Source: Prorocentrum cordatum
Taxonomy: Eukaryota; Sar; Dinophyceae; Prorocentrales; Prorocentraceae
Assembly: GCA_963575745.1 (NCBI GenBank)
Contig: CAUYUJ010000169.1
Span: 53,287-117,286, forward strand
Direction: 5' to 3'
DNA: 64,000 bases
The notes below the pieces were generated by a model, which did not search any database, had not been told where the DNA came from, and worked only from the letters and a program-made list of their open reading frames with translations. The position numbers and the translations under genes are program-made. Positions 1-64,000 of this stretch are shown piece after piece. Positions within the stretch are counted from its first letter, which is position 1. Each line of letters starts with the position of its first letter.

Positions 1-171
1 CCCGGGGGTGGCACTTCAATCTAAAAAAATGAATGTGCACCGGTGGGGGGGATCAACAATAATTATTCACTGCGTGGGGATCCCCATATGTGCATATCCT
101 TGCTGGCGCTCCCTTGGTGGTGGGACTCGGTGAGGACGAATCTGGATTTAAGTGTGACTGAGCTGCCTCTC
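1..171. other. No gene seen at window edge
   Basis: Unique-looking sequence before the CT tract. No recognisable coding region or repeat. Confidence 0.4.
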
Positions 172-403
172 TCTCTGCTCTCTCTGCTCTCTCTGTCTCT
201 CTCTCTCTCTGCCCTCTCTCTGTCTCTGCCTCTCTTTCCCTGCCTCTCTCTCTCTCTGCCTCTCTCTCTGCCTCTGTCTCTCTGCTCTCTCTCTCTCTGC
301 CTCTCTCTCTGTGCCTCTCTCTCTCTCTCTCTGCCTCTATCTCTGCCTCTCTCTCTCTCTCTCTCTCCTCTCTCTCTTCTCTCTATTATCTCTCTGCTCT
401 CTC

Positions 404-434
<31 letters not shown>

Positions 435-584
435 AGATCTGAGATACTCTATATTCCTTCCGTCTCTTTCTCTCTCTGTCTCTATTCTCTATCTCTCTCT
501 ATATTTCTCTCTCGCTCCATTCTCTCTCTCCTTCTCTCCCTCCTCCACTCAGCCCTCTCTCTCTTTCTCGCTCTCTCTCTCGCT

Positions 585-647
<63 letters not shown>

Positions 648-655
648 AGCACTCA
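172..655. repeat. (CT)n-rich microsatellite
   Basis: Almost pure pyrimidine CT/CTCC tract with interruptions and a final uninterrupted CT run near 590-645. ORFs read through it on either strand encode only Leu/Ser or Arg/Glu and are not real. A similar tract follows the LINE 3' UTR at 10541, so this one may be the 5' boundary or leader of the element that starts at 786, or the tail of an older insertion. Confidence 0.95.
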
Positions 656-785
656 GACCGCAGCCGCGACGCGAAGCGCCCCGCCTCGGAGTCAGTCTCC
701 CAGGCCTCGCGAGACCGGAGGGGTCCCAGCAGGACCCTACTGATTCGCGTCACCTCCTACCCCCCCCACCAGAGTGGCCGCCGCA

Positions 786-3353
786 ATGGCCCCCGCCAAG
801 CCGGAGCGCCGCCGCTCTTCCAAGCAGCCGCCGAGCTCACGTCCTGCAGCTGAAGGGTCTCTCCTCCAACGCAAACAGGACTGCATTGCAGCTTTCAAGC
901 AAGCGGGGTCTGACCGCCCCACGGCCGCGTACAACGGGCTCGCCGAGCTGAACGCGGACGAGCTGCAGGCCACGTACGACATGCACAAGACCAACACAAA
1001 GAAGCTCGGCAGTGCCTTGATCCGCATGTGTGCCGCCAACCAGATCAGCTACACGCTGGAACACCACCAGCGCAGCAAGCCTAAGCGCATTGGTGGTGAC
1101 ACATCACACCCACCAGCTGCGTCCGCACGTCTTCAGGCTGCGGACGCCCAATTCATTGCCTTGGACCCGGCCTTCTGGAAGGTCCCAGTCCTGGCCGAAC
1201 CCACCTCACTCGATGACGGCAAGACGTACAAGCCCAGCATCAGCCTCCACGACTACGAGAGCGGTGAACGGCTGCTGCAGCACCATCTCGAGCAGGGTAA
1301 GCGTACCACGGGTCAGCTTGCGATTGCTGTCATGGGCCCCAAAAACGACAACTACGTCGGTACCGAGCTCGCCGTCCCCGTGCTGAAGCGTCACCCCAAG
1401 GCGCCCAAAGTGGTCCACACGCACGTCCCCGTGACCGTGTACCAGCTGGGCACCAAGGAAGTCGCCTGCACGGAAAAAGTAGCCGTCGCCACCATCGACC
1501 CTGCCGACCACGTATGCTGGATTCGGGTGACCATACATGAAACCGAAGCCATCGCCGCAGTCCCCTCCAGGCATCAGGCCTTCGAGGATCAGTTTTCGGG
1601 AGGCGCCCCCGTGAACGGTGGTCCACGCGCCAAGGGTCCTTTCCGAGGGGATTCCGCTCCACAGGACAAGGCGCGCCAAAACCAAAAGCACAGGGAGTCC
1701 AAGAAAGATGCTCGCCGCCAGGAGCTCGATAGTCAGCTCCAGGACACCTTCAAGGCCCTCTTCCACGGCAACTTTAAAGCCGTCACCATCCTCGAACCCT
1801 GCAAAAGCCTAGGCAGGTTTGGATCGGGCGTCGGAAAGAGGTCCCTGGCTGCCGCCTTCGGCGTCAGTCTTCAAGCGGTCGACAAGGTCTTGGCGGGTTC
1901 AGGGCAACTCGGCGCCACCTACGACCTCAGCAACGTAGGTGCAGACGAGCCCACTGCAGACAAGTACCAGACCGTGTGGTTCCCTGAGGACCAGCCCATC
2001 ACGATGGCAGATGCGTTCCAGAAGTCGGTGGATTTCAAGGCCCTAGGAGTCGTCAGGCACGGCAAGTCAGGCTTTTTGGGGATCCGTGTTGCACGAGGGT
2101 CAGACGCCGCCAAGGCTGCTGCCGTCAGCATCCGCGGCTGTGAAGCCACCCTCGCCAAGACGCGATACCGCATTACTGGCATTGCGGCACGCCACGCCAC
2201 GCTGACCCAGCTTGCTAAGACTCTCACAGGCCCGTCCGTCAAATGGGACTGTGAGGTCTACCACACCGCCTGGGACCCAGCCACTTCGGCTCAGTTTGCC
2301 TTAGTGCGCGCCCATCGTCCCCCACCCACATATACGGTACAGGTCGCAGGGTGCCCCATCCCGTGGAGCATCACCGAGGCCCCGTTTGCTGAGGTGGTGC
2401 CGAAGAGGGACAACGTTACCATTGTCACCCCTACCACTATCACAGAGCCTGCGACGCCGCCCGCCCGCGGTGGCGGCTTCAGCCCCGCCACGGGCACACT
2501 CCTAACCAAAGCGGCCCAGAGCCCCTACCTCCACGACCTCATGACTGCCACGCCCAAAGGCAAGGGCGTCGCACCGCTCCCGATCCCCAAGGAGGAGCCT
2601 CTAGCCAAGCGCCACCGATCCTCCAGCGGGAAACGCGACGCCACGCCGCACGCAAGATCACACGGCGCCCCAGGCCGCAGCTCCTCTGCACCCCCGCACG
2701 GCACGGATGGAGCTGCCGAGCAGACGGCCGTCCAAGGACCAGGTGGGGACGGTCATGACCCGCAACCTGGCACGGTGGCGGCCGAAGGTGGGGGCCACAC
2801 GGAAGGGCACGCTGACGCAGCCGCCGAGGTACCAGGCGACGTCGAAATCCTATCATCAGAGGATGAATTCAGCGTGGCATCGCGCGAAGTGAACACCCTC
2901 GGCGAACGCTTCGCTATGGCCCCTAAACTGTCACATGCCGCTACGACCCGCATCCAACACATGGAACAACAGCACGAGCTGCTCGCCAACACGGTGGACA
3001 ACATGCAGGTCCAGCTCGCGGGCGTTCTCTCATCCCAGGCCACACTCACGGAACACGTTTCAGGCTTGGAACGGGGGCTTGCCACCGTCGTCACTCAGCA
3101 ACAGACGGCAACTACCGGAGCTGCGGCACTGCGCGGCGACATCCAGGCCCTCCTCGGGCACCTCACGGGGGGTACCATCCACCTGCCCCAGGTGGCCACC
3201 CTCGAAACAAAAAAGGAGGAAGCTGCACCAGTTGCCGATCCCGTGGCGGTCTGCGGGTGGATCGACCAGCCAGGCCAGGTCACCCCAGGGACGGGGCCCC
3301 CAGGGGCTGACAAAGGCAAAGACAAGGGGCGGGTCACACAGGAACCCTATTGA
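786..3353 (+). CDS. LINE-associated ORF1-like protein, coiled-coil C-terminus
   Basis: Long GC-rich ORF of about 855 residues, starting at the first ATG (MAPAKPERRRSS); the frame is open 12 bases further up but only from GTG. The N-terminus is basic, like a nuclear-localisation segment. The middle has no domain I recognise. A Pro/Ser/Lys-rich stretch (roughly residues 590-690) is followed by an acidic patch. A heptad-like coiled coil (about residues 720-800, with repeated L/V/M and Q) comes near the C-terminus. A basic N-terminus plus coiled coil and lack of enzymatic motifs suit a retrotransposon ORF1 or nucleoprotein, but that is inference. A palindromic element at 2463-2495 is embedded in frame and read as GGFSPA. 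It heads the plus-strand chain of ORFs that ends in a LINE tail at 10177. Confidence 0.55.
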   Translation: MAPAKPERRRSSKQPPSSRPAAEGSLLQRKQDCIAAFKQAGSDRPTAAYNGLAELNADELQATYDMHKTNTKKLGSALIRMCAANQISYTLEHHQRSKPKRIGGDTSHPPAASARLQAADAQFIALDPAFWKVPVLAEPTSLDDGKTYKPSISLHDYESGERLLQHHLEQGKRTTGQLAIAVMGPKNDNYVGTELAVPVLKRHPKAPKVVHTHVPVTVYQLGTKEVACTEKVAVATIDPADHVCWIRVTIHETEAIAAVPSRHQAFEDQFSGGAPVNGGPRAKGPFRGDSAPQDKARQNQKHRESKKDARRQELDSQLQDTFKALFHGNFKAVTILEPCKSLGRFGSGVGKRSLAAAFGVSLQAVDKVLAGSGQLGATYDLSNVGADEPTADKYQTVWFPEDQPITMADAFQKSVDFKALGVVRHGKSGFLGIRVARGSDAAKAAAVSIRGCEATLAKTRYRITGIAARHATLTQLAKTLTGPSVKWDCEVYHTAWDPATSAQFALVRAHRPPPTYTVQVAGCPIPWSITEAPFAEVVPKRDNVTIVTPTTITEPATPPARGGGFSPATGTLLTKAAQSPYLHDLMTATPKGKGVAPLPIPKEEPLAKRHRSSSGKRDATPHARSHGAPGRSSSAPPHGTDGAAEQTAVQGPGGDGHDPQPGTVAAEGGGHTEGHADAAAEVPGDVEILSSEDEFSVASREVNTLGERFAMAPKLSHAATTRIQHMEQQHELLANTVDNMQVQLAGVLSSQATLTEHVSGLERGLATVVTQQQTATTGAAALRGDIQALLGHLTGGTIHLPQVATLETKKEEAAPVADPVAVCGWIDQPGQVTPGTGPPGADKGKDKGRVTQEPY
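2463..2495 (+). repeat. ORF-embedded palindromic hairpin (PE1)
   Basis: Outer arms GCCCG/CGGGC and GTGGC/GCCAC flank a GGCT-TC-AGCC core. Lies in the ORF at 786, read as GGFSP. Confidence 0.75.
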
Positions 3354-3835
3354 AGGTGCCTCAGAGAGCCCGCCTCAGCCCTCCGAGGAAGCGCCTTCAG
3401 AGGCATCTCTTCTCACTTCTCGTCGTGCCTCCTCCTTGCTATATCATGTCATTTTTGGCAGCAGCACGAGCAAGCTAGCTGGTGTAGGGACACCTGTCAT
3501 CTTGCTGTGGGTGTGTTTGTTGCAATGTACATGAGCATGCAGGGGTACCTAAAGATGCGTGCTGACATGCAGCTTTTGGCTCATCGCTCGCGCCGCCCGC
3601 CAGGCCTCGCCATCATGTGGCGCCTTGCCTGCAGCCTGGCCCTCCCCTCGCTCGCTGGAGCACACCCGTCTTCAGGAGGTGCGCCCCAGCATGGAGGTGA
3701 GTTTCTCCTGCGACACGCTGAACGTGGGACCCTTTTCTACCTCTACGATGACAGCATCTACAAGTACGATCACTGCACCATTTTGGACCCGATCGTGAAC
3801 GGCACCGTTGCCGCGGGTCCGTGCGGCATAGGCCA

Positions 3836-3871
3836 GGCACACAGTGGCGGCTTCAGCCCCGCTGTTGTGCC
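3836..3871 (+). repeat. ORF-embedded palindromic hairpin (PE2)
   Basis: GGCACA...TGTGCC and CAG/CTG arms around GGCT-TC-AGCC. Read as GGFSP in the membrane-like ORF. Confidence 0.75.
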
Positions 3872-4803
3872 CCGCTATCGCCCTACGGGTCTCACCACCC
3901 CCCTGTGCGCTAGGGGCGAACCCGAGGAGGACCCTGCTTTCTGGCACCTGATGATGATCCGCGCCCGGCTCATACCGTGTGCTGCGGCGTGGCACCAGGT
4001 GAGGACAACCAGGACATGTTCTGGGCATGGCTCGAGGACTGCGTCCCGTACATCCTGGCGACGCTCCATCTGCCACAGTACGATCACCTCTTTCAGGAGG
4101 AGTCTGAGGACACAACCGACGCCCTGCGTCAGCGCACCGCGGTCGACATGTGCGAGGACATCTGGCACAGAGCGGGCCCCGACAGGCGGCGCATCAACCG
4201 CAACCTCACTCGTATCCAGAGCAGCCGCGAGTACGCCACCCGCTACTTTGGCTTCCTTCTGGAATACCAGGGCGCTCGTGCCACTCTCGTCGGCCCTGAG
4301 GCTTTCACGGCACCTTTGCCGCCATACCTCTCACGGGCCCATGCTCTGCTGCCAAGAGGCCTCCCTCCACCCGACCAAGACGCCATTGCGTACCTCGCCG
4401 ACGTGATCCTGCACCAACCGCCAGACATGCTGCCGCTCGTCGAGGCGGAGCTCGCCGCGGCGCCGATGGACGGCACCGATCAGGCCGCAGATGACCCTGT
4501 ATCATGGCTGCTTCAGCACATCGCGGCCAGCGACATCGGCAACGCATCCATGGACTCGTTCCACGCGTCGGAAGATAGCCAGGACGGCATCGATACCCAG
4601 GATCGAGACGGCACGATAGCACCAGGCAGCTCGGCCCAGAGTGACCGCAACAGTGAACCCTACTTTGGGCACACCTCGGGGCAAAGCAGTTCGCCCCACA
4701 CCTCAGCTCAGGCCGACCCCAGCGCTCGGCTCAACGACGCTGAAGGCGTCACTGCCGCTGACGTGCCAAGCCATTACACTGCATCGCCAGCTCATGCCAG
4801 CCC

Positions 4804-4832
4804 GTGCAGTGGCGGCTTCAGCCCCGCTGCAC
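4804..4832 (+). repeat. ORF-embedded palindromic hairpin (PE3)
   Basis: GTGCAG/CTGCAC arms around GGCT-TC-AGCC. Read as GGFSPAA. The arms differ from PE2 but are again self-complementary. Confidence 0.75.
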
Positions 4833-5536
4833 CACTGGCTAGACCTGGACATCCCCAAACCGCAGGCGGCAGCACCACGCCCTTCACCTCCGTGCACCGC
4901 GACAGCGTGACTGACTCCAACTCCAGTGCCACTGACCACGGGCAGGCCGACATCGACAACGATCCCATCGATGATGAGTACCCAGATGCCAGCGGTCCCC
5001 ACGAGCCCCAGCACAGCGCAGCGGCATCACGACACTGTGGCTGCCTCATCTGCCTCTTGGTGGCCACGTACGTCATCGCGATAGCAATGCCGTACAAGGA
5101 CCAGATCGATGGGTACTTGCCGACACCGAGCCGAGACCCCAGCTACAAACAACGACGACGACGCCAAGCGACGGCACCAGGCCCATCGGTGTCCACCACA
5201 CCCCGACGCAAAACGACATACAATGTCACGTCCACATTGAGGGCCACTCTCAAATGGACCAGCGTCAAACTCAGAGATAGCGTCTCGGGCGGAGCCACTG
5301 CAGTCGGGGTCGGCCTCGGGGGTGTCCTTAAATGGGCCAGCGGCAAGCTAGGGGCTATTGCCACGGGTGGAGTAGTGTGTGGTCTTCTACTCGTCGGTGC
5401 CAAACTTCTTGCCCAGGGAGCTGTCGGACACGTTTGAGCCCGCATCTGTGCGCGGGCCCTGGACTCATCCACTGCCCAGTGGTGCCTCCGCTGTTGCCAG
5501 CCGAGCAGGAGGCCGAGGGACGAGGTCACATACAAA

Positions 5537-6064
5537 ATGCCGTGCACGCTCGCCGACGAACACGACGACCAGCATGTGCACGCACTCCGACATCCGCTGC
5601 TACAGGAACACTACGCCGCAGCAGTTGCCGCCGCAGTCGCCGACGTCACCACCGCCACCACCGCCGCCATCGTCGAAGTCACCGCCGCCGTATCGCGAGC
5701 CTCGTCTGTCACACAAAGATCGACCAGCCCGACTCCACGAGACGGCTCCAAGAGCGGCGCCACATTCGGTAACCTACCGACTAACGAGGATGCCACAGCA
5801 CACGGCAGCGACACCGAGGCAAGGGAAACGCGTGAGCGCACCCATGATAGCCCGTGGTCTATCTTCCGACACGCTGACGCTCGTGGTTCATCCCCCGACG
5901 CGGACACCCACCCACCACGACGGCGAGCACGCTATGCATCCCCCGACAGGCCCCAGGCGCCTTCAGGCCCTGGTATGCCTTACACTGCCCTCAAGCCACC
6001 GACACGCAACATACGCAACACCATCCAGCGCGACCCTCGTCCTCCGAGAGGTAGGCGAGAGTAA
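5537..6064 (+). CDS. Unrecognised Ala/Arg-rich ORF
   Basis: About 175 residues, starting MPCTLADEHDDQ. Ala/Val/Thr-rich helix-like stretch (residues 25-55), then polar Arg/Pro/Asp-rich sequence. No domain recognised. It contains the variant hairpin at 5953. May be a real short protein of the composite element, a frameshifted continuation of a neighbour, or chance. Confidence 0.25.
   Translation: MPCTLADEHDDQHVHALRHPLLQEHYAAAVAAAVADVTTATTAAIVEVTAAVSRASSVTQRSTSPTPRDGSKSGATFGNLPTNEDATAHGSDTEARETRERTHDSPWSIFRHADARGSSPDADTHPPRRRARYASPDRPQAPSGPGMPYTALKPPTRNIRNTIQRDPRPPRGRRE
5953..5973 (+). repeat. ORF-embedded palindromic hairpin, variant core (PE4)
   Basis: CCAGG/CCTGG arms. The core is GCCT-TC-AGGC, a swapped base pair compared with GGCT-TC-AGCC, read as APSGPG. 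Confidence 0.7.
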
Positions 6065-6330
6065 GAGCCGAGAAGTCATAGCATTTCGAGTGAAGCTGGT
6101 CGAGGTGCGAGAAGTTCGTGTAAGATGAGTGAGTGTGTCGATTTGGGAAGAATGGAGAATAGGAGTCGATTTGGGAGAGAGTAGGTAACGAGGTTGGAAA
6201 TTTGCGTAGCATTCGACTATGGGGGGAAGTGATCGAGGGTAAGTCAGCTAGCTGAGTGATTGCCCAGTAGCCGCCGAGGAGCATACTTAACGCCCTGTAC
6301 CAAAACGGCTTTGCGCTAGGAAACAGTGGC
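6065..6330. other. Intergenic stretch without a gene
   Basis: AT-richer than its flanks, no convincing ORF, with GAGTGAGTG/GGGAGAGAG purine patches. Nothing else recognised. Confidence 0.4.
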
Positions 6331-7800
6331 GTGTCTACAGAGGACATCAACGACGCTCTACGACTCCACGACCATCCTCGATTCACTCATGATCCAACAC
6401 TCCAAGCGCTGGGGCCGTGGACGGACATCATGCAGAGGCCACCGAACCGCCTCACTTGGTGCTGGAAGACTCGGGCGGGAACTCGGGCGAGACTATCTTC
6501 CCATACCTCACGTGGGACCTCCGCCAACCCATCTCCGACGCGCCCACTGTCTTCTGGCATGGGACCCGCGGCGACCTTGCGGCCCGTCTTGCTGCCAGTG
6601 GAGGGCACCTCTTGCCAGGCCCCCGCCGTGAAGCGAAGGGCCGAACTGGCCCCAACGTTGGCCGCACGTACGCGAGCGTGCACCCTTCGCTGGCCGCGTG
6701 GTACGCAATGCCGCCCCACCCGCCTTACAGTCTCGAAGATGACACCCTCGCGTGGGGACCCATCGCACTCTGGATGTGCGAGGCCACCCAACCACCGCGC
6801 GGGGAAAACAGGCACAACGTTGTGAAAGGGGAGGCCCACGGAGCGCGTCTCATTTACCCTCGGGTCCTGAGCCTCCTCATCCGCATGGAATGGTGCGCCC
6901 CCACAGAAGCTGCTTCCAGGTGCCGTGCCCTACCACACGCCTATGGCATGGGCGACTGCGCGCACGCCCTTCACATCGCTGGCTACGATCATCCAGATCT
7001 CCGTGAGGCGGCTGAAGCTCACGACCAGGAGGCTAGCACCAGGCGCAGACCAGCCATCGCGGCAGCGTGGCCACCGCCGCAGGCACTATACTCGCCAGAG
7101 GCAGCGCGAGTATGGGCCAAACAGCACTACGACACGGAAGCAGCCACCAGGGATGACCCTAACCAGCCCCGCCCACGCGACTCGCTTCACATACTCCAGC
7201 TGGACCCGAAACCACTCATCGACCTGGTGTACACTGGCTTGCAAGCTGTCCCCGTGCGGGGGCACCCTGACGCACGCGGGTCGCGCCCCAGCGGCTCCAG
7301 CCCTGGGGCCGCGTCGGGCCCTCCTCGCACGTACAAGTCAGGCACAGCCTTAGCGTACAGTCCAGACCGCTCATCGACGTCATCTGGAGTCGACGAACGC
7401 CGTACGCCTTCCCTCATCAGCGCGGCCGCCGCCCTCGCCCGAGGCCGTGCCCGTCCACGACGATCTGCCTCTCGCTCGTCACGACAGAGTGACGGGAACT
7501 CCACCTCAGACAACCGCGGCATCGAGACGTGGGAGCACATTGTGACGGAGGAGGAGCCGACTGCCTACCACGTCCTCGCCTACCACGTTCGTGATGTGCG
7601 GTCCCGTGTCAACGCCCCTGGCATCGAGGTCTGGCTCGACCCTGGTGATCACCACGATGGCGCCTACTTACCGTGGGGGACGACAGTCATGGGCTACCGC
7701 GTCATTGACCCTACGGTGGACGGGCGTGACGGCTGGGTCATCCTCCACCATGATCACGGCGACACCACTACTAGCTCTGGGCACCGACCCAAGTCCACGT
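6331..7800 (+). pseudogene. ADP-ribosyltransferase-like ORF (first half of a frameshifted polyprotein)
   Basis: Two frames join. One runs from about 6331 to 6450 (MSTEDINDALRLHDHPRF...). The other is open from 6417 and carries most of the coding sequence. Near residues 45-100 of the second frame is VFWHGT, then a Gly-rich spacer, then GRTYASVHPSLAAWYA. This His-Gly-Thr and Tyr-Ala-Ser arrangement resembles the ADP-ribosyltransferase/PARP-like fold (H and Y of the H-Y-E triad); the third catalytic Glu cannot be assigned safely. A second globular segment (EHIVTEEEPTAYHVLAYHV ... TTVMGYRVIDPTVDG) lies near 7530-7750. Around 7775-7800 the sensible frame moves to that of the 7829 ORF: reading it upstream gives VKGDDSWRTVMVPADMGPQW. 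So this appears to be one protein with at least two indels. The family call is tentative. Confidence 0.35.
7282..7313 (+). repeat. ORF-embedded palindromic hairpin, CC loop (PE5)
   Basis: CGCG and CCCCAG arms pair with CTGGGG and CGCG around GGCT-CC-AGCC. Read as SGSSPG. Confidence 0.7.
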
Positions 7801-7828
7801 TAAGGGGGACGACTCCTGGCGCACCGTC

Positions 7829-10177
7829 ATGGTACCAGCGGATATGGGGCCCCAGTGGATCAGGTGCCATGCCGAGGACGCACGCCTCCCCGCCGAGGTT
7901 GTCCGCACTACAGGCCAATCCTGGTTTGCTGACGTCTGGCCCTTGTGGGATCGCCCGGGACCCCACCCAGACGACCCAGGCACAAACGAGCATGCGCTAC
8001 CGCCTTTACCAGGACGCTGGTCTTGCCTACAGTGTCGATTCCAATGCTGCCAATATTGCGCGGCTCGCCGCAACACACAGCTTGGCACCTCGGGCCAACC
8101 AACGTGCCCAGACTGCGTCCGCAGCGGACTGCGTACACTTATGGACTGGTCCACGGACTACTCGTGCAACAGTTGGACGTGTGCTTACAGCACCAACAAC
8201 AGGGACTCCGACACATGCTGCCTGTCCAGCAGGTGCCCCCACCCCCCCAGGCCACACAACCTTCTCGACGTCCGTGCCACAGGGATGCCGCCGCACATCC
8301 TTGCCCGCCAATTCGGCAACGCGCCAGCCCTTCACGACCTCAAGGAACCCCCCCGAGCGCCTTCAGGCCCCGGGGGGGAACCTCCACAACCAGGGAAAGC
8401 AGGCTACCAGGGTCAATGGTACTTCCCACCGCAGCCGCGGCGCGTCCCCAGGCAGGGACTGCCTGACGGCACAAGGCGGCCACCTGGATTCACAGGAACG
8501 GGGATGCCCGAAGAACCTTCCCTCGACCAACCGCTTTGGAGGGAAGGCTTCGTGCTCTTCAGTCCCCACCAGGCCCTCAAGGAGGAACTCGCCTTCAACA
8601 AGACGGTCCGCCGACCCTACTCCCTAGCCATTACTAACATGTACAGGGATCGTGTCACGGTCAGGACCGTCTGCGAGTTGATCGCTGAGCGCATCCACAT
8701 TACCCGCACCCGTTGGCGAGATGTGGTACTGTACTGGGACGCCGAGGGTGGTCCTGGGCCTCAGGCCCTCGACTACGGCATCGACCTCGGGCTCATCGGG
8801 CCCATCGCGGAGGAGTTCAATCGTCAGGCTGACGCCCTCGCCACAACGGCGGCACGTACTCATAACCTTCCAGACGACATTGTCGAAGCTGCCAAATCAC
8901 GACATCGCCAAGCGACCGTGCTGCATGGAGTCGCTGTCGCCATCTACGAGCGTAGACACCGTACACTCCCCCTCCCACACCGCAGGCCTGGGTTCACAGC
9001 TGCGGAACTCAACAAAATGGAACCAAATCCCCTGCTGTCTGACCAGGCACCACCCGCGGCTGGACCAGACATCCCACAGAACCCGGACGCGCTCTGGGCC
9101 GAGGCCCAACGGGCGATATTCGACGAACAGGAGGACGACCCGTTCGGCTTTGGTGGGGGCCTGGACTTCCTGGGCGACGGGCCAGCCAGCGCCAACCCTG
9201 CCCCGTCGGTTACCCGCACGGCGCCCCCGACTCCGCCATTGAGAGCGGCAGCGCACCCACATGACAACGCCGCTCATTTTCAAGACGCTGACGAACAGGA
9301 GGATGACCTGTTCAGCTTCGGTGGGGGATCGGACGCTTTGGACGACGGACCAGCCAGCGAAAACCCCGCCCCGTCGGGAAACCTCTCGATCCCTACTGCG
9401 ACTCCGTCCCCGAGAGCGATATCGCCCACATACGATGATATCGGCCACCGCCAAGACGCCGACCATGACCTGGGTGACCCCCGCGGACTGAGTGGCATGG
9501 AGGACGCACCGCCGATACCACACGCTGCCGACCATGCCGCCCTACCGAGACGCCAACCTTCTACGCGACCGACCTCAGAACCCTTGCACGGCATCACGAC
9601 TGGTCCCACCGCGCAAACCACTCCGCCCCCCCACCGCCGGCAGCCCGCGGGGGCGGCTTCAGCCCCCCCGCAGGGTACTAAACCAGACAGGCCCTCGTGC
9701 CCCATCCACGCTTCCATCGTTGCTGTGCGAGAGGAAGCGGCTCTCCCGACCTCTCGGGGCGTGGCCCTAGCGGCTCCAGCCCTGGGGTCGCGTCGGCCCC
9801 TCCAGTCACCCTTCAAGGGTGACGGACGTCAGCGTACAGGGACCCGCACTACGCTAGTCCACCATTTGGACAGGCGTACCGAGGACCTCGCCTCTGTCTC
9901 GAGGCCCTCGGCTGCTGGCACTGAGCAGCCACCCCGCACCGACCGCGAAACCGAGCTGTCACAGGCTATGGCTGCCCTCCAGCAGAGGTGCTTAGCTCTC
10001 GCCGCGGACCTCGCCGCCGCCCAAGCTCGTCAAGGCCCTCTTCTCCAGCGCCTCCACAGTGCTGGGCGAGCCTTCGCCGAGCTGCTCACGGCCTCGCCCG
10101 ATGGTGCCGTGCCGACACTCAACATCCAAGCCATGTTGTCATCGTTCCGCGGCGCTCCACCTGGTGCCCCGCGCTAA
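7829..10177 (+). CDS. Cys-rich ORF fused to LINE polyprotein C-terminus (no RT)
   Basis: Open for about 780 residues; the biological start is probably upstream, in the frame of the preceding ORF. Residues about 65-135 are cysteine-rich (CLQCRFQCCQYC, then CPDCVRSG), suggesting a zinc-binding module. The middle is Pro/Arg-rich. At nucleotide 8777 the sequence becomes nearly the same as the minus-strand LINE, entering just before the last RNase H helix (IDLGLIGPIAEEFN.QADALA) and continuing to the common C-terminus through acidic DPFGFGGG and DLFSFGGG repeats and a coiled coil near the end. The catalytic Asp, Glu and Asp of RNase H lie upstream of the junction, so the domain cannot work here. 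The frame stays open across the junction. Either a chimeric element or a LINE tail inserted into another ORF. Palindromic elements occur at 8348, 9644 and 9765. Confidence 0.6.
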   Translation: MVPADMGPQWIRCHAEDARLPAEVVRTTGQSWFADVWPLWDRPGPHPDDPGTNEHALPPLPGRWSCLQCRFQCCQYCAARRNTQLGTSGQPTCPDCVRSGLRTLMDWSTDYSCNSWTCAYSTNNRDSDTCCLSSRCPHPPRPHNLLDVRATGMPPHILARQFGNAPALHDLKEPPRAPSGPGGEPPQPGKAGYQGQWYFPPQPRRVPRQGLPDGTRRPPGFTGTGMPEEPSLDQPLWREGFVLFSPHQALKEELAFNKTVRRPYSLAITNMYRDRVTVRTVCELIAERIHITRTRWRDVVLYWDAEGGPGPQALDYGIDLGLIGPIAEEFNRQADALATTAARTHNLPDDIVEAAKSRHRQATVLHGVAVAIYERRHRTLPLPHRRPGFTAAELNKMEPNPLLSDQAPPAAGPDIPQNPDALWAEAQRAIFDEQEDDPFGFGGGLDFLGDGPASANPAPSVTRTAPPTPPLRAAAHPHDNAAHFQDADEQEDDLFSFGGGSDALDDGPASENPAPSGNLSIPTATPSPRAISPTYDDIGHRQDADHDLGDPRGLSGMEDAPPIPHAADHAALPRRQPSTRPTSEPLHGITTGPTAQTTPPPHRRQPAGAASAPPQGTKPDRPSCPIHASIVAVREEAALPTSRGVALAAPALGSRRPLQSPFKGDGRQRTGTRTTLVHHLDRRTEDLASVSRPSAAGTEQPPRTDRETELSQAMAALQQRCLALAADLAAAQARQGPLLQRLHSAGRAFAELLTASPDGAVPTLNIQAMLSSFRGAPPGAPR
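8348..8378 (+). repeat. ORF-embedded palindromic hairpin, variant core (PE6)
   Basis: C-run plus G arm pairs with C plus G-run arm around GCCT-TC-AGGC. Read as APSGPG in the Cys-rich ORF at 8348-8378; the same core as PE4 with different arms. Confidence 0.7.
9644..9675 (+). repeat. ORF-embedded palindromic hairpin (PE7)
   Basis: CCC-GCGGGGG arm pairs with CCCCCGC-GGG around GGCT-TC-AGCC. Here it is read as GAASAPP, not GGFSP. Its counterpart in the right arm is at 14912. Confidence 0.7.
9765..9787 (+). repeat. ORF-embedded palindromic hairpin, CC loop (PE8)
   Basis: CCCTAG/CTGGGG arms (one G-T pair) around GGCT-CC-AGCC. Read as AAPAL. Counterpart at 14796. Confidence 0.65.
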
Positions 10178-10540
10178 TCTCCTCCTTTCTGCCTGCCCGT
10201 GTGTACGCGTGGCTCCGCGTCCACGGTGTCAGGGCGCGGGGGCGGGGGGTGCCCCGTCACTGCGCGCCGCTTAGCGGCCAAGCGCCCAACTGGCGGTCTG
10301 CCAAGCCGCCTAGCCACGTGTCAGCACGTCGCCTTTCTTGTTGGGGCCTCTTTCTTTACGCGGTCTGACAGGTGAGATCATCATCGTCTGTCCGCCGTCT
10401 GTAGCGTCTGTCGCACTGCGCCGGGGGAGGGTTTTTTTGTTGCCCGCCCTCGTATCTAAAGGCTGCACCGCCGCAAATAGTGCATGCGAGTTGTCGCACT
10501 GCAGTGCGCCTCGCGGACGGACCCTGGTCCGCCTACTTGT
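10178..10540 (+). other. 3' untranslated region of the plus-strand element
   Basis: Non-coding stretch between the polyprotein stop and the CT tract, conserved in inverted form at about 14038-14405. Conservation between two elements with different upstream halves fits a 3' region recognised by a LINE reverse transcriptase. It includes a self-complementary GCGCCGCTTAGCGGC segment near 10265. Confidence 0.6.
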
Positions 10541-10566
10541 CCGATCTCTCTCTCTCTCTCTCTCCT

Positions 10567-10621
<55 letters not shown>

Positions 10622-10656
10622 TATAATATATAATATATATCTTCCTCTGCTCTCTC

Positions 10657-10698
<42 letters not shown>

Positions 10699-10740
10699 CC
10701 CTCCCCCCTCTCTCTCTGTGTCTCTCTATTTCTCTCTCTC

Positions 10741-10774
<34 letters not shown>

Positions 10775-10790
10775 GCTCCCTCGCTCTCTT

Positions 10791-10824
<34 letters not shown>

Positions 10825-10825
10825 G

Positions 10826-10891
<66 letters not shown>

Positions 10892-10899
10892 CTCTCCCG

Positions 10900-10932
<33 letters not shown>

Positions 10933-10955
10933 CTCTCTGCTCTCTTCGCTACTGG
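10541..10955 (+). repeat. (CT)n tail tract
   Basis: Long CTCTCT tract with a short AT-rich interruption (near 10620-10640). Its inverted counterpart, a (GA)n run, is only about 70 bases (13966-14037). This length difference argues for independent microsatellite change in the two copies. Confidence 0.9.
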
Positions 10956-12345
10956 CTTCTGACGGAGTCTGGGTTAGGTGAGCCTGAGTGTGGGTGAGTC
11001 TGAGTACGGGTGCGTCTGTGCGTGCCTGATTCTGAAGAAATGAATCTGAATGTGAGTGAGCTTGTGTACGAGTGAGTCTGGGTGCGAGTCTGAATCCCAA
11101 TGGTGCCCCTGGCAGTGTCTGGCGACTAGGAGGCCCGGGTCTTCTCTTTGGGAAGCCAAAATGCTGCCCCTGGCAGCGTTTGGTGACTATGAAGCCCCTG
11201 GTGGACCCCCCCTGGGGCTCCCAAATGATGCCCCTGGCAGCGTTTTGTGACCATGAGGCTCTCAAGAGATACATGTTGGGGGAGGCCAAACGGCATTCTA
11301 GCTGAGGCGTCCCACCAAAAATCGGCGGCGAACGGGCTCGTGAGATCACCAGGGCGGGCTCCCCCCTCGGGGCTCCAAATGATGCCCCTGGCAAGCGTTT
11401 TGTGACCATGAGGCTCTCAGAAGAGATACATGTTGGGAGGCCAAACTGCCAATTCTCTGCTGGAGGCGTCCCACCAAATCGGCGCGAACGGGCTCGTAGA
11501 TCAGCCAGGGTGGCTCCCCCTTGGGGCTCCCAAAATGATGCCCCTGGCAACGTTTTGTGACCATGAGGCTCTCAAGAGATACATGTTGGGGGCGCCAAAC
11601 GGCAATTCTAGCTGAGACGTCCCACCAAAATCGGCGCGAACGGGCTCGTGAGATCAGCAGGGTGGCTCCCCCTTGGGGCTCCAAATGATGCCCCTGGCAA
11701 ACGTTTTTGTGACCATGAGGCTCTCAAGAGAGACCTGTTGGGGAGGCCAATACGGCAATTTTAGCCTGAGACGCCCCCACCAAAATCGGCGCGAACGGGC
11801 TCGTGAGATCAGCAGGGTGGCCGCCCCCTTGGGGCCCCAATGATGCCAGTGGCGAAGCGTTTTGCGTGCCTATAGGCTCTCCAGAGAGACATGTTTTGGG
11901 GAAGGCCAAACGGCGAATTCTCATCAGGAGACGGCCGCTCTGACCAAAACGGCCGCGAACGGGCTCGTGAGATCAGCCAGGGTGGCTCCCCCTGGGGCTC
12001 CCAAATGATGCCCCTGGCAGCGTTTTGTGACCATGAGGCTCTCAAGAGATACATGTTGGGGACGCCAAACGGCAATTCTAGCTGAGGCGTCCCACCAAAA
12101 TCGGCGCGAACGGGCTCGTGAGATCAGCCAGGGTGGCTCCCCCTTGGGGCTCACAAATGATGCCCCTGGCAGCGTTTTGTGACCATGAGGCACTCAAGAG
12201 AGACATGTTGGGGAGGCCAAACGGCAATTTTAGCTGAGACGTCCCACCAAAATCGGCGCGAACGGGCTCGTGATATCAGCCAGGGTGGCTCCCCCTTGGG
12301 GCTCCCAAATGATGCCCCTGGCAGCGTTTTGTGATCATGAGAGAG
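10956..12345 (+). repeat. LINE tail plus ~155-bp tandem array, left arm (8 units)
   Basis: After a GTGAGTCTGAGTG-rich lead-in come two diverged half-units (near 11100 and 11165). Eight units then carry the landmark CGTTTTGTGACCATGAGG at 11241, 11396, 11551, 11702, 11858 (altered), 12021, 12173 and 12325. Spacing is 151-163 bases. Each unit includes CCCTTGGGG, GATGCCCCTGGCA, CATGTTGGGG and GGCGCGAACGGGCTCGTGAGATC. ORFs through it are not convincing genes. Confidence 0.9.
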
Positions 12346-12395
12346 TGTGAGTGTGAGTGAATGTGACTGTGAGTGAGTCTGAGCGAGAGTGAGTC

Positions 12396-12660
12396 TCATC
12401 TTATCTTATCGAGTCCTATCTTATCTTACCTTTATTACCCTCTATCTTATCTTATCTTGAAATCTCTTATCTTGTCTTAGCTTATATTATATCAACTCAT
12501 CTTATCGCATCATATCTTGTCTTATCTTATTACTCCATAGGCTGTCTTATCTTATATATTATCCTACCTTGTCATATATCTTATCTTACCTTATCATATA
12601 TTGTGCTATCTTATCTTATCTTGTAGTATCTTAGCTTGTCTTGTCTTATCTGGTGATTAT
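12396..12660. repeat. TCTTA-type pentanucleotide repeat at palindrome centre
   Basis: Degenerate ATCTT/TCTTA repeats, AT-rich amid GC-rich arms. With the non-repetitive 12661-12760 stretch it forms the loop between the inverted arms. Confidence 0.85.
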
Positions 12661-12779
12661 CATTGGGAGGAGGGAGGCGCGAGCGGGAGGAAGAAGGAGG
12701 AGGAGGAGTGGGAGGCGTCAGAGTAATAACAAGAACCCCAATCCTTAGTATATGGGGAATAAGGTCACGGTAAGATAAG

Positions 12780-13965
12780 AGGGAACTCGATAAATAAGAA
12801 TGAGACCCTCACTCCACTCACTCACTCACAGTCCACATTCACAGTCACACTCCGGACCCCCGAGACATCCAAACGCTGCCAGGCATCCCCGGTGTGTCCC
12901 CAAGGGGGAGCCACCCTGGCTGTCTCCACGAAGCCGTCGTCGGCCGAATTTTGGTGGGACGCCTCAGCTAGAAATTGCCGTTTGGCCTCCCCAGCATGTC
13001 TCTCTTGAGAGCCTCATGGTCACAAAACGCTGCCAGGGGCATCATTTGGGAGCCCCAAGGGGAGCCACCCTGGCTGATCTCACGAGCCCGTTCGCGCCGA
13101 TTTTGGTGGGACGTCTCAGCTAAAATTGCCGTTTGGCCTCCCCAACATGTCTCTCTTGAGAGCCTCATGGTCACAAAACGCTGCCAGGGCTGCAATCTTT
13201 TGAAGCCAAAAAAAACGAAAGAAAAAAACAAGGGGGAGCCACCCTGGCTGATATCACGAGCCCGTTCGCGCCGATGTTGGTGGGACGTCTCAGCTAAAAT
13301 TGCCGTTTGGCCTCCCCAACATGTCTCCCTTGAGAGCCTCATGGTCACAAAACGCTGCCAGGGGCATCACTTGGGAGCCCCAAGGGGGAGCCACCCTGGC
13401 TGATATCACGAGCCCGTTCGCGCCGATTTTGGTGGGACGTCTCAGCTAAAATTGCCGTTTGGCCTCCCCAACATGTCTCTCCTGAGAGCCTCATGGTCGC
13501 AAAACGCTGCCAGGGGCATCATTTGGGAGCCCCAAGGGGGAGCCACCCTGGCTGATCTCCCGAGCCCGTTCGCGCCGATTTTGGTGGGACGTCTCAGCTA
13601 AAATTGCCGTTTGGCCTCCCCAACATGTCTCTCTTGAGAGCCTCATGGTCGCAAAACGCTGCCAGGGGCAACATTTGGGAGCCCCAGGGGGGGTCCACCA
13701 GGGGCTTCATAGTCACCAAACGCTGCCAGGGGCAGCATTTTGGCTTCCCAAAGAGGAGTCGACCCGGGCCTCATGGTCGCCAGACACTGCCAGGGGCACC
13801 ATTGGGATTCAGACTCGCACCCAGACTCACTCATACACAAGCTCACTCACACTCAGATTCATTTCTTCAGAGTCAGGCACACACAGACGTACCCATGCTC
13901 AGACTCACCCACACTCAGGCTCACCTAACCCAGACTCAGTCAGAAGCCAGTAGCGAAGAAAGCAG
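12780..13965 (-). repeat. ~155-bp tandem array plus LINE tail, right arm
   Basis: Reverse-complement units with the landmark TCACAAAACGCTGCCAGG (or TCGCAAAACG) at about 13019, 13171, 13345, 13498 and 13647. A partial unit lies near 12870 and diverged ones near 13710 and 13770. One unit is disrupted near 13195-13230 by an A-rich insertion (AAAAAAAACGAAAGAAAAAA). Ends in the reverse complement of the GTGAGTCTGAG tail. Confidence 0.88.
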
Positions 13966-14041
<76 letters not shown>

Positions 14042-14405
14042 ACAAGTAGGCGAACCAGGGTCCGTCCGCGAGGCGCACTGCGGTGCGACAACCCGCAAAA
14101 CACTATTAGCGGCGGTGCAGCCTTAAGATACGAGGGCGGGCAACAGACCCCCTCCCCCGCGCAGTGCACTACACGACGCTACGACGCGTGACAGACGATG
14201 ATATCTCACCTGTCAGACCGCTGAGAAAAGTTCGTCGCCACAAGAGAGGCGACGATATACTGGCCGTGGCTAAGGCTCTTGGCGGACCGCCTTTTGGGCG
14301 CTTGGCCGCTAAGCGGCGCGCAGTGACGGGGCACCCCCCGCCCCCACGCCCTGACACCGTGGACGCGGAGCCACACGTACACACGGTCAGGCAGAAAGGA
14401 GGAGA
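13966..14405 (-). other. (GA)n tract and 3' untranslated region of the minus-strand LINE
   Basis: Pure GA run (13966-14037) followed by the reverse complement of the 10178-10540 segment. Stop codon of the polyprotein C-terminus is at about 14406. Confidence 0.65.
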
Positions 14406-14795
14406 TTAGCGCGGGGCACCAGGTGGAGCGCCGCGGAACGATGACAACATAGCTTGGATGTTGAGTGACGGCACGGCACCATCGGGCGAGGCCGTGAGCA
14501 GCTCGGCGAAGGCTCGCCCAGCACTGTGGAGGCGCTGGAGTAAAGGGCCTTGACGAGCTTGGGCGGCGGCGAGGTCCGCGGCGAGTGCTAAGCACCTCTG
14601 CTGGAGGGCAGCCATAGCCTGTGACAGCTCGGTTTCGCGGTCGGTGAGGGGTGGCTGCTCAGTGCCAGCAGCCGAGGGCCTCGAGACAGAGGCGAGGTCC
14701 TCGGTACGCCTGTCCAAATGGTGGACTAGCGTAGTGCGGGACCCTGTACGCTGACGTCCGTCACCCTTGAAGGGTGACTGGAGGGGCCGGCGCGA

Positions 14796-14818
14796 CCCCA
14801 GGGCTGGAGCCGCAAGGG
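14796..14818 (-). repeat. Palindromic hairpin, CC loop (PE9)
   Basis: Right-arm counterpart of the hairpin at 9765. The GGCT-CC-AGCC core is kept on the minus strand while an arm has mutated (CCTTG instead of CCTAG). Confidence 0.6.
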
Positions 14819-14911
14819 CCGCGCCCCGAGAGGTCCGGAGCCCCTTCCTCTCTCAGTCAACGAAGCCCTATGCAAGATCGTGGGCACGAGGGTGCTGTCC
14901 TGGTTTAGTAA

Positions 14912-14946
14912 GCCCTGCGGGGGGGCTGAAGCGCCCCCGCTGGGGC
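14912..14946 (-). repeat. Palindromic hairpin, altered core (PE10)
   Basis: Right-arm counterpart of the hairpin at 9644: GCGGGGG/CCCCCGC arms kept, core changed by one base (GCGCTTCAGCC). Confidence 0.6.
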
Positions 14947-15088
14947 TGCGCGTGGGGAAAATAAGAAATAGAAAGGGCAGAGGAACACGGGAAATAAGGA
15001 AAGGGGGGGGGAAATGCAGAAAGAGGATCAAAAATTGAGTTAGCGGAGTGGGTTCCTAATGATCTTTGGACCAGTCGTGATTGCCTTG

Positions 15089-18000
15089 TTACGAAAAAAA
15101 GTGGTGTGGGGGTCGCTGAGGGGTAGGTCCGCGTGGGAGGGAAGGTTGGCGTCTCGGTGGGGCGGCATGGTCGGCAGCGTGTGGTATCGGCGGTGCGTCC
15201 TCAATGCCACTCAGTCCTCGGGGGTCGCCCAGGTCTTGGTCGGCGTCTTGGCGGTGGCCGATGTCATCGTATGTGGGCGTTATCGCTCTTGGGGACGGAG
15301 TCGCAGTAGGGGTCGAGAGGTTTCCCGACAGGGCGGGGTTTTCGCTGGCTGGTCCGTCGTCCAAAGCGTCCGATCCCCCACCGAAGCTGAACAGGTCATC
15401 GTCCTGCTCATCAGCGTCTTGAAAAGGAACGGCGTTGTCGTGTGGGTGCGCTGCCGCACTCAATGGCGGAGTCGGGGGCGCCGTGCGGGTGCCCGACGGG
15501 GCAGGGCTGGCGCTGGCTGGCCCGTCGCCCAGGAAGTCCAGGCCTCCACCAAAGCCGAACGGGTCGTCCTCCTGTTCGTCGAATAACACCCGTTGGGCCT
15601 CGGCCCAGAGCTCGTCGGGGTCTTGTGGGATGTCTGGTCCAGCCGCGGGTGGTGCCTGGTCAGACAGCAGGGGATTTGGTTCCATTTTGTTTAGGTCCGC
15701 AGCTGTGAACCCAGCCCTGCGGTGTGGGAGGGGGAGTGTACGATGTCTACGCTCGTAGATGGCGACAGCGACTCCATGAAGCACGGTCGCTTGGCGATGT
15801 CGTGATTTGGCAGCTTCGACGATGTCGTCTGGAAGGTTATGAGTACGTGCCGCCGCTGTGGCGAGGGCGTCAGCCTGACAATTGAACTCCTCCGCGATGG
15901 GCCCGATGAGCCCGAGGTCGATGCCCATGTCGCCCCGGTGGCTAGCGACTTTCTCGACGCGGAACATGTTTGGCTTGGCCATGACGCATCGGTGGACCTT
16001 TTCCCAGAGCTCCACGTGCGTGCCCTGCGGTGGTGAGTGTCCGTCGATGATCCTTTGGAAACCGTCAACCACCGCCTGGTTGTCCACGAAGACGTGCACA
16101 GGCCGTTCGGCACATGCCGTGAGGTGGACAATGGCGAGGGTCTCCGCAAGCTGTGCGTTCTGCGTGATGCCGTGAACGCGCGCACTGTAGTTCATGCGGT
16201 GGTCGATGCCGTAGTAGACGCCGTAGCCCGCTCGTGCTAGCAATGGGATGGCTTGGTTGGTGCATGCACCGTCCGTGGCAGCGTAGACCCATGTCCAGCC
16301 AGTGTCGTGGTCAAGGTAGGTGGTGTAGGAGTCCTGGGCTGAAGCCGCAGGATCTCCCTCAGGTGGGGGGCGCGGTATGGGCTGAGGTAGCGGGTCCCTC
16401 GCGAGGTCGGCCTGCAGGTCGAGGAGGGCTGGGTCTTCATCGAAGAGCCCGCAGTGTCTTGCGCGCGGTGGAAGACGGGCCCACTGCTCGTCACTGATGA
16501 GGGTGGTAAGAGGGACTCTTTCGCGGGCCCAGCACTTGCAGTCGCGAACAGTGTGCTCCTGAGTTTCCTCTTCCTCGTCGCAGTAACGGCAGATGGGGCT
16601 GGGGTCAGCGGACGTGTTTGATCGAGATCGTCGCTGTTGGGTGTGGTCCCCGCCCGACAGGTAGTTGAGGAGGAGCGCCAGCTGCCATGCGTTGCATTTG
16701 GCTGCTCCTTTCGTGCGGGCGAGCCACGTGCTGGCGAAAAGGTCGGGGCCCTGTCTGACAGAAGCCAGATGTCCAAGGTCATGACGCCGTGGCTTGATTT
16801 TTCTCAGAAAGGCTCTGCGTTGTGAGGCGCGCAGCATGTGAAGGAAGGCGTTTTGGGGAAGGTTCAGCCAACTGATCTGACAGCCCCAGTCGTCGTACAT
16901 GATGCCAAATGTGGGCCAGGTCCAACGGAGCTGCTGAAGCGTCTGGACAAGTCGTCCAACAGGTCCTCCCCCGAGAAGGGTCTGGACATGGTGTTTGAGA
17001 TCCCTGACGAGACCGCAAAGAGTGGCGTCGCGGTTGACCTGTCGCCGCAGACACAGGAAGACTTCACGCTGCATAATGGCGTCAATCTCCAGGGCGTGTC
17101 CTGGGGCGCACACGGCCATGAGAGTCCAAAACTCGACCCACCTGTTTCCCTTGGGGCGGATAGCCGCCTTGAGGGCATGGTTGTAGGCAGTTTTGACGGG
17201 GCCTGATGGGGCTTGAATGTCAGTGCCTGTGGTACAGACGCTGGCAGCAAGGGAGCGGGCGTGCCGCGCCTTAATACGCATCGGTGATGGGAGCTTGCCA
17301 ATACGCGGCAGACGACTAGTCGCCCTGCGAACACGGGCGTCAGCGGTGGCCGTGAGGTTGAGCGCGGCTGGAGCCGGCGCTGCCTCGGCGTTGATGTAAC
17401 TTCCGACGAGCTTGAAGGAGTCGACCACTCGTAAGGGCCGTTCCGCCAAGGTGAGCTGGGTAACGGCGGTGTGAAGCTCGTCAGTAAGCGCCCACCCCGC
17501 CACTTTTCCAGGATGAATGCGTTGACCAGAAAATCGATCAAACTTGGCGGTTTCATCAAGAGATTTCTGCAACTCGGGCGCGGTGTGGGTAGTGGAGTTG
17601 CTGTCATCAACAAAAGTAGTGCTGAGTGATCGCGGCACGTAACGATGCTGTCTCTTGGTCCAGACGCACATGAGCAGCTTAATGTCGTCCAGGGACCAAG
17701 AGCTTCCCTGGAGGTGACCGTTTGTCCTGGCCAGTTCCTTAGAGTACGCACCGTTCATGCGGATGTAGCGTTTGTGGCGACTGTAGAAGTTTCTGCTGAC
17801 AGTAACGATGTCTTGGGGACACCCCGCGTGAAGCGCAAGGTTAAGGCATATGTCCGTGATGAGATAGTCGAAACACTTCTGTCGGTCCAGGGCAGCTCCA
17901 GCTAAGGGAAGGAGTAAGGCCCTGGCGTGTTCGATGCGCAGGGCAAGAGATGTGCTGACGTCCCCAATGGTAGCTTTGGGGACAGCGCCAAAACTCGTGG

Positions 18001-18424
18001 CGTGGGTCCATCCTTTCCGCCAGTCCGTGAGGCTGCGGTAAGCTGGCGTTTCCCACGCATACATCCAAACGGAAAGCACCGAGAGAAGACGTTGGTCCGT
18101 TGGGAGTTCGCCTCGGCCTTTTCGGAGGCACGGGTTTGGCACGTGGAGGAGGGGTTCTGGGATGGTGCCAGTGCGTTGCATAGCTCGTAGGACGCTGGCG
18201 AAGAGGCGAAGAATGTCGTCGGGTAGCTCCTTTGCCTCCTTAGTAGTCCAGCCGTCCAGTCCCCCCGCGCGGCGCGGTGAACGGGTGCGAATGAAGTGGA
18301 TGAGTTGGTCGTCGGTGAGGTGGAAAGGGGGTAGCTGGTGATGGCGTAGGCAGCTCCTGTTGGTACTCGTCGTAGAAGTCGGCCCACGTCGGCATGGCTT
18401 CGGCGTCGTGTCCCGCACGTGCAC
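15089..18424 (-). CDS. LINE reverse transcriptase / RNase H polyprotein
   Basis: About 1,111 residues open on the minus strand. RT: GGLDGW (54-59), motif A Asp in AALDRQKCFDYL (180), motif B-like NGHLQGSSWSL (234-244), catalytic FVDD (271-274). A thumb-like region follows, then a zinc knuckle CRYC...EEETQEH...C (612-629). RNase H: Asp in ATDGA (718), Glu in LAETLAIVH (761), Asp in VFVDNQAVVDG (781), His in VASHRGD (829), last Asp in FNCQADALA (852). After this comes the acidic repeat region shared with the plus copy. Motifs look intact, so the copy is not very old, but the C-terminal end is disrupted (14406-15088). The endonuclease is encoded just upstream in another frame. The product would reverse-transcribe element RNA at a nicked target. 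The first 20-25 residues of this frame are probably not translated. Confidence 0.85.
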   Translation of the reverse strand: MHVRDTTPKPCRRGPTSTTSTNRSCLRHHQLPPFHLTDDQLIHFIRTRSPRRAGGLDGWTTKEAKELPDDILRLFASVLRAMQRTGTIPEPLLHVPNPCLRKGRGELPTDQRLLSVLSVWMYAWETPAYRSLTDWRKGWTHATSFGAVPKATIGDVSTSLALRIEHARALLLPLAGAALDRQKCFDYLITDICLNLALHAGCPQDIVTVSRNFYSRHKRYIRMNGAYSKELARTNGHLQGSSWSLDDIKLLMCVWTKRQHRYVPRSLSTTFVDDSNSTTHTAPELQKSLDETAKFDRFSGQRIHPGKVAGWALTDELHTAVTQLTLAERPLRVVDSFKLVGSYINAEAAPAPAALNLTATADARVRRATSRLPRIGKLPSPMRIKARHARSLAASVCTTGTDIQAPSGPVKTAYNHALKAAIRPKGNRWVEFWTLMAVCAPGHALEIDAIMQREVFLCLRRQVNRDATLCGLVRDLKHHVQTLLGGGPVGRLVQTLQQLRWTWPTFGIMYDDWGCQISWLNLPQNAFLHMLRASQRRAFLRKIKPRRHDLGHLASVRQGPDLFASTWLARTKGAAKCNAWQLALLLNYLSGGDHTQQRRSRSNTSADPSPICRYCDEEEETQEHTVRDCKCWARERVPLTTLISDEQWARLPPRARHCGLFDEDPALLDLQADLARDPLPQPIPRPPPEGDPAASAQDSYTTYLDHDTGWTWVYAATDGACTNQAIPLLARAGYGVYYGIDHRMNYSARVHGITQNAQLAETLAIVHLTACAERPVHVFVDNQAVVDGFQRIIDGHSPPQGTHVELWEKVHRCVMAKPNMFRVEKVASHRGDMGIDLGLIGPIAEEFNCQADALATAAARTHNLPDDIVEAAKSRHRQATVLHGVAVAIYERRHRTLPLPHRRAGFTAADLNKMEPNPLLSDQAPPAAGPDIPQDPDELWAEAQRVLFDEQEDDPFGFGGGLDFLGDGPASASPAPSGTRTAPPTPPLSAAAHPHDNAVPFQDADEQDDDLFSFGGGSDALDDGPASENPALSGNLSTPTATPSPRAITPTYDDIGHRQDADQDLGDPRGLSGIEDAPPIPHAADHAAPPRRQPSLPRGPTPQRPPHHFFS
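16328..16357 (-). repeat. ORF-embedded palindromic hairpin (PE11)
   Basis: GGAG/CTCC and TCCTG/CAGGA arms around GGCT-TC-AGCC on the minus strand, between the zinc knuckle and RNase H. Read as AASAQ. Confidence 0.75.
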
Positions 18425-20357
18425 GGTACCTGCCCAAGATGGGCTCCCAGGTGTCGACCATCAGCTTCAGCATGTCCTTGGTGTTAGCAACAATGGCGTT
18501 GGCAGGGAGGATGTCGGGGACTTGCGCAGGTGGTGGTTCACGAGGGTGGTCTTCGTCGCTGTCCGTGTCGGGCGAACTACCGTCGCTGGGGCTGAAGCCG
18601 CCAGCTTCGGTGTCAGCGTCGCTGTCGTCCGTGCAAGCTTCGTCAGGTTTACAGGCGTTGGTGTCGCAGTGGAGTTGCGTATCGTCAGGAGTGGTAGGCG
18701 TGCGGAGATACGCCGTGGGCGAGCTGTCAGCAGCCCGTGCGTATATGGCCGCCTTTCGCCCGCTTGGCTCCCGGACGCCCTCAGCCCATATCCTGATGCG
18801 TTCAGCTTTGGCACGGTTCGCGCGTCGCGCCAGCTCCAAGTCGAGGTGTTGGATCAAAACGTCAAGGTGCTCTCCGTGCGGCACTGGCTCGTCGGGGGAC
18901 CAGGCCTCGGGGAAGTCTAGGAGACCCGTGGGGCGCAGCTTGTGGCATAAGAGGCGGGCCGCGGCCCACGTGCAGTCGATGCGCTGCGCGAGGTACGGCG
19001 GGATGGCACGGCAATCCAAATGATGGTGCAGTCCGATGAAACGGAGCTCGCAGAGTTGCCGATGGAGCTTGCGCAGTCGGTTCATGTGTATCGTGGAAGC
19101 TCCGTAGGTGGGGAAGGCGCGGGGGACAACTGGTCGATCTTCGAACGTGGGCGTGAGCCCGTGCATGGTGGGGGGCTTCTTTTTTGGGTGGTCGGACGGT
19201 GGAGGTGGCAGGTCGCGCAGACGGGTGAAATGGCACTCATGACTGGCCTCGTTAGCCAGGGCGAACATGCGCTCCACGTCGTCTCGTGTGTCGGCCTGCT
19301 CCATGCGGTCCTGATATCGCTCAGCGATGAGGGTCCCTAGTGCCTGCAGCTCGTGACCCTCATGAGCTCCATCGTCGGGCGGATAGGGCGTGGGGGCATG
19401 AAGACGTCGGGCCGTATGGTCGAGGCGACTGAGGTCAAGCGTGACCTGCAGGCCAACGTGAGACTTCGCAGGCAAGTCGCGAAGGTAACAGAAGTCGGTG
19501 ACAAGGGATCGCGCCGCTTGGTTGGCAATGATATAGTCGATGCGCGAAGTGCGGGGGCTCTTGGTGAGGCGGTCCCAGTCAGGGATATTGCCGTAAGTGT
19601 GCATGGTGTGGTCTGGTGTGCCCTCAGCAACGTTGAACCATCCGTGCTGCAACATGTGCAGAAGGTGTGGATTGTCGTCAATGTTCGTATTGGCGTCCAT
19701 GCAGATGAAGTAAGGGGCTGAGCCGACCCTAGCGGCGGCGCAGTCAGCGAGCCGAAAAAGAGCTGTGCTGTCTCCTCCAGCAATCCCGTAGAGGCTCGCT
19801 ATGTAGATCCCCGCGGGCCCGTGGTTGTTTCGTCGCCGCCTGTGGCGGTGTTGAGTGCAGAGCGGGAGAAAGACCTCGTGCCATCTTTTCTTGGCCTTGA
19901 GGGCGGCGATACAGGGCGTATTGTCGTCGACAGTGGAGTCGACGATGGCATCCTTAGAGAGAATGGCGACCCCTCCCGAGGCGCCAGTGTTTCCCACAAC
20001 GGTGTGATCAGTGCCGCCGTGGGCAGCTCTGCGATGGGCTCGCGCCAGATCAAGGTCAGGTCCAAGACTGGCGTGGTATCCACCGTGGAGAGGATTGGCG
20101 GCGCTGGTAGCGATGGCTTGCCTAGTCGGCTTGGCGTGTCGGGTCTCCTGCAGTGCTATGACAGCGGCATTGTGGTCGACACCAAGGGCGGTGATGGTTG
20201 GCCAGTTCGCTGAGAGACTGGTGATGTTAAGGCTGACGAGGTGTATGGAGCGACCTGGCCCGTCTCCATCGGTGGAACTGGGGTTTGCACGCCCCGCACG
20301 GTGAAGGTCGGCTTGACCCTCACCCAGGTAGGAGGCTTGGCCACAGTAGGAGCTCAT
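18240..20357 (-). CDS. LINE APE-type endonuclease region
   Basis: The frame reads from MSSYCGQASYLG (ATG at 20357), an assumed start because the frame remains open upstream. Exonuclease-endonuclease-phosphatase motifs in order: ALQETRH (catalytic Glu, near 20140), GGVAIL, CMDANTN (Asp/Asn, near 19695), SRIDYIIAN (Asp, near 19530) and SHVGLQVTL (Ser-His, near 19450). It would nick target DNA for target-primed reverse transcription. A linker with GGFSPSDG and an acidic stretch follows. Reading frame changes near 18350-18390: WADFYDEYQQEL is followed in the next frame by LRHHQLPPFHLTDDQL of the RT ORF. One indel, or possibly programmed frameshifting, must join EN to RT. The frame ends at 18240. 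Confidence 0.8.
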   Translation of the reverse strand: MSSYCGQASYLGEGQADLHRAGRANPSSTDGDGPGRSIHLVSLNITSLSANWPTITALGVDHNAAVIALQETRHAKPTRQAIATSAANPLHGGYHASLGPDLDLARAHRRAAHGGTDHTVVGNTGASGGVAILSKDAIVDSTVDDNTPCIAALKAKKRWHEVFLPLCTQHRHRRRRNNHGPAGIYIASLYGIAGGDSTALFRLADCAAARVGSAPYFICMDANTNIDDNPHLLHMLQHGWFNVAEGTPDHTMHTYGNIPDWDRLTKSPRTSRIDYIIANQAARSLVTDFCYLRDLPAKSHVGLQVTLDLSRLDHTARRLHAPTPYPPDDGAHEGHELQALGTLIAERYQDRMEQADTRDDVERMFALANEASHECHFTRLRDLPPPPSDHPKKKPPTMHGLTPTFEDRPVVPRAFPTYGASTIHMNRLRKLHRQLCELRFIGLHHHLDCRAIPPYLAQRIDCTWAAARLLCHKLRPTGLLDFPEAWSPDEPVPHGEHLDVLIQHLDLELARRANRAKAERIRIWAEGVREPSGRKAAIYARAADSSPTAYLRTPTTPDDTQLHCDTNACKPDEACTDDSDADTEAGGFSPSDGSSPDTDSDEDHPREPPPAQVPDILPANAIVANTKDMLKLMVDTWEPILGRYRARAGHDAEAMPTWADFYDEYQQELPTPSPATPFPPHRRPTHPLHSHPFTAPRGGTGRLDY
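18585..18605 (-). repeat. ORF-embedded palindromic hairpin (PE12)
   Basis: Short GCT/AGC arms around GGCT-TC-AGCC on the minus strand. Read as GGFSPS. Confidence 0.6.
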
Positions 20358-20377
20358 GGCGTTCCCATGGATTAGCT

Positions 20378-20401
20378 TGACCGGGGCTGAAGCCGCCGTC
20401 A
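20378..20401 (-). repeat. Palindromic hairpin (PE13)
   Basis: TGAC/GTCA arms around GGCT-TC-AGCC just upstream of the EN start. In the open frame it reads LTAASAPV. Confidence 0.65.
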
Positions 20402-20419
20402 GGCCAGAAATATAGGCGG

Positions 20420-22019
20420 GACACGGTCGGCATTGCGCCAGGGGGGGTTCATAAATGTCAGTATAAATGTTACGAAAATTCCTCCTCACTCCAGTACCGT
20501 AGGGGACGAGGGGAGGAGAGGTGAGACGGCAGCAGAGGGGGAGGGAGGCGACTCCTCGATCCGTCCTGCCGAGCACAAAAACAAAAGCGAACCAGCGGCG
20601 GCGGCTAGGCGCGGCGGCGGCACAACGCACGCGCATGTACTGCGCACGCGACACCGCTGGTCCCTCCTGCGGTGGCGCGCCCGCCCCGTCAGTATCTTGA
20701 TGAGCAGCATCTGGTGGAACAGCTCCAGCAGCACGGTCGGAGGCCTGGCGCTGGGCCTCTTCCATGCCCGCTGCCGTGAGGCCCACGTTGCGGACAGGGC
20801 TGATTCCCCGCGGGGCCGCCGCAGCCGCAGCAGCCGAGGTGGCGGGGGCTCCGCCCCGACTCTGAGGGGAGAGCGGTGAGCCCCCGCCGAAACCCGCCAC
20901 AAGGTTCTTGACACGGTACTTGTTCTTGAACGGGTCGAAGGTTGGCGCCTCGTCGATGGGGACGATCACGCGGGTGAGCAGCGGCGGCTCGTGGTCCGTG
21001 GACGGCGTCGGCGAGAGGTCGACCTGGCCAGGATCAATGACGCTGGCTCCGAAGCGTGGCACCACTTCGGGGGCTCGGCCATCGGCCTGAGTCTCGCGAG
21101 GCGGCGAGCTCGGGGAGCTCCCTGGGGCCTTGCGTGAACTGTGGCGGCTGCAGGTCCTGCTGCGCGGGACGCGCCCGCCCGTGTGGCGGTCGCGTGGCGA
21201 GGTCGCCTGCGCATTAGCACGCTCGGAATCCGCCCTGCTCGGGGATCGGATCGGCGCCGCGCAGGGTGATGGGCTGGGCTGGCGAGGGGCGCTTATGCCG
21301 CCTTCCGCCGTGGCTGTGGCCTGGTCGGGGTCGACCGCGTCGGGGCGGGGGCTGACGTGGTGGGCGCTTCCCTCGCTGTGCCGCGGGGAGGCGCTGTGAT
21401 GCGCCTGGATGTGCGTGAGGACGAGCGGGGTAAGCGGCTGCCTCCCCCGCTCAGGTGGGGCAGGTTTTGCCTGGGCAGGGCGCAGTGCTGCAGCTACGTT
21501 TGGCGGGGGCGTGTGCTGGCGAGGTTGCCAAGCGCGCACGTTCGCATCACGCCATCCTTCGGGGCGCCCAGCCCTGCCACGGTTTGTTGCAGCCCCCTGG
21601 GCTGAAGCCGCAGGGGTTATCACTGCGGGCTGGTTTCTGGAGGAGCCATCCTGTCGGCCTGAGTAAAGGCCCCAGGCGCGCGTAGACCCTGGCACTGGCG
21701 AGGTGGCCCTTAGGGCCTGCACGGGTGCACGCGGGTAGCCGATGACCGCTGGGTGTACCCTAGCATGGGGGGCGTGGCCGTAGCTGGAGGCGGCTGCTCC
21801 AGCAGCCGCGGGCCTGGCGCCTATGGGGCCACGGTAGTAGGCGGCAACCCCGTCGTAGGCCGTGTTGCCGCCTGTCGGGACTCGCGCCGGGGAGCGGTAG
21901 CGTGGCGTGCCGTGCTGTCCTGCGTCACGTTTGTCCCGCTGCTGGATGCGCTGCTGGTGCTGTTGGTGACGCTGCCAGTCGGCTCTCGAGAGGGGACGGG
22001 TGTCGGGGAGGATGGTGGG
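20420..22019 (-). CDS. ORF1-like Pro/Arg/Ser-rich region of the LINE, cut by gap
   Basis: The frame of the endonuclease remains open upstream to the gap, encoding a basic, Pro/Ser/Arg/His-rich low-complexity protein with an Ala run (near 20810-20840) and a more ordered segment PTFDPFKNKYRVKNLVAGFGGG (near 20880-20960). No RNA-binding domain is recognised. Position before EN suggests ORF1 or the N-terminal part of a single ORF. Around 20420-20600 the composition looks non-coding (polybasic, then LVPYGTGVRRNF), so the ORF1/ORF2 boundary may lie there. The 5' end is unknown because of the gap at 22020. Confidence 0.4.
21593..21616 (-). repeat. Palindromic hairpin (PE14)
   Basis: CCCCTG/CAGGGG arms around GGCT-TC-AGCC on the minus strand. 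Read as TPAASAQG. Confidence 0.7.
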
Positions 22020-22119
22020 NNNNNNNNNNNNNNNNNNNNNNNNNNNNNNNNNNNNNNNNNNNNNNNNNNNNNNNNNNNNNNNNNNNNNNNNNNNNNNNNN
22101 NNNNNNNNNNNNNNNNNNN
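22020..22119. other. Assembly gap, exactly 100 N
   Basis: A round 100 bases is a conventional scaffold gap of unknown true length. ORFs translated across it are not supported, and linkage of the LINE to what follows is by scaffolding only. Confidence 0.98.
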
Positions 22120-22560
22120 ATGCCAAATTCCTCTTTGAAACTTGAAGGAAAATCGCAGATTGTTGTGTACTCCCTCTTTCGATTCCGATGGGCCCCCGGG
22201 GCCTCCAGATGGCTCCAATATGTCCCACGGGGGCTCAAATAGACGCCCAATATTGCCCCAAAGCGGCCCCGAGAGCGCACAAACGCACCCAGAGAGCGCC
22301 TCAAGAGGCCCCCAACAAGCGACTGTGGCTCAAGAGGGGCGCCGTAAAATAAGGACCCCCCCCTCTTTGATCGATCCGTTCCAAAATTGTCTCAAGAATG
22401 CCTCCAAAGCCCCCGACAAGGCCCAAATATGGCCCCAAGAGGCCACGCGAGGCCACCCAAACGCCCCCAAATGGTCCCCAAACGGCCCTTCAGAAGCACC
22501 CGAGACGCCCCAAGAGGTCCCGGGGGCCGCCAAGAGAACGCCAACGCCTTCCAAGATATA
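22120..22560 (-). repeat. 10-11-bp phased repeat, minus orientation
   Basis: Degenerate CCCAAGAGGCC-type units recur about every 10-12 bases (CCCCAAGAGG, CTCAAGAGG, CCCCAAATGG). Same family as 36430-36960 and 56690-57330 but inverted. No gene. Confidence 0.65.
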
Positions 22561-22780
22561 TCCAAAAGGAATTCCTCCTGCTGCTTCTCGCTCCTCCCTC
22601 ATCCCCCCTCCTCTCATCATCCGCCTGCTCCTCATCCTTTTCCCTTCTTCATCATCAATCCTTCTCCTCCCCATTATGCTTCTCCTCCTCCTCCTCCTTC
22701 GACCGATAACGGCTGCCCCTCTTCGTTCCGACATATCCCTAATCACCTCAACTCGGCTGGGCGTCCTTTCTGGATGGGCT
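22561..22780. repeat. CTC-rich low-complexity tract
   Basis: CTCCTCATC-type pyrimidine-rich sequence, no gene. Confidence 0.7.
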
Positions 22781-22796
22781 GGTGATCGCGCGCTGG

Positions 22797-23130
22797 CACC
22801 GGTTGCATTTGAAAGGCGTTATCCTCCTCACTTGCAGGTTTGGAACATGCTGCCCTTGAAGAGCGCGAGGCAGAAAAGGCCGCTCAAGTGCAACCGCTCT
22901 GGGCGCGGGGCCCGGCGGCAGAAAAAAAAAAAAAACGCGTCTCGACAGCAGCAGGTTCCAGTTGCTCTTGAAGTGCGCTTGGTTTCTCACCACCAGGTTG
23001 CGCGCCGGGGGCGGCTGCGTTTGACGGGCGGTTTCTTCCTCATTTGCAAAATTGGGACATGCTTCCATCGAGGCGCGCGACGAAGAAAAGGCCACTCAAG
23101 TGGAACCGCTCTCGGCCCAGAATCTGGCGA
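22797..23130. repeat. Two diverged copies of a ~210-bp unit
   Basis: Blocks beginning near 22847 (CATGCTGCCCTTGAAGAGCG) and 23058 (CATGCTTCCATCGAGGCGCG) share GAAAAGGCC.CTCAAGTG.AACCGCTC. An A13 run lies at about 22922. No gene recognised. Confidence 0.6.
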
Positions 23131-23279
23131 CAAGAGACCAAGCCCTTTTTCACGAGCATTCTCCTAACGGGCGGTGTCTTGCCAGCGTGCCTCCACCTCC
23201 CTCCTGCGCCGGCTGCGCCCCTCATCCCCATGCTGCTCATCCACCGCGTGCCCCCCTCAACTTCGCGACGGTTTCTCTC

Positions 23280-23480
23280 TGAACCTCCTGCGTGGGGTCG
23301 GAGGAGATGGGGTCGGAGGATCACGCTGCATAACCGATGCATCGCCGATGCGGTTCGATGCGGGGCCTGATTTGCGTCGCGCCGACGTCGCCGATGCACC
23401 GCCGGCGTCTTTGATGCATCGCTTGTGCGTCGCCGATGTTTCGCCGATGTATCGGCGATGCGGCGAGATCCCCCGACCCA
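23280..23480. repeat. CGATGCATCG palindrome cluster
   Basis: Repeated TCGCCGATG and TCGGCGATG half-sites, some facing each other (for example TCGCCGATGTATCGGCGA near 23443). Closely related to 29255-29402. Confidence 0.75.
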
Positions 23481-23741
23481 TCTACTCGGGCCCATCTAGG
23501 AGGCGTCTATGCTCCGCCGCCGCAGTCCCCCCTGCGCGTTACAGCGCTGGTCGCCGCGCTGGCCCCCGACGCCGTCTACGCCTGGCACGCGCCAGCGCGA
23601 CTGCGCGCCAAATCTGGCTTTCGCAACCGCGAGTTCGCGGGCTCGATATCGAAAACATGCATCACCTGGGTAATTTAAGCCATCATATGTAATTCGCACC
23701 AGCCCTTTAGGGCGTGATTGGTTGACAACGTTTCCCTTTTA
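23481..23741. other. No gene seen
   Basis: Unique sequence between two repeat blocks; no coding signal I trust. Confidence 0.35.
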
Positions 23742-24056
23742 CCACCGCCCCTTCCCCCTCCTCCTCCTCCTCCCCCTCCTCCTCCTCCTCCTCCTCCTCC
23801 TCCCCCTCCCCCTCTTCCTCCTCCTCCTCCTCCTCCTGGCGCAGTCTCCTGGTGGTGGTCGCCAGTGTTCGCAGGGCAAACCCCTCCTCCTCCTCCTCCT
23901 CCTCCTCCTCCTCCTCCTCCTCCTCCTTCCCCTCCTTCCCCTTCTCCCCCTCCTCCTCCTCTTCCTCCTCCTCCTCTCCATCCTCCTCCTCTTCCTCCTC
24001 CTCCTCCTCCTCCTTCTCCTCCTCCTCCCTCTACTCCTTCTACTCCCTCCCTTCTT
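23742..24056. repeat. (CTC)n microsatellite
   Basis: CCT/CTC tract broken by a short unique segment near 23838-23882. Poly-Pro/Leu ORFs here are artefacts. Confidence 0.95.
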
Positions 24057-24059
24057 CGA

Positions 24060-24266
24060 TGTGTCGGGCCGGACGAATGGAAGGGATTGGGAACAAGGGG
24101 GGGTGCGAAATCTGTCGCACGCAGCTGGCCCCACCGAAGGGCCCACCCGTCGATGCATAGCCGCCTCTGGCGCCGGGGGGCGCCGGGAAAATCAGCTACG
24201 CGAGCTGATTCTCAAGACCCCCCTTTGCTATGCCTTTTGCTATCCCCCCCTTTCGACCAACCCGAC
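24060..24266. repeat. Fold-back element, family F2, copy 1
   Basis: Ends GTCGGGCCGGACGAA and TTCGACCAACCCGAC are approximate inverted repeats. The inside holds GCGCCGGGAAAATCAGCTAC and a perfect AATCAGCT-5 nt-AGCTGATT hairpin, as in the copy at 29842. More diverged than that copy; no clear target duplication. Confidence 0.65.
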
Positions 24267-25229
24267 TTTGCCGCGCGGGGCGGACGGCGCGCCTTGCCTT
24301 TCGGCCTCTTCCCCTATCCTTCGTCCGCCGCCAATATCCTCCTCCTCTCCTCCCCCCCCTCCTCTCCCCCCCTCCCCCCCCTCCCCCTCCTCCTCCTTTT
24401 CCTCCTCCTCCCCCTCCCCCTCATCCTCTCCTCCTTTCCTCCTCCTCCTCCTCCTCCCCCTCCTCATCCTCATCCTCCTCATGTTTTTCCTTTTACTTCA
24501 ATGCTGGCCGCCGCCGCTCTCTCTCCAGTGGGCCGGACCGGCGGCCAGCTCGGTCTCCCTGGTGCTGGCGCCCTGTTCGTGCACCTGCGCGTCCCTTTGG
24601 AGAGATGCGCCGATCCCCCAGAGCGTGCGCCTTGGGCCTTGGCAGACGCGCGGATGTCAAACAATTGTCGTCCTCCTCCTTTTTCTTCTCCTCCTCCTCC
24701 TCCTCCTCCTCTTCTCCTCCTCCTCCTTCTCCTCCTCCTCCTCCTCCTCCTCTCCCCCCCTGCCCCCCTTTGCCCCGTGCTCCCGCCCCCCATCCTTGGA
24801 GATGAGGAACAAAACGCGTCTCAAATGCAACCTCCCGTTTGCTAGAAAACATCACGCCGCCAGAACCGCCAAGCGATCTCGTTTGCACCTTCGCCCCCCT
24901 CCTGCGCCCACCACCCTGCCCCCCTGCGCCCCCCCCCCGCGCCAGGCCTCCGAGGTCGCGGAGGAGGCCGCTGCGGTCGTCCAGGGCGGCCGCGCCGCGC
25001 GCCGCCGCGCGGCGCGGGCCGTGCGGCGGCGGCGGCGGCGGCGCGTCGTTGGCGGCGGCCGCAGCAGCAGCGGCGGCGACGACGACGCGACCGCGAGCAA
25101 GCGTTGCCCCCTCCGGCCTCCAGGGGCCTCCAATAATTTCGGGGGCTTCCGGGGACTTGGATCCGGGGGGGGCAGCGCTCGCCGAGCGTCGTCGTCGTCG
25201 CCCCCTGAGATCCGTGCCCGACGGGCCCC
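24267..25229. repeat. CTC tracts, CGG-rich block and unclassified GC-rich DNA
   Basis: CTC-rich at about 24330-24485 and 24675-24770; GCGGCGG-rich at about 24955-25110. Between them (24490-24660, 24780-24950) is unique sequence in which I see no gene. Confidence 0.6.
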
Positions 25230-25795
25230 GCAAGTCAAAATCCAGGGAAAAGCGCCTGACTGAAAACATCACATCCTCGGATCTCTAGGTCGTCGTCGTC
25301 GTTGTCGTTTTCGACCCGCGGCCCCAGAGGTCCCGCCCCTTCGCGGGGAGTGGTTTTTCGCCCCTGAACCCTTTTCAATGGCCCCCAGGCCCGACGACGG
25401 GCCCCGCGTGCCGAAATCCAAGAACAAACCGCCGGACTGAAACAATCACATCCTCGGATCTGTGGGTCGTCGTCGTCGTCAACGTCGTTTTCAATCCGCG
25501 GCCCCAGAGGTCCCGCCCTCTCCCTGGGAGTGTTTTTTTCGCGCGGAAGCCCCGTTCGATGACCTCGGGCCCGACGACGGGCCCCGCGTGCCGAAATCCA
25601 AGGAAAAACGCCAAATGGAAAAAAAGCACATCCTCGGATCTCTGGGCTGTCGCGGTCGTCTCCCCGGGAGTGGTTTTTCGCCCTGGAGCCATTTTCGATG
25701 GCCCCTGGGCCCGACGACGGGCCTCGAAGTCCAAAACTCAGAAGAAACAAAAAAATATGGAAACACACACACATCCTCGGATCTGTGGGTCGTCG
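25230..25795. repeat. ~180-bp tandem satellite, about 3 units
   Basis: Units share CATCCTCGGATCTSTRGG, (GTC)n, CCGCGGCCCCAGAGGTCCCG, a TTTTTCGC block and GGCCCGACGACGGGCC, with starts near 25270, 25450 and 25632. A dispersed copy is at 46400-46590 and a related piece lies near 61880-62040. The GGCCCGACGACGGGCC part is itself near-palindromic. Confidence 0.75.
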
Positions 25796-27190
25796 CGTCC
25801 TCCTTCCTCCTCCTCCTCTTCCTCCTCTTCCTCCTGCTCCTCCTCCTCCTCCTTCCCCTCCTCCTCCTGTTTCTTCTCCGCGTAGTCGTCTTTTTCTTTT
25901 TCTTCTTCTTCTTCTTCTTCTTCTTTTTCTTCTTCCTCCGCCTCCTCCTCCCCCTCCTCCTCCTCCCCCCCCCTCTCCTCTCCTCCTCCTCCTCCTCCTC
26001 CTCCTTCTCCTTCTCCTCCTCCTCCTCCCCCTCCTCCTCCTCCTCCTCCCTCCTCCTCCTCCCCCTCCTCCCCCCCTGCCTCCTCCTCCTCCCCCCTCCT
26101 CCCTCCTCCTCCTCCCCCTCCACCTCCTCCTCCTCTCCTCCTCTGTCTCCTCCTCCTCTTCCTCCTCCTCCCCCTCCTCCTCCTGCTCCCCGTCCTCCTC
26201 CTCCCCCTCCTCCTCCTCCTCTTTCCCCTCCTCGCCCCCTCGTCCACCTCCTGTTTCTCCTCCTCGTCGTCGTCGTTGTCGTCGGTTGTCGTCCGCTGCC
26301 GTCCGTCGTCCGTCCGTCCGTCCGTCCGTCCGTCCGTCCGTCCGTCCGTCGTCCACGTCGTCTATCATCGTCGTCGTCCTTCGTCGTCGTCGTCCGCCAT
26401 CGTCGTCGTCCGTCGTCGTCGTCGTTCACCGTCGTCGTCTTCCGTCGCTGTCCGTTGTCGTCGTCGTCGTCGTCCGTCGTCGCCCGTTCGTCGTCGCCGT
26501 CGCCCGTCGTCGTCGCCCGTCGTCGTCGTCGTCGTCGTCCGTCGTCGTCGTCGTCCATCATCGTCGTCGTCGTCGCCCCTCTTTAAATTCGTCGTCGTCG
26601 TTGTCGTCCTCGCCGTCGTCGTCATCCGCCGTCGCCGTCCGTCGTCGTCGCCCGTCGTCGTCGCCCGTCGTCGTCGTCGTCGTCGTTGTCGTCGTCGTCC
26701 GTTGTCGTCGTTGTCGTCGTCGTCCGTCGTCGTCGTCGTCGTCCGGCGTCATTGTCGTCCATCGTCGTCGTCGTCGTCGCCCCTCTTTGAATTCGTCGTC
26801 GTCGTTGTCGTCCTCGCCGTCGTCGTCATCCGCCGTCGCCGTCCGTCCTCGTCGCCCGTCGTCGTCGCCCGTCGTCGTCGTCGTCGTTGTCGTCGTCGTC
26901 CGTTGTCGTCGTTGTCGTCGTCGTCCGTCGTCGTCGTCGTCGTCCGGCGTCATTGTCGTCGTCCGCGGTCGTGGTCGTCTGTAATCATCGGTGTCCGTCT
27001 GTGGTCATCGGTGTCCGTCGTCGTTGTCGGTGTCCGTCGCGTCGTTCGCCCGTGGTCGTGGTCGTCGGCGTCCGTCGTCGTCGTCGTCGTCGGCGTCCGC
27101 CGTCGTCGTCGACGTCGTCGTCGTCGTCTTCTCCGCCTCCTCCTCCTCCTCCTCTTCCGTTTCTTCCTCCTTTTCCTCCTCCTCGTTTTT
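25796..27190. repeat. (CTC)n then (GTC)n microsatellite block
   Basis: CTC/TTC tract to about 26262, then GTC/GTCC units to about 27130 including a run of CCGT repeats (26315-26350) and a duplicated ~175-bp segment (26575-26750 and 26775-26950). CTC resumes to 27190. No gene. Confidence 0.93.
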
Positions 27191-27830
27191 CTCCTGGCGG
27201 ACATGTTTTTGCCCACGGCCGTCGAGGATCGAGGCAGGGCGTTTTCGGGCGTTTTCGGTGAACTTTGGCCGTCGTCGGCTTCCTGGAGCCCAGGGGCCTA
27301 CTGGGGCTTCGCGGGGGGCGCTGCCTGGCTAGCCCCGACATTGCCCTGGCGCGGCCCCCATGCCGCGCCTTTGCGCACAACGAGTTTGGAGAATTTGTCG
27401 CCCCCTGGCTCCCAGCAGCTCCCTCTAAACAACGGCCAGCATGTGTCTGTGTAGGTACGCATGGATGCAAGGGGGGTCTGAAACCGCCCTAAGCACGGGC
27501 GCTTCGAAAGCCTTCCGCTGGAAGGGCCTCCCGCGTACAGCTGAACCTAGGATTATGAGCAGCCTTAGCTTTGGAGGAATACCCCGATGTGATTCGTGCT
27601 TGGGCTCTCCAACTTGAAATGGCCTGCGCTTGGCGTGTCTCCATGGGGACTTGAGCTCTCGGCGAATGGGCGCGTGTTCTTGTTGAACGGTCGTGTGCCC
27701 ATGTCTCGACTGTTAGAGACTGCAGCGAGGTGTATGCCGATGAAGCAGCTACACCTCGAAGTTTTGCGTGGCTCTGTACCAACAACAAATGTACCAATCG
27801 ATGTGCATTGTGAGTGTGCATGCTTCCTGC
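27191..27830. other. Non-repetitive stretch, no recognised gene
   Basis: Ordinary base composition. ORFs exist on both strands but none shows a known domain, and none is favoured over its opposite-strand shadow. Confidence 0.3.
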
Positions 27831-28440
27831 TGTGGCTCGCGTCGTCGCCGTCGCCGGGCGCGGCGCGGAGGCCCAGCGCCTCTGGCCACGCCGACGCGGC
27901 CGCGGGCGTCGCCGTCGGTCTGTCGTGGTCGGTCGTGGTCGGTCGTGGTCAGTCGTCGTGGTCGGTCGTGGTCAGTCGTCGGCGTCGTCGCCGGCGTCGT
28001 CGTCGTCGCCGTCGCCGGCGGCGGCGTCGTCGCCGTCGCCCTCACCCTCGCCGTCGTCGGCGTCGTCGTCGTCGCCGTCGGCGTCGTCGTCGTCGGGCGC
28101 GGCGCGGAGGCCCAGCGCCTCGGGCGACGCCGACGCGGCCGCGGGCGCCGCCCCCGCCGCGCCGCGGCCCGCGGCGCAGCCCGGGGGACCCACGCCGCCG
28201 GCGAGCGGCAGGCCGGCGCCGCCGCCGCCGAGCCGCCTCGGACGACGACGACGCCGCCGACGCCGCCGACGATGACGGACGACCGCGACGCCGTCGGCGA
28301 CGACGCCGACGAAGGCGACGACGACGACCCCGCCGACGCCGACGCCGACGCCGCCGACGAAGAGGGCGGCGGCGGCGACGACGGCGTCGACGACGACGAC
28401 GACGACGACGGGGACGATGACGACAGCGGCGACGAGCCTC
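27831..28440. repeat. (GTC/GCC/GAC)n GC-rich microsatellite
   Basis: Trinucleotide-type repeats with a duplicated block (GGCGCGGCGGAGGCCCAGCG near 27858 and 28098). No gene. Confidence 0.85.
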
Positions 28441-29254
28441 CAGAGGGTCACATAGGCCAGATGCTTTCGACGCGTTCGCTGGTTCCCGGAGGTGTTCCAG
28501 CCTCGGGTTGTTTTTCAGCGGCTCCGCCACGTCGAAGGCGTTCCGGGGCTACCCGGATTGTCCCGAACGGCCGCCGAAGGCCCGTGTCATGGCCCGGCGG
28601 CGCCGCCGACGGCGACGAGCCCTCCTCGGGGGCAACGATAGGGGGGATAGGCTCAGGGGAGGATGCATCGACACCCCATTGGCCCAATGATCGTCGGCCC
28701 CCCGCCCGGGAAGGTGCGCACTCGCTATTGAGAGCCCATCGCCGAGATATCGGCGATGTACCGCTGCTTATCGATATTTCCCCCCCTGCCCAGACATCTG
28801 GCTGCTCCAATTTCTTTGATGCCGGGGCCCCAGAGGTCCGGACCACTTCCCTAAGGCCGGTGTTTCGTCCTGAGTTGTTTTGTTGACGCTCCCAAGCCCC
28901 ATCGAGGGCCCCAAGAGGCCGGAAACGGCCAGAAACCGCCCGCTCCAACTTTTGTCGGCAGCTCATCGCCGAGCTATCGGCAATGCACCGCCGAGACCAG
29001 GTGAGCGACGCAAAAGGGGGGGGGTCGTATTCACCGACATTGGCGCGTAAGTTGCCCGCGTAGGGTCGCGCGTCAGCACTCTCGTCTCCAATATGGCGTG
29101 CCGCGCTGGCGGCCCGCGTGACGAAGCCTCCGCGCAAGGCCGCTACGTCACCTCGCGTACGACCCGTTTCTGTTCGTCGTTCAGGTCGATGTGCCCTGCC
29201 CCCCTGAGCCTAGGCCTCCCAGATGGGGTCCGAGTAGATGGCGTCGGAGAGTCG
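28441..29254. repeat. Mosaic of dispersed repeats, no gene
   Basis: Contains CGATGCATCG-type near-palindromes at about 28740-28765 and 28965-28992. A segment at about 28998-29120 (GTGAGCGACGCAAAAG ... GCGCGTAAGTTGC) recurs at 31068-31170. Confidence 0.5.
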
Positions 29255-29402
29255 CGCCGTATCGTCGATGCATCGCCGATGCGGCTCGATGTGGAACCCG
29301 AGTATCTCCACGCTGGCGTCGCCGATGCATCCCCGATGTCGCCGATGCATCGGCGATGCAGCGGCGATGTATTGCCGATGCAACGGCGCTGCATCGGCGA
29401 CA
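29255..29402. repeat. CGATGCATCG palindrome array
   Basis: At least ten ATCGCCGAT or ATCGGCGAT half-sites in 150 bases. Includes the perfect 18-bp palindrome TCGCCGATGCATCGGCGA near 29340. Confidence 0.85.
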
Positions 29403-29430
29403 TAAACTTAATTTTTGGAGCTTTAAACGC

Positions 29431-29595
29431 CGTAAACATAAACGTTTGGAGCTCCGCGCGGATTTCTTAGATCCGCGCTGGGCGCCCCCGGCAGCGCCTC
29501 CGGCGCCGCCCCTGGCGCGCTCCGCGCGCCACGGAGGGGGGTCCAGCGCAGATCCAAGAAATCTGCGCGGAGCGCCAAGACTTTATGTCTATGCG
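29431..29595. mobile_element. Fold-back MITE, family F1, copy 1
   Basis: About 47-bp imperfect terminal inverted repeats: left ACATAAACGTTTGGAG then CTCCGCGCGGATTTCTTAGA, mirrored on the right, ending TTTATGT. A GC-rich centre lies between. Copy 2 is at 63654. Target duplication unclear. Too short to encode a transposase. Confidence 0.8.
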
Positions 29596-29834
29596 TTTTT
29601 ACATATTCGAATCTGCTCCGACAGCATCTTGGACCGAGCATTTTCTTTGGGTGGAGGGCAGTTGGTGAAATCTGAAACGCCGTTTCGATGGACGTTCGAG
29701 GCTTGAATCTGCAGAAGGTGGATCACAAGACGGATTGATTGTCGAGGTGCAGAAGCCCATATGGATTTCACCCTGAGCCTTCCACCCTGAGAGAATGCTC
29801 AGTTGGAGGCATCAAGTGCGCCAGTCCCCCCCCC
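29596..29834. other. No gene seen
   Basis: Short unique stretch between two fold-back elements. Confidence 0.4.
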
Positions 29835-29841
29835 GATCGTT

Positions 29842-30034
29842 TCGGGTCGGGCGAAAGGGGGGGACTGGGAAAGGGGGGGTTACGAAATTTGCTGCATGCA
29901 GCCGGTTTCGGCCTTACCGAGGGGCCCATTCCTCGATACATAGCCGCCTCCAGCGCCGGGAGGCGCCGGGAAAATCAGCTACGTGAGCTGATTCTCAACC
30001 CCCCCCTTTGCTATCCCCCCCTTTCGCCCGACCC
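29842..30034. mobile_element. Fold-back MITE, family F2, copy 2
   Basis: Terminal inverted repeats of about 35 bp (TCGGGTCGGGCGAAAGGGG on the left) flanked by the direct repeat GATCGTT (29835-29841 and 30035-30041). Inside are a GCTGCATGCAGC palindrome and an AATCAGCT hairpin. Non-coding, non-autonomous. Confidence 0.8.
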
Positions 30035-30041
30035 GATCGTT

Positions 30042-30502
30042 GCCTCTCACCTCCAGAGGCCCACAGACCCGGATCTCCGACGATGCGGCTCGCTCTCCCC
30101 TTCGGCGGCGCTTCCTCGGCCTCGCTCGGCCTCTCGTCGGCGGGCCTGTCCTCTTCCAGAGGGGGGGGGGAACACACACAGGCACAAGGGAAAGTAGTCG
30201 GAGGTGGAGAGCCCTCCTACCCCGACACGTCGATTAAGGAATTGGCCGTTTTCGGTTCGCGAGAGGGCGTCGCGGCTGTCATTTTTGCGGGGCCAGGTCC
30301 GTCGGTTTCGGTCCCAGGCCGTTTTCATTAAGGGGAGGTTTATTAACGGGAGGTTTGACCACCGCCGAAGTAGAGGAAGGGAAGTGGAGGGGAACCCAGA
30401 CCCCCCCGCGCTGTGACAAAAAATCGCGGCGGCAGGTTTTTCGCTATGATCAGCCTCCCAGGGCCCTCCCTGGGCCTCGGAACTGTCAAAAAACGACTCG
30501 GG
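30042..30502. other. No gene; possible dispersed repeat at 3' end
   Basis: The stretch near 30410-30500 (CAAAAAATCGCGGCGGCAGG ... CCAGGGCCCTCCCTGGGCC) resembles 63340-63420 and 61270-61370 in layout (Lys-like A run, then GGCCTCCAGGG), suggesting a dispersed repeat. Confidence 0.4.
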
Positions 30503-30638
30503 TTAAATCGGGCCTGTCCCTCTACACGGGGAATATTCAAAAATAGTCAAAAAATTGTCTGGGGACTATTTTTGAATATTTTGGGGCATCTTTGGCGCAT
30601 TTTTTGAATATTTGCCTGTAGGGACACGCCCGACTTAA
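30503..30638. mobile_element. TTAAGTCGGGC MITE (family F3), copy A
   Basis: Inverted ends TTAAATCGGGCCTGTCCC / ...GACACGCCCGACTTAA with the inner CTACA/TGTAG, AT-rich middle (GTCTGGGGACTATTTTTG). Perfect 8-bp target duplication GACTCGGG at 30495-30502 and 30639-30646. Confidence 0.92.
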
Positions 30639-30646
30639 GACTCGGG

Positions 30647-31345
30647 ATGAAAAACTGGTCCGGGTCAAGGGGTCCAGACCTCTGGGGGTCGACGTTGCGA
30701 AAAAATCACGACGTCGGGGGACTTGGAAGACGAGACTCGAGAAAATATTGGAAAAGAGTGGAGGGGGAGTCGAAGCTCCAGAACATGTGGGAAAATATGC
30801 GGGGGATCCTGGGACTTGTGTCCATTTATTTGAGCGTGTTCCTGGGCCCCTTTGCCATCACCTGGCCCCGGCACCATCAGCAACGGATACCGGGCGACAA
30901 AGCTTGCCGCGGGGGGAACGGCTCGGGACCTCTGGGGCCGCGCATGGACACATCACGTCGGATGCCTTTGGGGAGGTCCCGCGAGGCCCAGAGGGCCGGA
31001 GGGCCCTGAAGGTCCCTTGAGGGCCTCCGGAGGTCTCCCGGGGTCCCCGTCGAGCTTCCAGAGGGCCAACTGAGCGACGCAAGAAGACGGGTTCGATTGC
31101 GCCGACATTTGCGCGTAAGCTGCTCGCGTAGGGTAGGCGCCCTCGCTTCCAGCGTAGCGTGCAGGGTGGGCGGCCCGTTCCAGCCTGTGCCACAACCTAG
31201 GCCCTGTCCTTCAGCGGAGACCGCGCCCGTTCCAGCAGTCCCAGTCCAGTGGCGGTGGTGGCGGCCATGGGGGAGAAAGAAGAAGAGTTTGTCACATAGT
31301 TGGGCAGTCGTATGCGTCTTGTTGCACCACCACCACCACCAGGAC
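30647..31345. repeat. Dispersed repeat mosaic, no gene
   Basis: 31068-31170 repeats 28998-29120. The rest is unique or too diverged to classify. No coding signal. Confidence 0.4.
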
Positions 31346-32400
31346 GTCTTCAGAAGAGTCTTATTACCACCACCACCACACCTAAGTCAAGGGCGTCTTT
31401 CAGAGGAGTCCTTATTACAGGGGGCTCTTACTGAAGGGATCCTTACGAAAAGGCATCCCCACAAATGAGGCTGCATTGAAACCATCCGTCTAAAAGATCC
31501 ATTAGCAACATATCCTTGCTCAGGAACCCGCATCCTTTTCAAAGAGCCATTATCAAATGCAGTAGTAATAAGGGAACCATACTACAAAAGATCCTCACCG
31601 AGAGGACAAATACTAAAGGATCCGCCGTGAGGATGCCGTATGAAAAAGGCATGTATACGAAGGATCTCGTAGTAAAGCTGCCAGTTCCAAAAGGGCCCGT
31701 ACGAAAGGAAGCATAAGGAATAAATACATACCACAGGGATCCTTACCGAGGGGATCCTTATTGAAGGCATCTTTGCCTTGTCCAGGACTCCTTACATAAT
31801 AGATCCATAGTAAGGAGCCCTTCATCATTACTATCAAAAGTACCATTGGATCCTTACTAAGGGGGGGAAAGGGGGGGTACTGATGGATCCGTACAACGGC
31901 GTCCCCACTAAGAAGACCTCATTACATGCATCCATATTAAGGGAACAGCAATAAGAAGGGTATCATTGTTCAGGTACCCGCATCTTCCTTCAGGAGCCAT
32001 TACCAAAGGAAGTAGTAGCAAGGGATCGTTGCCACAGGGGTCCTATCCGAGAGGGCACAAACTAAATGAACCCTCCCGATGGAGCATTACCAAACGCATT
32101 ATGATTAACGACCCCATTGCTAAAGGTATTCGTGCAGAGGGACCCTTACTAAATGAGGCACGAACAATGAGTCCTTACTACAGGGATCCTCATTGAAGGG
32201 GTCCTTATTAAAGGCATCATTGCTAATGACCCCTCGCCCAAGGAATCATCACTAAGGACTCCTCCCGTACAGGAACCCTTTTTCTAACGAATGCTTATCA
32301 TAAGCATCCTCATTCCGGATCCCCCAGTAAAGGAAATTTGCTCTGGACCTTTTGGAACAAAGGCATCATTCAAGAAATGTGTGCAAAGGATTCTTCACTA
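31346..32400. repeat. Degenerate GGATCCTTAYTAAAGG minisatellite
   Basis: Units of about 15-22 bases carrying GGATCC, CTTACTAA/ATTA and AAGG or AGGCATC recur over 1 kb, heavily diverged. Unusually AT-rich for the window. No gene. Confidence 0.75.
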
Positions 32401-33046
32401 AAGGAGTTCTCAGTCTGGATCCCTGCGAGTTTCGCAGGGGGAGATTCGACCCTTGAGCCCGTTGCAAGAGGGCCTGGGGGTCCAAGGCCCCTGAGGTAGC
32501 CCGTCCTGGGAAGGAGAAGCGACACCACCACCGCCAGGGGGGGCACCTCCATCGAGGAGGTCCACGATGCATCTCCGAGCTGGGGATAGTGGGTGTCTCG
32601 AGCGAACAGGGGGGGCCATACCACCAGGGTGACCCCTTGGCTCGTCCCGCTGAGCGGTGGTCCCTGGTGGTAGTGGTGTCGCCTGTCCTTGCTCCAACGA
32701 AGATAGTCCAAGAACCCCGATACCGCCGAAGCACCTGCCAGGATGTCCAGAATGGCGTCAAACAAGCTCCTGTATGGCCAAAAGATGGCATCAGGAGACC
32801 CACCAGACGACCCAATGAAAGCTTCTGGGTGTTTAAATCAATGAACGGACCATGATGTTTCTGAGTTCCCAACCATCCTGTGGTGTTGTGTCTTCGTTTT
32901 GAAGAGACGACGCCCCGCGCCTCTTTCCTTCCCTCCCGCCGCCCTCCCCCATCCTCCCATCTTTGCTTCTGCCCTACGCATGTTCTCATCATCACCGTCA
33001 GCGTCAGCATCTTCCTCCTTTCGGTACACCCACATGTTTTGAGCCC
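32401..33046. other. No gene recognised
   Basis: On the minus strand, about 32690-32830 can be read as a hydrophobic exon-like segment (FWPYRSLFDAILDILAGASA), but no family or splice context is clear. Confidence 0.25.
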
Positions 33047-33390
33047 CACCGAAGGCCTTTGTGACAGCGCCCGCATGGCGGCCACGTGCAATTTCGGCAC
33101 ATCTCTCACATGTTTCGTGGCCCCATACGGAGATCCACCGAAGGCCCCAGTGGCAGCGCCCGCATGGCGGCCACGCCCCATTTCGGCACTCACACGCTCC
33201 GTGGTCCCCATAGGAGCTTCACCGAAAGCCCCAGTGGCAGCGCCCGCATGGCGGCCCCACCCAATTTTGGCACACCCTTCACACGCTTCGTGGCCCCATA
33301 GGGAGCTCCACCGATGGCCCCGATGGCAGCGCCCACATGGCGGCCCCGCCCCATGTGGGCACACCGCTCACGCGCTTCGTGACCCCATCG
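33047..33390. repeat. ~84-bp tandem repeat, 4 units
   Basis: Units contain CCACCGAAGGCCCCAGTGGC, AGCGCCCGCATGGCGGCC and CACACGCTTCGTGGCCCCAT. Confidence 0.85.
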
Positions 33391-34660
33391 GGAGCTTTCC
33401 CTCCTTCGTCGCGCATGCCTTGCGATTCTAAGGCCTGTATATGGTTGGGTCCTTCGCCAGGATAATGTTTGCTGCGCGTTTGGGACTCCGCCGGAACATT
33501 CAGAGCACGTTTCCCCTTGGGGGATCTGCCGTAATTGGTTGCCACGCAATCCTGCCGGTTCGAACGTTTGGCACATTATAGTGAATTCAGTATGTTTTGC
33601 TGGAGCTCCGCCTGAACACATCCCGAACGTATTTACCATTATTTTTCTCTCTGGGGGCAACGTCAGGGGGGGATAGGTTTCAGGGGGGATGCATCAACCG
33701 CCAATCGCCCATTCATCGCCGACAGGGGCCCGACAGACCCCCCCCCCGTCCAGCTCCGTGCAGTGTCGCTATCGAGGGCTTATCGCCGACCTATCGGCGA
33801 TGTATCGCCGATTCAAGGTCGACGTTCCCCCTTCCCTCCACCTGAGCTGGTCCCCCCCTAACGTTGCCCCATCGCCTCCTCCACTGTGCGGTAGGAGCGC
33901 TGGGTAAGAGTTGCGTCTGGCCTCAGACCCAGGGGAACTCCTTCTCTGATGAGGGCGGCAGTGATATCCGCGGCCAGTCCACGAGTAGAGTTCCACCTGC
34001 TTCCAGGCGCTGGAGCGGCCGCGAGTGGCTCCAAGTTTTCCCTGGAGATGTCTCTGGATTCCCCTGGTGGCTCACCTGGGTTTGCCTCGATTTATGCTTG
34101 GATGTGCCTGGATGCGCCTCGCTTGATCTGCCATTGACCTGGATTTTTGTCTGGCTCGGTCCCCACAAGCCGACGGCGACAAGTCGACAAGCCCCCAGGG
34201 ATTACCCGATGCCCTCACCGCAGTCTGCCCCCCTGGAGACGGTCAGAGGCCGCCTGGCGAGGGCCCAGCGTCGGGCCCGAGCCCGCCCGAGCACGCCGTG
34301 GGCCGTCGGCCCGGGGCGCCGCGCAGACGTCCTGGAGGCGTCCAAGTCAAGCAGTGGCGAAGCGCCCCGGCGTGCCTATAGGCCCACCAAACAGTGTCCT
34401 AAGAGCCTCTTGTGTGGCTTCCGCAGAATGTTGGCGGAACGCTGCTGGCTGGGACTGTCTTGTTTGGACACATCGGCTTCACGTTCTAAGGACACTGTTT
34501 TGGCTATCGGGACAGTGCTGTGTTCTAAGAACATGCCGTAGTAGGCCTGCAGGAATGCCAGGACGGTCGGTCCCTGCTCAACCAAGACGGACAGCTCAAC
34601 GTCTCCCCCAGAGGCCCCAGAGCACACCCAGACGGCCTCCAGATCACCAGAAGGCCCACT
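33391..34660. other. No gene; CGATGTATCG palindromes and a dispersed repeat
   Basis: 33708-33818 carries ATCGGCGATGTATCGCCGAT-type near-palindromes. 33935-34030 (CTGATGAGGGCGGCAGTGAT ... GTTCCACCTGCTTCCAGGC) recurs at 63110-63215. The rest is unassigned. Confidence 0.45.
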
Positions 34661-34681
34661 CCCTGCCCGCTTTGGCTCAAG
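34661..34681 (+). other. Spliced-leader relic (DinoSL-like)
   Basis: The last 11 bases, TTTGGCTCAAG, match the 3' end of the conserved dinoflagellate spliced leader exactly; across 21 bases about 16 match by my hand comparison. It lies 63 bases before the ATG of the ADA-like gene, with an in-frame stop (34694) in between, the layout expected of a retroposed, trans-spliced mRNA. Confidence 0.6.
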
Positions 34682-34744
34682 GCGATGTGGCGCTAGACGT
34701 TGCGGTTCAAACCGGCATTCCTTGTTCGAGGCATCATTCTCTTG

Positions 34745-36345
34745 ATGCATCGTCGCATCGCCCCAGTTGTACATGACTTTCTCTGCCAGCCATCGTTCAG
34801 GCCTGTCAAGGCATATTTGAAGGTGATGACACACAGACAAACGTTGTTATCGAACGGCCAATTCTTCCAGAATGATTTTGCGACGCAGCTAAAACAACTG
34901 CGGAGTTCGGAATTGCACAAAACCGTTTCTGCTATGCCTAAGGGTGCCCTTCTACACACACATCTTGCTGGCATGGGTGATCGATTGTCTTTGCTTCAGA
35001 GCGCACAAACATACTTCACGGACCGTGACGATCAATGCTGGGTCGGCGCGAATGGTGTTTGCCGCGTTTCGTTGCGCAGCGATGCTGGAGAGGTTTGCCT
35101 TGCTGATGTTGATGTTGTAGAGTTGTCACGAGACATGATGTTGCAGCCACCTGATGGAACTGGTGCCGATCTTTCCAACCTGCAGTGGAAGAAATTCGAG
35201 GCATGTTTCGATCGTTTCGATAGTCTCTTTTTTTACGAACCCTTCTTTGTAGATCACGTACTGCCAGCGGTTTTCACGAGCTTACGCAACGACCACGTGT
35301 GTGCAGTGGAGTTAGCCCTGAATCCGTGTCGCAAGCTTCACAGGGGCAGCGGAACAATCGATCCCACAGGAACCCGCCTCATAGGCCTAATCAAAGATTT
35401 TGCTGACCATATTGCTTTTCCGCTGCAGTTCCGCTTGACTTTGAGCCGCCGCAAGTCGATAGAGGACCTACGCGGCGATTGCGAGAGATTTATCGAGTTA
35501 AGGAGGTTGTTTCCAGACAGTGTGACGACATTCGATGTGTCAGGTCAGGAGGGCATTGGGAGGACATTGAGAGAGATGGAGCCTCTGGCAATCGCTTTAC
35601 GCAAAGGTGGGTTTAAACACTGCGCTCTGCATGCTGGAGAAATCAATGATGTCCGGCATCCCGATGTTGTGCAAGCGTTGTTCAGCAGGTCCTGGGAACC
35701 ATTGAGGCTAGCCCACCCCATTGCAACAGCGAAAGCAGGTGATCATATTCTCAATGCTATCAGGTAGAAGGGCATTTGGCTGGAGGTAATGCCTTTCAGC
35801 AATGTGTTCTTGGGATATACTGCAAACATTCAGAACCACCCAATCGTATCTCATAGGGAATTGCTGACATCGCAAGGAGTGATGGCGTCTGATGATGATG
35901 GTATATTTGGAAGCACAAATTTAACTGACAATTTTGCATTCGCAAGTCTAGCTTGGGAGCTAGAAGTACCCAGCATGCGGAAATTGGCTGAAAACAGCAT
36001 CGTTGCAAGTGGCTTTCCAGAGGATGTAAAGCACAAGCTTCAAGCACAGCATAAAAAAGATTGGCAGCAGTGGGAAGCTGAATGCGCAGCACCTGCCGAT
36101 CGCGTCATCGGCCAAATTCTCAGCGCCTCAAAACAAACACATCAGGAGACGCACAACCCCGATCTACTTCAGATGTTTGATCAATTCGTAGGCAACCCGA
36201 TCGCCAGGTTTCGGAGAATGGATGGCATTGCCCTCCAGTATGCTTTTACGATCGAGATGTACACTGCATTGATTCCACCGTTCAGCTCCGAACTTGATGT
36301 TGTGTTTGTTGCATCAAACAGACATGGATATTGGGAAGACCTTAC
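34745..36345 (+). pseudogene. Adenosine deaminase / ADGF-like gene with one in-frame stop
   Basis: The enzyme family deaminates adenosine to inosine using a zinc ion. First ATG is 34745 (MHRRIAPVV); an upstream in-frame TAG (34694) excludes earlier starts. Motifs in family order: PKGALLHTHLAG (zinc His-x-His, near 34940-34975), LHAGEI (catalytic His and Glu, near 35628), LRLAHPIA (expected RIGHG; His kept, both Gly lost, near 35703), then a TAG at 35765-35767, then in the same frame WLEVMPFSNVFLGY, NHPIVSHRELLTSQGV and ASDDDGIFG (zinc Asp, near 35890). The frame is otherwise open with no introns. The length between the first motif and HAGE is longer than in classical ADA, more like ADGF/CECR1 types. 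No clear signal peptide. Homology ends near 36340 where repeat DNA starts. Likely a processed gene copy with a nonsense mutation; readthrough or sequencing error is not excluded. Confidence 0.8.
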
Positions 36346-36429
36346 GGCCGGTGCCGCCGACCCTGAAGGGGGGGACGACGACCACGACGGCGGCGTCGGC
36401 GACGACGACGCTGACGTGGGGCAGAGATG
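36346..36429. repeat. GAC/GGC-rich junction with dispersed 30-bp motif
   Basis: CCTTACGGCCGGTGCCGCCG (36340-36359) recurs at about 40967, both times after an ATATTG.GAAG context. It may mark an intron end, a retroposition scar or an element end. Confidence 0.4.
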
Positions 36430-36960
36430 CTTCGTGGGGCCTCTTCGGAGCGCGCCCGTAGGCCTCTGGGGGGCAGTTTTGGGTCCTCTTGGGAGCATTT
36501 TGGGGCCCCTTGTAAGAGCCTCTTGGTGGTCCCTTCGGGCTTCCTAGGGGGTTCTTGGGGCCTCTTGGGGGCCTCTTGGGGCCTCCTAGGGGGTTCTCAG
36601 TGCCGAGGGCTCGAAATGTTCGTTCGGGTTCCCGTGTGGTCACCCTCTTGGAGCCGTTTTGGGGCTTCTTGGGCCATCCTGCGGCCGTCTTGTGTTGATT
36701 TGGGGCCGTCTTAGAAATCTCTTGGGGGACTCTTGTGCAGATTTTTGTGGCATCTTGGGCCGTCTTATGGCGTCGGGAAACCGAAAAGGCGAGAACGCCA
36801 GATTCTTTCGAACACCAGATTGAAATCATTGAGTTCTGCTTCTTGGGGCTCTATTGGTGTGCTCTTGGAGGCCTCTTCGAGCCTCTTGGCAGCCGCTTGG
36901 GCTGTCATGAGGCCATCTCTGGCGTCTTGTCTCCTTTGCCTTGGCTTTGGGCTGGGTAGG
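36430..36960 (+). repeat. 10-11-bp phased CTTGGG repeat, copy 1
   Basis: TCTTGGGGCC-type units about every 10-11 bases. Includes CCGAGGGCTCGAAATGTT, GGCGTCGGGAAACCGAAAAG and an ATTGAGTTCTGC-like end that recur in order at 56690-57330. Non-coding. Confidence 0.75.
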
Positions 36961-37780
36961 GCGAATGCATGGGGGGCTGACCGCTCGGCGGGAGGCACCG
37001 CGAGCGCGCTTCTCGCAGGGCGCGCCAGAGGTGACCTCGCCCCCCCACTCGAGCGAGTCGCTTTGCGAAGAGGGCGCAAGCGCGTTGAATGGCCCCGCCC
37101 ACCCGCACCTGCCCCGCCCCAGAACGCGGGGTTCGGGCGGGGGCTTCTTCCCACCCCGAGCGCAGAGGCTCGAGGAGGTCCCCCTCCGCGCGGTTCCAGG
37201 ACCACTCGAGAGGTGTGACTCACGCGTGCACGCGCAGACCAGAGCCTGCTCCGCAGGACCATGCCCTGGTGGAGGGCCTGGCCCCTCTCCCCCACGTTGG
37301 CGCGGTCCTGGCTCGTCTCTCTCTCTCTCTCTCTCTCTCTTGCGGCACTCCCCCACGTGCTTGCCGCATTCGCTTCGCTGCAGCTCGCTCCGCGCCGTCG
37401 GGACCGATTGTTTGGCGATTCGGGGCTTTCTTGGACCGTCTTGGGCGCCTCTTGGGCTGTCTTGGGGCCTTTTTGGGCCCCAGGACCCCCTCGGGGGAGG
37501 ATGGCATTCTGACCCGGGACCCCCCCCCCCTTGGGACCCCCCTCAGGATATCCCCAAGAGGGGGAAGGGATCAAAGGCAATGGGCTTCCACTCGACTCAA
37601 CTGCGGCGTTGCTCAATCTCGCTTTGGTTTTGCTTTGGCTGGTTCGCTCGACGAGGAGAGCCCAGTGAAAGGGGGGGGGAGCGGCGAAGGGCTCTGGGAA
37701 AGGAGGGTCAAACGCGACGGCGATGGCGACGACGACGACGACGACGACGACGTCGAGTCAAAAAGAACAGCGTCTTCCAC
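36961..37780. other. No gene; GC-rich spacer with short CT run
   Basis: Contains CTCTCTCTC at about 37315-37340, a CTTGGGC phased patch at about 37420-37500 and a GAC repeat at 37725-37755. An ORF is open through it in frame with the next gene, but composition differs sharply from 37781 onward, so I do not treat it as coding. It could be an intron. Confidence 0.4.
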
Positions 37781-39700
37781 ACGCCGACTGGGTCGGCGGA
37801 CTGTGATTTCGTGCATGAACACATTGCAGGAAAGGCTGTCGTTGTGTTTTGGAAGAATAGAGAGTCTGTCGGTGTTGCTATGAGAAACGCCGTGGGCGCT
37901 TCGGCATCAGCACTCATATGTGTCCTACCGACTAACGAGCTCCTCAAGATCAAGACAAGTCCTTGGGCTACCGCAGGCTTCCCTGATGATGTGTTGGCCC
38001 ATGATGACAAGCTGATCCCTTTTGTGATCATTGGCCGGAGTGATGGGATTGCTTTGTGCCGCGAGTTGCGTGCAGGCAGTCGAATACCAGTTTTGTTCGA
38101 GAAAGATGATGTCCTACAGCGCATCGGCGAATTCACAGCAAAGTTGGGTAGCATTTTCTTGTGCATGCAGCAGACTGAGTTGATTGAAGACATCTCCGAG
38201 CAGTTCGATGCACTCATGCGTTGTATGACTGGGTATCCCAGCTTTGCAGACTTACAACGTCTTATTGCCACAGGAAACAGTGAAGATGAGGCAACACGCC
38301 TCGCCATGTACATCATTTGGTTGACAGTCCTGTCAGTTGACATTCGCAGCTTTGCCAGGCTCGCAAGTCAGATGCTCAGTGCATTCGAAGCCGATTTGAG
38401 ATTTGTTTTGAGCCCACGGCAGATCGACCTCCACAAGTCGATGCTTGTGCATCTGAGGGAAGATGCTAGTGCTAAGCGCAAAGTCTCCGAATCAGCTCTT
38501 TTTGAATCGTTAACACAAATGGAAGCGATCTTAGCAGATTTCAAACAAGCTGCAAAGGATGACACCTTTAGTCGGCATTCTACGCATGTGATGGAGTCTA
38601 TCACTGATATGTCAGACCCACTTGCGGCAATGAAGGCTCTGCATTTGATCTGCACAACCGAGATGCTTGCTAATATTCCTGCTGTTTTGCAGCAACACGT
38701 GGCCACGATAGAAAGCATTATTGAAGACCTCAACTGCGTGACGAGCCCTATGGACATGATCCTTCAGGAAATAGGGTTTGCTCGCATTGCAGTGAAGGTC
38801 TGTACGACGAAGCAAAGGTTGGAGTTGCAAATGGCTTTTAGGGCTTTTAGATTTGCGCAGAAAGATTTCGCGCTATATAACAGTGTATTCGGCGCTTGGT
38901 GCTCCCATGCCGCTATGAACACGATGAGAGATATCTTCGGTGCACACTGGCAACCTGAAGCCTTCCGGGAATCAATCGCAGCTGCACTTAGTGAGGCAGA
39001 TGCATGGGTTTGGCACGAACTTACGACGAATATGAACGCGCTCCTATATGTTGAAAATCCGAGGCAGCAGTCGCAGATTTTAGTGCAGATATTGACTTTG
39101 GTTCGGACGACGCTCTTGAAGCTTCTCAGTGGTACCGACTCGCAAATGAAATTTGTGGAAGGTCAGCCAGACTCAGCACCATCGCCCAGTCATCAGGTGA
39201 TGCTCTACACGCGGAGCCATTTCAAGCTGGAAGAAGTCAAATGCGCCTTGGATGTGGTGGATTCAGAAGCGCCGATCATGAGTAATAAACCCCGCGTCGA
39301 CGTCAGTGTCGTCATGTGCACTGAGACCCCCGAGGATGCCCTTCAACAGGGGGCAGATGCTATCCCATTGCGAGCATATCTATCAAATCGTTGCAAGATG
39401 GCGTGCGGTATTCAGGGGTGCCCCATTCTAATTGAGAGTTGTTTTCTGTTGGACGCAAGGGTGGCAGAAATTGATGTTGATATGATGACCATCAGCGAGC
39501 TCAGACAATCCGGAAGGGCTTCGCCCTTTGCCGCCCCCACTCTCTGTATTAGAATTGGAGATGTCCGCGCTATGCTGGGACGTGCCGGCGCTGTTTGGAA
39601 AGTTTCGGGGAGCATTTGGCGAGGACGATTGGCACTCCACAAGCACCTTGAGCTGTTGCTGACCGCTTCGCTTCCTTCTCGGAGCGCGAAGCTGGCGTAA
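37781..39700 (+). CDS. Large protein with PA-like N-terminal domain, start unknown
   Basis: About 640 residues of moderate GC, evenly spread amino acids and no opposite-strand rival. The frame is open far upstream, but plausible protein starts near TPTGSADCDFVHEHIAG, so the 5' exon or start is undefined. The first 90 residues (IAGKAVVVFWKNRESVGVAM, then GASASALICVLPTNE, then LIPFVIIGRSDGIALCREL) match the layout of a protease-associated domain: GK-hydrophobic strand, ALxCVL strand, IP-hydrophobic-I-x-x-x-DG. The rest is mainly helical, with no family recognised and no protease signature seen. The last residues (RSAKLA) and the stop codon fall in the first unit of a 42-bp minisatellite, so the original C-terminus may be lost. 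It lies 1.4 kb after the ADA-like gene with similar composition; the two may be exons of one gene. Confidence 0.6.
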   Translation, partial: TPTGSADCDFVHEHIAGKAVVVFWKNRESVGVAMRNAVGASASALICVLPTNELLKIKTSPWATAGFPDDVLAHDDKLIPFVIIGRSDGIALCRELRAGSRIPVLFEKDDVLQRIGEFTAKLGSIFLCMQQTELIEDISEQFDALMRCMTGYPSFADLQRLIATGNSEDEATRLAMYIIWLTVLSVDIRSFARLASQMLSAFEADLRFVLSPRQIDLHKSMLVHLREDASAKRKVSESALFESLTQMEAILADFKQAAKDDTFSRHSTHVMESITDMSDPLAAMKALHLICTTEMLANIPAVLQQHVATIESIIEDLNCVTSPMDMILQEIGFARIAVKVCTTKQRLELQMAFRAFRFAQKDFALYNSVFGAWCSHAAMNTMRDIFGAHWQPEAFRESIAAALSEADAWVWHELTTNMNALLYVENPRQQSQILVQILTLVRTTLLKLLSGTDSQMKFVEGQPDSAPSPSHQVMLYTRSHFKLEEVKCALDVVDSEAPIMSNKPRVDVSVVMCTETPEDALQQGADAIPLRAYLSNRCKMACGIQGCPILIESCFLLDARVAEIDVDMMTISELRQSGRASPFAAPTLCIRIGDVRAMLGRAGAVWKVSGSIWRGRLALHKHLELLLTASLPSRSAKLA

Positions 39701-40165
39701 TCTGAAAGAGACTCTGGCCTGAGAAGCGCGCGCCTGGCATACTTTACAAAAAGGATTCTTCTCTCGGGAGCGCGAGCCCGGCGTAGGTTGTTCAAGATTC
39801 TGGCCTCGGGAGCCCGGCTTTGGCGTAATGTGCCAGGGATTTTGGAATCGGGGGCGCGAATTCGGAGTAATCCAGTTATGGATTCTCATTTCGGGAAGAT
39901 CCATACGGCGTAATCTGCAAGAGAATCTCGCCCCGGGAGCGCAAATTCGGCGCAGGTCACGAAGGATTCTGGCTTCGGGAGAGCGAGTCTTGCGTAATTT
40001 ACAAAGGGCTCTGGCCTCAGGAGCGCGAGTCTGGCGCAACTCACTAAGGATTCTGGCCTCGGGAGTGCGATTCCGGCGTAATTTGCGAAGGATTCGGGTT
40101 TCGGGGCGCGAACCCGGCGTAATCTGCAAAGGATCATTGGCCCGGGAAGGCGAATCTCACGCATG
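39668..40165 (+). repeat. ~42-bp minisatellite, about 11-12 units
   Basis: Units follow GGATTCTGGCCTCGGGAGCG CGAGTCTGGCGTAATYTGCA with moderate divergence. The GGCGTAATCTG part supplies the TAA stop of the preceding ORF. Confidence 0.9.
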
Positions 40166-40215
40166 GTTACGCGTTCCAGGGCCACGCAGATTTCTGAGAA
40201 CCTTTAAGGGGGTGG

Positions 40216-40692
40216 GTGGAAGCGGGGTGGCGCTGGGCTACCCCCCTCGCGCGGACAGCAACGATTGACAGCAGGAAGCAGAACGGACGTAGCATCACAA
40301 CATTGGGAAGAGGCCACCTCAGCCCCGCAGCTTGGTGGCCCCACAGGGAGGCCAGCGGATGGATGGTTTGGGATACGGCAGTCAATGCGTTCAGGGGAGG
40401 TGAGCAGAATTGGTATGGCCAGCTTGCCCTTGAATTGTCTTATCTCGCTTACTTCGATTCGCAGGGTATGGAGCAGCCCAAAGTGTTTCGTCGGGCTGGG
40501 CTCGGCATGATAGGAGCGCCTCAAGGTGTGCGATGCTTTGGGTGGGATCGGTACTTTCGGCCGCTGTCACCACACGCATCTCCATTCACATACGCACAAA
40601 TATTGCCGCGCCGGAAGGCTGAGATGTCCGCACGCGGATTTAATGTTCGGCAGTTGAACACTTTCTTGCAGGAGAGCCACCTCAGGATCTGA
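40216..40692 (+). CDS. Possible exon or small protein, unrecognised
   Basis: Up to 158 residues; residues after about 40 have balanced composition rich in aromatic residues (WMVWDTAVNAF, NWYGQLALELSYLAYF). No domain recognised. Same strand as the PA-like ORF, 0.5 kb downstream and beyond the minisatellite, so it could be a further exon of that gene. Start uncertain. Confidence 0.35.
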   Translation: MEAGWRWATPLARTATIDSRKQNGRSITTLGRGHLSPAAWWPHREASGWMVWDTAVNAFRGGEQNWYGQLALELSYLAYFDSQGMEQPKVFRRAGLGMIGAPQGVRCFGWDRYFRPLSPHASPFTYAQILPRRKAEMSARGFNVRQLNTFLQESHLRI

Positions 40693-41290
40693 ATAACAAA
40701 TTTGTCCAGTGAAGGATTTGGATCATGCATGGTCTTGGTTGACACAGCTGAGATCCGCAGGGGACTCCAACATGACCCTCCACTCGGTCCCGCAACGGCT
40801 CCAATGTCCCCCCCGCCAGATGCCCCCGAAAACCTCGATGAGATTTCCACCAGCCTCGCCACGACGCCCCCTGCAAAGTCTCAACGATCTTACACTCACA
40901 CTCCAAGAAGAGCCCCACGCAGACCCATAGACCTCAAGCCAGCCCACTTCATATTGCGAAGGCCTTACGGCCGGTGCCGCCGACCCTGAAGATGAGGACG
41001 CTGACCACGGCGAGGTAGAAGGAGGAGAAGTAGGACGAGCAGGGGGATGAGCCGCATGAGGAGGAGGAGGGTGAGGAGGATGGGGAGGAGGAGGTGGAGC
41101 CAGAGCTTCAGGGAAAGGGGGGGGGAATGGAGGCGGGTTAGAACCCCACACAGACCCACAGACCTCAAGCCAGCCCACTTCATATTTTGTCTCGCACTTG
41201 CCCTGGACAGCTCGAGGGTCCGCAGTGACAGCTTCGGGCACCCGAGTGCAGCCCTCAAGGGCCCGTGGGGCTCCGTAAGACCGTGGGGCA
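40693..41290. repeat. 50-bp direct repeats around GAG-rich DNA, no gene
   Basis: 40905-40955 and 41135-41185 are near-identical (CCTCAAGCCAGCCCACTTCA); the 180 bases between begin with the CCTTACGGCCGG motif seen at 36340 and turn GAG-rich. Confidence 0.55.
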
Positions 41291-41449
41291 TTAAGTCGGG
41301 CGTGTCCCTCTACAGGAGGAGTATTGAAAAATAGTTAAAAATAGTCTGGGGACGATTTGTTGACCATGTTTGAATATTAGTCGAGTAGTTTGAGGGTATG
41401 TTTTATTTTTCGCCTAAAATCCGCCTGTACGGGGACAGGCCCGACCTAG
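41291..41449. mobile_element. TTAAGTCGGGC MITE (F3), copy B
   Basis: Ends TTAAGTCGGGCGTGTCCC and GGACAGGCCCGACCTAG; inner GTCTGGGGACGATTTG. No target duplication visible, so flanks have changed. Confidence 0.85.
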
Positions 41450-42819
41450 TATTAGCACGCTCGTTCCAGATAATTCCAAGAGGGCGTGGGAGGAGTTTCA
41501 GGCGTTCCAGGAGGCCAGGGCCTCTTTGCGGTTGTTTGGGAGGCTCTTCGAAAGAGATTGAGTCTAAGGGCGTGCGAAACGCGCGCGTGGTTCCAGTAGA
41601 GCCTTATGCACGGACAAGCCCGGAGTGACAGAGCGTTGTGCAGTGCTAGTTGGTGTGCAGGCGGTGAAGGGCAGCGGTACTGAACAGTCCGTGCTGTGCA
41701 AAGCGGGTCTGCAGTTTGTGCAAGCAGTGCCGATGGCTGTTGTGCTAGTTTGCATCTGCAGATGTGCCCCCGATCCTCGATTCTCGCGCCCCGATCCACG
41801 ACCCTGAGCGGCGGCGGGCGCGCCGCGCCGCGCCCCCCGACGCGACGCGCCGACAGCCTGCCGGCCTCGCCGTCGCCGCCGCCGTCGTCGAAGATCGGGG
41901 CTCGAACATCGACGTCAGGCCACCCGCTGGGGCGCGAAGATACCCTCGCTGCGTGATTTCCGACCCCGAGCCAGACCGCTGCGTCGGTGTTGGATCTGCC
42001 ACAAGAAAATACACAGACAGCTTCCAATGGACTGTTCCTGGGCCCCAGGGGAGGGTCGCGTATGAATCACCAGTGGGAGCCGGCGATTTTCTACACCCCC
42101 GCCCTCTCTGAAGGTGCACGCAAAATTCGTCGGAGGGTCGTTGTGTATATTTTGTTCGTGGCGTACTGGAGGTCGCCGCGACGGTCGCGGCGGGCACAAG
42201 TCGCGAAATGGTTTTGTCGAGGAGTGGCGTGCCCCAGCCTCCCCCCCGCTCTGCGATGCATACGTGGCCGAAAGTTCATTGTATAGCGACAGGCGATTGT
42301 CAAGTGTATGCCCCTCACGAGCAGTCATTCTTCTTGAGTTAGTGCTCGACTACCACGCAACCATGATCGCACGTCGCCAGGCACGATGACCGAAGGTAGG
42401 CGACCCAGATAGGTCATCGAAGGCCCAGAATGAAGTTTCCTTGCAGCTGCCGAGCCTTTTCTGGGCCTCGGGAGACCTCAGGTAGCCCTTGCCTTCTGCC
42501 TCCAGAGGCCCCGAGGCAGGCGCGTCGCCGTCGTCCTCGCTGTCGCTGAGAATCGGGGCTCGACGTTGGGGGATTGAGAGAAGAGGGTCCTGGTTTTCGG
42601 GCTGCTGTCCAGGACCCGTCCCCTCCAGCATTTGCTTCGCTCAAGCCAGGCCTTGCCATCGTCATAGCATACCTACACGACCACCCTTCGGGTGACAAGG
42701 AGGCTGGGGGAGGGGGAAGAACCAGCTGCTGGCAACCGCGATGGGCGTGATGGTGACGATGCTGGCGGCGCGCCCTCGAGTTGGCGACGAGGCGTGATGA
42801 CGATGTTGCGATGTGATGT
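41450..42819. other. No gene recognised
   Basis: GC-rich unique DNA with several mutually shadowing ORFs, none with a known domain. Confidence 0.3.
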
Positions 42820-43400
42820 CACTATCGACCTCGCGGCTAGTATTAGTACCGATATCATTATCGGTCTCATTGCCGCTCACACGATCAATGCAACTACCGA
42901 TCTCACCATCGATCCAACTATTGATATCACTACCGATCTCAACACATCTCGGTCGTTATCGATCTCACGATCGATCTCACCATCGATCGGGACACCACTG
43001 GACACCACGGGACACCGCCGGACACCACTGTGGGACACCACGGGACCACCACGGCACACCATGAGACACCATCGGGACACCACGGCGGGACACCACGCGA
43101 CACCATCGGGACAACGCGGGACACTACGGCGGGAGGCCCCCGGCCACCGCGCGCCCACCAGAGGGCCGGAGTTTTGCATCCGAAAGACCATAGCGACGGC
43201 GGGATCATTCCTCGCGCGCGCCCACGGCGAGGCACCGCGGGACACCATCGGGACAACGCGGGACTAACGGCGGGACGCCCCTGGCCACCGCACGCACCAC
43301 CGGAGGGCCGGACTTTTGCATCCGAATCGCCCTGGCGACACGCGGGATCATTCCTCTCGCGCGCCGACGCAGCTTCGCCTCGCCCGCCCGAACGGCACGA
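42820..43400. repeat. ATCGATCTCACC and GGGACACCACGG degenerate tandem repeats
   Basis: 42820-42990 holds ACCGATCTCACCATCGATC-type units; 43000-43130 GGGACACCAYSGG units of 11-13 bases; 43100-43230 is duplicated at 43245-43370 (GAGGGCCGGAGTTTTGCATC). Confidence 0.7.
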
Positions 43401-43559
43401 GCACGAAGCAGAAACCGATGTCCTGGTGGGGAGTTCCCCGTTCTGCTGCGATCTCACCCGCCAACCTCCGATTCGAGGATCGGGGCTCGAAGGTCGCTGG
43501 TCGGGGGTCGAGGACCGAGGTTCCAGGACCCCGAGGTGATTCGACGTTCTTGAGTAGTC

Positions 43560-43715
43560 TTGCGTCGGGCGTCTCTCCAGGAGGAAAATTCAAAAATAAT
43601 TCAAAAATAGTCTGGGGACGATGTTCGCCGTATGTTTAAACATTTTTGGAATATGTTTCGACTATGTTTCATTTTTCGTCCAAAATTTGCCTGTGGGAGG
43701 ACATGCCCGACCTAA
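43560..43715. mobile_element. TTAAGTCGGGC MITE (F3), copy C
   Basis: Ends TTGCGTCGGGCGTCTCTCC and GGACATGCCCGACCTAA with middle AATAGTCTGGGGACGATG. No target duplication visible. Confidence 0.82.
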
Positions 43716-43888
43716 GGGCATTTTCGGGCCTCGAAGGGCCTCGTCGTCGTCGTCATGGAGGTCGTCGTCATCGTGCCATTCTGGCCAAAGACGGCCTACG
43801 GCTGCGGCTACATGTATCCGTACACAGCCAGTGGTCTGACCTCCTTCGGACAGGTTTTCAGTCGACCGCTGAGACCACTTGGAACTCC

Positions 43889-44389
43889 TCAGACCTCGAC
43901 TAAAATACGAGACATTCCCGCGATGGCTCCCTTCGCGGCAACCTCCGCGACTTCGACCAGATTTCTTGTTGGCCATTGCTTGCCGCAGACGATGAGGCCA
44001 TAGGCATGGGAGAAGGAGCAGGAGGGATCCTTGCCCCATGACGGGCGGGACAAGCGGCCCCGATGCGGCAGCACAGCGGTCAGAGTAGGACAGCAGCTAA
44101 GAACAATTTCGATGAGGGCCAGACCCTCTTTGCTATCGGCAATCGTGGGCCTCATGTCAGACCAGTGAGCTTGTCAGGCAGAGACATCTGCATTGGCGGC
44201 TTCGCGTAGGACGAGGTCGAGAAACTTCCCACGCTCGTCCAGGAGACTCAGGGTGGATGGCGCCCAGCTCATCGAGAAAACACACCCCACGGGCGCATTC
44301 GCAGACAGGGTTAAGGCATTACGTTGCCATTCCTCAGGACACGCAAGGTCCGCAAGATCAGAAATGGCGTTCCCTGCCGCTACTAGCAA
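43889..44389 (-). pseudogene. Possible decayed ORF, one in-frame TGA
   Basis: On the minus strand a frame reads about 71 residues (VAAGNAISDLADLACPEEWQ ... REAANADVSA), meets TGA at 44174-44176, then continues in the same frame for about 90 residues (ADSKEGLALIEIVLSCCPTL). Balanced composition suggests former coding DNA. Family not recognised. Confidence 0.3.
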
Positions 44390-44454
44390 GCCCCCCCTCC
44401 GATCTCGAACCAGGGGGGAGGGTAAAACAGCCTCCCACTCTGGGGGGGAGGGGA

Positions 44455-44930
44455 AGGGACTCCATTACAGCAGGATCCAGCCCTAGTAGGGCTCTTTTAC
44501 AGCTGGATTCAGCTTTCGTAGGATTATAGTATATCTGGATCGGGCCACAGTAGGGCTGAAGTACTGGATCGAGCCCTAATGGGCTCTATGAGAGCTGCAT
44601 CTAGACCTTGGTAGGATCCAATTTGAATTGGACCAAGCACCGGTAGGATCCCATTAATTCTGGATCCAGTTGACAACAGGATCCTATTAAAGTTGGATCG
44701 AGCCCGAGTGCGATTCTGCCAGAGCTGGATCCAGCTCTGGTAGCAGGATTCGAGTAGAGCTAGACCGAGCCATTGCAGGATATCATTTGATCTGGATCCA
44801 TCCCTAGCACCCTAGTAGGATCCCATTAGAGCTGGACCTACATAGCCTTTGCAGGATTCTATTATGGAGCTTGATCGAGCCCAAGTAGGATGTAAGTAGT
44901 GCTGGATCCAGCCTTAGTGGCAAGATTCGA
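44455..44930. repeat. Degenerate TGGATCCAGCYCTAGTAGGATC minisatellite
   Basis: Units of roughly 35-45 bases combining CTGGATC(C/G)AGC and GTAGGATYCYATTA. AT-richer than its surroundings. Shares the GGATCC idea but not the sequence of the array at 31346. Confidence 0.7.
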
Positions 44931-45412
44931 TTGGAGCCGACTCGAACCGCCCCTCCCCCCTTGGTTTCCAGGCACCCCCCGGCTCCCGGGGAAGAGGGGG
45001 GGGGATGTTTCACCCCCCTTTCCCCTCCAGTTTCCCCGGAGGGGGGTATTTGTTCCAGTCAAGCGACGGCAGATCGTGCTCCGCCCAAGAGCACGAAACA
45101 GGATTTGACGGACAATCCGGGGGTGAGCTTTGACGCGGCACAGAGCAGTATGGTTGGAAGCTTGCTCAGGGCAAGCAGAGGACAACCATGGTCAGCCGCC
45201 TGATCTCGGAGATGAGCGCGAGGCCATAGACAGCGGACGAAACGATAGACAAGAGTAATTACGGCGACGTCGTCGTCATGTCCCTCCGTCCAGTGGGCAA
45301 TTTCTGTGCGCCTGTCTTCCGCTGTGGCGTGAGACAGCATTATGGCTGTTTGTGTTCGTCATGTTCTTCTTACGCCTCGCTCTCCACCTTCTCCGTTTGC
45401 CACTCCCCCTCG

Positions 45413-45462
<50 letters not shown>

Positions 45463-46399
45463 ATCATCAACTCCAACGTCAACAGCAGCAGCATCATCAT
45501 GATCAGCATCAGTATTATCAGTATCCCCTTCCTCCTCGCTCGCATCCTCCACCATCCCCTTCCCCCCCTCCTACGCCTCCTTTCAATTACGCTACCTCAC
45601 CGAAGCTCACGAAAGCTCCCGACGACCACCGAGAACCAACAAAGACCGCCAAGTGCCTCCGAACATCTCACGGTTCTTACCGTTTATTCCTCTTCTCCGT
45701 CCGCAAAGGGTGGATCGCAGCCCGCCCCGCGCGAGTCTAGAGCCACAGTGATGGCCGACAGCGACACCCGTGACGCAGCGACGCGAGGATCGTCGCGAAA
45801 ATTTGCTCTAGTTGGCCTTGGGCCGCGCTGTTCAGTTCACTATTCGGCGATAACTGCCAGGGCCCAGTTGGGCATCCCAAAAAGGATGAGGCGACTTGCC
45901 AAGGGCACCTTGCAGCCTTGCCTTGCTTCGGCCTTGCCGGACCCCTTTTGCTGGCCAGCTGTAGCCGCCAGGGCGCCCAAAAAGCCCTGACTGACCCCTC
46001 AACTTGCACGCTTGCGCCTAGCGGCGGCGTTGTCGCTGTGGGAACACACTCCGCCCGAGGTTGGTTCGTCCCCTGATCGCTCTCGAGATGTCTGCTGACT
46101 CCGAGGTGCAAACAGGCTGGACCTGACGTGTCATAGCATCGCACTTCGCTTTGCCTTGCCCAGAAACAAAACTCCGCCCAGATGGGCGTGGCCAACCGTG
46201 GCGGCGCCGCAGCCCTCCCCGGAGCTGGCCGCTGTCCGCCGCTCGCTGCACTCGGCCTTGGACCTCGAGGCGCCCCCCGTGCGCGCCGCTGTCCGCGCCG
46301 CTGCTGCCGCTGCCACGGCTGCCGCCGCTCCCGCCGCCGCCGCCGCCGCCGCGGCTGCCGCGGCCGCCGCGGCCGCTGCCGCCGCCGCTGCCTTCCCCA
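44931..46399. repeat. No gene; (CAT)n/(CAG)n near 45411-45500 and GCC run near 46290-46395
   Basis: Microsatellite-like CATCATCAT then AGCAGCAGCA, and a Pro/Ala-type CCG run before the satellite copy at 46400. The rest is unassigned; ORFs on both strands shadow each other. Confidence 0.5.
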
Positions 46400-46590
46400 G
46401 ACATCCACCGATATAATATTTTCAATCCGCGGCCCCAGAGGTCCCGACCCCTTCCCTGGGGGTGGGCTCTCGCCCCGGATGCACTCTCGATGGCCCCCGG
46501 GCCCGACGGCGGGCCCCGGAGGCCTAAATCCAGGAAAAAACGCCGGACTGAAGAGATCTTGTCCTCGGATCTCTGGGTCGGCCCTGGACC
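46400..46590. repeat. Dispersed copy of the ~180-bp satellite
   Basis: Carries CCGCGGCCCCAGAGGTCCCG, GGCCCGACGGCGGGCCCCG and CCTCGGATCTCTGGGTCG in the same order as the tandem units at 25270-25795, 21 kb away. Confidence 0.8.
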
Positions 46591-46780
46591 TCCAGGCGCC
46601 CCTTGGCGGCAAGCTGCTGTTCACGCCGCCGCCGGGCCCGTGCGGCGCCAGCGCCGCCGCCAGCGAGCCCCGGGCGAGCCCCGGGCGGCCGGCCTGCGGC
46701 GCCGCGGCGGCCGCGGCGGAGCTGCGCGCGACGCGCTACCGCCTCAGCCAGGGCTTCCGGGCGGCCGCCCTCCAGGTCTC

Positions 46781-46930
46781 AGGAGCGAAAGACGGACGTA
46801 CACGTACATGAATCCACGCTGTTTTCGAGATTTCGCATTAGGCGAATATTCGTATCACGCGGCCGGTCTCGCGGGTCAAGGGGCCGTGTTCATGTACATA
46901 GCTGGGCGCGTACGTCCTTTGTGGGCTCCC
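46781..46930. mobile_element. Fold-back MITE, family F4, copy 1
   Basis: Left end AGGAGCGAAAGACGGACGTA, right end GCGTACGTCCTTTGTGGGCT; inner TACATGAA/TTCATGTA pair. Very close (over 90 percent by eye) to 62418-62566. Confidence 0.82.
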
Positions 46931-46960
46931 TAAGGTCGGGCGCGCCTCGGCATGCAAGAC

Positions 46961-47112
46961 TTCGGTCGGGCGTGTCCCTCTAGGAGGAGCGTCCAAAAAT
47001 AATAATCCACAAGCTGGTCTGGGGGGCGATGTTTGGCGTATGTCGGAGCATCTTTGGGGCGTGCTGTCCTTGCCCTCCAAAGTCCGCCTGCAGGAGGACA
47101 CGCCCGACCGAA
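46961..47112. mobile_element. TTAAGTCGGGC MITE (F3), copy D
   Basis: Ends TTCGGTCGGGCGTGTCCC and GGACACGCCCGACCGAA. Perfect 8-bp target duplication TGCAAGAC (46953-46960, 47113-47120). An older partial F3 end lies just upstream at 46931. Confidence 0.92.
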
Positions 47113-47120
47113 TGCAAGAC

Positions 47121-47549
47121 CTGAGATCCGAGCGCCGCAAGAGTTTCGCGTCCGGCTTTTTCACATCTGGGCGGTGGGGTCCCACGTGAAAAAGACCACA
47201 CACACAAGGTTCGAGCCCCAGGAGAGGGGCACCCCTCCCTCTGGGAAGCTGGAGCTCCCCTGTCGGCCCCCCTTTTGAAAGGAGGACGGTTTCGACCCCC
47301 CCCCGACCCCGCTTTCGACGCCGGGGTCAGCCAGGGGGGTTGGGGGGCATAACGGAGGCCCGCGTTTCTACGATGTCCATATTGTTGAAGATGACGACTG
47401 CGATGATGATCATGCTTTGGGCTCTCGGAGGTGCAGATGATGCCAGCGCGTCTCGTGGGCGTCTGCGGGACCTCCTTCTCTTTCACCCAGCATGTCCTCC
47501 TTCCTCCTCCGCGTGGAGTGTCTGGCATTGGCTGGTGAAGAAGGAACCT
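47121..47549. other. No gene seen
   Basis: Includes homopolymeric C runs near 47297. A GGTTCGAGCCCC near 47208 resembles a tRNA B box but no tRNA fold surrounds it. Confidence 0.4.
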
Positions 47550-49395
47550 CCTCCTTCTCCGCCCTGAGGGACAGGGAGTAGAAGGAACCTCTTCCTTCTC
47601 CTCCTTCCTGAAGGAAGGGAAAGGAAGGAATTCTCACCTCCTCCTTCCTGAGGGAAAGGGGAGGGAATGCTCCTCCTTCTCCTCCTCCTCCTTCTGAGGG
47701 AATTGGGAAGGGAATGAGCCACATCCTCTCCTCCTCCTTGGGGGGGCAGAGAAGGGGGAGGGAACCTCCTCCTCCTTTTTCTCCTGCTCCTCTTCCATCC
47801 TGAAGGAAAGGGGCAGGGAAAGATCCTCCTCATTCGCCTCCCCCTTCTCCTCCGGAGGGAAAAGGAAGGGCAGGAGCCGCATCCTCTGCTTCCCTCCGGA
47901 AGGAGAGGAAGGGGAGTGTGCCTGCTCCTCCTCCTCTTCCTCCTCCTTCTGATGGTAATTGGCAGGGAGGGAACCTTCCTTTCCTCCTCGTCCTCCCTGA
48001 AGGAGAGGGGAGGAAAGGAGCTTCCTCCCCTTCCTCTTCCTCCTTCTGAGGGAAAAGGAAGGGAAGGGACCTCCTCCCCCTCTGTCCTGAAGGGCGGCAA
48101 GGAAAGGAAAGAACATCCTCCTCCTCCTCCTCCTCCTCCTCCTCCTCCTCCTCCTCCTCCTAAGGGAAAGGGAAGGGAAGTGACCTCCTCCTCCGCCTCC
48201 TCCCTCTGATGGAAAGGGATATGCAAGAACCTCCTCCTCTTCCTTCCTGACGGAAAAGGAAGGGACGGAACCTCTCCCTCACCCTTTTGAGGGAAAGGGA
48301 AGGGAAGGAACCTCCCCATCCTCCTCCTGATTCCTGAAGGAAAGGGCAGGGAATGAACCTCCCCCTCCTCGTCCCTATTCATGAGAGAATGGACTAGGAA
48401 GGAACCTCCTCCTTCTCCGTCATGAAAGTAAGGGAAGGGAAGGAACCTCCTCCTCCGCCTCCCCCTCGTCCTCCTTCCTGGGGGGAACGGGAAGAAGGAG
48501 TGTCCTCCTCCTCCTTCCCGAGGGAACATGAAAGGAATGAGCCTCCTCCTTCAAGGAAGCGAATGGCCTTCCTCTTCCCTCTGAGGGAAAAGGAAGCGAA
48601 TGGCCTTCCTCATCCTCCGACGTCCTGGGGGACAGGGAAGGGAAGGGAACCTTCTCTTCCCTGATCCTGATGGAAAGGAAAGGAAGGATGTTCCTCCTTC
48701 TTCTCCCCCGTCCCCCTCCTGAGGGAAAGGGACGGACAGGAGCCTCATCCTCATCCTCCTTCCTGAGGGAAGGACGGGGGTGAGCCTCCTCCTCCTCCTC
48801 CTCCTCTTCCCCCTCCTGCTGGTGGAAGGTGGCAGGACGGGGACCTCCTCCTTTTCTTCCCAGAGGCAAAGGGAAGGGAAGGCACCTCATTTCCAACCTC
48901 CTCCTCCTCCTCCTCCTCCTCTTCCTCCTCCTCCTCCTCCGCCCGACCGTCCTTCCTCACCGCGGGGGCTCTTCTTCGGATTAGTCCCCGCCCAATTCGT
49001 TTTGTCTTGCCTGGACTTCGTCCTTTCATGGTTACTTCTGGTTACTTCTGAAGGAAAGGGAAGGAAAGGAACCTCCTCCTCCTCCTCCTCCTCCTCCTCC
49101 TCCTCCTCTGCACTGAGCGGAAGGGAAGTGAAGGAACCTCTGCATTGAGCGGAAGGGAAGTGAAGGAACATCCCCCTCCTTCTCCATGAGGGAACGCGAA
49201 GGGAAGGGGACCTCCTCGTCCGTCATGAGGGAAGGGAAGGGAATGCGCCTCCTCATCCGCATCATCCTTCCTGAAGGGATGGGGAGGGAAGGGAAGCTCC
49301 TCCTCCTCCTCCTCCTCCTCCTCCTCCTCCTCCTCCTCCTCCTCCCCCTCCTCCCCCTCCTCCTCCTCCTCCCCCCCCTCCCTCCTCGTAGCCGC
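47550..49395. repeat. CTCCTCCTTCCTGAGGGAAAGG minisatellite with (CTC)n runs
   Basis: Units of about 45-75 bases: CTCCTCCT run, TCCTGA(A/G)GGAAAGG, GAAGGGAAGGAACCT. Pure CTC runs at 48117-48160, 48898-48940, 49073-49108 and 49297-49380. Glu/Lys or Pro/Ser ORFs in it are artefacts. Confidence 0.9.
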
Positions 49396-49483
49396 TCTGG
49401 CACAGGCAACTGTGATTGTTGGCATCTACTGCAGAGCGGCACAAGGTGCCAACGAACCATCCTGGCACGATTCTCTCAACGCC

Positions 49484-50722
49484 ATGGCCCCGTTCAAGCC
49501 CATGCCATGGGGGCCGACCCCAGCCTGGGCTCATGGGTTCGCCTACGCGCCACAGTGGCCACAGTGGGGCGCCACGCCGTTTCCTGGTGCACACCCTGGC
49601 GCGCCCGGCTACAATGACGACGGCGGTCCTGCTGGTCGTTGGACATGTACATTCCCAGACTGTCGATGCAAGAAGAACGACTCCCGTGCCAATGCTTGCA
49701 AGCATTGCAAGCGGCCGAGAGGTGCTAATCCAGGGACGGCTCCTCCAGGCTCATGGGCGGGGGGTGCGTCTTCAGCGCGGCGACAAGGCGACTTCCCTCC
49801 TCTCCAAGCGGCTTTAGGCGGACAGCCGCTCAAGGCTGGGCCACAGTCGCAGAAGTACGACAACTATACGGTGGACGAGCTGCAGCAGCTCCTCGACATC
49901 GCAAATAAGCACAACGACACAGCCAACGTGGGTTCCTACAAGGCGGCCCTCGAGCGACGCCAAGCCAAAGATCGCCCTGCACCTCCGAAGCCTCTTCAGC
50001 GACAGGCCAACGATGCTCATCAGGCCCTCAAGATCATTGAGCGCAGGCTCGAGAAGGCGCTGGACGAGTTGGATTCGGCTCGCGTATGGGTCACCAAGAA
50101 GCACGAAGATGTGGTCAAGCTCAAAGCGGAGTTGGCAGAGAAAGACCGCATCCACACCGACCTCGTTGGCCAGCTACACTCTACAGTGTGTAAGCTCCAG
50201 CAGCAGGCCAACAGCACGGCGACGCAGATCAATGCACGCGACCTTCTCGAGGGGCGGTTGTCGGAGATCAGCATCGTTGGTGGCGACGAACTGTTGGGCA
50301 TCCCGTCAGCAGGGTATGATTTCAGTTCTGAAGATATCACTTTCTTGCAGGGCAAGCAGAAGGAGCTTCTGGCTGGTGCGCAGGAGCTGGCCAGCACGCT
50401 GTACGCCGACCTGGTCAAGACTCTCGACACGGCGAAGAAGGAGTACAGAGAGAACCTCTCGAGGCTCTCGCAGGTCGAGGACGGCGCCGTCCCTGGAGGA
50501 GGCGAAGGAGACGCGCCTGCCGCTGCGGGCGGCGGAGGCGCCCCAGGTGCTGCCGCGGCAGCGGCGGCACAGGCAGCCCCGCAGGACGACGCTGCGGCCG
50601 CCAACCTCCGGGGGCGTGCCGCCCGTGCTGCTGCCCAAGCCCCTGAGTCACAGGGACCCCCCCCTCCCCCCCCCCGAGCCATCGCCACGAGCTCGGGGGG
50701 CGAGCCAAGTGAGTGGAGGTAA
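49484..50722 (+). CDS. LINE ORF1: RanBP2-type zinc finger plus coiled coil
   Basis: About 412 residues from ATG 49484 (MAPFKPMPWGPTPAW); the 24 upstream codons are open but follow directly on the CTC tract. A Trp/Pro/Gly/Tyr-rich N-terminus precedes GRWTCTFPDCRCKKN then ANACKHCKRPRG (residues about 52-78), a Cys4 finger with Trp like RanBP2-type fingers, which often bind single-stranded RNA. Then a long charged coiled coil (residues about 155-265: ALKIIERRLEKALDELDSA ... LAEKDRIHTDLVGQL). The end is Ala/Gly/Pro-rich. Finger, coiled coil and position 200 bases before an EN-RT region make it the nucleic-acid-binding ORF1 of this LINE. The frame is intact, unlike ORF2. Confidence 0.75.
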   Translation: MAPFKPMPWGPTPAWAHGFAYAPQWPQWGATPFPGAHPGAPGYNDDGGPAGRWTCTFPDCRCKKNDSRANACKHCKRPRGANPGTAPPGSWAGGASSARRQGDFPPLQAALGGQPLKAGPQSQKYDNYTVDELQQLLDIANKHNDTANVGSYKAALERRQAKDRPAPPKPLQRQANDAHQALKIIERRLEKALDELDSARVWVTKKHEDVVKLKAELAEKDRIHTDLVGQLHSTVCKLQQQANSTATQINARDLLEGRLSEISIVGGDELLGIPSAGYDFSSEDITFLQGKQKELLAGAQELASTLYADLVKTLDTAKKEYRENLSRLSQVEDGAVPGGGEGDAPAAAGGGGAPGAAAAAAAQAAPQDDAAAANLRGRAARAAAQAPESQGPPPPPPRAIATSSGGEPSEWR

Positions 50723-50899
50723 GCCTTTCCAGCAGCATGGCCCCGCACAGGGGGCGAACTTTTTACCATATGCAACCTGGCCAGTCTAACATGACCCAGT
50801 GTAATGGTGTCTTCAGAGTCCCAGCCCACCCAGGCCCTGACGATTTTGAGTTACTTTTGAGACCATTAACACCAGCAGTTGGACGTCGGCCAAGCCCTG

Positions 50900-53800
50900 G
50901 CTTTTAAACCCCCCCGCCCGTGTAACTTTAGTTCAGGAGCATCACTTAGCAAATCAGGCTGCGGTTGATGAAGCTTCGTCCTGGTGCCCCTGGCCACGCC
51001 CGATGGGGGCTCGTCTGGTGGTACGGCGATTTTGGCTCGAGACTGGCTAGGCTGTTACGACATCACTACGGGGCCAGATATCTACCCAGGCCGAGTGACG
51101 GCCTGCTGGGTGCAAGTACCTGGCGGCGTCACCATTTTGCGTTGCTCCATCTACCTCAAGGACTCCGAAGGATTATCTGAACTCAACCTTGGCGTTATAG
51201 CCAAACCCGGTTCCCCCCTCAGTTCCTGCCCCTCCCCCATACCTTGTGGCGGGGGGGGGGGGGGGGGATTTTAATATGCCCCCGTCTGAGCTCGCCGAGC
51301 GCGGTTTCGCGGCGGGCCTGTCAGCCAACATTGTGCACCCACCCAACTCCATCTCCTGCACTAGCACGGCTGCGGGAGGTGGATCCATGCTCGATTATTT
51401 TGTCTGTAGCCCAGGACTCGGGAAAAGGGGTTGCTGGTACTGCGGTCGCGTTGAATGCGGACATTCGCCCCCATCGACCCGTCCGAGTCAGGTTCCATCA
51501 GTCTCTCGCGGACCTCCAGGTCCTCACTTTTGCGCGCCCCCCCCCCCCCCCCCCCGATCCCTGGACCCATCCCCGTCGGGCCCTTCCCCAAACCAGCCTG
51601 CTGGCAGGATGCTCTCGATTGTGCCGAGCATGCCCTTGCCTTGGTTCGTTCGGGGGCGCCCAAATCGCCCATCCAGCGTCATGTTAGTTTGTTATATAAG
51701 TTTTGGGCCAATCAACCTGAAGAGGAGCTCGAGGCTGCGCACCAGATGGTTCTGCCGATCCGAGGAACCCGAGGCAAGGTTCCCAAGCTCGCGTGGAAGT
51801 CGGTGCTCGCCCAAGACCGCAGCCGCAAGCCCAGGCAGCCAGCGCTCTACGCTCTCAGGTGGCTCGAGGGCAGTCTGAGGATGTTCATCGTTTGCGCTAG
51901 CACGTACAGCTGGCGCCAGGCCAGGGATATCTCCAAAGTGTTACTTACGCCACCCAATGACATCAGTGATCATTTGATTTTGTTTCAGGACCTGGCCCTG
52001 CGAGTCAAAGATCATGCGAAGCCTATTTTTGACGGCGCCACTAGCATAGGAGACCAGTGGCAGGCTGAGGGCCATGATGCCCTTGCTGCCGTGAGCGAGG
52101 CTCTCGGCTCCTACTCGGCCACTGCCAGGGCCGAGGCTGCCGCTATTTGGAAGGAGCGGTTGTGCGACGGGCTGGAGGGGGGAGGCAAGCGCGCTCACAA
52201 GTGGACCTGCCCCCCCACGGCCTGGACCCCAACCCGCACCGTCTCCTCCAAAGGTAAGGTTCTTGCGGACCCCGAGAGTTTGTTGCAGACTGAATGCGCC
52301 CGTTTCTCGGGGCTTTGGATGGCCCAGGGGGCCCCCATTCCCCCCCAAGCAGGGCTTCGTCAAGTTTTTGGAACCTTTAGAGCGGCTCGAACCCGACCGT
52401 ATTCGCAAGGCCTCCAGGTCGTACAAGCCTGCCTCTGCCGTCGGAGTCGACGGGTTTCACTTGCGGCATTTCCAGGCTCTTAGTGACGATGCCCTCCATG
52501 TTTTGATGACCCTTTGGTCGGTTATGGAAAGCACCGGTGTGATTCCGAAGCAGGTTCGCATTTTGAGTTCGGCCCTTCTTGAAAAACCGACTGGGGGGGT
52601 GGAGGCCTATAGGCATCTTTGCTGGCTTTTACAGGCTATGGGGAAGGCAGTGGCGGCCTGTCCTCCAGGCTCGGGAGACCAGCGTGCACAGGCCCTACCT
52701 TGCCGCCTCGGCCTTTGCTGGAGCAGGGGACGCGGTGTGGCGGCAATCACTCCGATCGGAGGCTGCTGTTACCAATTCGCAGGTGTCTTGCAGCTTCCTT
52801 TGGGAAATCATATGCCTCGATAGGCTGAAGGAACGCTGCAAGCACCTGGGCTTCCCGCCGCAGATAGCCTACGTCTGCCTCAACATGTATGCAGGACCGC
52901 GTTGTATCATGTTGGGCACGATGCTCCAAGGACCATTTTTCGCTCTTAGAGGTGTCATAGCAGGGTGCTCGGTCGCCACCAGCTTTGCGCGTGCTTTCGT
53001 TATCCCGTCCCTCGATCTTTTCCCCCCGAGAGTGCAGCGTTGCCTTGATGTTTACATTGACGATTACGGCTATTATGTTCAGGCTCGTCCTTGTTCGATC
53101 ATTATTATCGTCGTCGAAGCCGCCACCGAGCTTCACCACGTTATCACGGAAGATATGGATTGCACTACTTCCCTCGATAAGGCTTCTCTTGTCTGTTCCT
53201 CTTCCCCGCACGGCATTCGCATTAAGAAACTGCTGGGCCCGCTGGCTGGACAGACAAAGGCCACTGATGTGAATATGGGCGTTGATGAGACGGCGGGAAT
53301 GCGGAGGAGAGATGGCAGGAGAGGTAAAAAGTATGCTAAAAGGCGCTGCATATTTAAACGCGGGAAGCGAGGTTCCAGCGGCGCAAGGCCATGCTTGGCC
53401 GACACACATGCCGCATTTTTAGCACTGGCCCGCTTGCAGGACTGAGTTATGACGCCGACACCCATGGTATTTCAGACTACGAACTTGCCTGTGCCAGGAA
53501 AGCTTTAGGTGCCACCCTGAAGCCTTCCTCGGGCCAGCGTTCCCTCACCCCCCTCCTTATCCTCTACCATGACCCCACGTGGAGGGCCGCTGCGGCCCCG
53601 ATCGTTCGATTTTCGAAAGAGGTTTGGGGGGCCCAGTCGAGGTTGTCTGACCACGCGTTGCCCTTCTCTGTGCTGGGTGCGGCTTGGAAAACTAGCTTTG
53701 TTGACCACCCCGCTCCCGTCTGGCGTCAGGTCCGAGGCCCTATGCAGGCCGTGCGTTTATCTCTTACTAGGATCGGATGGCACATGCCATCATGGCACAC

Positions 53801-55344
53801 CCTCGTCAATGATTTCGATGACGAGATCCCGCTCACGACTACGTCGCCAGCTCTAGTGGCCGATCTTCTGCATGAGGGGGTCATCCGCTCGCGCCAGAGG
53901 GCGGCGGGCGCCGCGCGATCGTGGAGTGATCAGGATGATCGCCTGCGATGGCGCCTGGACTAAGGACCGCGCCATCGAGCGCGGGTACCTGCTTCAAGAC
54001 AATCTGTGCCAGCTTTGCGGCGCTGCTCCTGATAGTTTGGTGCGCCGACTGCGGCAGTGCCCGAGCGTCTCCGAACAGCGCCAAGAGGCCTGCGACGCTG
54101 CCATTGCGCAAGACGCCCTACGTGTTATTGACGAGGGCAGTGACAGTGAAAAGATTTTATTTTCCAGGGGTATCTTCCTTCACCCAGGGGACTGGTTGCC
54201 GAGGCCCTCGGAGGCTGGCAATATCGTCCACGTTTTTGCTGGTGGTCCTGGGTCCGCTCCTGGAGCCGCCGGCGTTTCTGGTGATGTTTTCTGGGACGGT
54301 TCGTCCTACAAGCATGTCATCAAGGAGCTGTCCAGGGTTGGCTGGGGCTTCGTCTCAGTGGACCCTCTAGGAGAAGTTATTGTTTCAGTCTCGGGGGCGG
54401 TGTCCAAGCCCTTTTCCCCAGACCTCTCAGGCTGGGGAGTACAGTGCCTACGCAGTCACTGCTCAGTGCTTGGAGGGGCCCACAACGGGCTATGCGGATT
54501 GCGAAGGGGTCGTTAGGGCCCACTCTGCTCCCAGAGTTGTGCGATTCTCTCATAGGAAAAATGTTCTGGCATTGCTGCATTTGCTTCCTCCAAGTTTTGG
54601 CGCGATGTGAGGAAAGTGAAGGCTCACACTGTCGAATCTGCCGACATGACGGATGAGGAGACATTTTTCAAGCTCGGCAACGACGCGGCTGACAGAGCTG
54701 CGAAGCACGGTGCTTCACTCCACCCACAGGCCAGTGCGGACGAGATGGCGCAGATAGATCGAACAGTTGCTTGTGCTCGTGCTGTATGTAGAGTTGCCGC
54801 CGCGGTATTACCCAGCTGGCCGAAGTTAGATCTCAGTGAAGTGCAGCGTGCCATTCCCATGCCACCTCCTCCTTCGCTTGAGCCTCGCTTCGATCACCTA
54901 TGGGAATGGTATCGCGGTATCTGGCGGTGCATGTGCTGTCTCCGTTTTCGTCGCTGCGTTGAGCGACCTTCCGTGGCAGGATGCCGCGGTGAGCCACCGC
55001 GTGCTGTGCAACTGATTTCGAATTTAGGTCACCGCATGCTCGCTTTGCAATGCAGTGACGAGTCGCCACTCTTCGTTTGCGTCAGGTGTAAAGCCTACAC
55101 TTGTCTCGGCAGAGTGTTGCGGCTTAGCCGCCAATGTGATCCCGCCAAGACTGGCCGTAATGACTGGGACCTCTGGCGGCTCATGCAGCGTCGGCATCAC
55201 CCTAAGCTCAAAGGGTTAGTGCCGAGCCCATGCCCGATATGGATTCGTGAATCCCACGGCAATATTTTTTCTTTCCTTCAGGTCACCTGTAGGGCGGTGT
55301 CGAATGGAAAAAAAAACCCTCCTCCTCTTCCTCCTCCTTCCTGA
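50900..55344 (+). pseudogene. LINE ORF2 (endonuclease, RT, RNase H), multiple frameshifts
   Basis: EN pieces in several frames: LVQEHHL (Glu, 50930), GGTAILARD (51020), GDFNMPPSEL (51270), SMLDYFVCS (51390) and DIRPHRPVR (His, 51465). RT pieces: AVGVDGFHLRHF (52440), GGWRPIGIFAGF (52600), ALRGVIAGCSVATSFA (52950), LDVYIDDYGY (catalytic YIDD, 53053). The motif A Asp could not be seen in any frame I compared. Zinc knuckle LCQLC...RQC (54006). RNase H: VFWDGSS (54290), AGEYSAYA (54433), GYADCEG (54495), GNDAADRAAK (54675). Cys-rich C-terminal tail (WRCMCC, VCVRCKAYTC) ends at 55344, with an A9 run at 55308. G17 (51251-51267) and C20 (51537-51556) runs lie in EN and may cause some frame changes, natural or by sequencing. 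The element is dead as written. Family differs from the minus-strand LINE. Confidence 0.8.
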
Positions 55345-55980
55345 ATGAAAGGGGAGGATTTTATACTGCTTGAAGCTCTTGAGGAGCTGCACCTCGCCGA
55401 GAACGTTCGAGAGTCCCGACCTAAGACCCGAAAGTGGTTCGAGGGTAGACGAGAAGACGGAGCAGGAGAAGAAGGGGGCGACGATGAGGACCACGGGAAA
55501 AGAGGAATCTGAGGATAGGAATTCGGAGAAGGAGGCGGAGGAGCAGGAGGGAGACGAGGAGGAGGGGAAAGAGGGTGAGGAGCAGGGAGATGAGGAGCAG
55601 GAGGAGGAGGAGGAGGCGGACGAGGTGCCGCCGACGCCCACGAGCCTGCCTGCTCGCTCAGGGGCTGGGCCGTCGGCCCTGGGGGGAAGGTCCCAGCAAA
55701 AAAAAACGCCTCCCCCCCTGCTGCACGGGCGTCGTTTTTTTTCGGGCGGGCCCGAAAAAAAAATAACTGGACCAGTGGATTCAGGGGGGCGTTTTTTGTT
55801 TTTTGTTTCCCCCTGGGGCCTTTCCCCCAGGGCCAGACCTTGCAGCCCCCCACAAAAGGGAATCAACTTGTACCCCCTCATACAAAAGGGAATCAGGACA
55901 GAGGAAGAGAGAGGAGAGAGAGAGAGAGAGAGAAGGAGAGAAAGAGAGTCAGAGAGAGAGAGGAATTTGACAAAATCGTA
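55345..55980. repeat. GAG-rich and (GA)n tracts, no gene
   Basis: Purine-rich Glu-like stretch (55480-55630), homopolymer-studded segment (55695-55820, A and T runs), (GA)n at about 55908-55968. ORFs are low-complexity. Confidence 0.6.
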
Positions 55981-56275
55981 GAAACGCGGGCCTCCGTTAT
56001 GCCCCCCCTACCCCAGCCAGGGCTCCCCTTTGCAAAGGGGAGGGGAGGGGGCTTCGGAAGCTGCCCCCCCCTCCCCAGGGTGAGCCTGGGCCCCCCTTTC
56101 GAACGGAGGGGGGGGGGGCTTCACAAGCTACCCCCCCTCCCTTTGCGAAGCAGGGGGTCGCCGGTCAAGGGGGGGGCTCTCCGAAGCTACCCCCACTCCC
56201 CCCTTGTCTCTGGGCTGGGGGTGAGCCCGGGTTCACTTTTGTAAGGGGGGGCTTCGGCATCTACCCCCCTACTCC
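55981..56275. repeat. G-run/C-run hairpin tandem array, 4 units
   Basis: Units of about 65-70 bases carry GGGGGCTTC..AAGCT.CCCCC stem-loops near 56055, 56117, 56187 and 56248, separated by CCCCTTTG/GAAGGGG-type pieces. Confidence 0.75.
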
Positions 56276-56295
56276 GTCCCGTCCCTTTGTGTAGA

Positions 56296-56495
56296 TATGT
56301 GCAAAATCTCGTCGTCGTCTGCGTTGTCGGCGTCGTCGTCGTATTTGCCGTCTTCGTTGTCGCCGTCGTCGCGGTCGTCCTCGTAGTCATTGTCGTCTTC
56401 GTCGCCGTGCTTCTCGTCGTCGTTGTTGTCGTCCTCGTCGTCGCCGTCGTCGTCGTCATCGTCCTCGTCGTCGACGTTGTCGTGGTCGGGCGCTG
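56296..56495. repeat. (GTC)n microsatellite
   Basis: GTCGTCGTC with interruptions; Val-rich ORFs are artefacts. 56496-56689 after it is unique, no gene. Confidence 0.9.
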
Positions 56496-56689
56496 AGTCC
56501 ATCGCATCGCAGACAAGTAAATACTGGTTGGTTCCGCTCCCTGCGTGTCCATTTTACGGCTAGCGTGGAATAGTATTTCTGCGCCCCTTTGCTTAGCCAC
56601 ATGGCAGATCGCATTTATTTAATCGCTTCGCTCATTCCGCCGGCCCATACAGTCTCATGTCTGCCGTTTGCCCGAGGGCCTGGTGTCAA

Positions 56690-57370
56690 TGCGGCGCTTT
56701 GGGGGTTCCTGGGGCCGCTTGGGGCACTCCTGGGGCGCTCGGGGGGGCATTTGGGGGGCCTCCTGGGGCCGCTTGGGGGACTCTTGGGGGCCTCCTGAGG
56801 GCCCCGTGGGGGCCTCTTGGGGCCTCTTAGGGGCCTCGTAGGGGCTTCTTAGGGCCGAGGGCTCGAAATGTTGTTTCGTGTTCCCTCTCTGGGGCCCCTT
56901 TGGGGGCGTTCTTGGGGCCCTCTTGGACCGTTTTGGAGGCTTCTTGGGCCGTCTTCGAGCCCTCTTGGGCCATCTTGGGGCCCTCTTGGGTGCCTCTTGG
57001 GCCCTCTTGGGGCGATCTTGGGGGCCTCTTGGGCCGTCTTGGGGCGTCGGGAAGCCGAAAAGGTGGAAGCTCCAAAATCTCTCAAAAACCTATGGAAAAA
57101 CAATGATTTTTGCCTCCGGGGGCCCTATTGGGAGTGCTCTTGGAGGCCTCTTGGGGCGTCTGGGGGCTATCTTGGGCGTCTTGGAGCGATCTTGTGGCAT
57201 GTCGGACCCCTCGTGTACCATCTTGGGGGCCTCTTGGGGGCCTCTTGGCCTTTCTTGGGGCTCTCGGGGACGTCTCGGAGCCCTGTTGGTGCGCTCATGG
57301 AGCGCTCGGGGGGACCCGGCCGGGACCTGGTCGGGGTACTTTTCGTCCGGGGACCCCCAGGGGCCGCCCC
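56690..57370 (+). repeat. 10-11-bp phased CTTGGG repeat, copy 2
   Basis: Units such as CTTGGGGCCCT, CTTGGGTGCCT and CTTGGGCCCT follow at 10-11 bases. Internal landmarks (CCGAGGGCTCGAAATGTT; GGGAAGCCGAAAAGG) match copy 1 at 36430 in the same order. Confidence 0.8.
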
Positions 57371-57459
57371 GCGCGCGCGAACTAGAAAATTGTTAACCAG
57401 TTACCGGAGATCTTAGCACGCCTCTGGCCCGTTGGGCCGGCGAATTATTAGTTGTGCGC

Positions 57460-58079
57460 CATCCCAGGGCTGCCATGTAGTAAGCAGAGCAGCTTTTTGG
57501 TTGTTTCCGCCCTCTGCGGTGCCACGCGACAAGCACAGTCGACGATCGAGGACATCCGAAGGAAATCATAAATCTTCAGACGGATCCATGAGAGTCTCGT
57601 GGGTTCCTTGAGGATTTGGATTGTTGCCAAGCTTGGAGATGGAGGGGGGGAGTGGGGGGCAGAGAACTGGGCTTCGGGCTGGGGAGGTCCAAAAAAAGGG
57701 GGGGTAGATCGTCGTCGTCGTCGTCTTCACTGTCGTCGTCGGCGAGCGGAGAAGCATATTCGTTGTTTCCCATCCCATTCCCTCGGCATTGTCATGTGGC
57801 GGGTAGACATGAATGCTCCGTGTTCCGCCCCCACCTGCGTTGCCACGTGGCGAGTGCATTAGAATAGTGTGTTTGTTCGCTCCGTAGGGCTGCCACGTGG
57901 CGAGCATTCTAGAACAGCATAGATTCCCCCAGGCGCTGCTGCGTGACGAGTACTGTAGGATGGTAGGCGTGTATCGCTTTTAGCGGCGCCGTGCGACGAG
58001 TATAGCCCGCGATCGGCGGTTTCCGGCAGATGTCATACATTTTCCGCCGGACCCCTGAGGATTCAGTTGGGATCATCTC
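57460..58079. repeat. CACGTG-palindrome array, first block
   Basis: Diverged ~60-70-bp units around TTGCCACGTGGCGAGTA (near 57841, 57890; altered at 57525, 57797, 57940). A short GTC run lies at 57710-57745. No gene. Confidence 0.7.
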
Positions 58080-58545
58080 GCGCGCGCGAGCGGGTGGGCG
58101 CACGGGCGAGCGGGCGGGCGGGCGCGCAGGCGGGTGGGCGCGCGGACGGACGGATGGGCGCGCGTGCGCGCGGGCTGGCGTGCGGGCGGGCGAGCGGTGA
58201 TGAAGGGTGGTCGGCGTCGTCGTCGTTCTCGTCGTCATCGTCGGCGTGCGGGCGAGCACGCGGGCGTGCGCGCAGGCGGGCGGGCGGGCGGCCTGGGCGG
58301 GCGAGCGGCCTGGGCGGGCGGGCGGGGGCGCGCGGGCGGCCGCGAAGGCGGGCGGGCGCACGTGCAGGCGGACGGGTGGGCGAGCGGGTGGGCGGCGAGC
58401 GAGCGAGCGCGCGGGCGGGCGCCAAGCGGGCGGGCGGTCGCGCGGGCTGGCGGGCGCACGGGCGGGCGAGGCGGGCGGGCACGCGCGCGCGCGGGCGGGC
58501 GGGCGGGCGGGCTCGCGTGCGCGCGAGCTGGCGGGCATGCGGGCG
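58080..58545. repeat. GGGCG/GCGC-rich low-complexity tract
   Basis: GGCGGGCGGGCG and CGCGCGCG units with a GTC interruption near 58215. Gly/Arg/Ala ORFs are artefacts. A smaller similar tract is at 58850-58965. Confidence 0.88.
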
Positions 58546-59790
58546 GTGGCTGGCGGTGGTAGACGTCGTCGTCGGCAGTCGTCGTCGACGGCGCCGTCGC
58601 CGAACCATTTCCCTCTTTGTCGCCCTTGTGGAGCACAGCCAGTATCTGATTGGTTTCGCCCATCCGTGCGCTGCCGAATAAAGTTAATGTGTGTGTGTGT
58701 GTGTCCGCTCCTTGCGTTGCAGTATGGCGAGTAGAGTAGAGTCGGATGGTACGTATTGTTCGCCCCCCAGGCCTTGCCACTTCACGGGCCGAGCAACACA
58801 CGATCAGTGTTCGCCTCCCCGTGTTGCCACCTGACGAAAGTAAGCGGGCGGGGGGCCCGACGGGGTGCTGGGCGGGCGAGCGGGCGGGCCGGCGCGCATG
58901 AGGGCGGGCGGGCGAGTGGGCGAGCGGGCGCGCGCGCGCGGGCTGGCATGCTGGCGGGCGGGCGGTGGTTGGGAGTGGTCGACGTCGTCGACTTCGTCGT
59001 CGTCATCCTCGTCATTCTCATCGTCGTCAGCAGTCGGCGTCGTCGCCGATACAGTTCCCCGTTGTCCCCGGTGGAATACAGACGAATCTCACTGGTGTCG
59101 CCCTCCTGTGGCTTGCCACCTGAAGCTTCGAACAATGTGCTCCCGTCCCCTGCGTTGCCACGTGGCGAGCAGAGAGTGTGTGTACGGTGCGCCCCCCAGG
59201 CCTGCCACTGCACGGGCCGAGCAGAACACCATGTGGCTTCGCACCCCTGCGGTAAGGAACTGTGCGTGTGTCTTCCGTGTTCTTGCGCTGGCACGCAGCG
59301 AGGACAGCAGAACGTGTGGTCGGTTCCCTTCCCCAGGCGGTGCCGCGTGACTCGTAGAGCAGGGCAGAACGAGCCCACGCGTGGCCACGTGACGAGTAAC
59401 GTATAGATGGCCCAACCGTTGCCGAACGACTCCGCGGGGCCTCTTCGGATTCTCGAGGAAGGACCTCGAGGGCTCCGAAGCTTTCTGGCGGGCCGCCCGG
59501 CTCCTGCGTGGCCACGTGATGGGCAGAGCAGAACACGATATGCTTCCGCCCCCCGGCGTTGCCAGTTGACGAGTAAAGTAGCTGCCCACCGTGTTGCCAC
59601 GTGGGGACATTGGGATAGTAGATAGTATCGTGCTCGCCCCATGTGGCGTTGCCGCGTGACGGATATAATAGAATAATATGTGTTCCAGTTCCTGGCGATG
59701 CCTCGTGATGAGAACACTAGGATAGTATTGTGGTCGCCCTTCCTCTCAGGCATCGCCGTGTTGTGACGAGTAGAATGGTTTTGCATTGGG
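58546..59790. repeat. CACGTG-palindrome array, second block
   Basis: After a GT run (58687-58705), units resume: CACGTG at about 59158, 59387, 59515 and 59598, plus many one-base variants (CACGCG, CACTGC, CGCGTGAC). Each is followed by a GAGTA/GAGCAGAG-type word and a CCCC-rich word. Confidence 0.7.
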
Positions 59791-60339
59791 CGGGGCGGTC
59801 TAAGAGCGAGAAAACGGAGGGGATGCGGAGGCTTCCGACTGGGGAGGTCAAGGCAGGGTGGGGGGGAGTTTGCAGGAGCAGCACGGGGAAAGGGGGGAGG
59901 GAGGTGAGAGGGCGTTCGGCAGGGGGGGCGAAGGGGGAGGGCGGGGGGAGAGTTACGGGTAGTTTCCGGAGCGCAAGAAACGGGAGAGGGAGGGGGGGGT
60001 CCAATTGGGGAGGTGAAGGGAGGTGGAGGAGCTTGCAGAGGCCGCGTGTGAAAGAGGGCTTCCGTGGGTAGGCAAACAGGGGGAAGGGGGAGAGAGCGCT
60101 TTCGAACTCGGGAGGTGAAAGGGACAGGGGTGGCTACTCGCTGGGGGAAAGGAAGGGGCTGAGCTCCTGGCGGAGGAGCCGAAGCGGGCGAGGGAGGGGG
60201 TAGCTTCCGACGCGCGAAAAAAAAACAGGGAAGGGGGGGGGGTCCGATAGGGCAGAGTACAGAGGGAGGGGGATAGCTAAGGGGGCACCTCCCCCCCTTT
60301 GCTCGGTCTCCCCCCGTGGCGCGCTCTCCCACCCGATGG
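59791..60339. repeat. G-run rich purine tract, no gene
   Basis: GGGGGAGAGGG-type strand-asymmetric sequence with units of about 60-65 bases (GGGGAGGT.AAG.GAG). Pro-rich ORFs on the minus strand are artefacts. Confidence 0.5.
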
Positions 60340-60749
60340 CAGGAAGGGGCCCAGAGGCCCAGCAGCCACGCGTCGTAAAGATGCGGCGACGGACGCCCAG
60401 GGAGGGGAGGAAGCCCCATTACCATTGGCAGGGCCCCGTCCAAGAGATGTCCCTCTACAGGGGGAAGATTCAAAAATAGTCAAAAGATAATCTGGGGACG
60501 GACGCCCAGGGAGGGGAGGAAGCACCCGAAGGAAAGAAGGGGCCCAGAGGCCCAGAAGCCACACGTCGTAAAGATGCGGCGACGGACGCCCGGGGAGGGG
60601 AGGGAGCCCCATTGCCATTGGCAGGGCCCCGTCCAAGAGATGCCTCCCCGAGCTGGACACTGGAGATGGCCCTCGGGACTGCCGAGGCGGAGCGACACGC
60701 CAACATCACGAGGGCGGTCCCTTTGCATCTTGCGCTGGCTCTGCTGGTG
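60340..60749. repeat. Tandem and segmental duplication, copy 1
   Basis: 60345-60447 and 60535-60645 repeat each other (GGCCCAGAGGCCCAG ... CCCCGTCCAAGAGATG). A truncated F3 MITE (60449-60495) sits between. The whole block to the next MITE recurs at 62567-62861. Confidence 0.85.
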
Positions 60750-60918
60750 TTAGGTCGGGCCTGTCCCTCTACAGGGGGAACGCTCACAAATCGTCAAAAA
60801 ATAGTCCCGGGGCGGGGGCTGTTTTTTGGGTATCTTTTGACCATTCTGGAGTTTTGTTTTGCACATTTTTTATATCTTTCATCCAAAACCCCCCTGTAGG
60901 GGGACACGCCCGACTTAA
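60750..60918. mobile_element. TTAAGTCGGGC MITE (F3), copy E
   Basis: Ends TTAGGTCGGGCCTGTCCC and GGACACGCCCGACTTAA. Perfect 8-bp target duplication TGCTGGTG (60742-60749, 60919-60926). Confidence 0.93.
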
Positions 60919-60926
60919 TGCTGGTG

Positions 60927-62065
60927 TCGACCGCCCCTGCCCCTGCCAAGGGCGCCGCGCCGGGCTGCGGCAGCGGCAGGGCGCGGCGGAGCCTCAGCGC
61001 CGAGCCGGCGGGGTGGCTGTGTGCAACGGACGTCGCGGTGCCGGACGACGACAGCGACTTGGAGGACTCGGCTGCACGCAGGGGTACAGCCAAGACGCTG
61101 AAATAAGGAACGCCTCGGGTGCGGAAGGGGCTCGCTGTTCCTTAAGCTCTTCCATGGCTTCTCCTCCATCACTCCTCGTAAGAAGGGGCTTCGTTCCTAT
61201 GTAGCGTTCCTTCTGGTAGTGCCTCGACTGCAACCATTCGACGGAGCGACACTTGGTGCACCCCAGACAAGCTCGCGTCGTGAAAAAACAGAGGCGGGAG
61301 GCTTCTCACCGTTCTAGGCCCCCGGGGGCCCTCGCTGGGCCCGGGGTCCACCAAAAAGCGTTTCGGTCGGGATGAAGAACCAGCCCTGGGGAAAACGGTC
61401 AGGACAACCGGGGGGCCCGAATCGGAAAAGCAAGGGGTCCGGGGGGGGGAACTTGAGTTGGAGGACAAAGTCCACTTGCTTCCTGAAGGCAAAGATTTGG
61501 GGCATGCGCCAGATACCTTTCTCGCTTTCTAGTTACAAGCGTCTGTGGACACATTGGGCGTCACGTACGTAGATGCACTCAGGGTGGGTCCGTGTATAGA
61601 TAACGTGGCAGTTGCGTTCGGCGCATGGCAAGGCTAGAGAACGGGTAGATCCGCCCTCGGTAAGCTCTTATTCCAAAGCAGATGCAGGTGCACGCCGATC
61701 GTTGGAAATGGGTATTTCTGGATACCCAGATCCCAATTTACACTTCAAGCGCCTTCCCACTTCAAGAGCTGGCCTGTTTTTGCTGCTTCGTGCTATTCGT
61801 TAGGCAAGCCCGAACCCAATCTACTTGATCCGCCTTCCTGCTGCATGTTTCCACCTACTTCTTCCGACGGGGCGGGTACTCCCAACCCAGACCCCCGACG
61901 TCATGATTTTGTTCATATCGTCGACCCCCAGAGGTCTGGACCCGTTCCCCGGCTGCTTTTTCGTCCCGAGTCGCTCGTTGACGGTCTCGAGGCCCGGCGA
62001 GGGCCCCCAGACGCCGAAAACCATCAAAAACCTCCCCTCGTGATGTGTTCATGGCCCCGAGGGGA
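60927..62065. other. No gene recognised
   Basis: Mixed unique DNA. 61880-62040 contains AGAGGTCTGGACCCG and GAGGCCCGGCGAGGGCCCC, distantly like the ~180-bp satellite; 61270-61370 like its inverse. Confidence 0.35.
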
Positions 62066-62330
62066 TCTGGGAAACCCGCCGTGCGTTTTTTTGGCGTGGT
62101 CCGAAGGGCGGGGGGCCTGGGAGAAGCCCGAGCCCAGAGGCCGAACACCGCGGAAAGCACCCCGCCGTGGCGTTTTTGTTCTGGTCGTTGCCCGAAGGGG
62201 GCCTGGGAGAGACCCGAGCCCCGAGGCCGCAGACGGCGAAAAGCACCCCGCCGTGGTGTTTCTCTTGTCGTGGCCCGAAGGGGGCCCGGGAGAGTGCCCG
62301 CAGCGCGCGGGCCGCCGCGGTCGCACAGCA
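62066..62330. repeat. ~88-bp tandem repeat, 3 units
   Basis: Units (near 62070, 62154, 62243) share CCCGCCGTG.(C/T)GTTT, a CCCGAAGGGGGCC word and GGGAGA(G/A).CCCGAGCCC. Confidence 0.8.
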
Positions 62331-62390
62331 CGCGGCGCGGCGGGGCCGGGCCGCACCCCCGGGGGGGCCCTTGGCGCCTGCCCATGGCTG

Positions 62391-62615
62391 TAAGGGCGGG
62401 CCTGTCCCTCTGCAGTCAGGAGCGAAAGAAGGACGTACACATACATGAATCCACGCCGTTATCGAAATTTCGCATTGCGCGAATACTCGTATCACGCGGC
62501 CGGTCTCGCGGGTCAAGGGGCCGTGTTCATGTACATAGCTGGGCGCGTACGTCCTTTGGGGGCTCCCTCTACAGGGGGAAGGTTCAAAAACAGTCAAAAG
62601 ATAATCTGGGGACGG
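62391..62615. mobile_element. F4 MITE (62418-62566) nested in a truncated F3 MITE
   Basis: F3 left end TAAGGGCGGGCCTGTCCC is broken after CCCTCTGCA by F4, and F3 resumes with CCCTCTACAGGGGGA. The repeated CCTCTRCA is the likely target duplication. The F3 right end is missing; the block runs into the segmental duplication. Confidence 0.8.
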
Positions 62616-62861
62616 ACGCCCAGGGAGGGGAGGGAGCACCCGAAGGGAGGAAGGGGCCCAGAGGCCCAGAAGCCACACGTCGTAAAGATGCGGCGACGGA
62701 CGCCCAGGGAGGGGAGGGAGCCCCATTACCACTGGCAGGGCCCCATCCAAGAGATGCCTCCCCGAGCTGGACACTGGAGATGGCCCTCGGGACTGCCGAA
62801 GCGCAGCGACACGCCAACATCACGAGGGCGGTCCCTTGCTCCTGCGCTGGCTCTGCTGGTG
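62616..62861. repeat. Segmental duplication, copy 2
   Basis: Near-identical to 60497-60749, including the left flank CTCTGCTGGTG of the next MITE. Confidence 0.9.
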
Positions 62862-63020
62862 TTAAGTCGGGCCTGTCCCTCTACAGGGGGAACACTCAAA
62901 AACAGTCAAAAAATAGTCTGGGGACTATTTTGGGAGTATTCTGGGCATCGTTTGAGCATTTTTCGAGTAGTTGTTATTGTTCGTCCAAAATCCCCCTGTA
63001 GGGGGGCAGGCCCGACCTAA
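62862..63020. mobile_element. TTAAGTCGGGC MITE (F3), copy F, plus a solo end at 63043-63075
   Basis: Ends TTAAGTCGGGCCTGTCCC and GGGCAGGCCCGACCTAA. Left flank TGCTGGTG is as in copy E, but right flank is CCATAGCT, so the target duplication is broken. A solo F3 left end (TTGAGTCGGGCGTGCCCC) follows. Confidence 0.88.
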
Positions 63021-63075
63021 CCATAGCTTGTATGCGCCAGTCTTGAGTCGGGCGTGCCCCTGTACAGGGGGAATA

Positions 63076-63653
63076 CGGTGAAGGCGTTTGTTAAGGAGTA
63101 GTCCCAGGAGGCCTCAGACACTGGATGATTCCTTGTCTGATGAGGGCGGCGGCGATATCTCCATGGCCAATCCACGATTGGAGTTCCACCGGCTTCCAGA
63201 CCCTGGTTTCCTTATCCAATGGTTCCTGATTCAATGCCCCCACCGTATGCAAAAATACTCAAACAATAGCTTGGGGGCGAGTTGCTTTATTATTGTTTGA
63301 TTTCTGCCTGGCGGAAACACGTTAAGCCCAGACCCCCTCGCGCCGTGAAGAAATCACGACGGAAGGTTTTCCGCAATTTTCGGCCTCCAGGGTCTCTCGC
63401 CGTGCTTCGGGACGACTCTGGATGTTTTGGCTGTGGAAGGTTTCTTGATCTTCGATGGTTTTGCTGTGGAAGGCGCGACGTCCCCATAAAAAACATGAAT
63501 GGCCATCCTGGGGCCTCACTGTTGGGTTTCTTGTGGAAGTCTTCTTGTGGTCGAGCCCCCACTGCAGGTGGAAACGTGGGTGCGTGTTTTGATGATTTGC
63601 AATCGGTATACACATTCGCTAAGCTATATTACATTGATAAGGGGAACGAGCAC
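63076..63653. repeat. No gene; dispersed repeat at 63110-63215
   Basis: Matches 33935-34030 over about 90 bases. 63245-63300 looks like a small piece of the F3 middle (CTCAAACAATAGCTTGGGGG). Confidence 0.5.
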
Positions 63654-63820
63654 TGACATAAACATAAAAACTCTGAGGTCCGCGCGGATTTCTCGGATTG
63701 GCGCTGGACCCTCCTCCCTGGCGCGCGGAGCGCGCCAGGAGCGGCACCAGGGGCGCCGCCAGGGGGCCCCAACGCCGATCCGAGAAACCCGCGCGGACCT
63801 TCGGGCTGTTATGCTTACGT
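63654..63820. mobile_element. Fold-back MITE, family F1, copy 2
   Basis: Inverted ends around AGGTCCGCGCGGATTTCTCG and its mirror, AT-rich outer ACATAAA/GTTATG, GC-rich centre. Same plan as 29431-29595. Confidence 0.8.
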
Positions 63821-64000
63821 CCTTGCTCGCTCCCCTAGCTGGTCTTACAAAGTGTTCATCTGAGGCTACGGGGCCACGGTAGGCCACTCGTGGCGCGCGG
63901 CCGCAGGAGTCGGCGCCGTCCCCCCCCGGGCGGTGTCGAGGCGGGGCCGCCGGGGCGCGCCACACGCCCGCGGGCACGCCCAGCGCGGCCTCGAGCGACG
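63821..64000. other. No gene seen at window end
   Basis: GC-rich unique sequence; nothing assignable. Confidence 0.35.

What the first reader, a model, noticed from the sequence alone, without database searches (positions are those of the whole stretch)
2463..21616. Family of about 14 small palindromic elements embedded in ORFs, in different reading frames
Seen: a core GGCT-TC-AGCC (or GGCT-CC-AGCC, GCCT-TC-AGGC) at 2463, 3836, 4804, 5953, 7282, 8348, 9644, 9765 (+) and 14796, 14912, 16328, 18585, 20378, 21593 (-). At every site the flanks differ yet pair with each other (TCCTG/CAGGA, CCCCTG/CAGGGG, TGAC/GTCA, GGCACA/TGTGCC, CCCCAG/CTGGGG). Even the core changes in a paired way (GGC..GCC to GCC..GGC). 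Translations differ (GGFSP, AASA, APSGPG), so conservation is of DNA or RNA, not protein. All lie in the LINE-like units; I saw none elsewhere. Known analogies are Rickettsia palindromic elements within genes and yeast mitochondrial GC clusters. Inference: a mobile hairpin or RNA signal tolerated inside ORFs, not described to my knowledge.
Basis: partly seen in the sequence, partly recalled or inferred. Interest (0 to 1): 0.87.

Follow-up and report, generated by a model that had tools for sequence, protein, structure and literature searches.

The report
Evenly spaced RNA hairpins in retrotransposon
One family of jumping genes in a dinoflagellate alga carries about fifteen copies of a small bulged hairpin, one roughly every 1.2 thousand letters, written inside its protein genes and strongly conserved, which looks like a repeated tag by which its RNA is recognised.

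Summary
Each element is a hairpin: paired arms of any sequence, an unpaired C (rarely A) on the 5' side, then an upper stem GNCU/AGN'C with loop YC. A blind Watson-Crick scan for this geometry finds only these in 64 kb. A generalised motif gives 14 hits in the window, all on the LINE sense strand; 200 shuffles of the LINE units average 0.015. The genome (4.13 Gb; fits Prorocentrum cordatum) holds a ~16 kb LINE in head-to-tail arrays; one unit read has 15 hairpins at 13 nearly equidistant stations (mean 1221 nt, CV 0.17; 0 of 1,000,000 random placements as even). Hairpin bases change about ten times less than flanking coding sequence, third codon positions included, and arms covary. A non-autonomous family sharing only its ends with the LINE carries its own hairpins. 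Flanking DNA and a sister LINE unit have none. So this is not a tolerated mobile palindrome but a selected, repeated cis signal, probably in RNA; I think a multi-copy tag for RNP assembly or recognition (inferred). Searches found nothing like it in print.

The parts
774..10536 (+). LINE copy 1 (internally deleted: ORF1 and ORF2 region, EN/RT missing, 3' end present)
   Evidence: 8777-9561 and 9629-10619 match the - unit at 95.5% and 90.7%; hairpins h6 and h12 are 1296 nt apart here but 7635 nt apart in the C102 unit
14000..22304 (-). LINE copy 2 (5' part missing: EN, RT, RNase H, 3' end)
   Evidence: Exo_endo_phos E 9.2e-5, below Pfam's gathering score; RNase H1 match E 1.2e-4; P0001 homologue 46%; RT motifs FVDD and NGHLQGSS read by eye
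1122..1144 (+). hairpin h0 (new; upper stem GUCU/AGGC)
   Evidence: also C102:14202, C93:53648, C123:6658
2468..2490 (+). hairpin h1
3661..3683 (+). hairpin h1b (degraded in this copy; upper stem intact at C102:16741, C93:51112, C123:3910)
   Evidence: sequence
3842..3864 (+). hairpin h2
4807..4829 (+). hairpin h3
5952..5974 (+). hairpin h4 (GCCU/AGGC upper stem)
7286..7308 (+). hairpin h5 (UCCA loop; similar to h13)
   Evidence: its predicted fold in a 47-base context is a different one
8352..8374 (+). hairpin h6 (one A.C mismatch at arm pair 2)
9648..9670 (+). hairpin h12
9765..9787 (+). hairpin h13
   Evidence: intact at 20 of 20 sampled places, out of the 40 best-scoring 3' ends
21594..21616 (-). 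hairpin h7
20379..20401 (-). hairpin h8 (lower stem bulged)
18584..18606 (-). hairpin h9
17360..17382 (-). hairpin h10 (new; within the RT ORF, 6-residue gap in homologue P0001)
16331..16353 (-). hairpin h11 (just before RNase H)
14918..14939 (-). hairpin h12, copy 2, lost one G (25.1 bits)
   Evidence: model match 14911-14945
14796..14818 (-). hairpin h13, copy 2

Best explanation
The hairpins are a repeated cis-acting recognition signal in the sense-strand RNA of one dinoflagellate LINE family and its non-autonomous partners. Shown: a defined structure (free but paired arms, 5' unpaired C, GNCU-YC-AGN'C cap), covariation, about ten-fold nucleotide constraint, near-equal spacing of about 1.2 kb along a ~16 kb unit, sense orientation only in the window, sharing with a non-autonomous family whose interior is unrelated, absence from the flanking DNA and the one sister LINE unit examined. 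Inferred: it acts as RNA; a protein binds the bulged cap, in the way phage coat proteins bind bulged operator hairpins (recalled); about 13 evenly spaced sites let it load or fold the long RNA into an RNP and mark which RNAs, autonomous or parasitic, the element's machinery takes. The element's ORF1 protein is the first candidate binder.
For: Geometry and specificity. Covariation: A3; A4 with 17 distinct hairpins, 95.9% of cells paired against 70.9% shuffled, score 0.607 against 0.136, 0 of 500. Changes at one site: h1 arms CCCGTGG/CCACGGG against CCGGTGG/CCACCGG, h2 CACACAG/CTGTTGTG against CACGCAG/CTGTCGTG. In partner elements one related hairpin module occurs as GGGTGC/GCACCC, GGGTGC/GCACTC and GAGTGC/GCACTC, i.e. 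G-C, G.U, A-U. Constraint: core 7 of 1283 and inner arms 7 of 1165 changed against 751 of 13951 in far flanks, Fisher P 1e-20 and 2e-18, 117 alignments; third codon positions 5 of 815 against 542 of 6520. Spacing. Orientation: LINE sense 14, antisense 0. Partners: 6 hairpins in C2:406.6-413.7 kb; 6, 4 and 8 in L073-L075. Negative: the window outside the LINE units on both strands, L028, L070-L072 and sister LINE C3524 (16.2 kb) have none.
Against: No expression or binding data. A sister LINE in the same genome (RT and RNase H region blocks of 86-339 residues 40-48% identical, an EN-side block 34%; arrayed at ~15.7 kb) lacks the motif in the one unit read, so such signals are not needed for mobility in general. 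ORF1 could not be modelled (mean pLDDT 41.9), so no binding fold is shown. The RNA-versus-DNA evidence is modest: over distinct sequences the six inner arm pairs are 352 Watson-Crick, 33 G.U, 7 A.C, 28 other, but counted by site only five have a common U.G pair (all U 5', G 3', arm pair 3: h1, h2, h3, h13, na4) against one common A.C (h6); sense folds are more stable in only 10 of 17. One isolated copy (C48:617863, L049, 34.2 bits) lies in DNA without nucleotide similarity to the LINE.
Confidence: 0.5

Rival explanations
1. RNA signal for a host process rather than for RNP assembly: nuclear export, stability, or suppression of premature processing of a very long RNA, needing one site per kilobase or so (as U1 snRNP does in other eukaryotes; recalled).
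For: The spacing of about 1.2 kb over the whole unit and presence in partners with unrelated interiors fit equally well.
Against: A sister LINE of similar unit length does without.
Confidence: 0.22
2. DNA-level or cDNA-level signal: a cruciform or single-strand hairpin used in cDNA synthesis, integration, replication or recombination, for example to keep the head-to-tail arrays.
For: Elements lie in arrays; near-palindromes can form in DNA; the unpaired base fixes a strand in DNA too.
Against: Common U.G against A.C and a G-C, G.U, A-U series favour sense RNA, modestly; the sister LINE is arrayed without hairpins.
Confidence: 0.12
3. Mobile palindromic element of the Rickettsia RPE or yeast GC-cluster sort, inserted and tolerated in linker-coding DNA.
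For: Sites encode small, linker-like residues; P0001 lacks 6 residues at h10; h5/h13, h12/na2 and na2/na3 share flanks.
Against: Arms differ almost completely between sites while the cap is fixed, the reverse of copied elements; even spacing; about ten-fold constraint; same positions in the copies examined; 1 of 22 isolated core hits is a full hairpin.
Confidence: 0.08
4. Translation signal: ribosome pausing, frameshifting or bypassing at each hairpin.
For: All 15 hairpins of the C102 unit lie in open frames of at least 250 codons.
Against: Those frames run through the hairpins without a shift, and all three registers relative to the cap are used; I saw no shared slippery or take-off sequence beside the caps.
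Confidence: 0.08

Closest known systems
Dispersed packaging signals / coat-protein operator hairpins of ssRNA viruses (MS2, satellite tobacco necrosis virus; start of the STNV abstract PMC6475782 seen, the rest recalled)
   Same: Many short stem-loops with a common loop and free arms spread over a coding RNA; the MS2 operator also has one unpaired base below a short capped stem (recalled)
   Different: A cellular LINE, not a virus; one strict cap rather than degenerate motifs; regular spacing of about 1.2 kb; no binding protein known
3' stem-loop of stringent-type LINEs recognised by their RT (start of abstract PMC5135761 seen)
   Same: Cis RNA hairpin in LINE RNA, shared with non-autonomous partners
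   Different: There a hairpin in the 3' UTR; here about 15 along the whole element, inside ORFs
Rickettsia palindromic elements (listing only; details recalled)
   Same: Palindromes inside ORFs in several frames
   Different: RPEs share a long conserved sequence and sit in many unrelated host genes; here only a 10-nt cap is shared and sites are fixed in one LINE lineage and its partners
Dinoflagellate introner elements (PMC10666404, passages)
   Same: Inverted repeats in the same species
   Different: Introners are introns with 8-20 nt inverted repeats near both ends; these are ~23-nt hairpins that stay in the reading frame
Yeast mitochondrial GC clusters and byp elements (recalled; listing only)
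   Same: Small hairpins inside genes
   Different: Organellar; byps are skipped by ribosomes, these leave the frame open

Membership tests
Mobile palindromic element (RPE-like) | Copies share sequence along their length, not only a cap | tested here: not met
   Mean identity of 25+25 flanking bases 0.34 over 17 sites; only na2/na3 exceed 0.62
Mobile palindromic element (RPE-like) | Scattered in unrelated genes | tested here: not met
Mobile palindromic element (RPE-like) | Empty sites in relatives | tested here: inconclusive
   P0001 lacks 6 residues at h10; at h1 P0007-P0009 have unrelated residues of about the same length
LINE 3' recognition stem-loop | Located in the 3' UTR | tested here: not met
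   Hairpins spread over the whole unit, within open frames
LINE 3' recognition stem-loop | Shared with non-autonomous partners | tested here: met
   na family
Dispersed packaging or RNP assembly signal | Many copies of one motif along the element, on one strand | tested here: met
   15 sites in the C102 unit, sense strand only
Dispersed packaging or RNP assembly signal | Bound by the element's RNA-binding protein | not testable with these tools
   ORF1 model too poor
Non-LTR retrotransposon (host element) | Endonuclease, RT and RNase H domains | tested here: inconclusive
   Exo_endo_phos E 9.2e-5 but 22.7 bits against cut-off 24.5, RNase H1 E 1.2e-4; no Pfam RT hit, RT judged from motifs by eye; RT model failed
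Known Rfam family | Match at gathering score | tested here: not met
   0 matches in the window

The most novel reading that the evidence does not exclude
A retrotransposon lineage has evolved a ruler-like series of identical-cap RNA hairpins, one per ~1.2 kb, overlaid on its ORFs in all three frames, that functions as a virus-like multi-site assembly code for a 16-kb RNA; its non-autonomous parasites have built the same code into unrelated sequence to ride on it.
Probability: 0.4. Interest if true: 0.92.

Novelty: new variant of a known kind. Interest (0 to 1): 0.8.

Why it matters
How LINE proteins choose their own RNA, and how parasites exploit this, is an open question; the signals I know of are few and terminal (recalled). 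A repeated, evenly spaced, covarying hairpin inside the ORFs would be a new design for RNA selection and a rare case of a structural code imposed on the protein genes of a cellular element. It comes with natural controls in one genome: partners with it, a sister LINE unit without it. It also gives a short motif that can be used directly as bait for the binding protein.

Tried and rejected
Mobile palindrome: rejected on arm diversity, spacing, constraint. Frameshift or bypass: frames are open on both sides. Rfam: nothing at gathering score; weak antisense matches (mir-598, 28.2 bits against gathering 69, E 0.012; PYLIS_2, 19.9 against 36) taken as chance. Other loop and bulge geometries: none enriched among those tried. 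ORF1 and RT models: too poor for a fold search, none run. ORF2: a 1268-codon part had no homologue among 7990 scored candidates. Relatives in viral and prokaryote contigs: none confirmed. L049: isolated hairpin, left unexplained. I first read frame B as unused; h0 uses it. My notes and one search give 14923 for the damaged h12 of copy 2; 14933 is right.

Results against my reading: the sister LINE unit lacks the motif; the U.G/A.C test rests on few sites; one search counts sequences, not events; my selection allowed G.U pairs, so its G.U excess is biased and not used; allowing G.U in the blind scan adds 6 hits of other sequence; 8 of 135 site copies have an altered cap (three further h5 rows were really h13 and are left out). 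The 3'-end relatives of the na family were sampled at three places only. Station merging joins two close pairs; unmerged, 272 of 1,000,000 random placements are as even. A3 and A4 sites were chosen partly because they pair.
Full report
WHAT IS THERE. Every reported site is a hairpin with one geometry: 5' arm, one unpaired C, a four-pair upper stem, two loop bases [T/C]C, and the complementary 3' arm. The cap reads C-GGCT-YC-AGCC or C-GCCT-TC-AGGC; later scans add GTCT..AGGC (a U.G pair), GTCT..AGAC (U-A) and, in partner elements, A for the unpaired C. Predicted RNA folds of 14 window sites in 47-base contexts show three pairs above the unpaired C with a UYCA tetraloop at 13; 7292 folds otherwise. 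Upper-stem pair 2 occurs as G-C, C-G, U.G and U-A; the other three pairs of the cap do not vary in the 17-site set.

IS IT CHANCE. A scan for any sequence with this geometry (4-bp stem, 2-nt loop, any single 5' unpaired base, at least 5 Watson-Crick arm pairs) gives 7 hits in 64 kb, all of this family; allowing G.U in the arms gives 17, 11 of them family. In the two LINE units the Watson-Crick scan gives 7 hits against a mean of 0.05 in 40 dinucleotide shuffles; the 14 other 5'-bulged geometries printed gave 0 to 3, the hits being the same hairpins. The generalised motif with paired arms gives 14 hits in the window, all on the LINE sense strand; 200 shuffles of the LINE units average 0.015, their antisense gives 0, and window 22120-64000 gives 0 on both strands, including another stretch at 49-55 kb that looks LINE-like by eye (its two tested ORFs have no Pfam hit). 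On alignment A3 93.6% of cells pair against 73.0% shuffled; on A4 (13 LINE and 4 partner sites) 95.9% against 70.9%, covariation score 0.607 against 0.136, 0 of 500 shuffles. One caveat: A3 and A4 sites were chosen partly because they pair.

THE ELEMENT. The window belongs to a 4,128,499,153-base assembly of 21,875 contigs whose longest contig seen is 3,562,531 bases. Prorocentrum cordatum is reported as 4.15 Gb, maximum scaffold 3.56 Mbp, 59.7% GC (PMC10666404, passages), so I take it to be that species (inference). The core 11-mer occurs 15,054 times against 7,418 for its reversed control, with a repeating ladder of distances. In C102 two units lie head to tail at 16,050 bases, 94.7% identical over 13.7 kb. 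A unit starts after a (CT)n run and ends in another. The window's + unit is an internally deleted copy, the - unit a 5'-incomplete copy; the window thus shows two partial views of one element. A first look finds 1565 candidates for its 3' end, of which 40 were scored.

SPACING. One C102 unit has 15 hairpins: 14202, 15547, 16741, 16922, 17888, 19033, 20147, 21214, 22291, 23505, 25298, 26521, 27550, 28849, 28966 (23505, with a bulged lower stem, comes and not from the stricter scan). Joining the two close pairs leaves 13 stations with gaps of 1029-1793, mean 1221, CV 0.17; none of 1,000,000 random placements is as even. Unmerged, 272 of 1,000,000 are.

SELECTION. For h1-h13, 117 alignments to one template copy (rows over 99.9% identical or not reaching well to both sides of the site dropped) give 7 changes in 1283 cap bases and 7 in 1165 inner-arm bases, against 751 in 13,951 far-flank bases. 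At third codon positions it is 5 of 815 against 542 of 6520. The constraint is thus on the nucleic acid. Of 135 site copies in nine fetched regions and the window, 127 keep the cap. Of 20 places sampled among the 40 best-scoring 3' ends, 20 hold an intact h13. Frames relative to the cap: GFS/GSS at h1, h2, h3, h5, h9; RLQ at h0; ASA/APSG/APA at h4, h6, h7, h8, h10-h13.

PARTNERS AND CONTROLS. Between two LINE copies in C2 lies an element sharing 58 bases at the 5' end (100%) and about 420 at the 3' end (88%) with the LINE, with an unrelated interior. It has six hairpins with arms of their own, though na2 and na3 resemble h12. All 40 candidates scored for its 3' end match, out of 1806; three sampled ones carry 6, 4 and 8 hairpins. 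Among them a related hairpin module shows G-C, G.U and A-U at the same arm pair. The covariance model R1 over 224.5 kb of loci gives 105 matches at E up to 0.034: 104 in LINE or partner elements and one in L049 (the 14 training sites match by construction). Neighbouring DNA (L070-L072, 26 kb, and L028, 9 kb) gives none up to E 1. A sister LINE found through homologue P0001 has blocks of 86-339 residues in the RT and RNase H region 40-48% identical to ours and one of 117 residues at 34%; its unit (16.2 kb read) has no motif on either strand, two unrelated antisense hits in the blind scan, and no other enriched hairpin.

RELATIVES ELSEWHERE. ORF1 homologues from metagenomes keep the residues that the h1 cap would encode, GGFSP in P0003 and P0006 and GGSSP in P0004 (which fits the other loop, TCC), and SARLQ at h0 in P0003-P0006; P0005 does not reach h1; P0007-P0009 have neither. 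RT homologue P0001 lacks six residues at h10.

MECHANISM. Free but paired arms plus a fixed, bulged cap is the pattern of a protein-binding RNA hairpin (general knowledge). Regular spacing, presence along the whole unit, and presence in partners that share little but the ends point to a signal that must be met repeatedly along the RNA. I favour RNP assembly and self-recognition by an element protein (0.5), then a host export, stability or processing signal (0.22), a DNA or cDNA role (0.12), translation (0.08), mobile palindrome (0.08). That it acts as RNA is inferred from the sense orientation, common U.G pairs at five sites against A.C at one and the G-C/G.U/A-U series; it is not proven.

LITERATURE. 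Searches for dinoflagellate LINE hairpins, LINE packaging signals, covarying hairpins in non-LTR coding regions and the P. cordatum genome showed nothing of this kind; I saw listings and starts of abstracts, and passages of PMC11453091 and PMC10666404. Most subscription papers and preprints are not held.

Noticed in passing
G000:C102:13700-29740, C21, C2, C3524: The ~16 kb LINE stands in head-to-tail arrays, units lying between (CT)n runs where I looked (C102, C2), as if units insert into each other's (CT)n tails; the sister LINE in C3524 is arrayed too (~15.7 kb).
   Followed up: partly
window 10400-14100: The two LINE copies are convergent and share an inverted duplication of 3' ends plus tandem repeats of roughly 150 bp (matches 85-96% identical).
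   Followed up: no
G000:C2 about 406650-413650; L073-L075: Non-autonomous element family with its own long, low-complexity ORFs (up to 986 codons in C2) and similarity to the LINE mainly at the ends.
   Followed up: partly
G000 places: Some copies of this LINE have very long open frames around the RT (up to 4350 codons), suggesting polyprotein-like ORFs.
   Followed up: no
L010/L011 (C102:16605-22931): A second ORF of about 2000 codons lies between ORF1 and the EN/RT ORF; a 1268-codon part from another copy found no homologue.
   Followed up: partly
P0005: A database protein 99% identical to part of the window's ORF1 is filed under a Myxococcales MAG; probably dinoflagellate DNA in a bacterial bin.
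   Followed up: no
L049 position 4963 (G000:C48:617863): One isolated hairpin with seven paired arm positions and the exact cap in DNA without nucleotide similarity to the LINE.
   Followed up: partly
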